From assembly GCA_017617575.1 (NCBI GenBank), contig JAFZVY010000161.1, positions 1-41,887 of the forward strand: a DNA stretch of 41,887 nt, given 5' to 3'. The first letter of the stretch is position 1. Every line of letters starts with the position of its first letter. Source of the DNA: Bacteroidaceae bacterium (GTDB lineage: Bacteria; Bacteroidota; Bacteroidia; Bacteroidales; Bacteroidaceae). Positions 1-41,887 of the stretch are shown here, piece after piece. The notes beneath the pieces are model-generated. The model worked only from the letters and a program-made list of their open reading frames with translations, searched no databases and had not been told where the DNA came from. A program made the translations under genes and the position numbers.

Positions 1-10
1 AGAACAAATT

Positions 11-2830
11 ATGAATACATCTCTTAAACCTTTTCAGAAAAAAAGTGTTACCGATTTACTTTGTAATGCTGCCATCGCTCAAATGAACTTGCGGAGTTAT
101 GGGCAGAAACAGATAATCTCATTTACCGCTCCTACTGGTGCTGGTAAAACCATTATGATGGCAAGCTTTATAGAGTCTATGTTTTGTGGTGATGAAGATG
201 GTCTGGTGAATGCTATGCCAGATAGTATCTTCATTTGGTTAAGTGATGACCCACAATTAAATGAGCAGAGTAAACAGAAACTTATTAAGTATTGCGATAA
301 GTTGGTAATTACGCAGTTCAAAGAACTTAATGAAGGCTTCCGTGGTGAGTGCCTTGAGCCACATTGTGTGTATTTTCTCAATACTCAGAAACTTGGTAAG
401 AGTAGTAAAATGGTTAGCACGGGGGACGAACGTGCCTATACGATATGGCAAACATTACAGAATACCATAGAGAAATACAGGAATAATCTTATATTGATAA
501 TTGACGAGGCGCACAGAGGTGCAAAAGTTAACCAGACAACCATAATGCAGAAATTTGTCAATGGTAGCCCCGATGATGGTCTTGAAGCATTGCCGCTAAT
601 TATAGGTATGAGTGCTACGTCTGAACGTTTCAATACATTGGCAGGTGCAAGTGCGTCTGCAGTCCAAAAGGTTATTGTGCCACCAAAGGATGTTCGTGAA
701 TCTGGTCTTTTGAAAGATACGATAGAAATACATTATCCAGAACCAAGTGTTATCAATAAAAATATTGCCGTGCTACAGGCTGCTGCTGACGAATGGAAAG
801 ACAAGTGCCTGCATTGGTATAACTATACAGAGAAGCAACATTATCAAAATGTATGCCCAATCTTTGTGGTACAGGTGGAGTCTGCTGCTGGAGGCAAAGT
901 GTCTTCGACAGATCTGGATGAATGTCTGAAAGAAATAGAAAGGCGTACAGGCGAAGTGTTTCAGCCTGGAGAGGTGATACATGCTTTTGGCGAAAAGGCG
1001 ACTATTAATATAAATGGTTTGGATGTTCCATATTGTGAACCGTCAGCCATCAATGATGACCGCAGGATTAGGGTTGTTCTGTTTAAGGAGGCACTCTCTA
1101 CAGGTTGGGATTGTCCTCGTGCAGAGTGCATGATGTCTTATCGTCATTATGGTGATGAGACATATATTGCTCAGTTGCTTGGTAGAATGATTCGTACACC
1201 TCAGAAAATGCGTATTATGGTGGATGAGTCTCTCAATTATGTGCACCTTTATTTGCCTTATTTCGATAAGGATACAGTGGAAAAGGTTGTAAAGAAACTT
1301 AATGATGAAGAAGGTGGTGCATTACCTACTGATGTTCAGACAGTACAGGGTGGTAATAAGAAAACGGTTGTGATGACTACAAAACGCCCTGTTATTCAAC
1401 AGACACCATTGGCTTCAGTAGTAAATGCTACTACGGGAGCTATCACACAACCTGTAAATACAAGTCAAGAATCAACAGCTACTGTTTATGGAGGAAGTCA
1501 AGGGAATGGTACACAAGGTGGTAATGCAGCTGCTACATCTGCTGGTGTTTCTACAGGAAGTAATTCTGTCCATACAGTTACGCCTCAAAGTGATACAACT
1601 TCGGCTTTACAAACAAAACCTGAGGAGGAAGTCGTTGTGACATCCTCAGTTGTCACTGACCCATACGAGCAGGTAAAAGATGCAATCAATAAAGCAGGGA
1701 TTCTCACTTACATAGTAAAAAAGGCAGTAGAAACAAAAAACTTTGTAAGGGCATTATTTGATATGGCTCGCTTAGCCGTCAACTCGGGCATGGATCCTTC
1801 TCATAAAGCTGTTGAAAATGTGAAGGATGCTATTGCTGACAAGATACATCAGTATATAGTCAAATTGAAGTCGGATAATAGATATGATGAGTTGATTGGC
1901 AAGGCATTGGAATTTCAATTGAATACATTAAGTGTTGAACTTTATAAAAGTGGGAATGCCACTTATGAAATTCAGCAAGGACCTGATTTGTACTCTGTGA
2001 CAGACGCTGGTTTGTCTCACCAGTATGATCAAGCAGATACTCTGCTATGTGGTGAAGGTATAGGTATATGGTATGATGACAAGTATTGCATGGACGAGAA
2101 TGAGAATGCTTATATGTATGATGTCATTCTTTATGCAGCAGACAATCATCAGCGTGACTTGTTAATGGCATATGCAAAAGATGAATTCTTCAGACTTGCA
2201 GATTTGTATAGATCAAAAACTAATAATATAGAAGAACGTTATCGTTTGAAATATAACGATTTGGTTTTTCGTAGTGGTACAAAAGAGGCTGTCTTGTTCC
2301 ATCTCCCAGATACTATCAATGTGGATCTTGACAATGAAGGTGAAGTATGTACTGACCACTTGTTCGTAAATTCTGAGGGTACGGCTCGTTTTCATTTGAA
2401 AGGATGGGAGCCTATCACTCTTGCAGAAGAACGCAAGCATCCTAATTATGTCTGCTGGCTGCGTAATCAAGATCGTAAGCCATGGGCTGTGTGTATTCCA
2501 TACGAATATGGAAATGAGATACACCGTATGTACCCAGATTTCCTCATTGTAAGAAAGGATGGAAATGGTGGGTATGAATACTCGTTGCTTGAACCTCATC
2601 GAGATGACAAGAAGGATAACCTTGCAAAGGCAAAAGGATTGGTTAAGTATGCAGAAAGGTGTGATAAGGTAGCCAGAATCCAAATGCTTCGTTTGGTTCA
2701 TTCTGTTTCCGGTGACAGGATGTTGAGATTAGACTTTACAAAATTAGCTGTACGTGATGGAGTTAAAAAATGCGTTACAGAAGCTGATTTCGATATTGTG
2801 TTCAATAAAGAGGGATACTATGAACAATAG
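11..2830 (+). CDS. Type III restriction (Res)-like DEAD/DEAH helicase with C-terminal nuclease-like domain
   Basis: 939 residues. Superfamily 2 helicase motifs are visible in order: Walker A APTGAGKT (about 40-47), DEAH box (165-168), SAT (201-203), a STGWDCPRAE segment (363-372) typical of type III Res subunits, and QLLGRMIRTP (388-397) as motif VI. A Thr/Ser/Gln-rich low-complexity linker follows (about 450-555). Near the C terminus YPDFLIV (841-847) followed by LLEPH (859-863) resembles a PD-(D/E)xK nuclease core, with His where Lys is usual. The family unwinds or translocates along DNA with ATP and cleaves it in defence systems. No methyltransferase (Mod) gene follows within the window; upstream lies outside it. 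The next gene is a broken DUF1016 nuclease, which fits a decaying defence island. The start ATG lies 10 bases from the window edge, so operon context is unknown. The helicase call is firm; restriction activity is inferred. Confidence 0.85.
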   Translation: MNTSLKPFQKKSVTDLLCNAAIAQMNLRSYGQKQIISFTAPTGAGKTIMMASFIESMFCGDEDGLVNAMPDSIFIWLSDDPQLNEQSKQKLIKYCDKLVITQFKELNEGFRGECLEPHCVYFLNTQKLGKSSKMVSTGDERAYTIWQTLQNTIEKYRNNLILIIDEAHRGAKVNQTTIMQKFVNGSPDDGLEALPLIIGMSATSERFNTLAGASASAVQKVIVPPKDVRESGLLKDTIEIHYPEPSVINKNIAVLQAAADEWKDKCLHWYNYTEKQHYQNVCPIFVVQVESAAGGKVSSTDLDECLKEIERRTGEVFQPGEVIHAFGEKATININGLDVPYCEPSAINDDRRIRVVLFKEALSTGWDCPRAECMMSYRHYGDETYIAQLLGRMIRTPQKMRIMVDESLNYVHLYLPYFDKDTVEKVVKKLNDEEGGALPTDVQTVQGGNKKTVVMTTKRPVIQQTPLASVVNATTGAITQPVNTSQESTATVYGGSQGNGTQGGNAAATSAGVSTGSNSVHTVTPQSDTTSALQTKPEEEVVVTSSVVTDPYEQVKDAINKAGILTYIVKKAVETKNFVRALFDMARLAVNSGMDPSHKAVENVKDAIADKIHQYIVKLKSDNRYDELIGKALEFQLNTLSVELYKSGNATYEIQQGPDLYSVTDAGLSHQYDQADTLLCGEGIGIWYDDKYCMDENENAYMYDVILYAADNHQRDLLMAYAKDEFFRLADLYRSKTNNIEERYRLKYNDLVFRSGTKEAVLFHLPDTINVDLDNEGEVCTDHLFVNSEGTARFHLKGWEPITLAEERKHPNYVCWLRNQDRKPWAVCIPYEYGNEIHRMYPDFLIVRKDGNGGYEYSLLEPHRDDKKDNLAKAKGLVKYAERCDKVARIQMLRLVHSVSGDRMLRLDFTKLAVRDGVKKCVTEADFDIVFNKEGYYEQ

Positions 2831-2925
2831 CCAAATGAATGACAGTATTCCTAATAATATTGTTTATTAAAGTTTTGGCTCTTACAAAATTAAGCCGTAC
2901 CTATTGCATCAATAGGACTTCCGCA

Positions 2926-3157
2926 ATGGGTGCAGTAGTCGGAAAATTGATGACTGACCTCCGCCAAATAATTGACGAGGCGCGAATCCATGTGGCATCT
3001 ACAGCCAACTATGAGCTTACCATGATGTACTGGCATATTGGCGAGCGAATCAACCGTGACGTGCTTGGAAATGAACGAGCTTGCATACGGAAAGCAGATT
3101 GTCGCGACAGTGTCACGACAATTACAAACATGGTATGGTGGCAAGGGTTTTGATTAA
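2926..3157 (+). pseudogene. Truncated, frameshifted DUF1016 (YhcG-like PDDEXK nuclease) N-terminal remnant
   Basis: From the ATG at 2926 the frame reads LMTDLRQIIDEAR, then YELTMMYWHIGERINRDVLGNERA, which matches the start of DUF1016 N-terminal domains. At about 3083 the frame slips by one base. Reading on from 3084 (GCA TAC GGA) gives AYGKQIVATVSRQL and then QTWYGGKGFD before TAA at 3155-3157, the expected continuation (YGKQIVATVSRQL..YGKGF). The family is normally about 350 residues, so the rest, including the catalytic domain, is missing. The 36-bp palindromic repeat begins at 3158, one base after the TAA, so the repeat may mark the deletion junction. A short frame overlapping the helicase stop (ATG at 2819) reads only 16 codons before a stop and could be the relic of another operon gene. 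DUF1016 proteins often sit beside restriction-modification genes. Confidence 0.8.
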
Positions 3158-3193
3158 TTACTTCCCTTTGGTCAGTGAGACCGCTTCGCTCAG
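3158..3193 (-). repeat. 36-bp palindromic repeat A, copy 1
   Basis: Inverted copy of the dispersed element with core GCGGTC-TCACT-GACCGC. Here the right half reads GACCAAAGGG, so part of the stem is lost. Other copies are at 4396-4431, 8967-9002, 13024-13059 and 31247-31282. It abuts the truncated DUF1016 gene. Confidence 0.85.
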
Positions 3194-3327
3194 TTTTTAA
3201 TTTTTAAATTTTAATTTTTAATTCAGAATGCCTCTGTGCTCTCTGTGTTTTCAACAAAACTACCTGCCTTCCCCTACAAAATAAGTATGTTGTGAGGTTG
3301 AAAATAAAAAAAGTAAAAAAATAATTA

Positions 3328-3354
3328 TTGTTTCGTGATAATTTTGTATTTTTG
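3328..3354 (+). promoter_or_regulatory. Bacteroidetes-type promoter of dapA
   Basis: TATTTTTG at 3347-3354 fits the -7 consensus TAnnTTTG, with TTG at 3328-3330 as a weak -33 box. The -7 lies inside an in-frame 5' extension of dapA (possible ATG at 3335), which supports the downstream start at 3389. Confidence 0.6.
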
Positions 3355-3388
3355 CACCATTATTCAGAAAACAACACAGATAAATAAT

Positions 3389-4285
3389 ATGTCACGAAAC
3401 AAATTCACGGGCTTGGGCGTTGCGCTCATCACTCCTTTCACGAGCGAGGGCGCAGTTGACTATACAGCTCTTCGCCGCCTTCTGGATTACCAGATTTCTA
3501 ACGGAATAGACTTCCTTTGCATCCTTGCTACGACAGGTGAAACCCCTTGTCTCAACGCTGAGGAAAAACAGAACATCATCGACATCGTCAAGGAGAAGGT
3601 GCAGGGAAGAAACATACCTATCCTCATGGGTATGGGAGGCAATAACACGGCAGCGGTCATTGAGACCATAAAGAATACGGACTTCAAGGGTGTTGATGGC
3701 ATACTCAGCGTCTGTCCTTACTACAACAAGCCATCACAGGAGGGTCTCTACCAGCATTTCAAGGCTATTGCCGAGGCAAGCCCTGTTCCTGTAGTCCTCT
3801 ACAACGTCCCTGGACGTGTGGGTGTGAACATGACAGCGGAGACTACGCTACGTCTTGCACGTGACTGTGAGAACATCGTTGCCGTCAAGGAGGCAAGCGG
3901 TAACTTCACGCAGATTGACGACATCATCAAGAACAAGCCTGCTGACTTCGACGTCATATCTGGTGACGACGGCATCACTTTCCCGCTCATCACCCTCGGC
4001 GCTGCAGGTGTCATCTCCGTCATCGGAAACGCGCTCCCTAAGGAGTTCAGCCGCATGGTTCGCCTCGCTCTCAACGGCGACTACCAGAACGCTCTTACCA
4101 TCCATCACAAGTTCACGGAACTGTTCAAGCTGTTGTTCGTGGATGGTAACCCTGCAGGAGTAAAGGCTATGCTCAGCAGCATGGGACTTATCGAAAACGA
4201 ACTTCGCCTTCCTCTCGTACCTGCCCGCATCACTACGATGGGCGAGATTGGTGCTATTGTGAAGGAACTTAATATTAAGTGTTAG
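3389..4285 (+). CDS. dapA: 4-hydroxy-tetrahydrodipicolinate synthase
   Basis: 298 residues, the usual size. It condenses pyruvate with aspartate semialdehyde in the cytosol, the first committed step of lysine and diaminopimelate synthesis. The TIM-barrel family motifs are present: TTGE (48-51) at the pyruvate carboxylate pocket, Tyr138 in YNVPGR and the Schiff-base Lys167 in VKEASGN. The start at 3389 (MSRNKF) is preferred over 3335 because a promoter -7 box lies between them and the extra 18 residues do not resemble the family. It stands alone here; lysC and lysA of the same pathway are about 29 kb away on the other strand. A repeat-filled gap follows. Confidence 0.95.
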   Translation: MSRNKFTGLGVALITPFTSEGAVDYTALRRLLDYQISNGIDFLCILATTGETPCLNAEEKQNIIDIVKEKVQGRNIPILMGMGGNNTAAVIETIKNTDFKGVDGILSVCPYYNKPSQEGLYQHFKAIAEASPVPVVLYNVPGRVGVNMTAETTLRLARDCENIVAVKEASGNFTQIDDIIKNKPADFDVISGDDGITFPLITLGAAGVISVIGNALPKEFSRMVRLALNGDYQNALTIHHKFTELFKLLFVDGNPAGVKAMLSSMGLIENELRLPLVPARITTMGEIGAIVKELNIKC

Positions 4286-4320
4286 TTTCGCAAGGACTAA
4301 TGACTATTCGTGTGTTTTAG

Positions 4321-4534
4321 AAACGAAAATTTAGAAAATTAAAGAAAATTTTTGGCTTCATTTTTCTATTCATGCGCCACAGGCGCCAATTAGAACTAAG
4401 CGAAGCGGTCTCACTGACCGAAGGGAAGTAAAACATAGGAAAACAAAGAAAACATTTATTTAAACTCTGAGTCCTCTGTGCTCTCTGTGTTTAGAGAAGA
4501 ATTAAATTTTCTTTAATTTTCTAAATTTTCGTTT
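4321..4534. repeat. MITE-like element 1 with 31-bp perfect terminal inverted repeats
   Basis: The left arm 4321-4351 (AAACGAAAATTTAGAAAATT then AAAGAAAATTT) is the exact reverse complement of 4504-4534. Related copies lie at 37315-37427 (30-bp perfect arms, different interior) and 11680-11786 (right arm shortened). No transposase lies inside and no target-site duplication was evident. Confidence 0.75.
4396..4431 (+). repeat. 36-bp palindromic repeat A, copy 2
   Basis: CTAAGCGAAGCGGTCTCACT continuing GACCGAAGGGAAGTAA. The stem GCGGTC/GACCGA differs by one base from the fully paired copy at 31247-31282. It lies inside MITE-like element 1. Confidence 0.85.
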
Positions 4535-4599
4535 TCTATACCACTCCACGAAGTTAACTTCCATTAACTTCCGAAACTTGTTAGAATGAAAATATTTTA

Positions 4600-7263
4600 A
4601 TGGCCACTAAACAGACAACAAAGAAATCAACTCAGAGCAAAGGTAAACTGAAACCGGAAGCCGATGACGGATCTTCGGCTTTGAATGCGTATGAGGGTGT
4701 CGGAAAGCAAAGTCTATCCTTTTTTGGTATAGGCTTTGCTCTCGTGTTATTTGCCATCTTCATGCTCATAGCGTTCATATCCTATTTGTTTACCGGTGAC
4801 GTGGATTACTCATTGCTTGACGGCAATGGGGAGTACGACAGTCACGACATAAGGAACATTTGTGGTTCACTGGGTGCAAACACTGCATTCTTCTTCCTCA
4901 ACAACTGCTTCGGTCTTGCTTCGTTCATCATCCCTCCTTTCTTCATCCTCGTGGGATTCAGGTTGATGAACGTGTACAAGATTAAGCTGGTCAAGAAGTT
5001 TGTGGTGTCGGCTTTGTTCATGCTGTGGCTCAGCGTGTGCCTCGCTTTCGTGGGCACGTACATCCCATACCTTGACCGTTCATTCCTCAAGCTTGGAGGT
5101 ATGCACGGCATCCTTGTCATCGACTATCTCACGGGCTACGTGGGAGTGCCTGGCATCATCTGCACGCTTGCGCTCTTCGCGGTGTTCTTCCTCGTCTATA
5201 TCAGTACGAAGACGGTGGAGGTCATCCGTGGCATGCTCCGTCTCTCGTTCCTCAATAAGCTGAAGGAGAAGAGACGTCTCAAGGCAGAGGCGGCAGCTGC
5301 CGCAGCCGCTCTTGCAGCCGAGGCAGCCGCCGCTAACAATGCGGACGCTGCTGACATTGCCGAGGGCGATGCCGAGGATGACGGCGATGCGTCAGAGGAC
5401 GAGGCAGAGGATATGGAGGAAGAAGAAGAGGGCGACGGCGAGGACGTTGCCGAGACAGAGGACGACGACAATGATGACGTTGTGGAGGACGAGGCAGAGC
5501 CTACTCCTTCAAACACCATATCACTTGACGATACGGACAGCGAGCAGGCCATTGCCGATGCGCTTTCCGCATTGAACGCACAGGGTCTTGCCGGTTCGCA
5601 GCACGACGACGAGCTTGAGGTGACCATCGCTCCTAATCCTGAGACCGTAAGGGTGGGGGAGGAGAACGAGGGGCTTGACCTCGACGTGACCGTGGCTGAG
5701 ACGGAGCTTGGAACGGGTGAGATAGTACGCGACATCGACCCTACCGCTCCTTACGACCCACACAAGGACTTGGAGACTTACAAGTACCCAACGCTTGACC
5801 TCCTTGCAAGCAACGGCGACAGTTCGCTTCCTTCCATCGACATGGCAGAGCAGAACGCCAACAAGCTGCGCATCCAGCAGGTGCTCAGAAACTTCGGCGT
5901 GGAGATTTCGAGCATCAAGGCTACGATAGGTCCTACAATCACCCTCTATGAGATAGTGCCAGCCGAGGGTACTCGTATCAGCAAGATACGTAACCTTGAG
6001 GACGACATCGCCCTCTCGCTTGCAGCCGAGGGTATCCGTATCATCGCACCTATCCCTGGCAAGGGAACCATCGGTATCGAGGTGCCGAACAAGAAGAAGT
6101 GCATCGTGTCAATGGAGAGCGTGCTCAGCAGCCGCACTTACCAGGAGAGCACCATGGAGCTTCCTTGTGCCGTGGGTAAGACCATCTCGAACGAGGTGTT
6201 CATGTTCGACCTTGCCAAGGCTCCTCACCTCCTCGTGGCAGGTGCCACGGGTCAGGGTAAGTCAGTAGGCCTTAACGCAATCGTGACTTCACTTCTCTAC
6301 AAGAAGCATCCATCCGAGCTTAAGATTGTGATGGTTGACCCTAAGAAGGTGGAGTTCAGCATATATTCTCCTATCGAGAATCACTTCCTTGCACGCCTTG
6401 AGGAAGAGGAGGACTGTATCATCACCGACGTGCAGAAGGTGGTGAAGACGCTCAACTCACTCTGCGTGCTCATGGACACTCGCTACGACCTCCTCAAGAA
6501 GGCAGGCGTGCGTAACATCAAGGAGTACAATGCCATGTTCAAGGAGCGCAGGCTCAACCCAGAGCACGGACATGAGTACATGCCTTACATCGTGGTTATC
6601 GTCGATGAGTTCGGTGACCTCATCATGACAGCGGGCAAGGAGGTAGAGCTTCCTATCTGCCGTATTGCACAGCTCGCCCGTGCCGTAGGTATCCACATGA
6701 TTATCGCTACGCAGCGTCCACAGGCAAGCATCATCTCAGGTGCCATCAAGACCAACTTCCCAACGCGTATCGCGTTCAAGGTAAGCTCGATGATGGACTC
6801 ACGCGTCATCCTCGACCGCTCAGGTGCTAACCAGCTCATCGGTAAGGGTGACATGCTCTACCTTGCAGGTGCAGAGCCGGTGCGCGTGCAGTGTGCATTC
6901 GTCGATACTCCTGAGGTGAGCAATATATGTCACTTCATTGCCCGTCAGCAGTCCTACCTCCATCCTATGTATCTCCCAGACGTGCCAGCCGAGGGCGATG
7001 CGGACATGGGAGGCTCAGGCTCGATGGACAGCAAGCATCTCGACCCTCTCTTTGCGGAGGTGGCAGAGTTTGTGGTGAGCACACAGCAGGGCTCAACATC
7101 CATGATTCAGCGTAACTACTCCATCGGCTACAACCGTGCCGGTAAGATTATGGACCAGTTGGAGAAGATGGGTGTCGTGGGCAAGCAGGTAGGCTCAAAG
7201 CCACGTCAGGTTCTCATACAAGACCACTTGACGCTTGAGAGTTTGTTAAATTCAATAGGTTAG
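4600..7263 (+). CDS. ftsK: DNA translocase FtsK/SpoIIIE
   Basis: 887 residues. An ATP-driven septal DNA pump that clears and resolves chromosome termini at division. The N-terminal part (about 40-205) has four hydrophobic membrane segments. An Ala-rich stretch (230-246) and a very acidic Asp/Glu linker (about 250-300) follow. The motor carries Walker A GATGQGKSV (about 548-556) and Walker B VVIVDEFGDL. The C terminus has the winged-helix gamma domain (FVVSTQQGSTSMIQR, then IMDQLEKMGVVG), which in the family recognises oriented KOPS-like sequences. Its stop overlaps a possible GTG of lolA, so the two genes are coupled, the usual Bacteroidetes order. Confidence 0.96.
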   Translation: MATKQTTKKSTQSKGKLKPEADDGSSALNAYEGVGKQSLSFFGIGFALVLFAIFMLIAFISYLFTGDVDYSLLDGNGEYDSHDIRNICGSLGANTAFFFLNNCFGLASFIIPPFFILVGFRLMNVYKIKLVKKFVVSALFMLWLSVCLAFVGTYIPYLDRSFLKLGGMHGILVIDYLTGYVGVPGIICTLALFAVFFLVYISTKTVEVIRGMLRLSFLNKLKEKRRLKAEAAAAAAALAAEAAAANNADAADIAEGDAEDDGDASEDEAEDMEEEEEGDGEDVAETEDDDNDDVVEDEAEPTPSNTISLDDTDSEQAIADALSALNAQGLAGSQHDDELEVTIAPNPETVRVGEENEGLDLDVTVAETELGTGEIVRDIDPTAPYDPHKDLETYKYPTLDLLASNGDSSLPSIDMAEQNANKLRIQQVLRNFGVEISSIKATIGPTITLYEIVPAEGTRISKIRNLEDDIALSLAAEGIRIIAPIPGKGTIGIEVPNKKKCIVSMESVLSSRTYQESTMELPCAVGKTISNEVFMFDLAKAPHLLVAGATGQGKSVGLNAIVTSLLYKKHPSELKIVMVDPKKVEFSIYSPIENHFLARLEEEEDCIITDVQKVVKTLNSLCVLMDTRYDLLKKAGVRNIKEYNAMFKERRLNPEHGHEYMPYIVVIVDEFGDLIMTAGKEVELPICRIAQLARAVGIHMIIATQRPQASIISGAIKTNFPTRIAFKVSSMMDSRVILDRSGANQLIGKGDMLYLAGAEPVRVQCAFVDTPEVSNICHFIARQQSYLHPMYLPDVPAEGDADMGGSGSMDSKHLDPLFAEVAEFVVSTQQGSTSMIQRNYSIGYNRAGKIMDQLEKMGVVGKQVGSKPRQVLIQDHLTLESLLNSIG

Positions 7264-7268
7264 TGCGT

Positions 7269-7874
7269 ATGAAAAAGATAGCATATTTGTTCTTCGTGCT
7301 TCTTGCCTTCCTTGCCGTTACGGACGTGAAGGCACAGGATGCAAAGAAGATACTCGATAAGTCGGCTGCGGCATTCACCAAGGCTGGCAACGTGAAGATT
7401 GGCTTCTCTGCCAATGTGAATGGTAACAATGCAGGTGGCACGATATGTATCTCCGGCAGTAAGTTCCAGTTGAACACGGGCGACATGATTATCTGGTTTG
7501 ACGGTAAGTCGATGTGGAGCTACGCTGTGGTGAACGACGAGGTGAATGTGGCAACTCCGACAGCCAAGGAGGTGGCTCGCATGAATCCTTATTCATTCCT
7601 CACCCTTTATAAGAAAGGTTACACGTGCAGCATGGGCAAGTCAACAGCCACGGAGCATGAGGTGATACTGAAGGGACAGAAGGGTAGTGCCTTCAACACC
7701 GTCACGGTGCGCATCTCGAAGAAGACCAGCCTGCCATCTTACATCAAGACGGAGGCAAAGAGCACAATGGAGATTAAGGTCAACTCCTTCGCTTCAAAGC
7801 AGAGTTTCCCTGCATCTACATTCACGTTCGACAAGAAGAAATATCCGAAAGTCGAGGTCATTGACTTGAGGTAG
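7269..7874 (+). CDS. lolA: LolA-like outer-membrane lipoprotein carrier
   Basis: 201 residues from the ATG at 7269. A GTG at 7263 would add only two residues and overlap the ftsK stop. MKKIAYLFFVLLAFLAVTDVKA is a typical cleavable signal peptide, followed by QDAKKILDKSAAAF, the opening of LolA-family proteins. The rest alternates short beta segments (FQLNTGDMIIWFDGKSMW, then SFLTLYKKGY) as in the open beta-barrel that carries lipoproteins across the periplasm. Co-transcription with ftsK is implied by zero spacing. Sequence similarity within this family is low, so the symbol is given by domain and context rather than by catalytic residues. Confidence 0.85.
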   Translation: MKKIAYLFFVLLAFLAVTDVKAQDAKKILDKSAAAFTKAGNVKIGFSANVNGNNAGGTICISGSKFQLNTGDMIIWFDGKSMWSYAVVNDEVNVATPTAKEVARMNPYSFLTLYKKGYTCSMGKSTATEHEVILKGQKGSAFNTVTVRISKKTSLPSYIKTEAKSTMEIKVNSFASKQSFPASTFTFDKKKYPKVEVIDLR

Positions 7875-7876
7875 GG

Positions 7877-7918
7877 GACAATTGACAATTGATAATTAAT
7901 AATTAACAATTAATAATT
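7877..7918 (+). repeat. 7-bp tandem repeat, 6 copies (RAYAATT)
   Basis: Units GACAATT, GACAATT, GATAATT, AATAATT, AACAATT, AATAATT, starting 2 nt after the lolA stop. It belongs to the 7-bp arrays also seen at 15460, 31281 and 40974. Confidence 0.85.
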
Positions 7919-7920
7919 AA

Positions 7921-8000
7921 CATGCCATCCGGGGCGCTCGTTCCCTTGGTAACTTCTCCCTCCCCATAGAGGGGGAGGGCTGGGGAGAGGGTCTGCTCTT
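7921..8000 (-). repeat. GC-rich hairpin repeat, inverted copy upstream of trxB
   Basis: On the minus strand it reads a CCCTCTCCCC..GGGGAGGGAG hairpin followed by AAGTTACCAAGGG. The same order occurs on the plus strand at about 10720-10753 after the DUF5687 gene (AGGGAGGGGGAGAAGTTACC). No promoter was clear in this gap. Confidence 0.7.
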
Positions 8001-8014
8001 AAACTTAAATTATT

Positions 8015-8947
8015 ATGGAACATATTCGTTGCTTAATCATCGGCTCAGGTCCAGCAGGATATACGGCCGCAATATATGCGAGTAGGGCTAACCTCAAGCC
8101 AGTGTTGTACGAAGGAATACAACCGGGTGGACAGCTTACCATTACAGATGTGATTGAGAACTTCCCTGGCCATCCAGAGGAACTCTCAGGTAGTGACCTT
8201 ATGGACCTTATGCGCGAACAGGTGGACAAGTTCGGCGTGGATGTGCGTCAGCATATCTGCGTGAAGTCAGACCTCTCAAGCGCGCCTTACAAGTTCACGT
8301 TTGATGACGATACGGAGGTCGAGGCTGATTCCGTAATCATCGCAACAGGTGCAAGTGCCAAGTTCCTCGGTCTCTCTGACGAGAAGAAGTACATGGGACA
8401 GGGCGTGAGCGCATGTGCCACTTGTGACGGCTTCTTCTACCGCAAGAAGGTGGTAGCCGTTGTCGGCGGTGGCGATACTGCGTGTGGCGAGGCACTTTAT
8501 CTTGCAAGCCTCGCAAGCAAGGTTTACATCATCGTGCGCAAGCCATACCTACGTGCAAGTAAGATTCTTCAGGACAGAGTCATGAACAATCCTAAGATAG
8601 AGGTTCTCTACGAGACAAACACGGAAGGACTCTACGGAGACGAAGGCGTGGCAGGTGCTCACCTCGTACACCGCAAGGGTGAGGCAGACGAGCGTCACTA
8701 TGACCTCCCTATCGACGGCTTCTTCCTTGCCATCGGCCACAAGCCAAACTCTGATGTCTTCAAGCCTTGGATTGCAACAGACGAGACAGGATACATCATC
8801 ACTGAGGGTGCCACTCCAAAGACCAACATCCCTGGCGTCTTTGCTGCCGGTGACGTTGCCGACCCACTTTACCGCCAGGCCATCGTCGCTGCTGGTAGTG
8901 GATGCAAGGCAGCCATGGAAGCAGAGAAATACTTGGCTGAACATTAA
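8015..8947 (+). CDS. trxB: Thioredoxin-disulfide reductase
   Basis: 310 residues, the normal length of the low-molecular-weight type. It transfers electrons from NADPH through FAD to thioredoxin in the cytosol. An FAD-binding GSGPAG lies at 10-15. The redox pair CATC (Cys134, Cys137) sits within ACATCDGFFYR, the NADPH-binding GGGDTACGEA follows (151-160), and the second FAD motif GVFAAGDVAD is near the C terminus. Placement after ftsK-lolA is common in Bacteroidetes, although here a 140-bp repeat-filled gap separates them. A GC-rich hairpin element begins at the base after the stop codon. Confidence 0.96.
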   Translation: MEHIRCLIIGSGPAGYTAAIYASRANLKPVLYEGIQPGGQLTITDVIENFPGHPEELSGSDLMDLMREQVDKFGVDVRQHICVKSDLSSAPYKFTFDDDTEVEADSVIIATGASAKFLGLSDEKKYMGQGVSACATCDGFFYRKKVVAVVGGGDTACGEALYLASLASKVYIIVRKPYLRASKILQDRVMNNPKIEVLYETNTEGLYGDEGVAGAHLVHRKGEADERHYDLPIDGFFLAIGHKPNSDVFKPWIATDETGYIITEGATPKTNIPGVFAAGDVADPLYRQAIVAAGSGCKAAMEAEKYLAEH

Positions 8948-9020
8948 GGGCCCCCCGACCCCTCAACTTAGCGAAGCGATCTCACTGACCGCAGGGAAGT
9001 AACGGGGCGGCCATCCGGGT
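8948..9020 (+). repeat. Stop-abutting GC-rich hairpin B carrying nested palindrome A (filled copy 1)
   Basis: GGGCCCCCCGACCCC (8948-8962) and CGGGGCGGCCATCCGGGT (9003-9020) are the two halves of element B. Between them lies palindrome A (8967-9002; GCGATC/GACCGC stem). The copy at 32631-32667 has the same halves joined by only CGAA, so this looks like A inserted into the loop of B. It begins directly after the trxB TAA. Confidence 0.85.
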
Positions 9021-9029
9021 TATTCTATA

Positions 9030-9112
9030 GTTTCTAGTGGCTCTAGTTTTTTCTAGGGCTTCTAGTTTCACTAGTTAATCTAGATAATCTAGGGCTTCTA
9101 GTTTAACTAGCT
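9030..9112. repeat. CTAG-rich degenerate repeat
   Basis: Nine CTAG tetramers in about 85 bp, built from words like GGGCTTCTAGTTTNACTAG. CTAG is scarce in most bacterial genomes, so the density stands out. Confidence 0.8.
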
Positions 9113-9120
9113 CTCCGCGA

Positions 9121-9168
9121 GAACTAAAAAACTTAAAAACTAACAAACATAAAAACTTAAACACACAT
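9121..9168 (+). repeat. 8-bp tandem array (AAACTTAA type) ending at a start codon
   Basis: Units GAACTAAA, AAACTTAA, AAACTAAC, AAACATAA, AAACTTAA, ACACACAT, then TTT and the ATG at 9172. The same unit fills the leader of the ATPase gene (10802-10841) and a long array at 20040-20127. Confidence 0.85.
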
Positions 9169-9171
9169 TTT

Positions 9172-10704
9172 ATGAAAGCGAAAGAATATTGGCGACTGTA
9201 CCGATTAGTGTCCAAGACCAAGGGCTTAGGTGAAAAGCGCCACGTAATGTTTGAACAGAATAGGGCTATGAAGTGGTTGGGTTATCTCTTTGCCGCCTTC
9301 TGGTGCGCTTATCTCCTGTTCTTCGGAGTAGTATTTGGTAATGCCTTCTCAGACGGTCCGATAGAAGGCTTTGACATCATTGACGGAGGACTGATGGTGT
9401 TCCTTGCACTTGATTTCGGAATCCGCTTCATGCTTACCGAGACCCCTGCACAGGAGGTCAAGCCGTTTAAGCTGATGCCAATATCCACCAAGTTCCTTAT
9501 CAACATATTCCTTGTGCGAAGGATTCTCTCTGCCTTCAACCTCGTGTGGCTGTTCTTCCTCGTACCCTTTGGATTGATTCAGTTACCACATTACTACGGG
9601 CTTGGCGGATTCTTCATCTGGCTCTTTGCATGGTGGCTCGTCTTTGCCATCCACAGTCAGGTCTATCTCTTGTGGCGCACGATAATCAACCGTAATTTCC
9701 TCTATGCACTCATACCGATAGCCATCTATGCATTCTTCTTTTATGCAGGACTATTTGATGACGACTATACAAGGACGGTCTTTGGGGACAACGTGCAGTG
9801 GTTGTTCTACTCCTGCTTGTATTGGTGGCGTGGCGTGCTTGACGGAAGCATCGTTCCGTTCATCACACTCTTTGCCATCCTTGCGGTGTTCTTCTTCCTC
9901 AATCAGGTTGTCCAGAACAAATCCATCTATCGTGAGATAGCTGAGGTGCAGGAGTCAAAGGTGAAGTCAAGGGAGATGACTCTCTTCAACCGCTTCGGTA
10001 TCATCGGCGAATACCTCAAGTTGGAGGTAAGGTCAGTCATTCGTAATGCAGTGGTGCGCAAGCAGTTCCTCCTTGGAGTGTTCTTTATGCTGCTGCTCTC
10101 TTGCATGACGGCATTCTCGCCTGTCTATGACAATAACCTCTTCATGAAGGCTTACATAAGCATGTACTGCTACTGCGTACTTGCCACCATGACGCTTGTC
10201 AACGCCATGTGTCCTGAGGGTAACTACATCGACGGCCTCATGGCTCGCAAGGAGTCAGTGCTCTCGCTCCTCAAGGCAAAGTATTACTTCAACCTTGCCA
10301 TGTTCCTTATACCATTCTGCGTGTTCCTCGTAACTGTCTTCCAGGGAAAGAGCACCATTGGCGAGAGCCTTGGCTGCATGCTCTTCTCGGCAGGAGTCGT
10401 AATGCCAGCGTTGTTCCAGATGGCTGTCTATAATAACATCACCATCGACATGAACAAGAAGCTGACAAGGGCTGGCAGAAGCAGCAAGATGCAGATAATC
10501 GTGTCATTCGTGGCATTGTTTGGCCCAATGATTATCATGTACGTGCTGATGACCGTCATTCCTGACTATAGCTCACTCATCCTCGGAGCTATTGGTGTGG
10601 TAGGTATTGCGACCCATCCTCTGTGGCTCCGCAATGTCTATAACCGCTTCATGGCTCGCAGATATAAGAACATGGACGGATTCAGGTCAAGTAGAAACGC
10701 TTAA
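9172..10704 (+). CDS. DUF5687-family ABC-type membrane permease
   Basis: 510 residues, strongly hydrophobic, with roughly ten to twelve membrane segments separated by short charged loops (for example WLGYLFAAFWCAYLLFFGVV near 35-54 and a second cluster after residue 290). The opening KAKEYWRLYRLVSKTKG and the general layout match the Bacteroidetes DUF5687 family. That family pairs with a stand-alone ABC ATPase, and one follows at 10846. The natural substrate is not known for the family. The leader is an 8-bp tandem array that runs almost to the ATG. A GC-rich hairpin starts within 3 nt of the stop codon. Family assignment is from sequence appearance and context. Confidence 0.8.
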   Translation: MKAKEYWRLYRLVSKTKGLGEKRHVMFEQNRAMKWLGYLFAAFWCAYLLFFGVVFGNAFSDGPIEGFDIIDGGLMVFLALDFGIRFMLTETPAQEVKPFKLMPISTKFLINIFLVRRILSAFNLVWLFFLVPFGLIQLPHYYGLGGFFIWLFAWWLVFAIHSQVYLLWRTIINRNFLYALIPIAIYAFFFYAGLFDDDYTRTVFGDNVQWLFYSCLYWWRGVLDGSIVPFITLFAILAVFFFLNQVVQNKSIYREIAEVQESKVKSREMTLFNRFGIIGEYLKLEVRSVIRNAVVRKQFLLGVFFMLLLSCMTAFSPVYDNNLFMKAYISMYCYCVLATMTLVNAMCPEGNYIDGLMARKESVLSLLKAKYYFNLAMFLIPFCVFLVTVFQGKSTIGESLGCMLFSAGVVMPALFQMAVYNNITIDMNKKLTRAGRSSKMQIIVSFVALFGPMIIMYVLMTVIPDYSSLILGAIGVVGIATHPLWLRNVYNRFMARRYKNMDGFRSSRNA

Positions 10705-10845
10705 GAGACCCACCCCATCCCTCCCTAAAGGGAGGGGGAGAAGTTACCAAGGGCGACATCCATCATCTTTTCGACCGTCTTTGGTCGAAAGCCGTCCGCA
10801 AGAACTAAAAAACTAAAAAACTTACAAACTTAAAAACTTAGAACA
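10705..10845 (+). repeat. Repeat-built spacer between permease and ATPase
   Basis: It holds, in order, a stop-abutting GC-rich hairpin (CCCTCCCTAAAGGGAGGG, about 10719-10736), AAGTTACCAAGGG shared in inverse at about 7944, a hairpin TTTCGACC-GTCTTT-GGTCGAAA (10769-10790), and five 8-bp units (10802-10841) ending 4 nt before the ATG. Confidence 0.8.
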
Positions 10846-11571
10846 ATGACTTTATCATTATCAAATATAAAGAAGTGCTTCGGAGAAAAGGTGGCACTCG
10901 ACATAGAACAATATACAGTGAATGATGGCGAGATAATAGGTCTCGTGGGTAATAACGGTGCTGGTAAGACAACCATGTTCCGTGCAATCCTTGACCTTAT
11001 CAAGCCAGAGGAAGGCGTGGTACTCATTGACGGCATCGACCCTTCAAAGAGTGAGGACTGGAAGACCGTTACGGGTGCTTACGTGGATAGCGGTTTCCTT
11101 ATCGACTACCTTACTCCTGAGGAGTATTTCGACTTCATCGCCAAGGTGTCAAATGTGAGCAAGGAGGAGCTTGAGGAACGCCTGAAGCCTTTCGCAGGAT
11201 TCATGAATGGCGAGGTGATGGGACAGAACACGCTCATTCGTAACCTCTCAATGGGTAACAAGCAGAAGGTGGGAATCATAGCTGCTATGATTACGCACCC
11301 TAAGTTGCTCATCCTTGACGAGCCATTCAACTTCCTTGACCCTACTTCACAGCTTGCAATGAAGGGAGTCATCGAGAACTATAACAAGGAGACGGGCGCA
11401 ATAGTCCTCGTCAGCTCGCACAACCTTACTCACACCATAGACATCTGTACTCGTGTCACTCTCCTTGAACACGGCAAGATTCTTATGGATTATGACAAGA
11501 CAACGCATAATGACCTGATGAAGGAGATAGAGGACTATTTCGTTGGTCAGGCACCAGTGACACAGGAATAA
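10846..11571 (+). CDS. ABC transporter ATP-binding protein
   Basis: 241 residues, a single nucleotide-binding domain. Walker A GNNGAGKT (35-42), a signature segment written LSMGNKQ (134-140) instead of LSGGQ, and Walker B LLILDEP (154-160) followed by FNFLDP are present. The H-loop lies in VLVSSHNLTH. It most likely energises the DUF5687 permease upstream, forming a two-protein exporter-type complex at the inner membrane. The substrate is unknown. The 8-bp array in its leader mirrors the one before the permease. Confidence 0.88.
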   Translation: MTLSLSNIKKCFGEKVALDIEQYTVNDGEIIGLVGNNGAGKTTMFRAILDLIKPEEGVVLIDGIDPSKSEDWKTVTGAYVDSGFLIDYLTPEEYFDFIAKVSNVSKEELEERLKPFAGFMNGEVMGQNTLIRNLSMGNKQKVGIIAAMITHPKLLILDEPFNFLDPTSQLAMKGVIENYNKETGAIVLVSSHNLTHTIDICTRVTLLEHGKILMDYDKTTHNDLMKEIEDYFVGQAPVTQE

Positions 11572-11868
11572 TTGTATTTGTAGTAAAAGGGAGTAAAAAC
11601 TTGTAATCTTGTAGTAAAAGGGAGTAAAAAGAAGTAAAGGGGAGTAAAAAGACGAATGACTGTTCGCTGTTTTTTGAAGAACGAAAATTTAGAAAATTAA
11701 AGAAAATTTGTTTCATCTCATTTTCTATTGTTTTCGTTCTCATTTTTACGAAGAATATTATAAGAAATTTTTTTTAATTTTCGTTTATCTAAAACCACTT
11801 TGCGATGAACATTCGTCTCTTTACTCCTTTTTACTCCAATTTACTCCCCTCAAAAAAAATAACAAAAT
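11572..11868. repeat. Composite inverted-repeat region with MITE-like element 2
   Basis: This 297-bp gap opens with GGGAGTAAAAA-type direct repeats (11579-11650). It then holds the AACGAAAATTTAGAAAATTA element (left arm 11680-11709; shortened right arm about 11765-11786). It ends with the inverse of the outer repeat, ATTCGTCTCTTTACTCC (about 11811-11827) and more TTTACTCC words. The outer arms (GTAAAAAGACGAATG and CATTCGTCTCTTTAC) pair, so the whole block could fold as one nested hairpin. The TTTACTCC words recur at about 15586-15635. No gene or clear promoter was seen. Confidence 0.7.
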
Positions 11869-12477
11869 ATGAAAAAGATTATCTACATTATCATGTCGGT
11901 GTTGCTGCTTTCGTCATGTAGCACCATGAAGAAGTTGGCAGAACCGTCAAACACATCGGCTTATCGTAAGCCTATAAGGGAGTTGAGGGTCTCAGGCGGA
12001 CGTGTGAGTGTGGATAATGGTACTTCATCATCTTCCGAGGTGTCAATGTCTGAACTTGCCCGTGCAGGACGCAAGCTCGGCTTTGACGTCGAGTTGAGTG
12101 ACGACCGCCGTCTCATGACAGAGGCAGCCACATGGATAGGCGTGCCTTACCGTAGTGGTGGTGCTGACCGTAGCGGTGTGGATTGTTCAGGACTTGTTTA
12201 CTGTCTTTATGGTAGCGTTTATGGACAACGATTTGAGAGGTGCAGTAGTTATGACATGTTTCATAAGTATTGCACTCCTGTCAATGCAAGCCAGTTGAAG
12301 CAGGGCGACCTCGTGTTCTTCACTACCGACAACTCGGGAGGCAGGATAGGTCACTCAGGCATCTATCTCAAGAATGGCAAGTTTATCCATGCAAGCTCGT
12401 CAAAGGGAGTTATCATAAGCAACTTGAATGAGCAATATTGGAGTAAACACTGGTTTGCTGGTGGAAAAGTAAGATAA
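11869..12477 (+). CDS. NlpC/P60-family lipoprotein (C40 peptidase)
   Basis: 202 residues. A lipoprotein signal MKKIIYIIMSVLLLSSC places the lipidated Cys at 17. The C-terminal half is an NlpC/P60 domain: GVDCSGLVYC carries the catalytic Cys106, GHSGIYL the His162 and FIHASS the third polar residue His174. Such enzymes cleave peptidoglycan stem peptides in the cell envelope. The segment between about 25 and 85 is unremarkable and may be a spacer. It stands alone, between a repeat block and the epimerase gene with its own promoter. Confidence 0.92.
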   Translation: MKKIIYIIMSVLLLSSCSTMKKLAEPSNTSAYRKPIRELRVSGGRVSVDNGTSSSSEVSMSELARAGRKLGFDVELSDDRRLMTEAATWIGVPYRSGGADRSGVDCSGLVYCLYGSVYGQRFERCSSYDMFHKYCTPVNASQLKQGDLVFFTTDNSGGRIGHSGIYLKNGKFIHASSSKGVIISNLNEQYWSKHWFAGGKVR

Positions 12478-12501
12478 AAAGGAAAATTTATTCCTTTTAT
12501 C

Positions 12502-12532
12502 TTTGCCTGAGAAATATTTATACCTATATTTG
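12502..12532 (+). promoter_or_regulatory. Bacteroidetes-type promoter of methylmalonyl-CoA epimerase gene
   Basis: TTTG (12502-12505), a 19-bp spacer, then TATATTTG (12525-12532), a full match to the -33/-7 consensus. It lies about 60 bp before the ATG at 12594. Confidence 0.8.
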
Positions 12533-12593
12533 CCCTACAAGAAAATACCAAGAATATTACAACTTATAATTAACTAATACTTTTTACAAATTT

Positions 12594-13004
12594 ATGAAGA
12601 TTTCACGTATTGACCATTTGGGCATCGGTGTCCAAAGTATTGACGAGGTACTTCCTTTCTATGAGAATGTACTTGGACTTAAATGTTATGCTGTTGAGGA
12701 AGTTGCTGACCAAAAAGTAAAGACAGCTTTCATCAAGGTGGGAGAGGTAAAGATTGAGCTTCTCGAACCAACATCAGAGGACAGCCCTATCGCCAAGTGG
12801 CTTGCCAATGGTGGCAAGGGAGTTCATCATGTGGCTTACGCCGTGGAGGATGGCGTTGCAGAGGCACTCGTAGAGACAGAAGGCAAGGGCTTGCGTCTTA
12901 TTGACAAGACTCCACGTCTGGGTGCAGAGAACATGATGATTGGATTCCTCCATCCAAAGTCAACGGCTGGCGTACTCACAGAACTTTGTGAACCAAACAA
13001 GTAG
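12594..13004 (+). CDS. mce: Methylmalonyl-CoA epimerase
   Basis: 136 residues of the vicinal-oxygen-chelate fold. It interconverts the (R) and (S) epimers of methylmalonyl-CoA so that mutase product can feed the decarboxylase encoded downstream. It opens KISRIDHLGIGV with the metal ligand His8. KGVHHVAY (75-82) and VLTELCEP (Glu130) supply further ligands. It heads the propionate-forming cluster 12594-17764, with its own promoter. A GC-rich hairpin with nested palindrome starts 2 nt after its stop, so read-through into mmdA is uncertain. Confidence 0.93.
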   Translation: MKISRIDHLGIGVQSIDEVLPFYENVLGLKCYAVEEVADQKVKTAFIKVGEVKIELLEPTSEDSPIAKWLANGGKGVHHVAYAVEDGVAEALVETEGKGLRLIDKTPRLGAENMMIGFLHPKSTAGVLTELCEPNK

Positions 13005-13006
13005 GA

Positions 13007-13076
13007 GCCCCCCGACCCCTCAACTTAGCGAAGCGATCTCACTGACCGCAGGGAAGTAACGGGGCGGCCTTCGGGT
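13007..13076 (+). repeat. Stop-abutting hairpin B carrying nested palindrome A (filled copy 2)
   Basis: Nearly identical to 8948-9020: GCCCCCCGACCCCTCAA, then palindrome A (13024-13059), then CGGGGCGGCCTTCGGGT. It begins 2 nt after the epimerase TAG. Confidence 0.85.
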
Positions 13077-13130
13077 AAAGACTGAAGGTTAGGGACAAAA
13101 TTCAACTATTATAATATTCCGACCTGTACG

Positions 13131-13153
13131 TTTTGAATTCTTGGTACTATTTG
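13131..13153 (+). promoter_or_regulatory. Weak promoter candidate for mmdA
   Basis: TTTTG at 13131-13135 and TACTATTTG at 13145-13153, one base longer than the TAnnTTTG consensus and with a short spacer. Tentative. Confidence 0.3.
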
Positions 13154-13246
13154 CCAATGAAAAAAGCAGAAGTGATTGTTTATGACAATACAAGTATTCA
13201 ATCGTTCAGATGTTTTTTCTAAATCAGAAAGGCTGTCTTCCCCCTT

Positions 13247-13283
13247 TTTTCCGGATGGCCGCCCCCTTTGGGGGTCGGGGGGC
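13247..13283 (-). repeat. Hairpin B, empty and inverted, in the mmdA leader
   Basis: The reverse complement reads GCCCCCCGACCCCCAAAGGG, then GGCGGCCATCCGG, the unfilled form of element B. It ends about 7 nt before the mmdA ATG and would put a strong GC hairpin across the ribosome-binding region. Confidence 0.8.
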
Positions 13284-13289
13284 TATTTC

Positions 13290-14861
13290 ATGTCAAAACA
13301 AACAGAAAGAATACAGGAGTTGATTGAACTCCGCAAGAAAGCACGTATTGGCGGTGGCGACAAGGCCATCGACAAGCAGCATGAGAAAGGAAAGCTTACG
13401 GCTCGTGAACGTATCGCATTGCTCCTTGACGAAGGCAGTTTCGAGGAGATGGATATGTTCGTTGAGCATCGTTGTACAAACTTCGGAATGGAAAAGAAGC
13501 ACTATCTTGGTGATGGTGTCGTAACAGGTTCTGGTACTATCGACGGACGCCTCGTCTATATCTTTGCACAGGACTTTACCGTGAGCGCAGGTTCTCTCTC
13601 CGAGACACTTGCCCTCAAGATATGCAAGGTGATGGACATGGCAATGAAGGTGGGTGTGCCTTGCATCGGTCTCAATGACTCAGGTGGCGCACGTCTTCAG
13701 GAAGGTATCAATGCCCTTGCTGGCTATGCAGAGATATTCCAGCGCAACATCCTTGCTTCAGGTGTCATTCCTCAGATTTCAGCCATAATGGGTCCTTGTG
13801 CTGGTGGTGCCGTTTATTCACCAGCTCTCACGGACTTCACCCTTATGGTGGAGAATACCTCATATATGTTCCTCACAGGTCCTGGCCCTGTCAAGGCTGT
13901 GCTCGGTGAGGTCGTTACTCAGGAACAGCTTGGAGGCGCAAGCGTTCATGCCACAAAGTCAGGTGTCACTCACTTCACGGCATCCACGGAGGAAGAGGCT
14001 ATCGGCATGATAAAGAAGCTTATCAGCTACATTCCTCAGAACAACCTTGAGCGCACTCCACGCGTCGAGTGTACTGACCCTGTAAGCCGTATGGAGGATT
14101 ATCTTAACGACATCATCCCGGACAATCCTAACATGCCATACGATATGTATCAGGTCATCACGGGTATTGTGGACAATGGCGAGTTCTTTGAGGTTCAGCC
14201 TAACTACGCTAAGAACATCATCATCGGATTTGCACGTTTCAACGGACAGTCAGTAGGTATCGTGGCTAACCAGCCAAAGCAGCTTGCTGGAGTGCTTGAC
14301 TGCAACTCTTCACGCAAGGGTGCGCGCTTCGTCCGTTTCTGCGATGCGTTCAACATTCCTATCGTCACTCTCGTTGACGTTCCGGGCTTCCTCCCAGGTA
14401 CGGCTCAGGAGTACAATGCCGTTATCCTTCACGGTGCAAAGCTCCTCTATGCTTACGGAGAGGCAACAGTGCCAAAGGTGACCGTTACGCTTCGCAAGTC
14501 ATACGGCGGTTCTCACATCGTGATGTCATGTAAGCAGTTGCGTGGTGACATCAACTACGCTTGGCCATCAGCCGAGATTGCCGTCATGGGTGCAAGCGGT
14601 GCTGCTTCCGTCCTCTATGCCAAGGAGGCAAAGGCTCTCAAGGACGAGGGCAAGGTGGAAGAGGCAAAGGCATTCATCAAGGAGAAGGAAGACGAATACA
14701 CCAAGCTCTTTGCCAATCCTTATCAGGCAGCTAAGTACGGATATATTGATGATGTCATAGAGCCACGTAACACACGTTTCCGTGTCATCCGTGCACTTGC
14801 TCAGCTTGAGAACAAGAAGATGAAGAACCCAGCAAAGAAGCATGGTAATATTCCATTGTAG
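13290..14861 (+). CDS. mmdA: Methylmalonyl-CoA decarboxylase alpha subunit (carboxyltransferase)
   Basis: 523 residues from [15 protein letters not shown]; an in-frame extension to 13176 runs through repeat sequence and is rejected. It transfers CO2 from (S)-methylmalonyl-CoA to carrier-bound biotin, giving propionyl-CoA. It has the two-lobed carboxyltransferase fold, with [19 protein letters not shown] and [17 protein letters not shown] in the N lobe and [20 protein letters not shown] and [15 protein letters not shown] in the C lobe. Its neighbours are the delta, biotin-carrier and beta subunits, so a Na+-pumping decarboxylase is more likely than a propionyl-CoA carboxylase. No biotin carboxylase gene is present. 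A GC-rich hairpin begins at the base after the stop codon. Confidence 0.93.
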
Positions 14862-15105
14862 GACCCACCCCGGCCCTCCCTATAGGGAGGGAGACAGATC
14901 CGCCCATACGGACACAGTCCCTTTAAGGGGAGGAAAAGAATACTTACGAACGATTATTGCGAACTGAGTAACTCAGCCCCCTCCCTGTAGGGCGAATGAG
15001 GGCGTAGAAGAGAGACTTAATGTCTCTCTGTCCTGAAATGAGGGGAGAACAGTGCCATGTTCGACGGTGGTTGGATGGGGTGGGTCTTTGGAGTGGACCA
15101 ATTAA
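14862..15105. repeat. Inverted-repeat-bounded spacer between mmdA and the delta subunit gene
   Basis: It starts GACCCACCCCGGCC with hairpin CCCTCCCTATAGGGAGGG right after the mmdA stop. It ends GGATGGGGTGGGTC (about 15074-15087), the inverse of the opening. Between them lie several short GC-rich palindromes. No gene was recognised. Confidence 0.7.
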
Positions 15106-15116
15106 TTATTTAAGTT

Positions 15117-15452
15117 ATGACACTATTATCAATCGATTGGAGTGACAGGTTTCTCCTTGCCGCTATTGCTGTGGGAGTGGTGTTCTGCATCCTCTTGGCT
15201 ATCGTCGTTGTGCTTCAGGTGTTTACGGTCATTGCCATGAAGACATCGAGGAAGGCATCTGAGGTCAAGACTAACTATAAGGAGTCAAAGCAGGCAAAGT
15301 CCTTCGACAAGGCGAGTGATGAGGACAAGGCGGCTGTGGCTGTTGCTCTCTATCTCTATTATTATGAGAAGAACAACCGCGAGAACCGCATTCTCACTAT
15401 CAAACCTAATCAGCCATCGGCTTGGCACTATGAGCTGAATGAGAGACTATAA
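15117..15452 (+). CDS. Decarboxylase delta/gamma-type small membrane subunit (OadG family)
   Basis: 111 residues. One N-terminal membrane helix (about 12-38, LLAAIAVGVVFCILLAIVVV) is followed by a Lys-rich, then acidic, cytoplasmic tail and the closing NQPSAWHYELNERL. This matches OadG/MmdD subunits, which hold the carboxyltransferase and carrier onto the membrane beta subunit. The position between mmdA and the biotin carrier fits that role. In oxaloacetate decarboxylases the homologue is called gamma; in methylmalonyl-CoA decarboxylases, delta. Confidence 0.85.
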   Translation: MTLLSIDWSDRFLLAAIAVGVVFCILLAIVVVLQVFTVIAMKTSRKASEVKTNYKESKQAKSFDKASDEDKAAVAVALYLYYYEKNNRENRILTIKPNQPSAWHYELNERL

Positions 15453-15459
15453 TTTAATT

Positions 15460-15487
15460 AGTAATGAGTAATTAGTAATGAGTAATG
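15460..15487 (+). repeat. 7-bp tandem repeat, 4 copies (AGTAATK)
   Basis: AGTAATG, AGTAATT, AGTAATG, AGTAATG, just after the delta subunit stop. Confidence 0.85.
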
Positions 15488-15500
15488 GGAGTAGGGAACC

Positions 15501-15571
15501 AGCGCCGTCTTTGGCGCTTTCGTCCTCAAGCCATACTTTGCTTGAGCCTCAGCAAGTCGTCCTTGGCTTGC
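15501..15571. repeat. Three consecutive hairpins with RTCYTT-type loops
   Basis: AGCGCC-GTCTTT-GGCGCT (15501-15518), CTCAAGC-CATACTTT-GCTTGAG (15525-15546) and GCAAGTC-GTCCTT-GGCTTGC (15552-15571; one G-T pair). The stems differ completely while the loops stay alike. Similar hairpins are at 10769-10790 and 17799-17820. Confidence 0.8.
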
Positions 15572-15645
15572 CCTTCGGGATTCGTCATTCGTCTCTTTAC
15601 TCTTCTTTACTCCTTTTTACTCCATTTTACTTCGTTTTTATCAAG

Positions 15646-16356
15646 ATGAAAGAATTCAAATTTAAGATAGGTAATCAGGACTATACAGCTGCCGTGGATG
15701 AGCAGACACCGGGTTCACTCAAGGTTACCGTTAATGGACAGACATATCAGGTGGAGATGCCTCAGCAGAAGGCACCAGCACCTCATCCTGCCGCACCTGT
15801 TGTTAACCCTAAGGCACAGACAGGTGGACCGGCAAACGTTAATTCAGAACTTCCGGGTACGGTTACAAAGGTAGTCGTTGCTGACGGTCAGCACGTCAAG
15901 TGTGGTGACGTTCTCCTTGTCATTGAATCCATGAAGATGTCCAATGACATTGTGAGCGTTGTTGACGGTACTGTCAAGCGTGTGGCCGTGACAGCAGGAC
16001 AGAATGTAAATCAGGGCGACCTCCTCGTCGAGATGGTTGCCGACTTCGTGGCTGCTGAAGCAACCATTGCACCTAAGCCTGCACCAGTGGCACCTGCTCC
16101 TGTAGCATCTCCGGCTCCTGCTGCACCAGCACCAGTCATCGGTTCAAAGACTGTGACTGCTCCTCTCCCAGGTACGATAACCAAGGTTACTTGCAAGGTA
16201 GGAGACAAGATAAATGCTGGCGACACCGTGCTTCTCATGGAGGCAATGAAGATGGAGAACAGTATCACCGCCGAGATGGGAGGTGAGGTAAAGGCCATCC
16301 TCGTGGAGGCTGGCGCACAGGTACAGAGCGGACAGGCTCTCGTAGAATTAGAATAG
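15646..16356 (+). CDS. Biotin carrier protein with two tandem biotinyl domains
   Basis: 236 residues from MKEFKFKIG; the in-frame extension to 15478 runs through hairpin repeats and is rejected. A short N-terminal region (1-40) resembles the usual carrier start. Biotinyl domain 1 (about 67-131) has ESMKM with Lys97; domain 2 (about 170-236) has EAMKM with Lys202. Both keep the flanking glycines (PGTVTKV and PGTITKV at the start, GDVLLVIE and GDTVLLME before the Lys). An Ala/Pro linker (142-167) joins them. The protein shuttles CO2 from MmdA to the membrane beta subunit. Carriers of this kind normally have a single domain of about 140-170 residues, so the duplication is unusual. Both lysines look able to accept biotin. 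Confidence 0.92.
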   Translation: MKEFKFKIGNQDYTAAVDEQTPGSLKVTVNGQTYQVEMPQQKAPAPHPAAPVVNPKAQTGGPANVNSELPGTVTKVVVADGQHVKCGDVLLVIESMKMSNDIVSVVDGTVKRVAVTAGQNVNQGDLLVEMVADFVAAEATIAPKPAPVAPAPVASPAPAAPAPVIGSKTVTAPLPGTITKVTCKVGDKINAGDTVLLMEAMKMENSITAEMGGEVKAILVEAGAQVQSGQALVELE

Positions 16357-16376
16357 AACAAATATTTCAAATCCGT

Positions 16377-16426
16377 AATTTCAAATTTATGCCTCCCAAC
16401 GTTTCGGGACGCATAGATTTGAAATT
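16377..16426. repeat. Long hairpin between biotin carrier and beta subunit genes
   Basis: AATTTCAAATTTATGC (16377-16392) pairs with GCATAGATTTGAAATT (16411-16426) with one mismatch. The stem continues inward as TCCC/GGGA, giving about 21 paired bases and an 8-base loop. Related arms occur at about 37283-37303 and 37469-37490. Confidence 0.85.
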
Positions 16427-16441
16427 TAAGATTTTTCGATT

Positions 16442-16460
16442 CCCCAATGTGGGGCTTTTT
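16442..16460 (+). terminator. Intrinsic terminator or attenuator before the beta subunit gene
   Basis: CCCCA-ATG-TGGGG followed by CTTTTT. The stem is short (5 bp) and lies inside the mmd cluster, 18 bp before the beta subunit ATG, so it may limit rather than end transcription. Confidence 0.5.
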
Positions 16461-16477
16461 ACAAACTTTAATTGATT

Positions 16478-17764
16478 ATGAAACGTATTAAGATTATCCT
16501 TGTCCTTGCCGTTCTGCTGCTTGTGGCAACGCCTTTGTTGGCTGCGGAAACAGACGTCACGGATGGTCTTGCAAAGTTTATTGGTGAAATGGGCTTTGTG
16601 AACCTCTTCACGGCAGATGGTTGCAAGAACCTCATTATGCTGGCTATAGGATGTTATCTGCTTTTTCTTGCTATCAAGAAAGAGTATGAGCCGCTTCTCC
16701 TTCTGCCAATAGCATTTGGTATGATACTTACCAACCTCCCGGGTGCAGGATTGTTTGACACCAACCTTTGGAACAATGAGTTCCTTAATGAGGAAAGCGA
16801 GTATTATCACAGTTACGGACACGTGATGCAGACGGGCGGTCTCCTCGACATCCTCTACATCGGAGTGAAGGCAGGCATCTATCCTTGCCTCATCTTCCTT
16901 GGAGTAGGCGCAATGACCGACTTCGGTCCACTCATTGCCAACCCAAAGAGCCTTCTTCTTGGTGCGGCAGCACAGATAGGCATCTTTGCCACGTTCCTCG
17001 TGACTCAGATTGACCTTCCTTTCTTTGGCTTCAGTCCTGCTCAGGCAGCATCCATCGGTATCATCGGTGGTGCAGACGGACCAACAGCCATCTTCCTCAC
17101 GTCAAAGCTTGCTCCTGAACTGCTCGGACCTATTGCCGTGGCTGCCTATAGCTACATGGCACTCGTCCCAGTCATTCAGCCGCCTATCATGCGTATGCTT
17201 ACCACGGAGGAAGAACGCAGGATTCGCATGAGCCAGTTACGTACCGTGAGCAAGAAGGAGAAGATTGTGTTCCCAATCGTCGTAGCCATCCTTGTGTCAC
17301 TCATCGTTCCTTCAGCTGCCACACTTATCGGTTGCCTTATGCTTGGCAATCTCATGAAGGAGAGTGGAGTGGTGGAGCGTCTTTCAAAGGCTGCACAGAA
17401 CGAACTTAACAACATTGTCGTCATCTTGCTCGGTGTCACGGTTGGTGCAACGGCATCTGCACAGTCATTCCTTAATCTTCAGACCATTGGCATCCTCTGT
17501 GTAGGTATCGTAGCCTTCGGTATCGGTTCAGCATCAGGTGTCATCATGGCAAAGATTATGAATCTGTTCCTCAAGGAGAAGATAAACCCACTCATCGGTT
17601 CTGCAGGTGTTAGTGCCGTACCTATGGCAGCACGTGTCAGTCAGGTGGAAGGTCAGAAGGCAGACCCTCGCAACTTCCTCCTCATGCACGCCATGGGTCC
17701 TAACGTAGCAGGTGTCATCGGTAGTGCCGTTGCAGCAGGCATCCTCCTCAGCTTCTTAGGATAA
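16478..17764 (+). CDS. Na+-transporting decarboxylase beta subunit (OadB/MmdB family)
   Basis: 428 residues from the ATG at 16478; a TTG two codons upstream is not preferred. The membrane subunit decarboxylates carboxybiotin and pumps Na+ outward. The N-terminal segment [23 protein letters not shown] looks like a signal or first helix. Family hallmarks include [50 protein letters not shown] (with the Na+-site Asp), and the C-terminal [16 protein letters not shown] and [21 protein letters not shown]. It completes the four-subunit enzyme with mmdA, the delta subunit and the biotin carrier. A strong bidirectional terminator follows. Confidence 0.95.
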
Positions 17765-17798
17765 TGAGGAATTAGGAATGTGTAATGAGTAATATCAT

Positions 17799-17820
17799 TT
17801 GAGACCATCCTTGGTCTCAA
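17799..17820. repeat. Hairpin with RTCYTT-type loop
   Basis: TTGAGACC-ATCCTT-GGTCTCAA (17799-17806 with 17813-17820), a perfect 8-bp stem. It shares the loop pattern of the hairpins at 10769 and 15501-15571. Confidence 0.8.
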
Positions 17821-17824
17821 AAAT

Positions 17825-17865
17825 AAATAACCGTTCGGACAAGCGTTCCGAACGGTTATTTTTGT
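17825..17865. terminator. Bidirectional intrinsic terminator
   Basis: AAATAACCGTTCGGA (17825-17839) is the exact reverse complement of TCCGAACGGTTATTT (17847-17861), a 15-bp stem with A and T flanks. It sits between the convergent beta subunit and cysteine desulfidase-like genes and serves both. Confidence 0.92.
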
Positions 17866-19155
17866 TTATTTCCCTTTCTTTCCTACCATTATGTCGAGCA
17901 CATACTTGTCTGTCTCGTCCATGGCATCCTTGCCAATCTTTGTCAGGTTGTGAATGCTCTTGTCCACGCTGTCATCAATGATTCCCTCAACCGATGTGAC
18001 GCATTCCCCTTGTATCGCAAGCATGGCAGACAGTACCGCAGTCGAGACACCCGAAGCAAGCTTGAGCGCACACGAAGGCTTTGCTCCGTCACATATCATA
18101 CCAGTAAGGTTGGCAATCATATTCTTAACGGCAAATGTGACCTGCTCGTATGTACCGCCCATCAGGTATGTTATACCGCATGACGAACCCGTTGAAGCCA
18201 CCACGCATCCGCATAGGGCAGACAACTTGCCGAGGCTCTGCTTCACGTATATGGCTGTGAGGTGGGATAGCATGAGCGCACGTGTCAACTCCTCATCCGT
18301 ATTGTGATTCTCCATCGCAAACTTAACGACAGGCAGGGTGGCACATATTCCTTGATTACCAGAACCGCTGTTGCTCATCACAGGAATCATGGCACCAGCC
18401 ATTCGAGCGTCGCATGCACATGCAGTGGCAGAGAGTATGTGTGAGAAGATGGTGTCACCCATTATACCCCTTCCAAGCGGACGGGAGAGAGCCTTGCCGA
18501 GCGAGTGGCCGTAGTTGCCGTGCAACGACTCGTTGGCAGCATTCTCATTGAGCACTCGTGCCTCGTTGATGAAGTCAATCTCCTCCAGTGGGGCAGTAGT
18601 GGCAAACTCGTACACCATAGCCATGTTGAGCCAGTCATTCTGACTTTCGTCATCATTCTCGCACGTAACAGGAATGTCGAGTATCACATCCTCGTTCTTG
18701 CTGACATGTATGAAGTTGGAGTGTCCTCCGCAGATAACCGCCTTTGCATGATTATTGCCAGAAGAGGCAATCACCTCGATGTACAACTTATCAGGTGCAT
18801 CCTTCTTGAGCTTGACCGCGATGCGATTCTCCGCGATGTACTTCTTTCCATCCTCCACGGCACTTGGCGTAACATCCTTCAGCACCTCAAGTCCGTATTC
18901 GCTCTTTCCCACGCTTGCACCAAGAGCAATGGCTATTGGCAGACCAATCATGCCAGTACCCGGAATACCCACGCCCATGGCGTTCTTCAGGATATTGGCA
19001 GAGAGCAACACCTCAATCGTCTCAGGCATGCATCCCAATGTCTCAGTAGCCTTGGCAACGCACAGAGCCACAGCCACCGGTTCAGTACATCCCACGGCGG
19101 GAACGACCTCACTCTTTACGAGTTCTATTATCTTTTTTCTTGTTTCACGTTCCAT
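17866..19155 (-). CDS. L-cysteine desulfidase / UPF0597-family Fe-S enzyme (CyuA/YhaM-like)
   Basis: 429 residues from MERETRKKIIELV; an 18-residue longer start at 19209 is rejected because a -7 box (TAACTTTG, minus strand 19207-19214) overlaps it. The family resembles L-serine dehydratase and breaks L-cysteine to pyruvate, ammonia and sulfide using a [4Fe-4S] cluster. Cys23 in AVGCTEP and the pair Cys355/Cys362 in CDGAKPSC are the conserved cluster-type cysteines. SNSGSGNQGI (261-270) is another family motif. It faces the mmd cluster across a shared terminator. The exact substrate (cysteine or a related amino acid) is not settled by sequence. Confidence 0.88.
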   Translation of the reverse strand: MERETRKKIIELVKSEVVPAVGCTEPVAVALCVAKATETLGCMPETIEVLLSANILKNAMGVGIPGTGMIGLPIAIALGASVGKSEYGLEVLKDVTPSAVEDGKKYIAENRIAVKLKKDAPDKLYIEVIASSGNNHAKAVICGGHSNFIHVSKNEDVILDIPVTCENDDESQNDWLNMAMVYEFATTAPLEEIDFINEARVLNENAANESLHGNYGHSLGKALSRPLGRGIMGDTIFSHILSATACACDARMAGAMIPVMSNSGSGNQGICATLPVVKFAMENHNTDEELTRALMLSHLTAIYVKQSLGKLSALCGCVVASTGSSCGITYLMGGTYEQVTFAVKNMIANLTGMICDGAKPSCALKLASGVSTAVLSAMLAIQGECVTSVEGIIDDSVDKSIHNLTKIGKDAMDETDKYVLDIMVGKKGK

Positions 19156-19599
19156 ACTTATCTTTATTTTATCCTTTGCAGGTCGGGGCAACATTTTTTC
19201 GAGTTGCAAAGTTACTCATTCTTTCCAAATTAACCATTAGCCTCACTTCTAAAAATAGCATCATGGTACGTATTTCTTAATTATGGAATACATATTTTTT
19301 CGCTATGTATAATAACCCTTATGTAGAAAGTCTTTGTTATAATCTTTCATTACTTGAATAAATTTGGTGCAAATTTGCAAAGTTTACGGCTTATTTGCAA
19401 ATATTCCCTCAGAATCCAACGTGGAAAGGTTTGAAGAATTCTTCATTCTTAACCGACATCAATTGTAGTTGTAATTTTGAACGTTTACTAACGTTTGTAA
19501 AGTGGAAATGCTAATAAGAATAAATACGATAAGTCTGCGAACGTGAATACACATGGTTTTGTCCTTTAAAAATTGCGGGAAATGGGTGAATTTTTTGTG

Positions 19600-19625
19600 C
19601 GCGTAGAAAAAATTTTTTGTACGCG
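19600..19625. repeat. 26-bp near-palindrome within a 22-bp direct repeat
   Basis: CGCGTAGAAAAAA then TTTTTTGTACGCG, one mismatch from a perfect palindrome. TTTTTTGTGCGCGTA (19591-19605) and TTTTTTGTACGCGTA (19613-19627) also repeat directly with a 22-bp period. Confidence 0.75.
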
Positions 19626-20039
19626 TACTAAATAATTTCTTATCGGGATGGAGAAATATTTTCTTCGGGCGCAAAATTCTGATTGGTTGTCTTTATTCGT
19701 TTTCAGTCTCTTGGAACTTTACGATAAGGTATTCCGAAGGTGGAGAAAGATAATCGTACAAAAAGGACAGGAATGCCGTTTTGCTCCTAGTCTCCCATCC
19801 CAAATTATTGTATGCTCTATCGTTATGACAACGTAGTGGCTCCGCTATTTCTCCGCTCCTATAGTGGAGGCATAGTGGTCTCACTTTGGTGGCATAATGG
19901 TCTCATATAGGACTCATATTAGTCTCATGATGGACTTGTGACGTAGTTGCGTAAATATTAGTAATGGATGAACTTGCTACCGCGAGAACATGAAAATAAA
20001 GAACCTAAAAACTTATGAACTCATACCATAAGTCGGTGG

Positions 20040-20127
20040 GAACTTACAAACTCATAAACTCAAGAACTAAATAACTTATAAACTTAAAAACTCAAAAACT
20101 TACGAACCTAAAAACACATAAACTCAA
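20040..20127. repeat. 8-bp tandem array, 11 copies (RAACTYAW)
   Basis: Eleven uninterrupted 8-bp units such as AAACTCAT, AAACTCAA, GAACTAAA, AAACTTAA and AAACTTAC. Three more units lie at 20001-20024. It is preceded at about 19982 by CCGCGAGAAC, which also precedes the arrays at 9121 and (as CCGCAAGAAC) 10802. Confidence 0.88.
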
Positions 20128-20220
20128 AATACTCCACGTGTGCTATTTTCTTTCAAAATGTACGATATTGCCTATTTTGAAGTGGTTGCACTCAAAACAT
20201 ACACATTTTGCAAAGTCGAG

Positions 20221-20251
20221 TTTGCATTTTAGAAAAAAAACGCTACATTTG
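20221..20251 (+). promoter_or_regulatory. Bacteroidetes-type promoter of the AAA ATPase gene
   Basis: TTTG (20221-20224), a 19-bp spacer, and TACATTTG (20244-20251), about 60 bp before the ATG at 20309. Confidence 0.8.
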
Positions 20252-20308
20252 CACCCTGAAGATAAAAAATATCCTTCTTTGACTTATTAATCATATACGA
20301 AAGAAAGT

Positions 20309-21490
20309 ATGGAATCTTTTTTCCGAACACATGCATATCTGGTAGAGCATTTGCCTGCCACTGTGCGCAGAGACTTAATGGATGAGATCAACTGGAAGGA
20401 CAGAATGATCGGTATTAAAGGTGCGCGCGGCGTGGGAAAGACAACATTCCTTCTCCAGTATGCAAAGGAGAACTTTGCTCCTAACGACAAAACTTGCCTA
20501 TATATCAACACCAACAATTTCTACGTGCAGAATGTAGGAATTGCTGCCTTTGCCGATGAATTTTACCATTCAGGCGGCAAGGTCTTGCTTATTGACCAAG
20601 TTTACAAACAACCAAACTGGAGCCAGCAGCTCCGTGAGTGCTACGACCGTTACCCAGGTTTGAGAATTGTTTTTGCAGGTTCGCCTGTGATGCGCCTCAA
20701 GGATGAAAATCCAGAGCTTAACGGTATCGTTCATTCGTATAACCTTCGCGGATTCTCTTTCCGCGAATATCTCAACGTGAAGACAGGCTTGAGACTCAAG
20801 CATTACTCGTTGGATGAAATAATCAACAACCATGTGGATATTGCAAAGGAAATATTTGCGCAGGTAAATCCTCGCGACCATTTCCAGGATTATCTTCACC
20901 ACGGATTCTATCCATTCTTCTTGGACAAACAGAATTATTCTGAGAATCTTCTCAAGAATATGAATATGATGATAGAGGTGGACATCCTGCTCATCAAGCA
21001 GATTGAACTCAAGTATCTCGCTAAGATCAAGCAGTTGTTCTATCTCCTCACTACGAGCGGAAGCAGCGTTCCAAACGTCAGCTCCCTTGCTCAGGAACTG
21101 GGCATGTCACGCGCAACGGTAATGCACTACATCAAGTATTTGATGGAGGCTCGTCTCGTGAACATGATTTATGCCAAGGGTGATGAGTTCCCTAAGAAGC
21201 CTGCAAGGGTTCTTCTTCACAACTCTAACCTTATGTACAGTTTCTATCCTCGCACTTTCGATACTCACGACGTGCTTGAGTGCTTCTTCTGCAACGCACT
21301 CTGGAAGGATCACAAGTTGAACAAGGTGGGCACTCTCTGCTCATTCCTCGTTGACGGTCAGTATGACTTCAAGATTGCAGAGTACTCTGCTAAGTTGAAG
21401 AGCAAGTCAAAGACTCTCTTTGCCGTAAACCAGTGTGACATAGGCGAGGGCAACCAGATTCCACTCTGGTTGTTTGGATTCCTGTATTGA
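20309..21490 (+). CDS. AAA-type ATP-binding protein (AAA_14/DUF4143-like)
   Basis: 393 residues. Walker A GARGVGKT (38-45) is clear. The expected Walker B, usually LxLDE in this family, reads VLLIDQVYKQPNW (92-104), so the catalytic acidic residue after Asp96 is Gln97. LRIVFAGSPVMRL follows as the sensor region. An HTH-like segment, LAQELGMSRATVMHYIKYL (about 260-278), lies in the C-terminal half. Members of this family are common in Bacteroidetes and archaea; their role is mostly unknown and some act with nearby transporters or toxins. It stands alone with its own promoter. A GC-rich hairpin begins directly after the stop. Confidence 0.85.
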   Translation: MESFFRTHAYLVEHLPATVRRDLMDEINWKDRMIGIKGARGVGKTTFLLQYAKENFAPNDKTCLYINTNNFYVQNVGIAAFADEFYHSGGKVLLIDQVYKQPNWSQQLRECYDRYPGLRIVFAGSPVMRLKDENPELNGIVHSYNLRGFSFREYLNVKTGLRLKHYSLDEIINNHVDIAKEIFAQVNPRDHFQDYLHHGFYPFFLDKQNYSENLLKNMNMMIEVDILLIKQIELKYLAKIKQLFYLLTTSGSSVPNVSSLAQELGMSRATVMHYIKYLMEARLVNMIYAKGDEFPKKPARVLLHNSNLMYSFYPRTFDTHDVLECFFCNALWKDHKLNKVGTLCSFLVDGQYDFKIAEYSAKLKSKSKTLFAVNQCDIGEGNQIPLWLFGFLY

Positions 21491-21519
21491 GGCCCCCTCG
21501 CGACCTCCCCGAGGGGAGG
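21491..21519 (+). repeat. Stop-abutting GC-rich hairpin after the AAA ATPase gene
   Basis: GGCCCCCTCGCGACC then CCTCCCC-GA-GGGGAGG, beginning at the base after the TGA. It resembles the elements after trxB, dnaJ and lysA and may act as the 3' end of the mRNA, although no U-tract follows. Confidence 0.75.
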
Positions 21520-21568
21520 CGATAAAAAACCGTATTTTAAGAACACATTATAAAATTTAAACATTATT

Positions 21569-24500
21569 ATGGGTAAAGAAAAGAAATTCATTACTTGTGA
21601 TGGTAACACAGCTGCTGCACATGTAGCATACATGTTCTCAGAAGTTGCTGCCATCTACCCAATCACTCCATCTTCTCCAATGGCGGAGCACGTGGATGAG
21701 TGGGCTGTTCAGGGTCGCAAGAACCTCTTCGGCGACACAGTACTCGTACAGGAAATGCAGTCAGAGGCTGGTGCAGCTGGTGCTGTTCACGGTTCTCTTC
21801 AGGCTGGTGCTCTCACTACTACATTCACAGCATCACAGGGTCTTCTCCTTATGATTCCTAACATGTACAAGATTGCTGGTGAGCTCCTCCCATCTGTATT
21901 CCATGTATCTGCTCGTACAGTTGCTTCACACTCTCTCTGTATCTTCGGTGACCACGGAGACGTGATGGCTTGCCGCCAGACAGGTTTCGCTATGCTTTGC
22001 GAAGGCTCTGTACAGGAAGTTATGGACCTTTCTGCTGTAGCTCACCTTGCTGCACTTGACACTCGCGTACCATTCATCAACTTCTTCGATGGATTCCGTA
22101 CTTCACACGAGTATCACAAGATTGAGGAAATCGACATGGAGGATATCCGTCCACTCGTACCAATGGACAAGGTTGCTGAGTTCCGCTCACGCGCACTCAC
22201 TCCAGAGCATCCAGTTGCTAAGGGTATGGCTGAGAACCCAGAGACATTCTTCGCTCACCGCGAGTCTTGCAACCCATACTACGATTCAGTTCTTGAGTCA
22301 GTAGAGAAGTACATGGCTGAAATCTCTAAGATCACAGGTCGTGAGTACAAGCCATTCTCTTACTATGGTGCTGCTGACGCTACAGACGTAATCATCCTTA
22401 TGGGTTCTGCTACAGAGGCTGCTCGTGAGGCTATCGACTACGCTAACGCTAACGGCAAGAAGTATGGTATGGTATCAGTTCACCTCTACCGTCCATTCTC
22501 AGTAGATCGTCTCCTCGCTACAGTACCTTCAACTTGCAAGCGTATTGCAGTTCTTGACCGTACTAAGGAGCCAGGTGCAAACGGCGAGCCACTTTACCTC
22601 GACGTTAAGGACGCATTCTACGGACAGGAGAACGCTCCAAAGATTATCGGTGGCCGTTACGGTCTCGGTTCTTGCGACGTTACTCCAACTATGATTCTTT
22701 CAGTTTACAAGAACCTTGAGCTCCCAGAGCCAAAGGATCACTTCACACTTGGTATCGTTGATGACGTTACATTCCGCTCTCTCCCACTCGAAGAGGAGAT
22801 GGCTCTCGGTGGTGACGGAATCTTCGAGGCTAAGTTCTTCGGACTTGGTGCTGACGGTACTGTAGGTGCAAACAAGAACTCAGTTAAGATTATTGGTGAC
22901 AACACTAACAAGTATTGCCAGGCTTACTTCTCATACGACTCAAAGAAGTCAGGTGGTTTCACTTGTTCACACCTCCGTTTCGGAGACACACCAATCCGCT
23001 CAACATATCAGATTAAGACTCCTAACTTCGTAGCTTGCCACGTTCAGGCTTACCTCCGCATGTACGACGTACTCCGCGGTCTCCGTCAGAACGGACAGTT
23101 CCTCCTCAACACAATCTGGGAGGGTGACGACCTTGTTAAGAACCTTCCTAACAACGTTAAGAAGTACTTCGCAGACAAGAACATCACAGTTTACTACATC
23201 AACGCTACTAAGATTGCACAGGAGATTGGTCTTGGAAACCGTACAAACACTATCCTCCAGTCAGCATTCTTCCGTATCACTGAGGTTATCCCAGTTGACC
23301 TTGCTGTAGAGCAGATGAAGAAGGCTATCGTTAAGTCTTACGGAAAGAAGGGTGAGGATGTCGTTAACATGAACTATGCAGCCGTTGACCGTGGTGGCGA
23401 GTACAAGCAGCTCACAGTTGACCCAGCATGGTCTAACCTCCCAGCAGACCCAGAGGTTAAGAATGATGACCCAGACTTCATCAACAACCTCGTTCGTCCA
23501 ATCAACGCACAGAACGGTGACCTCCTCCCAGTATCTGCATACAAGGGAATCGAGGACGGTATGTGGGAGCAGGGAACTGCAGCATACGAGAAGCGTGGTG
23601 TGGCAGCATTCGTTCCAGTATGGGATGCTAACACATGTTGCCAGTGTAACAAGTGTGCATTCGTTTGTCCTCACGCTTGTATCCGTCCATTCGCTATGGA
23701 TGAGAAGGAAGCAGCAGGTCTCAACGCAGACAAGATCGAAATCAAGGCTCCAGCACAGCTCAAGGGTATGCAGTTCCGCATCCAGGTAGGCGTTATGGAC
23801 TGTCTCGGTTGTGGTAACTGTGTTGACGTATGTCTTGGTACTAAGGGCGAGAAGGCTCTCAAGATGGTTCCACTCGAGGGACAGCTTGGTGAGGCTGCTA
23901 ACTGGGATTACTGCGTTAAGAACGTTAAGTCAAAGCAGGATCTCATCGACTTCAAGTCTAACCCACGTCTCAGCCAGTTTGCAACTCCACTCTTCGAGTT
24001 CTCTGGTGCATGTTCTGGTTGTGGTGAGACTCCATACGTTAAGCTCATCTCTCAGCTCTTCGGTGACCGTGAGATGGTTGCTAACGCAACAGGATGTTCT
24101 TCTATCTACTCAGGTTCTATCCCATCAACTCCATATACTAAGAACGAGAAGGGTCAGGGTCCAGCATGGGCTAACTCACTCTTCGAGGACTTCTGTGAGT
24201 TCGGTCTCGGTATGACTATCGCAAACAAGAAGATGCGTGCTCGTATCGTAACTCTCCTTCAGGAGCTTATCGCTAAGGATGACACTCCTGCTGAATTCAA
24301 GGCAGCTGCAGAGGAGTGGATTGCAGGCAAGGACAATGCAGAGGCTTCAAAGGCTGCTGCTGCTAAGCTCGCTCCAGCAATTCAGGCTGGTCGTGAGGCT
24401 GGTTGCCCAACTTGCAAGCAGCTCTCTGAGCTTTCTCACTACCTCGTTAAGCGTTCACAGTGGATTATCGGTGGTGACGGTGCATCTTACGATATCGGTT

Positions 24501-25123
24501 ACGGCGGTCTTGACCACGCTCTCGCTTCAGGTGAGGATATCAACATCTTCGTTATCGATACTGAGGTTTACTCTAACACAGGTGGTCAGTCATCAAAGGC
24601 TACTCCAATCGGTGCTATCGCTCAGTTCGCAGCAGGTGGTAAGCGCATCACAAAGAAGGATCTCGGTCTCATGCAGTCAACTTACGGTTACGTTTACGTT
24701 GCTCAGGTTGCTATGGGTGCAGACAACGCACAGTGTCTCAAGGCTATCCGCGAGGCAGAGGCTTACCCAGGTCCATCTCTCGTAATTGCTTACGCTCCAT
24801 GTATCAACCACGGCCTCAAGGCTAAGGGTGGTATGGGTAAGAGCCAGGCTGAGGAAGCTAAGGCAGTTGAGTGTGGTTACTGGCACCTCTGGCGTTTCGA
24901 CCCACGTCTCGCAGAGCAGGGCAAGAACCCATTCCAGCTCGACTCTAAGGCTCCTAACTGGGATAACTTCCAGGCATTCCTTGATGGTGAGGTACGTTAC
25001 CTCTCACTCAAGAAGGTTAAGCCAGCAGAGGCACAGGAACTCTTCGATGCTGCTAAGAAAGCTGCACAGCACCGCTATGCAACTTACGTACGTATGAGCA
25101 AGATTGATTATTCTGCTGAATAA
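21569..25123 (+). CDS. nifJ: Pyruvate:ferredoxin (flavodoxin) oxidoreductase
   Basis: 1184 residues, the full single-chain form. It oxidises pyruvate with CoA to acetyl-CoA and CO2, reducing ferredoxin, and feeds anaerobic energy metabolism. The order is the usual one: N-terminal pyruvate-binding domain (AAAHVAYMFSEVAAIYPITP near residue 12), domain II and gamma-type region, then two ferredoxin clusters, CCQCNKCAFVCP (about 690-701) and CLGCGNCVDVC (about 745-755). A further cluster motif, CSGCGETPY, is near 815. The thiamine diphosphate motif GDGASYDIGYGGLDHAL (about 970) is followed by DTEVYSNTGGQSSKATP. Codon choice is strikingly uniform (CTC/CTT for Leu, GTT/GTA for Val, AAG for Lys), as expected for a highly expressed gene. 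A strong terminator follows. Confidence 0.97.
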   Translation: MGKEKKFITCDGNTAAAHVAYMFSEVAAIYPITPSSPMAEHVDEWAVQGRKNLFGDTVLVQEMQSEAGAAGAVHGSLQAGALTTTFTASQGLLLMIPNMYKIAGELLPSVFHVSARTVASHSLCIFGDHGDVMACRQTGFAMLCEGSVQEVMDLSAVAHLAALDTRVPFINFFDGFRTSHEYHKIEEIDMEDIRPLVPMDKVAEFRSRALTPEHPVAKGMAENPETFFAHRESCNPYYDSVLESVEKYMAEISKITGREYKPFSYYGAADATDVIILMGSATEAAREAIDYANANGKKYGMVSVHLYRPFSVDRLLATVPSTCKRIAVLDRTKEPGANGEPLYLDVKDAFYGQENAPKIIGGRYGLGSCDVTPTMILSVYKNLELPEPKDHFTLGIVDDVTFRSLPLEEEMALGGDGIFEAKFFGLGADGTVGANKNSVKIIGDNTNKYCQAYFSYDSKKSGGFTCSHLRFGDTPIRSTYQIKTPNFVACHVQAYLRMYDVLRGLRQNGQFLLNTIWEGDDLVKNLPNNVKKYFADKNITVYYINATKIAQEIGLGNRTNTILQSAFFRITEVIPVDLAVEQMKKAIVKSYGKKGEDVVNMNYAAVDRGGEYKQLTVDPAWSNLPADPEVKNDDPDFINNLVRPINAQNGDLLPVSAYKGIEDGMWEQGTAAYEKRGVAAFVPVWDANTCCQCNKCAFVCPHACIRPFAMDEKEAAGLNADKIEIKAPAQLKGMQFRIQVGVMDCLGCGNCVDVCLGTKGEKALKMVPLEGQLGEAANWDYCVKNVKSKQDLIDFKSNPRLSQFATPLFEFSGACSGCGETPYVKLISQLFGDREMVANATGCSSIYSGSIPSTPYTKNEKGQGPAWANSLFEDFCEFGLGMTIANKKMRARIVTLLQELIAKDDTPAEFKAAAEEWIAGKDNAEASKAAAAKLAPAIQAGREAGCPTCKQLSELSHYLVKRSQWIIGGDGASYDIGYGGLDHALASGEDINIFVIDTEVYSNTGGQSSKATPIGAIAQFAAGGKRITKKDLGLMQSTYGYVYVAQVAMGADNAQCLKAIREAEAYPGPSLVIAYAPCINHGLKAKGGMGKSQAEEAKAVECGYWHLWRFDPRLAEQGKNPFQLDSKAPNWDNFQAFLDGEVRYLSLKKVKPAEAQELFDAAKKAAQHRYATYVRMSKIDYSAE

Positions 25124-25155
25124 TCTAATCGTTAATCATAAATCATATCTCAATG

Positions 25156-25193
25156 TCACGGGCAGGGTACATCCCTGTCCGTGATTATTTTTT
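25156..25193 (+). terminator. Intrinsic terminator of nifJ
   Basis: TCACGGGCAGGG (25156-25167) pairs with CCCTGTCCGTGA (25173-25184), 12 bp with one G-T pair, followed by TTATTTTTTT. Confidence 0.93.
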
Positions 25194-25360
25194 GCACTTC
25201 CTCCGTATGCCGTTCATGGCATGCGAAACCTAAATCAAGGAGTCGTATATATAATGTAAATGCTATGTGAAGGGCTTAAAGCACGTGTGCAGATATATAT
25301 GATTTAGGTATAATAGTATGGAAATAGGGGCGTATTCTTATCAAGAACACGCTTTTTTTG
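25194..25360 (+). ncRNA. Possible structured RNA between nifJ and galE
   Basis: After the nifJ terminator and before a second terminator (GCGTATTCTT/AAGAACACGC at 25330-25352, then seven T) there is no ORF. The segment can fold: ATGCC-GTTC-ATGGCAT (about 25207-25222), a perfect 10-bp long-range helix ACCTAAATCA (25228-25237) with TGATTTAGGT (25300-25309), and a GCAC-GT-GTGC element inside it. No good promoter was identified ahead of it, so it could be a processed 3' fragment or merely spacer. Confidence 0.35.
25330..25359 (+). terminator. Second intrinsic terminator in the nifJ-galE gap
   Basis: GCGTATTCTT-ATC-AAGAACACGC with one mismatch, followed by TTTTTTT. Confidence 0.8.
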
Positions 25361-25417
25361 TTGCTTCGTGTCAAGATTTCAAATAAAAAAGTTGATAAAT
25401 AATAAATATATTTGAGA

Positions 25418-25452
25418 TTTTGCGTTAATCTCGAAAATAGTCCGTAAATTTG
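25418..25452 (+). promoter_or_regulatory. Bacteroidetes-type promoter of galE
   Basis: TTTTG (25418-25422) and TAAATTTG (25445-25452), spacer 22 bp, 28 bp before the ATG at 25481. Confidence 0.75.
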
Positions 25453-25480
25453 CATACTTAAAAAAGCAAACAGACAAAAT

Positions 25481-26515
25481 ATGAAAGAGACAATACTTGT
25501 AACAGGTGGAACAGGATTTATCGGTTCTCACACTACAGTTGAACTTCAGCAAGCAGGATACGACGTCGTTATTATCGACAACCTTTCAAACTCAAACGTC
25601 AATGTTCTCGACGGTATAGAAAAGATTACAGGCATCCGCCCAGCATTTGAGCAGGTTGACCTTAATGACTTCGATAAAGTAGAAGCTGTTTTTGCGAAAT
25701 ATCCAATCAAGGGAGTTATTCACTTCGCAGCATCTAAGGCTGTTGGTGAATCTGTAGAAAAGCCTCTTTTGTATTATAGGAATAATCTCAATTCCCTCAT
25801 GAACGTGCTCGAGCTTATGTCTAAGTACGGAACAAAGGGAATCATCTTCTCATCATCTTGTACTGTATATGGACAGCCAACAAAGGAGAACCTCCCTGTA
25901 ACAGAGAACGCTCCAATCCAGAAGGCACTCTCTCCATACGGTAACACAAAGCAGATTAACGAGGAGATTATACAGGATTATATCCACTCTGGTGCACCAA
26001 TCAAGAGTATCATTCTTCGTTACTTCAATCCAATAGGTGCACATCCATCAGCACTCATCGGTGAACTTCCTAACGGAGTTCCTATGAACCTCATTCCATT
26101 TGTCACTCAGACTGCTATCGGAATCCGTAAGCAGCTCAAGATATTTGGTAATGACTATAATACTCCAGACAAGACTTGCATCCGCGACTACATCTATGTA
26201 GTTGACCTTGCAAAGGCACACGTTAAGGCTATGACACGTGTACTCGACAAGGAGACCGAGCCAGTCGAAGTATTCAACATCGGTACAGGTCACGGCTATT
26301 CAACACTCGAAATCGTAGAAGGATTTGAGCGTGCAACAGGTGTTAAGCTCCCATGGGAGTATGCACCACGTCGTGAGGGTGATATCGAAGCAATTTGGGG
26401 AAATGTTGACAAGGCAAACAAAGAGCTTGAATGGTCAGCAGATACTCCACTCGACGAGATTCTCGCATCCGCTTGGAAGTGGCAAGAGCATCTCCGTGAA
26501 GCAGGTATTCAGTAA
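25481..26515 (+). CDS. galE: UDP-glucose 4-epimerase
   Basis: 344 residues, the standard length. It interconverts UDP-glucose and UDP-galactose for galactose use and polysaccharide synthesis. NAD-binding GGTGFIGSH lies at 9-17. The catalytic Tyr153 and Lys157 are in SPYGNTKQINEE, and the Ser of SSSCTVYG (124-131) completes the short-chain dehydrogenase triad. RYFNPIGAHPS is a GalE-type motif. It is a single gene between a terminator-separated nifJ and a long hairpin region. Confidence 0.95.
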   Translation: MKETILVTGGTGFIGSHTTVELQQAGYDVVIIDNLSNSNVNVLDGIEKITGIRPAFEQVDLNDFDKVEAVFAKYPIKGVIHFAASKAVGESVEKPLLYYRNNLNSLMNVLELMSKYGTKGIIFSSSCTVYGQPTKENLPVTENAPIQKALSPYGNTKQINEEIIQDYIHSGAPIKSIILRYFNPIGAHPSALIGELPNGVPMNLIPFVTQTAIGIRKQLKIFGNDYNTPDKTCIRDYIYVVDLAKAHVKAMTRVLDKETEPVEVFNIGTGHGYSTLEIVEGFERATGVKLPWEYAPRREGDIEAIWGNVDKANKELEWSADTPLDEILASAWKWQEHLREAGIQ

Positions 26516-26727
26516 TTAAAAAAGAATAAGGAAAAATATCTGTAATACTACATATTAAGTAGAAATTGCAGATTATGTCGTGTTTTATTTTGTGTTTGTG
26601 TTGTGGCTATTCTTTTGCGTGAGCAACGGGGTAGCCCATTTTATTGTTTAAAACACAATGTGTTAGGAATTCATAAAACCCAGCACCACGCGTATTGATG
26701 GATTAAGTTTTATATATACATCCGTAC

Positions 26728-26795
26728 ACAAAGACACCCATATCTTCTTCTCGTCAGAAGTACATCTGACAGTAAGAAGATATGGGTGTCCTTGT
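26728..26795. repeat. Long two-tier hairpin
   Basis: The outer 22-bp stem pairs ACAAAGACACCCATATCTTC.. (26728-26749) with 26774-26795, with one mismatch. The inner stem is GTCAGA-AGTACA-TCTGAC (26753-26770), with 3-nt symmetric bulges. No T-run follows, so it is not a plain terminator. Confidence 0.85.
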
Positions 26796-26931
26796 ATTAT
26801 GATATATATTGTTGACATGAGCTTGTCATTTGTTTTTACAGATTCCAGCCGAGATAAATGTGCAGATGTGTAATATTATTATTTACAACATTCCCCTTGT
26901 TTGTGAAAAAAGTTGATTCTGCATTGCACAC

Positions 26932-26969
26932 AAAAAAGGAGTTGAAAAGAATGTGCCTTTTCAACTCCT
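26932..26969 (-). terminator. Intrinsic terminator of the fimbrillin-like lipoprotein gene
   Basis: Minus strand: AGGAGTTGAAAA (26969-26958) pairs perfectly with TTTTCAACTCCT (26948-26937), followed by TTTTT (26936-26932). It lies 23 bp past the stop codon. Confidence 0.85.
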
Positions 26970-26991
26970 CTTGTATGTTTGTTAGTCTTCT

Positions 26992-27882
26992 TTACAAAGT
27001 TACTGTGCCTAAGTCACCCCAATCCGAATTTACGGAGAAACTAAATGATACGTTGGAATAATCAAAGAAAACACCTGAGAATGTGGTAGTATAACCAATC
27101 TTTAATGGTACTTTGTTATATGTCTTTGGGTCAATCACATTATTTGTAGCGTCAAGACCTGCAATAGTCATATTGACATAAGAATTATCTTCGGTAACTG
27201 CATCTTGTGTCAGGAATGTATATGTGAAAGTGGTAATCTTGCCATTCGTTCTTTGTTCTGGTGACACATTAACGGCTGCAGTACGACTGGATGTAGCGGC
27301 TGCATAGCCTGTAATGGCATTGTAAACATTACTTGCTCCGTCAATAGTGAATTGTATCTTCTGTACTTCATCGGGTATGTAACCGTTGAAGTCAAAGGCT
27401 ATCTTAGCAGACTTATGGACAAATGGAACTTCCACATTATTAGCTGTAGTCTTGGAAATGGTAATATCTGCTGTATGGCCATAAAGGTCAACGTACCTTG
27501 AGAATGCAATCTCCGTAGGGTCGTCCATATCAGGATGGTCGCTATCATTGTGACCCAGAACCACAAGCTTGTATGTTCCACACTTCACATTCTCCAAATT
27601 GATGACGCCAAAGGAAGAAGAGGAACTCTCCTGTGTACATTCCTTGTACTTGGTGTAAGAACCATCATCATTAGCCTTGTAAAGCACTAAATCCAGTTTG
27701 GAGAACGCATCTTGCAAGGTATTAGCCCTCGTAACTGTCTGTGAGATATTGATGCCAGAAACATAGAAGCGTACTGATACATAGTCATCACCCTCATCAT
27801 TCGTTACCAAATCATCATTTGTGCAAGCACAAAACATCATTACAGACATAGCTGTAACAATTGAGAAAAATAGTTTTTTCAT
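26992..27882 (-). CDS. Fimbrillin-like (FimA/Mfa-type) lipoprotein
   Basis: 296 residues. A signal peptide with lipobox MMFCAC puts the lipidated Cys at about 20, followed by an acidic TNDDLVTNDEGDD. The body alternates beta strands and has the TRAN segment near residue 53 and the PLKIGYTTTFSGVFFDYS..WG ending seen in FimA/Mfa-like surface pilin or pilin-anchor proteins of Bacteroidales. It is probably exported to the outer surface. No partner anchor, tip or Mfa2 gene is adjacent, so it could instead be an isolated surface lipoprotein. Its upstream region carries a candidate -7 box (TACTTTTG, 27964-27957) and 14-bp TTAGCC repeats in the leader. Family call moderate; export confident. Confidence 0.65.
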   Translation of the reverse strand: MKKLFFSIVTAMSVMMFCACTNDDLVTNDEGDDYVSVRFYVSGINISQTVTRANTLQDAFSKLDLVLYKANDDGSYTKYKECTQESSSSSFGVINLENVKCGTYKLVVLGHNDSDHPDMDDPTEIAFSRYVDLYGHTADITISKTTANNVEVPFVHKSAKIAFDFNGYIPDEVQKIQFTIDGASNVYNAITGYAAATSSRTAAVNVSPEQRTNGKITTFTYTFLTQDAVTEDNSYVNMTIAGLDATNNVIDPKTYNKVPLKIGYTTTFSGVFFDYSNVSFSFSVNSDWGDLGTVTL

Positions 27883-28497
27883 ATTGTTAAAGAAAATGTA
27901 TTATATTTGCCAATCATTTAGCCGTATTAGGTTAGCCGCATTTGATTAGCCAAAAGCAAAAGTAAACCTTTGCAACACAATAGGGTGAGAATCAACGCAT
28001 CTTTTGCGTTCAGCGAATGATTATCCGTGAATTACACAACAAAAGCCCTTGTTTTGTAATCTCCAGTTTACAATCTCAATTTAACATCAACATAATTGTT
28101 TTTATCGTAACACACGCCAGTCCCTTTAAGGTTATTGTTTTACCCCTCGCAAGGATGAAGGTGACTAGTGCTGTGCTTTAGGATAAAAGCATCGTATTGT
28201 ACATTGTGGTAATCGTTCATATATTATATATAATGTCATATTGAAGCTTGCAGTATGTCATAATGTTACTTGCTTCCGAACACTCTGTATCATTTCATCA
28301 TTCGTCTTATTGCAGAAGAATTACGAAGGACTCACGAGACATTAGCGAAGGATTGACGACGGATGACGATGTGTCATAATGTTATTTTCTTCTAATAATT
28401 CTTACAATTGTGAAAGGGACGTCAATAAAATTACTATGCGTGTAGGATAAGATTGGGAAAAAGTGTACCTTTGCACGTGTTTTATAAGTGGAATATT
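27883..28497. other. Divergent non-coding region with short repeats
   Basis: 615 bp. It holds TTAGCCG-type repeats at 14-bp spacing (about 27917-27950), a minus-strand -7 candidate at 27957-27964, a 20-bp near-direct repeat GTCATAATGTTAYTTKCTTC at 28257-28276 and 28373-28392, and the -7 box TACCTTTG (28466-28473) of the esterase gene. No ORF is credible. Confidence 0.65.
28466..28473 (+). promoter_or_regulatory. -7 promoter box of the esterase gene
   Basis: TACCTTTG matches TAnnTTTG; no clear -33 box. It lies within an in-frame 5' extension (ATG at 28453), which favours the start at 28498. Confidence 0.6.
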
Positions 28498-29307
28498 ATG
28501 AAATTAAGAATATCTTACATACTCATCTTGCTCTTAATGTGTGCAAAGTCATTTGCAGGCAAAGGATTTGTGGCTCATAAGGGTGAGGTACAAGGCAGTT
28601 ATAACTTCTGGTTCTATGACCCAGAGGAACAACATGACCCAAGGGCTCATTTCCCTCTTCTTATATTTCTTCATGGCCGAAGCCTGTGTGGAACAAACCT
28701 TGACAGGGTGAAAAGGTATGGCCCTATTCATGCAGTTGCCAAGGGTGCATATATAGATAGTTATATCATGGCGCCACAGAATCCGGGTGGAGCGTGGAAT
28801 CCAGACAAGCTTATGAAGATAGTGGAGTGGGCAAAGGAACACTATGCCATAGACGAATCAAGGATATATGTTTACGGTATGAGTCTTGGTGGTTATGGCA
28901 CGATTGACTTTGTTGCTGCCTATCCTGACAAGATTGCGAGTGCCATGGCAATATGTGGCGGAGCAAGTGCCAAGAATCTTGACGGACTGTCAAAAGTACC
29001 TTTGTGGATTGTTCACGGAACGGCAGACAGAGCCGTGCCTATTGCACAGTCAGATAAAGTTGCAGCAGCAATCAAGGCTACAGGTGACGATTCCAGATTG
29101 ATTTATACCAGACTCAAGGGTGTTGACCACGGACGTCCTGCAAGACTGTTCTACATGAATCAGACATACGATTGGCTCTTTTCCCATAGTCTTAATGATG
29201 AGGGCAGACCAGTAAACAGGGATTTTGAAATCACGTTAGACCTTCTTAATTCTGCATACCAGGATTTGGGAAAGGAAGAGCCTATAGACGAGGAATCGTA
29301 TAAGTAA
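28498..29307 (+). CDS. Secreted alpha/beta-hydrolase esterase
   Basis: 269 residues. MKLRISYILILLLMCAKSFA is a cleavable signal peptide. The alpha/beta-hydrolase fold shows the oxyanion-side LLIFLHGRSLCG (54-65), the nucleophile elbow YGMSLGGYG with Ser129, then HGTADRAVP with Asp177 and GVDHG with His211, a complete triad. It resembles the carboxylesterase / PHB-depolymerase-like esterases that Bacteroidales use on plant polysaccharides, but substrate cannot be read from sequence. It is monocistronic, with its own -7 box; a perfect palindrome ATGTAACA/TGTTACAT (29341-29356) with a following T-run may end its transcript. Confidence 0.88.
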   Translation: MKLRISYILILLLMCAKSFAGKGFVAHKGEVQGSYNFWFYDPEEQHDPRAHFPLLIFLHGRSLCGTNLDRVKRYGPIHAVAKGAYIDSYIMAPQNPGGAWNPDKLMKIVEWAKEHYAIDESRIYVYGMSLGGYGTIDFVAAYPDKIASAMAICGGASAKNLDGLSKVPLWIVHGTADRAVPIAQSDKVAAAIKATGDDSRLIYTRLKGVDHGRPARLFYMNQTYDWLFSHSLNDEGRPVNRDFEITLDLLNSAYQDLGKEEPIDEESYK

Positions 29308-29473
29308 ACATACTTTGTGATGTGGCTTTTATTTGTTATTATGTAACATGTTACATATTTTTTAAAGGTAACATAGTGTAAAGTCGTACATTCTTTCTGT
29401 TTAATTATCTATTATTTGCACGAAATGAAATATCCCCGTGCGGAAAAATGATATATAAAATTTCCTATTTTCC

Positions 29474-29504
29474 TTGGAAATGACTCTAAAAGGATGTATC
29501 TTTG
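29474..29504 (+). promoter_or_regulatory. Bacteroidetes-type promoter with no ORF behind it
   Basis: TTGG (29474-29477), a 19-bp spacer, TATCTTTG (29497-29504). The next credible start codon is over 300 bp away and behind a terminator. Confidence 0.75.
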
Positions 29505-29509
29505 CATTG

Positions 29510-29663
29510 TCAAAATAAAGGTGGCAACCTTGTGTTGCAAAATCTTTAATAGGCGTTAATATATGTTTGGTCGTTTTTCATAAAATAATTAGTTTTAAGG
29601 GTATTAAAAATAGGTGAACAATACGGTGTACGGATCGCGAGATTAGTACACCTAATTTTTTTT
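29510..29663 (+). ncRNA. Candidate small RNA, about 150 nt
   Basis: It is bounded by the promoter at 29474-29504 and an intrinsic terminator (GGTGTAC/GTACACC, then eight T). It starts with two small overlapping hairpins (AAGGT-GGCA-ACCTT and GCAAC-CTTGT-GTTGC), then an AU-rich middle. No ORF with coding character fits inside. It does not match the tmRNA, SRP RNA or RNase P sequences I know. The coordinates assume initiation about 6 nt past the -7 box. Confidence 0.55.
29625..29663 (+). terminator. Intrinsic terminator of the candidate small RNA
   Basis: GGTGTAC (29625-29631) pairs with GTACACC (29646-29652), closing a 14-nt loop containing TCGCGA. TAATTTTTTTT follows. Confidence 0.85.
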
Positions 29664-29700
29664 AAAAATGTTTTGGTATATGATTAGACTATGTTAATAC

Positions 29701-29738
29701 GTCAATATTTTTTACGAAGCTACGTAAAAAATATTGAC
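29701..29738. repeat. 16-bp perfect inverted repeat upstream of a lipoprotein gene
   Basis: GTCAATATTTTTTACG (29701-29716) and its exact reverse complement (29723-29738), loop AAGCTA. It lies about 50 bp ahead of the -7 box TAACTTTG (29789-29796), so it could be an operator or a transcript end. Confidence 0.85.
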
Positions 29739-29788
29739 AAAGTGTTTCTTTTATGCTCTTATTGGGATGTTGAGTGAAGGTTAGCCCT

Positions 29789-29796
29789 TAACTTTG
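29789..29796 (+). promoter_or_regulatory. -7 box of the small lipoprotein gene
   Basis: TAACTTTG matches TAnnTTTG; TTG at 29770-29772 is a weak -33. Confidence 0.55.
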
Positions 29797-29821
29797 TCGT
29801 GTAAGTAAAATGTGTGGATTT

Positions 29822-30385
29822 ATGAATACGACAATAAAGATTCTCTTTGCCACTCTGATGTTGGGTGGCTTTATGGCAAGTTGTAATGATAAGGATGAAG
29901 TGGCTAATCCTGATGATGAACCTATCTTGTATGGTGATATTGCGGATAGGGGCTTCTTCATTAATGGTGAAAGCAAGATACGTGGCTATTTCCCTAATGA
30001 TAGCATAATAAAGGGTTATACTACTCTTACACAGCATGTGATGCATTATACTACGCTGGATAGTGTGGAGCATACCAAGGTGTATGGCTATAACTTTGTC
30101 ATGGTGGCTGAGAAATTCTATAGGATATTTGGCTATGATGTTGCCTTTAATGACGATAGTACTCACATCACCTGTAATGCCAAGTTGTACTTTGAGAGTG
30201 ATAAATCCAAGGAGTATGATGTAACTGTGAACGCTTCCCTTGATTCCATAGGTAGACCGCAGCTTCCTATTGCGCGCGGAACGCTGGATGATGGAAGAAG
30301 TCTGATAATTCAGTTTAGGCGTGTGACTTATAAGTCAAAGTACTCTGATGAAACTCTCTCACCTGATGAGGAGTTTGACATCTAA
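29822..30385 (+). CDS. Small lipoprotein of unknown function
   Basis: 187 residues from MNTTIKILF; an ATG four codons upstream is possible but the shorter form gives a clean lipoprotein signal, ATLMLGGFMASC, with the lipidated Cys at about 21. The mature part opens NDKDEVANPDDEP and is predicted to be beta-rich with many aromatic residues (YGYNFVMVAEKFYRIFGYDV). I do not recognise a family. It has its own promoter and terminator, so it is a single-gene unit. The long hairpin 29701-29738 lies ahead of its promoter. Confidence 0.75.
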   Translation: MNTTIKILFATLMLGGFMASCNDKDEVANPDDEPILYGDIADRGFFINGESKIRGYFPNDSIIKGYTTLTQHVMHYTTLDSVEHTKVYGYNFVMVAEKFYRIFGYDVAFNDDSTHITCNAKLYFESDKSKEYDVTVNASLDSIGRPQLPIARGTLDDGRSLIIQFRRVTYKSKYSDETLSPDEEFDI

Positions 30386-30445
30386 ATATATTGATTTGGT
30401 TAAGAGGCGATGAATGATTCATCGTTGATTCTGGTTATATTTCGG

Positions 30446-30492
30446 TCCGTCCGACATGAGTTTTATTGGCTCTGTCAGACGGATTTCTTTTA
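30446..30492 (+). terminator. Intrinsic terminator of the small lipoprotein gene
   Basis: TCCGTCCGACA (30446-30456) pairs with TGTCAGACGGA (30473-30483) with one mismatch, followed by TTTCTTTTATT. Confidence 0.85.
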
Positions 30493-30614
30493 TTGCTGTA
30501 TGACTGTTAATCGACAGTTCTGTCAGTAAAGTCTGCCATTATTGCATAGTTTTGTCAGTTTTGCGTCTTGGCATTCATTTTGCTATATAATGTTGTAAAT
30601 ATAAAATTAGCATT

Positions 30615-31235
30615 ATGAGCGAAAATATTAACGAAGAAATTAAAGATGTAAACGAAGGCGCACAGGCAACTGACAACGCTGAAGATACAAATAATACTGA
30701 GGCTACAGAGGCAACAGAGACTGCTGAGGCTACAGAAGATGGTGCTGAGGCTGCTGCTGAAGAGCCAAAGGAACTGACGGTGGAGGAAAAGCTTGCACAG
30801 GCTGAGGCTCAGATTGAGGAACTCAAGAAGCAGGCTCTCTACAAGCAGGCTGAGTTTGACAATTTCCGTAAGCGTGTGATGAAGGAGAAGGCTGAGCTTG
30901 TCCTTAATGGTGGTACAAGGGTTATTACTAATCTCTTGCCATTCATTGATGACCTTGAGCGTGCTGACAAGAATATGGAGTCTCTTGAGGATGTGGCAGC
31001 TGTCAAGGAGGGTGTTACTCTCATCATCGATAAGTTCCTCAAGATTCTTGCTAAGGAGGGATTGCAGAAGATTGATGCCGTTGGCAAGGATTTCGATACT
31101 GACTTCCACGAGGCAATAGCAATGGTTCCTGGTCTTCCTGAAGACCAGAAGAACAAGGTTATTGATTGTGTTGAGTGTGGTTACACTCTTAACGGTAACG
31201 TCATCCGTCATTCAAAGGTTGCAGTAGCTCAGTAA
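30615..31235 (+). CDS. grpE: GrpE nucleotide exchange factor
   Basis: 206 residues. The cytosolic co-chaperone releases ADP from DnaK. The N-terminal 55 residues are acidic and Thr/Ala-rich, followed by a long coiled coil (about 58-100: LTVEEKLAQAEAQIEELKKQ). The family motif FDNFRKRVMKEKAE and the C-terminal beta domain (DTDFHEAIAMVPG, then GYTLNGNVIRHSKVAVA) are present. dnaJ follows; dnaK is not in the window. The gap to dnaJ is 222 bp and holds repeats. A -7-like TAATGTTG (30588-30595) lies ahead. Confidence 0.96.
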   Translation: MSENINEEIKDVNEGAQATDNAEDTNNTEATEATETAEATEDGAEAAAEEPKELTVEEKLAQAEAQIEELKKQALYKQAEFDNFRKRVMKEKAELVLNGGTRVITNLLPFIDDLERADKNMESLEDVAAVKEGVTLIIDKFLKILAKEGLQKIDAVGKDFDTDFHEAIAMVPGLPEDQKNKVIDCVECGYTLNGNVIRHSKVAVAQ

Positions 31236-31246
31236 AAAAATAAGAA

Positions 31247-31282
31247 CTAAGCGAAGCGGTCTCACTGACCGCAGGGAAGTAA
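31247..31282 (+). repeat. 36-bp palindromic repeat A, copy 5 (perfect stem)
   Basis: CTAAGCGAAGCGGTCTCACT continuing GACCGCAGGGAAGTAA, with a perfect GCGGTC/GACCGC stem and TCACT loop. It starts 11 nt after the grpE stop. Confidence 0.88.
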
Positions 31283-31322
31283 TTAAGAGTTAAGATTTGA
31301 AAATTAAGACTTAAGAATTAGT
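31281..31322 (+). repeat. 7-bp tandem repeat, 6 copies (AATTAAG type)
   Basis: AATTAAG, AGTTAAG, ATTTGAA, AATTAAG, ACTTAAG, AATTAGT, joined to palindrome A. Confidence 0.8.
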
Positions 31323-31457
31323 CGTAACTATCAAGACTTTAGCTTATAAAAAAAATCTTAATAACTTACCTCCTCCTCTTACATTAGTCACTCTCCATTT
31401 CGTGGGAGGACAGGGGTGGGGGACCTAAAAACTTAAAAAAGTTATCCAAAAACTTTT

Positions 31458-32627
31458 ATGGCACAGAAGAGAGATTATTATGAAGTCTTAGGCGTGGATA
31501 AAAGCGCTTCAGATGCACAGATAAAGTCAGCGTACAAGAAGATGGCTATCAAGTACCATCCTGACCGTAACCCTGGCAACAAGGAGGCTGAGGAGAAGTT
31601 CAAGGAGGCTGCAGAGGCTTACGAGGTTCTCCGCGACCCTCAGAAGCGTCAGCAGTATGACCAGTTTGGTTTTGCTGGCATGAATGGTGCTGGTGGATTC
31701 GGCGGTGGTGGTGCAAGCATGAATATGGATGACATATTCTCTATGTTTGGCGATATCTTCGGCGGTCACATGGGTGGCGGATTCAGCGGTTTCGGTGGAT
31801 TCGGCGGTGGTGGTCAGCAGTATCGCAAGCCTGTGTTCCGTGGACGTGACCAGCGTATGCGCATCCAGCTCGACTTGACTGAGGTAGTAAATGGTACTAC
31901 TAAGAAGTTCAAGGTGAAGAAGGATGTGAAGTGTGAGCACTGTAATGGTTCTGGTTCTGCTGATGGCAAGACAGAGACATGTTCTACGTGTGGTGGTAGA
32001 GGATTCGTCATTCGTCAGCAGCGTTCCATCCTTGGTATGATGCAGACACAGAGTGAGTGTCCTCAGTGTCATGGTGAGGGTACTGTAATCAAGAACAAGT
32101 GTCCATACTGTCATGGTGAAGGTATCGTGGCAGGTGAAAGCATAGAGGAGGTTAAGTTCCCTGCTGGTCTTCAGGAGGGTATGGTACTCAACCTTGAGGG
32201 TCGTGGAGGTGCTGGCCGTCATAACGGTGTGCCTGGTGACCTTCAGGTGGTTATCACAGAAAAGCCACATCCAGAGCTTGTACGTGATGGCAACGACCTT
32301 GTATATAACCTCTTGCTTACAATACCACAGGCAACACTCGGTTGTCAGGTTGAGGTTCCAACGGTAGATGGCAAGGCTAAGATAACAATTCAGCCTGGTA
32401 CACAGCCTGGTACTGTTCTCCGTCTTCGTGGCAAGGGTATTCCTCAGGTTCACGGATATGGAAGTGGCAAGGGTGATGAGTTGGTTAACATTAGCGTATA
32501 TATACCAAAGACTCTTACTAAGGAACAGAAGGCTGCACTTGAGTCATTTGCTGAGACTGATGAATTTGCTCCAGATGATTCAACAAAGAAGAGCATCTTC
32601 TCTAAGTTCAAGGCTATATTTGAATAA
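31458..32627 (+). CDS. dnaJ: Chaperone protein DnaJ
   Basis: 389 residues, the full type I form. It hands unfolded proteins to DnaK and stimulates its ATPase. The J domain (1-70) has the HPD triad at 34-36. A Gly/Phe region (about 76-125) follows. Four zinc-binding CxxCxGxG repeats are present ([32 protein letters not shown]; about 155-220), then the substrate-binding C-terminal domains. Its leader contains AAACTTAA-type units. A GC-rich hairpin element starts 3 nt after the stop. Confidence 0.97.
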
Positions 32628-32630
32628 GAA

Positions 32631-32667
32631 GGGCCCCCCGACCCCCGAAGGGGGCGGCCATCCGGGT
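32631..32667 (+). repeat. Stop-abutting hairpin B, empty form
   Basis: GGGCCCCCCGACCCC-CGAA-GGGGGCGGCCATCCGGGT. It is the same as 8948-9020 and 13007-13076 but lacks the nested 36-bp palindrome A. Confidence 0.85.
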
Positions 32668-32681
32668 CGCAGGGCATATAT

Positions 32682-32743
32682 AAACACAGAGGACACAGAG
32701 AACTCAGAGTTTTATCTCCGAGTATTCTCTGTGTCCTCTGTTT
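32682..32743. terminator. Long hairpin between convergent dnaJ and lysA
   Basis: The arms 32682-32709 (AAACACAGAGGACACAGAGA..) and 32716-32743 pair over about 27 bases with two mismatches, loop TTTTAT. ATTTTTG follows on the plus strand. The CTCTGTGTCCTCTG words recur at 3229-3254 and 4463-4492. Confidence 0.75.
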
Positions 32744-32827
32744 ATTTTTGACTTCAGAAGCGGACGCTTCTGACACGGTTGCTAAGCCCTTCTGACGATG
32801 GCTGTGTGCCTATGGTGCTTCCTTCTC

Positions 32828-32855
32828 CTCCCCTCGGGGAGGTCGGGTGGGGGCG
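32828..32855 (-). repeat. Stop-abutting GC-rich hairpin after lysA
   Basis: Minus strand CGCCCCCACCCGACC then CTCCCC-GA-GGGGAG, starting at the base after the lysA stop. Confidence 0.8.
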
Positions 32856-34004
32856 TTACTTTAGCTCATCGCTTGTGTAGCCTACAGGAAGTACACGGCA
32901 GTTGTAGCCTGAAGCCATGATTTCTCCGTATGCTCCTGCAGATAGCATGGCAATAAGGTCGCCACGCTTTGTACCATTGAGTTTGATGTCCTTGTCAAAT
33001 ACGTCGCTTGACTCGCAGATAGGACCAACAACGTCGTATGTCTCTTCCGGTGCGTCACTTGTGAGATTCACAATCTTGTGGTGTGCATCGTATAGGGCAG
33101 GGCGAATAAGGTCTGTCATACCAGCATCAACGATTACGAATTGCTTTACTGCACCTTTCTTGACATAGTTAACCTTTGTGATGAGTGAACCACACTGGCC
33201 AACTACTGCACGTCCAAGCTCGAAGTGTACTGTCTGTCCCTCACGTAGTTTGAGATGCTTGTTGTAGAGTGCAAAGTAGTCCTTGAAGTTTGGAATTGGA
33301 TTTGCCTGTGGGTTTGCATAGTCAATACCGAGACCGCCACCTACGTTGATTATCTCTAACTTTATGTTTGCTTTCTCAAGTCTGTCCTGAAGTTCGTTGA
33401 TACGTTCTGCAAGTGCGATGAAGTCGTCCATCTCAAGAATCTGGCTACCAATATGGAAGTGAATACCCTTGAAACATACGTTGCTCATGGACTGTGCAAG
33501 GCGTATAACCTTTTCCATGTCTTCCATGGCAATACCGAACTTGTTCTCTGCAAGTCCTGTTGTAATGTTGCTGTGAGTATGTGCTCCTACGTTAGGATTG
33601 ATGCGGAAGCATACATTGGCAGTCTTTCCTTTCTGAATAGCTATCTCGTTGATGACTTCAAGCTCAGGGATGCTTTCTACATTGAAGCAGAAAATATCCT
33701 TGTCGATTCCGAGCTCAATTTCCCAGTCGCTCTTTCCTACGCCTGCAAAGACAATCTTGTCGGCTGGGAAGCCTGCACGAAGAACTTGTTCTATCTCGCC
33801 TCCACTTACACAGTCGATACCGAGTCCTGCCTCCTTGATAATGTTGAGTACCTTGATGTTGGCGTTAGCTTTTACCGCGTAATGTACGTGGTAGCCTTGG
33901 TACTTCTGGCTTTCCTCGTTAATGGTGTTAAGTGTCTGACGAAGTATATCTGTGTCGTAATAATAGAAAGGAGTACGAATACCTTTGAATTTATCGATGT
34001 TCAT
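32856..34004 (-). CDS. lysA: Diaminopimelate decarboxylase
   Basis: 382 residues. PLP enzyme that makes lysine from meso-diaminopimelate in the cytosol. The PLP lysine is Lys45 in HYAVKANAN. FHIGSQI, NVGGGLGIDYA and GPICESSDVFDKD (with the Cys and Glu that close the active site across the dimer) are conserved. It follows lysC by 113 bp on the same strand, the gap holding a 20-bp hairpin. dapA of the same pathway is at 3389. It is slightly shorter than enterobacterial LysA (about 420), as usual for Bacteroidetes. Confidence 0.96.
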   Translation of the reverse strand: MNIDKFKGIRTPFYYYDTDILRQTLNTINEESQKYQGYHVHYAVKANANIKVLNIIKEAGLGIDCVSGGEIEQVLRAGFPADKIVFAGVGKSDWEIELGIDKDIFCFNVESIPELEVINEIAIQKGKTANVCFRINPNVGAHTHSNITTGLAENKFGIAMEDMEKVIRLAQSMSNVCFKGIHFHIGSQILEMDDFIALAERINELQDRLEKANIKLEIINVGGGLGIDYANPQANPIPNFKDYFALYNKHLKLREGQTVHFELGRAVVGQCGSLITKVNYVKKGAVKQFVIVDAGMTDLIRPALYDAHHKIVNLTSDAPEETYDVVGPICESSDVFDKDIKLNGTKRGDLIAMLSAGAYGEIMASGYNCRVLPVGYTSDELK

Positions 34005-34045
34005 TGGATTTTGTGTTTGAAAATTATGAGGAGTTTAGATTTTAT

Positions 34046-34097
34046 AGAAGTTAAAGAAGTTAAGACGATACATAAATGTCTTAACTTCTTAACTTCT
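34046..34097. repeat. 20-bp hairpin between lysC and lysA
   Basis: The arm starting AGAAGTTAAAGAAGTTAAGA (34046-34066) pairs with 34078-34097 (one extra A in the first arm), loop of 11 bases. It could attenuate lysC-lysA read-through or stabilise the lysC mRNA. Confidence 0.75.
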
Positions 34098-34117
34098 GTA
34101 TTCTTTGCTTCAATGAA

Positions 34118-35434
34118 TTATGCATTGAAGAGTTTGTCTGAAAGTGCCTGAAGAGCACGCTTCTTGTCATCTGCAGAAATGAGGAATGAAATGTTGTGGT
34201 TGCTTCCTCCGTATGAAATCATACGTACTGGAATGTCCTTGAGAGCCTCTGTTGCTTTTGCCTCAAATCCAACATTGTGCCATTCTAAATCACCTACTAC
34301 ACAGATGATACACATGTTCTCATCAACATTAACGCGACCGAACTTCTTGAGCTCGTCAACGATAGAGTTGAGGTTTGTCTTATTGTCAATTGATACGCTT
34401 ACCCCAACTTCACTTGTTGTAATCATATCGATAGATGTCTTGTAGCTTTCGAAAATCTCGAATACCTTGCGAAGGAATCCGTGTGCGAGAAGCATACGGC
34501 TTGATGTAATATTGATGGCTGTGATGTTATCCTTTGCTGCAACTGCCTTAATCTTCTTTGCTTCTGTTTCGTTGCTGATAACTGTTCCTGCTGCCTCTGG
34601 ATCCATTGTGTTAAGAAGCTTTACTGGTATTCCTGCGAATTTTGCAGGCTGTACGCATGTTGGGTGAAGAATCTTTGCTCCGAAGTATGCAAGCTCTGCT
34701 GCCTCCTCGAAGTGAAGGTGACTAACTGGTGATGTCTTGTCAACGAAACGTGGGTCGTTGTTGTGCATACCGTCTATGTCTGTCCAAATCTGAATCTCTG
34801 ATGCCTCGATAGCTGCACCGATGAGTGAAGCTGAGTAGTCAGAGCCACCACGCTGGAGATTGTCAACCTCACCGTATGCATTACGGCAGATGAATCCCTG
34901 AGTGATGTATATCTCCTTACCTGCAACCTCGTCGAGCTGTACCTTAATCTTCTCGCGGATGTACTGAAGGTCTGGCTCTGCGTTCTTATCTGTACGCATG
35001 AACTCAAGTGCTGGGATGAGTGCTGCGTTGTAACCCTGCTCAAGGAGATAGTTTGTAACCATGTTGGTTGACATTATCTCGCCCTGTCCAACAATGATTT
35101 TTTCCTCAAACATAGTAAAGATGCCCTTTGTGAAAGAGCGGAGGTAGTCGAACTCCTGCTTAAGGAAGTCAAGAGTCTTCTTCTTATATTCGTCAGTAGT
35201 GTAGAGTTCATCAACGTGCTTCTTGTACTTCTGCTCAAGAGTGTTGATTGTCTCCATTGCACCTTCTGGGTTCTTCTTGTAGAGATAGTCTGAAATCTCA
35301 ATGAGTGAATTAGTTGTTCCTGACATAGCTGAGAGAACTACAATCTTCTGCTCGCCGTCAGTAATCAATTTCACGACATCCTTCATTCTCTGAGGAGTGC
35401 CTACGGATGTACCACCAAATTTAAGTACTTTCAT
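34118..35434 (-). CDS. lysC: Aspartate kinase
   Basis: 438 residues, monofunctional (no homoserine dehydrogenase domain). It phosphorylates aspartate, the entry to lysine, threonine and methionine synthesis. KFGGTSV (5-11) is the nucleotide/aspartate motif. The kinase core includes TQGFICRN and RGGSDYSASLIGAA, with EIQIWTDIDGMHNNDPR. Two ACT regulatory domains follow (about 300-438), implying amino-acid feedback. It lies just downstream of ftsE on the minus strand (42-bp gap) and upstream of lysA. Confidence 0.95.
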   Translation of the reverse strand: MKVLKFGGTSVGTPQRMKDVVKLITDGEQKIVVLSAMSGTTNSLIEISDYLYKKNPEGAMETINTLEQKYKKHVDELYTTDEYKKKTLDFLKQEFDYLRSFTKGIFTMFEEKIIVGQGEIMSTNMVTNYLLEQGYNAALIPALEFMRTDKNAEPDLQYIREKIKVQLDEVAGKEIYITQGFICRNAYGEVDNLQRGGSDYSASLIGAAIEASEIQIWTDIDGMHNNDPRFVDKTSPVSHLHFEEAAELAYFGAKILHPTCVQPAKFAGIPVKLLNTMDPEAAGTVISNETEAKKIKAVAAKDNITAINITSSRMLLAHGFLRKVFEIFESYKTSIDMITTSEVGVSVSIDNKTNLNSIVDELKKFGRVNVDENMCIICVVGDLEWHNVGFEAKATEALKDIPVRMISYGGSNHNISFLISADDKKRALQALSDKLFNA

Positions 35435-35476
35435 TGCTTTTATATTATAATGTATGTTTATTCTTTTGTATTGCCA

Positions 35477-36514
35477 TTAATCAATCACTTCGTTCTTTGC
35501 ATTGTGAGCCTCAATGATATCGTTGATTGCAGATATGTCACTTGGCTCAAACTCTGAAAGGTCGATAGGCTTGAGTGCTGGAGCTTGTTCCTTCTTCTCA
35601 GGCTCTTCTGTTGCCTGTGGCTTTGTCTCTGTCTCTGCCTTTGTTTCCTCTACTGTTGGAATTGGTTCTGGTTCAACAACCGGAGTAGGCTCAACTACAG
35701 GCTCTGGAGTTGCAACTTGTTCTACAGTTGGCTCTGGTTCTGGCTCAACGTTTGCTGTCTCAGCCATTGCCTTGTCTTCCTCTGCCTGTGTCTCGAAGAA
35801 CTCTTGGTTCATGCTGTCAGTAACGTCGGCAAGGTCAAACACAGTTGGGATTTTGAGTTCCTTCATCTCATGGTCTTCGCAACGGAACACTCTTCCAGGG
35901 AACTGTGAGAGTAGGTTCATGTTGTGAGTAATCATGATTACCGTTGAGCCAGCCTTGCTGATGCTCTGGAGCAACTCCGTGATGCGCTTGCTTGTCTCCA
36001 CGTCGAGGTTACCCGTAGGCTCGTCGGCAAGGATAAGTTGTGGACGGTTAAGGATGGCACGTGCTATGCTTATACGTTGCTGTTCACCACCACTCAACTC
36101 GTTTGGCATCTTGTATCCCTTGGTAGTCATACCAACCAACTCGAGTACGTCCTTTATGCGTTGGTCTATCTCTCGCTTGTCCTTCCATCCTGTAGCCTTG
36201 AGTACGAAGCGGAGGTTGGCCTCCACGGTACGGTCTGTGAGAAGCTGGAAGTCTTGGAATATGATGCCGAGTTTGCGACGTAGTTCTGGTACGTTCTTCT
36301 GCTTAATCTTCAACATATTGTTGCCAAGCACCTCTGCCTCACCTTCCTTAACTGGAATCTCAGCATAGATGGTCTTTAGGAGGGAACTCTTTCCTGAGCC
36401 CACCTTACCTGTGATGTAAATGAACTCACCTTCGTTGACGGTGAAGTTCACGTTCTTCAGAACAAGCTGTGCGTCCTGATAGATATTGACGTTACTATAG
36501 TTGATTAAAGACAT
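35477..36514 (-). CDS. ftsE: FtsE-like cell-division ATPase with long C-terminal tail
   Basis: 345 residues. Residues 1-222 are a typical FtsE ABC ATPase: Walker A GKVGSGKS (36-43), Q-loop FQDFQLL, signature LSGGEQQ (140-146), Walker [13 protein letters not shown]. It partners membrane FtsX to control peptidoglycan hydrolases at the septum. Residues about 223-345 form an unusual Glu/Pro/Val/Thr-rich tail ([16 protein letters not shown] and similar repeats) ending in a predicted helix, [20 protein letters not shown]. FtsE is normally about 220 residues, so the tail is an addition; it looks disordered and may bind a partner. ftsX is not adjacent. Confidence 0.9.
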
Positions 36515-36620
36515 AGACTTTATTAAATCTCAAATCTCAAATTTATACCTTCGGAACAAGGAAAGCTTCCGAATGGTAAAACTTTTAATTTTTACTTTTA
36601 ATTTTTAACTTGCGTCAGCA

Positions 36621-37232
36621 TTAGTGCTTGTGCCAGTTTGGATCGTGGCGCACGGCAAGTTCCTTGGCGAGGTCCTCAATCTTGAGTCCTTTTGATGTGA
36701 GGAGGACGATGAGGTGATAAATCATGTCAGAAGCCTCATATACAAGACGCTCGTTGTTGTTGGCAACAGCCTCGATAACTGCCTCAAGTGCTTCTTCGCC
36801 TACCTTCTGTGCCATGCGGTGACAACCGTCGAGGAAGAGACTTGTTGTGTATGAACCCTCTGGCATCTCCTTATGTCGCTTTTCGATGAAACGCTGAAGC
36901 TCTGCGAGGAACATGAGAGGATTCTCGTTCTTCTCGTTCCAGCAAGTGTCTGCTCCTGTATGGCAAACTGGACCAACTGGGTTAGCCTTGATAAGAAGTG
37001 TGTCGTTGTCGCAGTCGTTGAGAATCTCAACTACGTTAAGGAAGTTGCCGCTTGTCTCGCCCTTAGTCCAGAGGCGCTGCTTAGTGCGGCTGTAGAATGT
37101 AACCTTTCCTGTTTCAACTGTCTTCTTATATGCTTCTTCGTTCATGAAACCAAGCATAAGTACCTTGAGTGTCTTAGCATCCTGGATGACGGCAGGTACA
37201 AGTCCGTCCATCTTCTCGAAATCGATTGTCAT
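36621..37232 (-). CDS. hisIE: Bifunctional phosphoribosyl-AMP cyclohydrolase / phosphoribosyl-ATP pyrophosphatase
   Basis: 203 residues with two fused enzymes for histidine steps 2 and 3. The HisI part (1-103) carries the metal site DCDND (73-77; Cys74) and Cys90/Cys97 in PVCHTGADTCW. The HisE part (about 105-200) has DGCHRMAQKVGEEALEAVIEA, the MazG-like acidic helix. It is the last gene of hisH-hisA-hisF-hisIE on the minus strand; the 272-bp gap to hisF holds a MITE-like repeat. Confidence 0.95.
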   Translation of the reverse strand: MTIDFEKMDGLVPAVIQDAKTLKVLMLGFMNEEAYKKTVETGKVTFYSRTKQRLWTKGETSGNFLNVVEILNDCDNDTLLIKANPVGPVCHTGADTCWNEKNENPLMFLAELQRFIEKRHKEMPEGSYTTSLFLDGCHRMAQKVGEEALEAVIEAVANNNERLVYEASDMIYHLIVLLTSKGLKIEDLAKELAVRHDPNWHKH

Positions 37233-37257
37233 ATATTATTTTGTTTTATTGTCTGAA

Positions 37258-37500
37258 TAATGTGTAATGTTAAATCTCAAATGTCAAATCTATGCGTCCC
37301 GAACGAGTGGGGGAAAACGAAAATTTAGAAAATTAAAGAAAATTTAATCTCTATTTCAGCTTTCTCAAAGGTCTCGTTTTTTATTAGAAGAAAAAGAAAA
37401 TTTTCTTTAATTTTCTAAATTTTCGTTCTTAAAAAACTCCTTCTTGAAGGCTTCGTATCCTTTGCTCGGAGGCATAAATGATAGATTTGCGATTATAGAT
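37258..37500. repeat. MITE-like element 3 within the hisF-hisIE gap
   Basis: The core 37315-37427 has 30-bp perfect inverted arms (37316-37345 and 37398-37427) identical to those at 4321-4534. Outside it, CAAATCTATGCGTCCCGAAC (about 37284-37303) and CTCGGAGGCATAAATGATAG (about 37463-37482) form a second, imperfect pair. The block interrupts the his operon; whether transcription passes through is not known. Confidence 0.75.
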
Positions 37501-37504
37501 TAAT

Positions 37505-38296
37505 TTATATTCTCACGTTGATTCCCTCATTTGAGAGGTACTGCTTTAGCTCTCTGATAGGAATCTCGCCAAAGTGGAAGACACTTGCGGCAAGAGCTGC
37601 ATCGCTGTGACCATTGATGAATGTGTCGCGGAAATGTTCCTTCTTACCAGCACCACCTGATGCGATGACAGGTATTGTGAGCGTGTCTGACAGTCTGCGG
37701 AGTGCTACGTCTGCAAATCCTGTCTTCACGCCGTCGTGGTTCATGCTCGTGAAGAGAATTTCACCTGCGCCTCGCTCATTGGCTTCCTTTGCCCATTCAA
37801 AGAGGTCACGTCCTGTGTCAAGTCGTCCTCCGTTCATGAAGCAGTTCCACTTGCCGTCTATCTCTGGATGTCCGTTTGGATGGACTGTGTCGTCTATGCA
37901 CTTGGCATCTATCGCTACAACGATAACTTGACTGCCGAAGTGAGTTGCAATCTCGTCTATCAGTTCTGGGCGACGTAGGGCAGCAGAGTTGATGCTTACC
38001 TTGTCTGCACCAGCGTTGAGAAGTCGCTCAACGTCTGACAACTCGTTTATTCCTCCACCAACGGTGAAAGGTATGTTTATCTCCTCAGCTATGCGAGTGA
38101 CGAGCTGTGTGAAGGTCTTGCGTCCTTCGTGACTTGCCGTGATGTCAAGATACACAAGTTCGTCGGCACCTTGCTCGGAGTATGCCTTACCAAGTTCTAT
38201 TGGGTCGCCAGCGTGACGTAGGTTCACGAAGTTCGTTCCCTTTACTGTCTGTCCGTCCTTGATGTCAAGGCAAGGTATGATTCTTTTTGCTAACAC
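37505..38296 (-). CDS. hisF: Imidazole glycerol phosphate synthase cyclase subunit
   Basis: 263 residues, a TIM barrel. With HisH it closes the imidazole ring, releasing AICAR. Catalytic Asp11 ([10 protein letters not shown]) and Asp130 (VVAIDAK) are both present, with two phosphate-binding loops (FTVGGGI at 77-83, IASGGAG near the C terminus). An insertion after Asp130 ([18 protein letters not shown]) makes it a little longer than the usual 250-258 residues. Its partner hisH is in the same cluster. Confidence 0.95.
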
Positions 38297-38383
38297 CTTT
38301 AAAATTAAGAGTTAAGAATTCAAAATGCAAAATGCTTATATGTATCAACCTTAATTTTGAATTTTGAATTGTTAATTTTGAAT

Positions 38384-39103
38384 TTAAATGAACTTTGCGA
38401 GTTCTCCCATCTTTATCTTTCCCTCATAGATGGCTTTGCCAAATACTACGGCAGGGATGCCAGCCTTGTCAAGAGCCTCGATGTCCTCAATGCAACTTAC
38501 ACCGCCACTTGCGATGAGATGCATATCTGGGAACTCAGCCATGATGTCCTTGTATAGCTCGATGGATGGTCCTTGAAGCATTCCGTCCTTTGAGATGTCC
38601 GTGCAGAGAACATTGGTGATTCCCTTTGCCACATATCCCTTGAGGAATGGCATGAGTTTGTTGTCTCCCTCTTCCTTCCATCCGTTGATGCTTATGAGAC
38701 CGTTCTTTACGTCTGCACCAAGAATCACCTTGTCTGCTCCGTAGCGGTCGAGCCAAGTCTCAAAGAGGGTAGGCTGCTTGACGGCGATGCTTCCCACTGT
38801 CACCAGTGAAGCTCCTGATGCAAATGCTATGTCGATGTCTTCGTCTGACTTGATGCCACCGCCAAAGTCGATTACGAGTGATGTGTGCTCTGCAATCTTC
38901 TCTATGGTCTTGTAGTTGATGACGTGCTGTGACTTTGCTCCGTCGAGGTCAACGGTATGGAGTCGGCGCACACCTGCAGCCTCAAACATCTTTGCCACTT
39001 CCACAGGGTCTTCGTTGTACACCTTCTTGGTGTCGTAGTCGCCTTGTGTCAGTCGCACGCATTTACCGTCAATTATATCTATCGCTGGAATAATCTCTAT
39101 CAT
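38384..39103 (-). CDS. hisA: ProFAR isomerase
   Basis: 239 residues. A TIM barrel that isomerises ProFAR to PRFAR, step 4 of histidine synthesis. Catalytic Asp9 (IPAIDIIDG) and Asp131 (LGADVKNG) are present, with phosphate-binding DFGGGI (79-84) and IASGGV. Its ATG overlaps the hisH stop by 4 nt, indicating coupled translation. It feeds HisF/HisH directly. Confidence 0.95.
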   Translation of the reverse strand: MIEIIPAIDIIDGKCVRLTQGDYDTKKVYNEDPVEVAKMFEAAGVRRLHTVDLDGAKSQHVINYKTIEKIAEHTSLVIDFGGGIKSDEDIDIAFASGASLVTVGSIAVKQPTLFETWLDRYGADKVILGADVKNGLISINGWKEEGDNKLMPFLKGYVAKGITNVLCTDISKDGMLQGPSIELYKDIMAEFPDMHLIASGGVSCIEDIEALDKAGIPAVVFGKAIYEGKIKMGELAKFI

Positions 39104-39690
39104 AGTTCAAGAAAGTTTTTGAGAATTCTCTCGCCCACGCTTCCGCTCTTCTCTGGATGGAACTGTGTGGCGTAGAAATTGTCTTTGTGCAAAGAACTGC
39201 TGTATGGCTGAATGTAATCCGTCTCTGCAATGGTGTAGTCGCAGAGTGGAACATAGAAACTATGCACGAAGTAAACGTATTCAGGTTTCGTGAATCCCTT
39301 GTAAAGCTCACTCTTGCAGTTCTCGATTGTGTTCCATCCCATCTGTGGAACCTTGTCTGTGTGCTGCTTAGGACAGAATCGCTTCACGTCCACGTCAAAC
39401 ACTCCGAGACATGTCGTGTCGTATTCTTCCGAATGGCGGCAGAGCAACTGCATACCGATACAGATACCGAGTACTGGCTGTGTGAGCGAAAGTATGACCT
39501 TGTCAAGTCCGTGCTCACGTAGATAAGCCATAGTAGTGCTTGCCTCGCCCTGTCCTGGGAATATTATCTTATCAGCAGAACGCAACTCCTCTGGGTCGTC
39601 CGTAAGCACGGGGTCGTATCCCAGTCTCTTTACGGCATTAACCACCGAGCGAATATTGCCTGCGTTGTATTTTACTATTGCTACTTTCAT
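39100..39690 (-). CDS. hisH: Imidazole glycerol phosphate synthase glutamine amidotransferase subunit
   Basis: 196 residues. It supplies ammonia from glutamine to HisF. The catalytic triad is Cys77 (LGICIGMQ), His178 and Glu180 (FHPEKSG), and the oxyanion-side GQGEAS is at 46-51. It is the first gene of this his cluster; its minus-strand promoter candidate is at 39733-39740. The rest of the his genes are not in the window. Confidence 0.95.
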   Translation of the reverse strand: MKVAIVKYNAGNIRSVVNAVKRLGYDPVLTDDPEELRSADKIIFPGQGEASTTMAYLREHGLDKVILSLTQPVLGICIGMQLLCRHSEEYDTTCLGVFDVDVKRFCPKQHTDKVPQMGWNTIENCKSELYKGFTKPEYVYFVHSFYVPLCDYTIAETDYIQPYSSSLHKDNFYATQFHPEKSGSVGERILKNFLEL

Positions 39691-39732
39691 TTAATGTTTT
39701 ATGTTGTGTAGGGGGTACACCAATATTGGGCA

Positions 39733-39740
39733 CAAAGGTA
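39733..39740 (-). promoter_or_regulatory. -7 box of the hisH-hisA-hisF-hisIE unit
   Basis: Minus strand TACCTTTG (39740-39733); TTTG at 39767-39764 is a possible -33 with a 23-bp spacer. Confidence 0.6.
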
Positions 39741-39812
39741 CAACTTTTTATTCAGTTATTGTTCAAATGCTTGATATTTTCTCTCCTAATCTCCCGTTTT
39801 TGCGTGATTTTG

Positions 39813-39844
39813 TTTTGTATTTATATCATATTGCTTTAACTTTG
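39813..39844 (+). promoter_or_regulatory. Bacteroidetes-type promoter of the YitT-family gene
   Basis: TTTTG (39813-39817), a 19-bp spacer and TAACTTTG (39837-39844). The leader would be about 160 nt, long for one gene. Confidence 0.75.
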
Positions 39845-40008
39845 CAAAGATAATTTAACTTTTGCAAGTATTGATGTCGCTTTACTTGCATGGAGTTTAT
39901 GGATGAATGACTGGATATACATGGTAGGGCGTCGTCTTTTTAGACCTTATAAGTCCATGAGTTTTGTTCCATTTAACTCCTAAAGATTTAGGTTAATAAG
40001 CATAAAAA

Positions 40009-40968
40009 ATGAAAGTTTCTGACAAAAAGGTATTCCGTCTGATGCTTGACTATGTGGGCATCGTTGTTGGTTGTGCTATGGTGGCATTGGCATTCGTTGT
40101 CTTCATCAACCCTTACAAGCTTGTTCCGGGTGGTGTGATTGGTGCGTCCATCGTTCTTCATAACTTGATGCCAAACGTGCATATCGGTACGTTCTGCTAC
40201 ATGATTAGCTTGCCGCTGCTTGTGCTGTCGTACTTCTGCCTTGGCAAGGGCATAGGCTTCAAGACACTCTTTGCCACGGTCATATCTCCGTTCTTTATGA
40301 ACCTGTTCACCGAATTGCTCTATCCTGCAGAGGGATTGCAAAGCCTTGACCCGGCTCTCCTTTGTGGCGGAAACCTCGACCTCACTCATGACTTGATGCT
40401 TACATGTATCCTTGGTCCTATAATCATCGGCGCAGGAGAGGGTATTATCATTCGCTCTGGTGCTACGTCAGGTGGTTCAGACCTTGTGGCTATGTTCATA
40501 CAGAAATACCTGAAGGTGAAGTTCTCAAAGGCTTTGCTTGCCGTCGATTCCACTGTTGTGTTCTTCGGTCTTCTTGTCATTGGCATGGGACTTGGCTCTA
40601 ACGACACGGAGTCGCACTCATGGGTTCTCTCAGGCTATTCCATCATTTGTATTGCCATCATGTCACGTGTGGCAGGTTTTGTCATCACGGGTACGAAGAA
40701 TGATAAACTGATGTTCATCATTACCAAGGACAAGGAGCGTATGCGCAAGTTCATCCTTGAGGAACTTGACCGTACGGCTACCGTCATTCCTTCAAGTGGT
40801 CTCTATACGCAGGAACAGCGTGACACGTTGATGATTGTCGTCCACATGCGTGAGGTCGAGATTGTTACCACTAATCTCAGCGACATTGACCCCGATTGCT
40901 TCGTCATCGTTACCGATGCCTACGACACCTACGGTGAGCGATGGTCGGAGTTGCCGGATAAGAGGTAG
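40009..40968 (+). CDS. YitT-family membrane protein (DUF161 plus DUF2179)
   Basis: 319 residues. The N-terminal two-thirds contain about five hydrophobic segments with the family motif FINPYKLVPGGVIGASIVLH near 36-55 and GAGEGIIIRSGATSGGSDLVA (about 142-162). The C-terminal part (about 235-319) is a soluble DUF2179 domain ending SDIDPDCFVIVTDAYDTYG. The family is widespread in Firmicutes and Bacteroidetes; its transported substrate, if any, is unsettled. It is a single-gene unit with a long leader and a shared terminator at 41017-41055. Confidence 0.92.
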   Translation: MKVSDKKVFRLMLDYVGIVVGCAMVALAFVVFINPYKLVPGGVIGASIVLHNLMPNVHIGTFCYMISLPLLVLSYFCLGKGIGFKTLFATVISPFFMNLFTELLYPAEGLQSLDPALLCGGNLDLTHDLMLTCILGPIIIGAGEGIIIRSGATSGGSDLVAMFIQKYLKVKFSKALLAVDSTVVFFGLLVIGMGLGSNDTESHSWVLSGYSIICIAIMSRVAGFVITGTKNDKLMFIITKDKERMRKFILEELDRTATVIPSSGLYTQEQRDTLMIVVHMREVEIVTTNLSDIDPDCFVIVTDAYDTYGERWSELPDKR

Positions 40969-40973
40969 GGGGA

Positions 40974-41008
40974 AATTAAGATTTAAGAGTTAAGAATTAA
41001 GATTTAAT
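40974..41008 (+). repeat. 7-bp tandem repeat, 5 copies (AATTAAG type)
   Basis: AATTAAG, ATTTAAG, AGTTAAG, AATTAAG, ATTTAAT, beginning 5 nt after the YitT-family stop codon. Confidence 0.88.
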
Positions 41009-41016
41009 AAACATTA

Positions 41017-41055
41017 AGAGGGGAGTACTTTTTCGCGCTCCCCTCTATTTTTTTT
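41017..41055. terminator. Intrinsic terminator between convergent genes
   Basis: AGAGGGGAG (41017-41025) pairs with CTCCCCTCT (41038-41046), followed by ATTTTTTTT. It serves the YitT-family gene and possibly, in reverse, the DUF5053 gene. Confidence 0.9.
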
Positions 41056-41064
41056 GAATTTTGT

Positions 41065-41307
41065 CTATATTTTTTCTGCTGCTAATGCAATTCTGTTTGA
41101 CAGGTCAAGCAGAGCTTGTTTCATTGTAGCCGCTTCTTCCTCGTTGAAACCGCCGACACCGCCATTACCATCAATACCGTCCATCTTGTGATAGAACCAT
41201 GATGATGATTTTCCGAAATAGTTTCTTGAGATTTCTCTCCATGATACAGACATAAGAATGTCATTCATTCTTATTTTCATGTCTGAAATTACATTTTCGT
41301 TTGCCAT
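41065..41307 (-). CDS. Small DUF5053-like, possibly DNA-binding protein
   Basis: 80 residues. The segment ISRNYFGKSSSWFYHKMDGIDGNG and the following EEEAATMKQALLDLSNRI closely follow the pattern of Bacteroidetes DUF5053 proteins (YFGKSxSWLYQ..NG..). The layout looks like a short helix-turn-helix. A role as a small regulator, possibly of phage or mobile-element origin, is inference. Its promoter (41333-41364) is built from two copies of a GTGTAGTAAAT..TTTG word with a nearby inverted ACTACA/TGTAGT, which suggests repressor-type control, perhaps by its own product. Confidence 0.75.
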   Translation of the reverse strand: MANENVISDMKIRMNDILMSVSWREISRNYFGKSSSWFYHKMDGIDGNGGVGGFNEEEAATMKQALLDLSNRIALAAEKI

Positions 41308-41332
41308 ATATCTTCTCGTTTTTATGTCCTCA

Positions 41333-41364
41333 CAAATTTACTACACATTTTCGTACTGAGCAAA
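41333..41364 (-). promoter_or_regulatory. Promoter of the DUF5053 gene
   Basis: Minus strand TTTG (41364-41361), a 20-bp spacer, TAAATTTG (41340-41333). Both boxes are the ends of a GTGTAGTAAAT(AT)TTG repeat. Confidence 0.8.
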
Positions 41365-41387
41365 TATTTACTACACTTTTTTGTAGT
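41333..41387. promoter_or_regulatory. Repeat-built operator candidate
   Basis: Plus strand CAAATTTACTACAC (41333-41346) and CAAATATTTACTACAC (41361-41376) are direct repeats 28 bp apart. ACTACA (41370-41375) and TGTAGT (41382-41387) form an inverted pair overlapping the second. Confidence 0.65.
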
Positions 41388-41434
41388 ATAACGTAAAAAT
41401 TGTATCGTCATGTGTGTTGTGGAGGTTTCATAAG

Positions 41435-41478
41435 AGTCAGTACTTAGTCAGTAGTTAGTCAATACTTAGTCAGTACTT
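41435..41478. repeat. 11-bp direct repeat, 4 contiguous copies
   Basis: AGTCAGTACTT, AGTCAGTAGTT, AGTCAATACTT, AGTCAGTACTT, exactly 11 bp each, one helical turn apart. Confidence 0.9.
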
Positions 41479-41887
41479 TCATTTGTTTCCTCCTCCGTGT
41501 AACATGTGCAGCCTCGGGAAATAACAAATTTGTTTCGGTGATAAAGTCTCAGTTGTGTCGTCACAGGGTGGTGTGTTTCTGTGGAAAATCGTTTAGTTTT
41601 AGTGTTGTAGGTAGCGGATTCGGCATTTTGACTGTTAGTTATGATTGTTTACCGCTTCCATTTTGGATTTGTGTTTTTCTTATTTGTGCCTTTTAGAAGA
41701 AGTCACGAGCCATTTTTCGTCATGGAAAATGAATGTTTTTCCGCACTTAATATGCTCTTTTTAGAGGTTGTTGAGACTGTGAAGGTTCTCTGTGATAATG
41801 TATTGGGCTGTTAATGTGGTGTTTAGCTTTGATGTGTAGTCTCAGTCTCAGAGTCTCAGCTATTTTTTTATACATGCTTGTCCTCCT

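Follow-up and report, generated by a model that had tools for sequence, protein, structure and literature searches.

C-rich hairpins that begin at stop codons in a Bacteroidaceae genome are probably the ends of short mobile elements

MITE-like intergenic elements such as ERIC, RUP, and Correia are non-coding, are about 100–350 bp long, have terminal inverted repeats, and lie between genes. The elements that we describe here are also short and non-coding with terminal inverted repeats, but they lack target-site duplications, and no parent insertion sequence was identified for them. The BrickBuilt MITEs of Porphyromonas gingivalis have 23-nt tandem repeats inside, and three of their four intact copies have target duplications (PMC4596501). 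Like our elements, BrickBuilt is found between genes in Bacteroidetes and has terminal inverted repeats, but the sequence of those repeats is different.

REPs lie less than 20 bp from 3' ends in convergent gaps, and otherwise near the 3' end of the upstream gene (PMC3733652). The paper describes REP/BIME sequences of the GTAG and CGTC superfamilies as short multi-copy palindromes in unidirectional and convergent gaps, present as singles and dimers, with ends that can supply a TAG stop codon. Our elements share these traits: they contain palindromes of 20–40 bp in many extragenic copies, and they lie near 3' ends in both types of gap. But none of the five families of ends (F1–F5) carries a GTAG or CGTC tag at one end (by eye), and TAG occurs only in part of the F1 copies. 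They also differ in that we found no PF01797 gene in the same genome, and in that one form is long and directional and has an interior that is conserved in part. The repeats of TnpA(REP) subclass 2.6 are hairpin repeats from Bacteroidetes with copies elsewhere in the genome, as are ours (PMC6006769), but no such gene was linked to F1–F5, and a transposase from a sister genome has a motif of subclass 1.2 instead. By eye, we noticed no integron attC core-site motif. Among the titles and abstract beginnings of the open-licence literature, we found no paper on this family, so it may have been published before.

We propose that the hairpins mark the inverted ends of mobile elements, which are short and non-coding, occur in many copies, fall into several related families, and resemble REP/BIME and MITE-like repeats in habit (probability of roughly 0.7).

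Elements at gene ends in the window

The window is a stretch of 41,887 nt (contig JAFZVY010000161.1). Pfam and NCBIfam matches are compatible with the gene names in the original prediction. (For mmdA, the NCBIfam match is below the cut-off and the Pfam match to Carboxyl_trans is strong; for lysA, the matches are to Orn/DAP/Arg decarboxylase domains only.) A C-rich element had been described just past the stop codons of seven genes, and this position held at all seven. On the + strand, an F1 end begins 1 nt past the stop codon of trxB (8945–8947), with a separate repeat, F6, in its loop (8949..9018). An F3 end begins 2 nt past the stop of the DUF5687 permease (10707..10736, + strand), and an F2 end begins 1 nt past the stop of the AAA ATPase (21492..21520, + strand). 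The other ends belong to composites. Between mce and mmdA (13006..13284, + strand; profile search and pairing), an F1 end with F6 in its loop begins 1 nt past the mce stop, and an inverted F1 end (13250–13284) finishes 5 nt ahead of the mmdA start. After mmdA (14862..15086, + strand), an F3 end begins 0 nt past the stop, and the inverted GGATGGGGTGGGTC end at 15073–15086 was found by eye. In the convergent gap between dnaJ and lysA (32632..32854, neither strand assigned; profile search and pairing), an F1 end begins 4 nt past the dnaJ stop, and an inverted F2 end (32825–32854) begins 1 nt past the lysA stop on the minus strand.

The hairpin CCTCCC..GGGAGG, which was said to follow the C-rich element at every one of these genes, is present at four (DUF5687, mmdA, AAA ATPase, and lysA). 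The dnaJ site has CCCCC-GAA-GGGGG instead, and at trxB and mce, the F6 repeat (about 38 nt) takes the place of the loop (all by eye). The repeat listing also gave free copies of F6 at 3158..3195 (– strand), 4394..4431 (+ strand), and 31245..31282 (+ strand).

Inverted copies had also been noted upstream of trxB, mmdA, and dnaJ. Besides the end before mmdA, the profile search found an F5 end at 7956..7993 (– strand), whose C-rich side faces the trxB start codon from 21 nt away. The C-rich end upstream of dnaJ (31404..31425, – strand) was missed by the profile search and was seen only by eye.

Families, pairs, and the search for a mobiliser

We searched 854 kb of the same metagenome-assembled genome (G000; the assembly is 86% complete), comprising the window and 60 other stretches. 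(Contigs of ten of these stretches were chosen for holding GCCCCCCGACCCC; L001–L020 were taken blind.) Genes are from our own caller, which gave 572 genes and 73% coding sequence; it misses some genes, and its starts are uncertain. The profile for F1, a 35-nt sequence, had 36 matches (34 at E < 1e-3), and those for F2, F3, F4, and F5 had 9, 17, 12, and 9.

Twenty-three outward-facing inverted pairs of ends bound elements of 117–353 bp, which we take to be non-coding on the basis of their length and the gene calls alone. Both ends belong to the same family in 15 of the 23 pairs (10.9 expected, p = 0.013). The other 8 pairs mix families, which is unexpected for a simple MITE. We set aside IS-type target duplication: none of the 23 pairs shares at least three flanking bases, and two share two bases (2.4 expected).

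An enzyme acting in trans would move these elements. Since no target duplication was seen, our first guess, tentatively, is a single-strand HUH enzyme of the IS200/RAYT type that would recognise the hairpins. RAYT itself is a weak candidate for the mobiliser: PF01797 has no match in G000 (at 86% completeness), and its distribution among the 45 genomes (matches in 20, of which 14 are over the cut-off) shows no relation to the F1 counts (by eye). We found no transposase or RAYT linked to the elements. In the genome of a sister species (G019), an IS200-like transposase with the motif YIKNQKEHH (by eye) lies near an F5–F1 pair; this motif is listed under subclass 1.2 in PMC6006769. A regular-expression search of the samples for F1 pairs 450–4000 bp apart, as might bound a coding parent element, gave four pairs; we identified no such parent. 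We also found little sign that F1 is virus-borne: one viral contig has the exact pattern, in surroundings that look chromosomal.

A strict F1 pattern occurs 61 times in G000, 90 times in G019, 27 times in G001, and 25 times in G003. It has 1–4 copies in three other genomes and none in 38 of the 45, and the reversed pattern, as a control, has none. In a wider search, 5 of 301 genomes of the family carried it. With one mismatch allowed, the F3/F5 pattern is found in 30 of the 45 genomes, unevenly (the reversed control has 2 matches overall). Matched inverted ends with a score of at least 12 numbered 38 of 387 for G000, 34 of 333 for G019, 9 of 204 for other loci of the genus, and 20 of 273 for other Bacteroidales. 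At this lenient score, they are nothing special to the genus. At a score of at least 20, the counts are 17, 12, 3, and 3.

Position, orientation, and empty sites

Across the 854 kb, 79 of 80 ends have distances (one has no neighbour); matches starting past model position 3 were left out. The C-rich side faces a stop codon at 46 ends, and 33 of these are within 5 nt of it (–2 to +5 nt, median 2). Uniform intergenic placement predicts 2.1%, which is somewhat too low because the gene caller misses genes (binomial p ~ 2e-45). So in this quarter of the genome, the distances to stop codons do not look like random intergenic placement, and the position noted at the seven genes holds. Of the 11 stop-facing ends in the blind stretches, 5 lie within 5 nt and 7 within 10 nt. 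In G019, the count within 5 nt is 17 of 42, but 23 of the 42 are more than 10 nt away, which counts against our proposal; these distances may be partly due to missed genes.

At the remaining 33 of the 79, the C-rich side is turned toward a gene start, in reverse sense. Of these, 25 are within 60 nt and 7 are within 5 nt. (Some start distances are overestimated due to mis-called starts; for instance, the distance at murE–mraY is about 3 nt by eye.) Distances over 60 nt (13 of 79; 5 to stops and 8 to starts) probably reflect in part the limits of the gene caller. The C-rich side is toward the nearer coding sequence at 62 of the 66 ends that have both distances in range, or 64 of 74 without that limit. 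This rule applies at stops and starts alike, so the element is not simply a 3'-end signal.

The gaps that hold an element are 41 of 353 for co-directional neighbours, 8 of 54 for convergent ones, and 1 of 57 for divergent ones (divergent versus the rest, p = 0.02). The elements thus lie between co-directional or convergent genes. Our explanation for the beginning at stop codons is that insertion would be tolerated only in the few nucleotides that separate a stop from the following start, and that the stop side would be preferred in addition. The AG that the element brings often completes a TAG stop codon. The transcribed spacer would loosen translational coupling between the two genes.

Related species have both filled and empty junctions. 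We compared 30 sufB–sufC loci, out of 41 genomes with a match: in four species, the element runs from stop to start, in eight the gap is just 1–3 nt, and in 18 it holds other sequence. The C-terminus of SufB is identical in filled and empty species. At murE–mraY, an element is present at 2 of 30 loci (45 genomes had a match). The gap between mmdA and oadG is filled in the window and in L114 of G019, and it is 11 nt in L117. These empty sites point to insertion. The position of the hairpins thereby becomes a testable insertion process, with filled and empty sites mapped inside conserved operons (sufB–sufC and murE–mraY). That an element inserts at gene ends was one of two readings in the original prediction, and the inverted outward ends, the multi-copy families, the filled and empty sites, and the patchy presence within the genus all favor it.

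We also considered that placement might be purely passive: elements would insert anywhere and be lost from genes and promoters, and the survivors would be in short gaps and hence near stops. The 1–3 nt gaps in related species, the unchanged SufB C-termini, and the avoidance of divergent gaps fit this idea. However, ends are far closer to stops than to starts (33/46 versus 7/33 within 5 nt, Fisher p = 1e-5), so purely passive placement seems somewhat unlikely. Gap lengths do not decide the issue: the median is 192 nt for host gaps (element included) and 211 nt for other gaps.

Another possibility is that whole intergenic regions are swapped as cassettes, by recombination between copies instead of by transposase insertion. 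Between G000 and G019, 21 of 49 compared gaps cannot be aligned, and 15 of the 21 lie between proteins that are both at least 88% identical. Leaving aside the 8 gaps that align fully, the point where similarity stops is no more than 5 nt from the stop codon in 22 of 38 cases and no more than 5 nt from the start codon in 11 of 44. Sister species can have unrelated modules in a given gap, and both C-rich and AT-rich word modules are found in such a place. The mixed-family pairs would also be explained by exchange. But the 1–3 nt empty sites call for an insertion step, and exchange would require shared flanks, which are absent from the gaps that differ. We consider exchange alone to be a rather doubtful explanation. 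Either way, in rumen Bacteroidaceae, repeat modules can replace intergenic regions between sister species with near-identical flanking proteins, and this bears on the prediction of promoters, terminators, and operons in these uncultured genomes.

Possible roles in RNA

As originally noted, the elements lack U-tracts: no intrinsic terminator (a GC-rich hairpin with a U-tract on the sense strand) was reported at the six 3' elements that we scanned, and none was seen by eye at the one after the AAA ATPase. The terminator scan did flag the start-side end before mmdA (+ strand) and the opposite strand of the mce and dnaJ elements. We dismissed strong RNA folding of the window's copies, as z-scores against shuffled sequences are weak (–2.2 to +0.3 for nine stretches). 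At Rfam's gathering score, there are no matches in the window and three in seven of the 60 other stretches, none of them on an element.

F1 also has a long form of 120–160 nt whose interior is partly conserved. We call a copy clear if it is outside the model's alignment, has co-directional neighbours, and has a strand difference of at least 10 bits (87 rows were considered). Ten of 11 clear copies run along the gene direction: all 7 whose two neighbours both lie within 80 nt, and 3 of the 4 that have a more distant neighbour. At strand differences below 10 bits, 11 agree and 10 disagree. (The search covered 64 of 101 stretches, and some loci are orthologues between G000 and G019. The nine aligned sequences were excluded from the count, as they were picked with CCCCCTAA at the stop side.) Because the long form tends to follow the gene direction, there may be selection on the RNA as well, and the transcribed element may have a role.

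Covariation in the long form was not convincing. Paired cells make up 97.9%, and four are changed on both sides (1 of 500 shuffles was as high). But the number of pairs changed on both sides was matched by 44 of 500 shuffles, and the number of further pair types was below every shuffle. Also, the main change is found in three sufB orthologues, so it represents about one event.

A stronger version is that the long form is a directional intercistronic RNA element. It would insert exactly from stop to start in tight operons and keep its sense direction; its conserved hairpins at the stop and start would replace translational coupling with new control of the downstream gene; and targeting would recognise the stop–start junction itself. 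This seems unlikely. If the directional form does act as RNA, operons would be rewired by a family of repeats.

The other original reading was that the hairpins are selected mRNA 3'-end signals, which would terminate transcription or shield the mRNA, the C-rich sequence serving for Rho loading or pausing. Precision at the stop side, near absence from divergent gaps, a C-rich sense strand, stems that vary between families yet still pair (by eye), and two long-form stem pairs in which both sides have changed are consistent with this. As the cause of the position, it is quite improbable, given the 33 of 79 ends in reverse at gene starts, an orientation that tracks the coding-sequence boundary, the lack of sense-strand terminator-like sites at the scanned 3' elements (even though the start-side end before mmdA was flagged), the weak folding, and the eight species whose 1–3 nt sufB–sufC gap has no element. 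Furthermore, at L052:17781–17923, a terminator-like hairpin with T-tracts is seen by eye in both sister species, while the C-rich element is in only one of them.

Placement of the C-rich ends

The original prediction described a C-rich stretch beginning 0–4 nt past the stop codons of seven genes in the window. We found this at all seven, and the genes' names are consistent with those first assigned. The source genome (G000) is a metagenome-assembled genome (MAG) of 3.38 Mb in 162 contigs, 86% complete; the window is its contig C76. (Among named genomes, the top matches of the window's TrxB are Bacteroidaceae MAGs from rumen and horse faeces.) Our sample comprised the window and 60 other stretches of G000 (854 kb total), with genes called by a home-made hexamer method and with five families of C-rich ends seeded by hand: F1 (the AGCCCCCCGACCCCCGAAGGGGGCGGCCATCCGG-type end), F2 and F3 (the CCTCCC/GGGAGG hairpins), and F4 and F5. 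The trained gene caller overlooked a large ORF of atypical composition at window positions 11–2830, which looks helicase-like by eye.

The sample contains 80 C-rich ends, and just one has no neighbouring gene. Stop-facing ends lie within 5 nt of the stop codon in 33 of 46 cases (39 within 10 nt), as against 2.1% expected from uniform placement in the same gaps, so the predicted departure from random placement was borne out. Start-facing ends lie within 5 nt of the start in 7 of 33 cases (expected 1.4%) and within 60 nt in 25, with a median of 28 nt. In G019, a sister species, 17/42 stop-facing and 5/27 start-facing ends are within 5 nt, and long distances are commoner than in the G000 sample. 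Stop-side placement is therefore special, though start-facing ends too lie nearer to genes than chance would put them. For 62 of the 66 ends whose two distances are both in range, the C-rich terminus points at the closer coding sequence (64/74 without the range limit). Elements of the sample are hosted by 41/353 co-directional gaps, 8/54 convergent gaps and 1/57 divergent gaps. TAG accounts for 13/39 stops adjoining elements versus 96/546 overall; where a copy sits at −2, the TAG includes the element's own AG.

Composites, empty junctions and turnover

In 23 instances, two ends in inverted orientation form a composite of 117–353 bp; several of these composites occupy the entire gap between two genes. 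No target duplication was found at paired ends. A separate repeat of ~38 nt, F6 (AACTWAGCGAAGCG..TCTCACTGACCG..GGGAAGTAA; 45 profile hits in the sample), lies within the F1 loop at trxB (window 8965–9002) and mce (13022–13059) and also occurs alone (3158–3195, 4394–4431, 31245–31282). At L070:17003–17187, the loop holds F6 in G000 and is plain in G019.

Comparison of junctions across the genus agrees with the first of two readings originally offered, that an element inserts at gene ends, and we consider insertion between genes highly probable on this sequence evidence. We fetched 30 genus loci for each of two junctions. Between sufB and sufC, the element is present in four (G000, G019, G001, and a degenerate copy in G027, judged by eye), where it begins at the stop codon and ends a few nt short of the ATG; 8/30 have only 1–3 nt (e.g., TAA T ATG). 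All 12 of these loci encode the same SufB C-terminus, SLEGTVG. The other 18 contain different sequence of 15 to 1367 nt. (In another species, G042, the gap, in L252, is filled by 199 nt of AT-rich sequence that, by eye, contains inverted word arrays.) Between murE and mraY, only G000 and G019 (2/30) have the element. The mmdA-oadG junction has shared F3 ends in the window and L114 versus an 11-nt gap in L117.

G000 and G019 have 63 adjacent gene pairs in common across the sampled stretches. In 49 of these the gap measures at least 40 nt in both genomes; 17 such gaps align clearly and 21 cannot be aligned. Of those 21, 15 are flanked by two proteins that are each at least 88% identical between the genomes. 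For instance, L058:2169–2333 has a C-rich composite in G019 versus a GAATGAAGAA-type inverted module in G000, between proteins that are 100% and 99% identical. An AT-rich module resembles the insertions described above: at L047:16133–16314, G000 has 181 nt, with a gene terminating in TAG at the module's edge, where the G019 genes overlap (frames read by eye).

AT-rich repeated words (AACTTAAAAACTTA, GGAGTAAAAAGG, GAAAATTTAGAAAATTAAAG and others) are likewise found between genes, frequently as inverted ends pointing outward (window 9109–9170, 10790–10845, 11578–11660, 15455–15640, 20010–20126 and 37309–37430), and their modules differ between the sister species. Matched inverted ends were found in 38/387 gaps of G000 and 34/333 of G019 (mismatched-end control, 1–2%), and at the same score in 20/273 gaps of other Bacteroidales loci. 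Only at high scores (≥20) do the two genomes stand out (17/387 and 12/333 versus 3/204 at other genus loci and 3/273 at other Bacteroidales loci).

Hairpins and RNA

The second reading was that the hairpins are selected as mRNA 3' ends or termination signals. However, reverse copies occur at gene starts, predicted folding scores are weak, and none of the six 3' elements scanned has a terminator-like site on the sense strand. Furthermore, at L052/L235 a terminator-like hairpin (by eye) is common to both species, but the adjoining element is in one only. Elsewhere, adjoining 48-nt arms at window 26714–26809 form a large palindrome, perhaps a terminator, 3' of the ORF at 25481–26515.

A longer form of F1 tends to be directional. 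Nine aligned copies have a partly conserved interior with three hairpins. R1, a covariance model of this form, had matches in at least 21 of 45 genus genomes, with most in G003, G019, G000 and G001 among the matches listed (palindromic copies were counted on both strands). We then turned to copies that were not used to build the model and are flanked by co-directional genes, in 64 stretches. Of the 11 with a clear strand difference, 10 follow gene direction, including all seven with both neighbours close (two-sided p = 0.016 for 7 of 7); with small strand differences, 11 follow and 10 oppose. This bias hints at a constraint on RNA, tempered by thin covariation, and the elements may have an RNA role.

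Relation to known repeats

One study (PMC3733652) describes REPs in convergent gaps as mostly within 20 bp of 3' ends and those in co-directional gaps as near the upstream gene's 3' end; the TAG stop is frequently supplied by GTAG REPs. Our elements share this placement habit but do not match the REP tag, and we found no gene of the transposase family PF01797 in the 86%-complete G000 assembly. So although the elements behave like REP/MITE-type insertions, we do not class them as members. In G019, an IS200/IS605-type transposase (L196:1495–1935; YIKNQKEHH motif, by eye) sits among clustered palindromic repeats, with an F5-F1 composite ~450 nt away.
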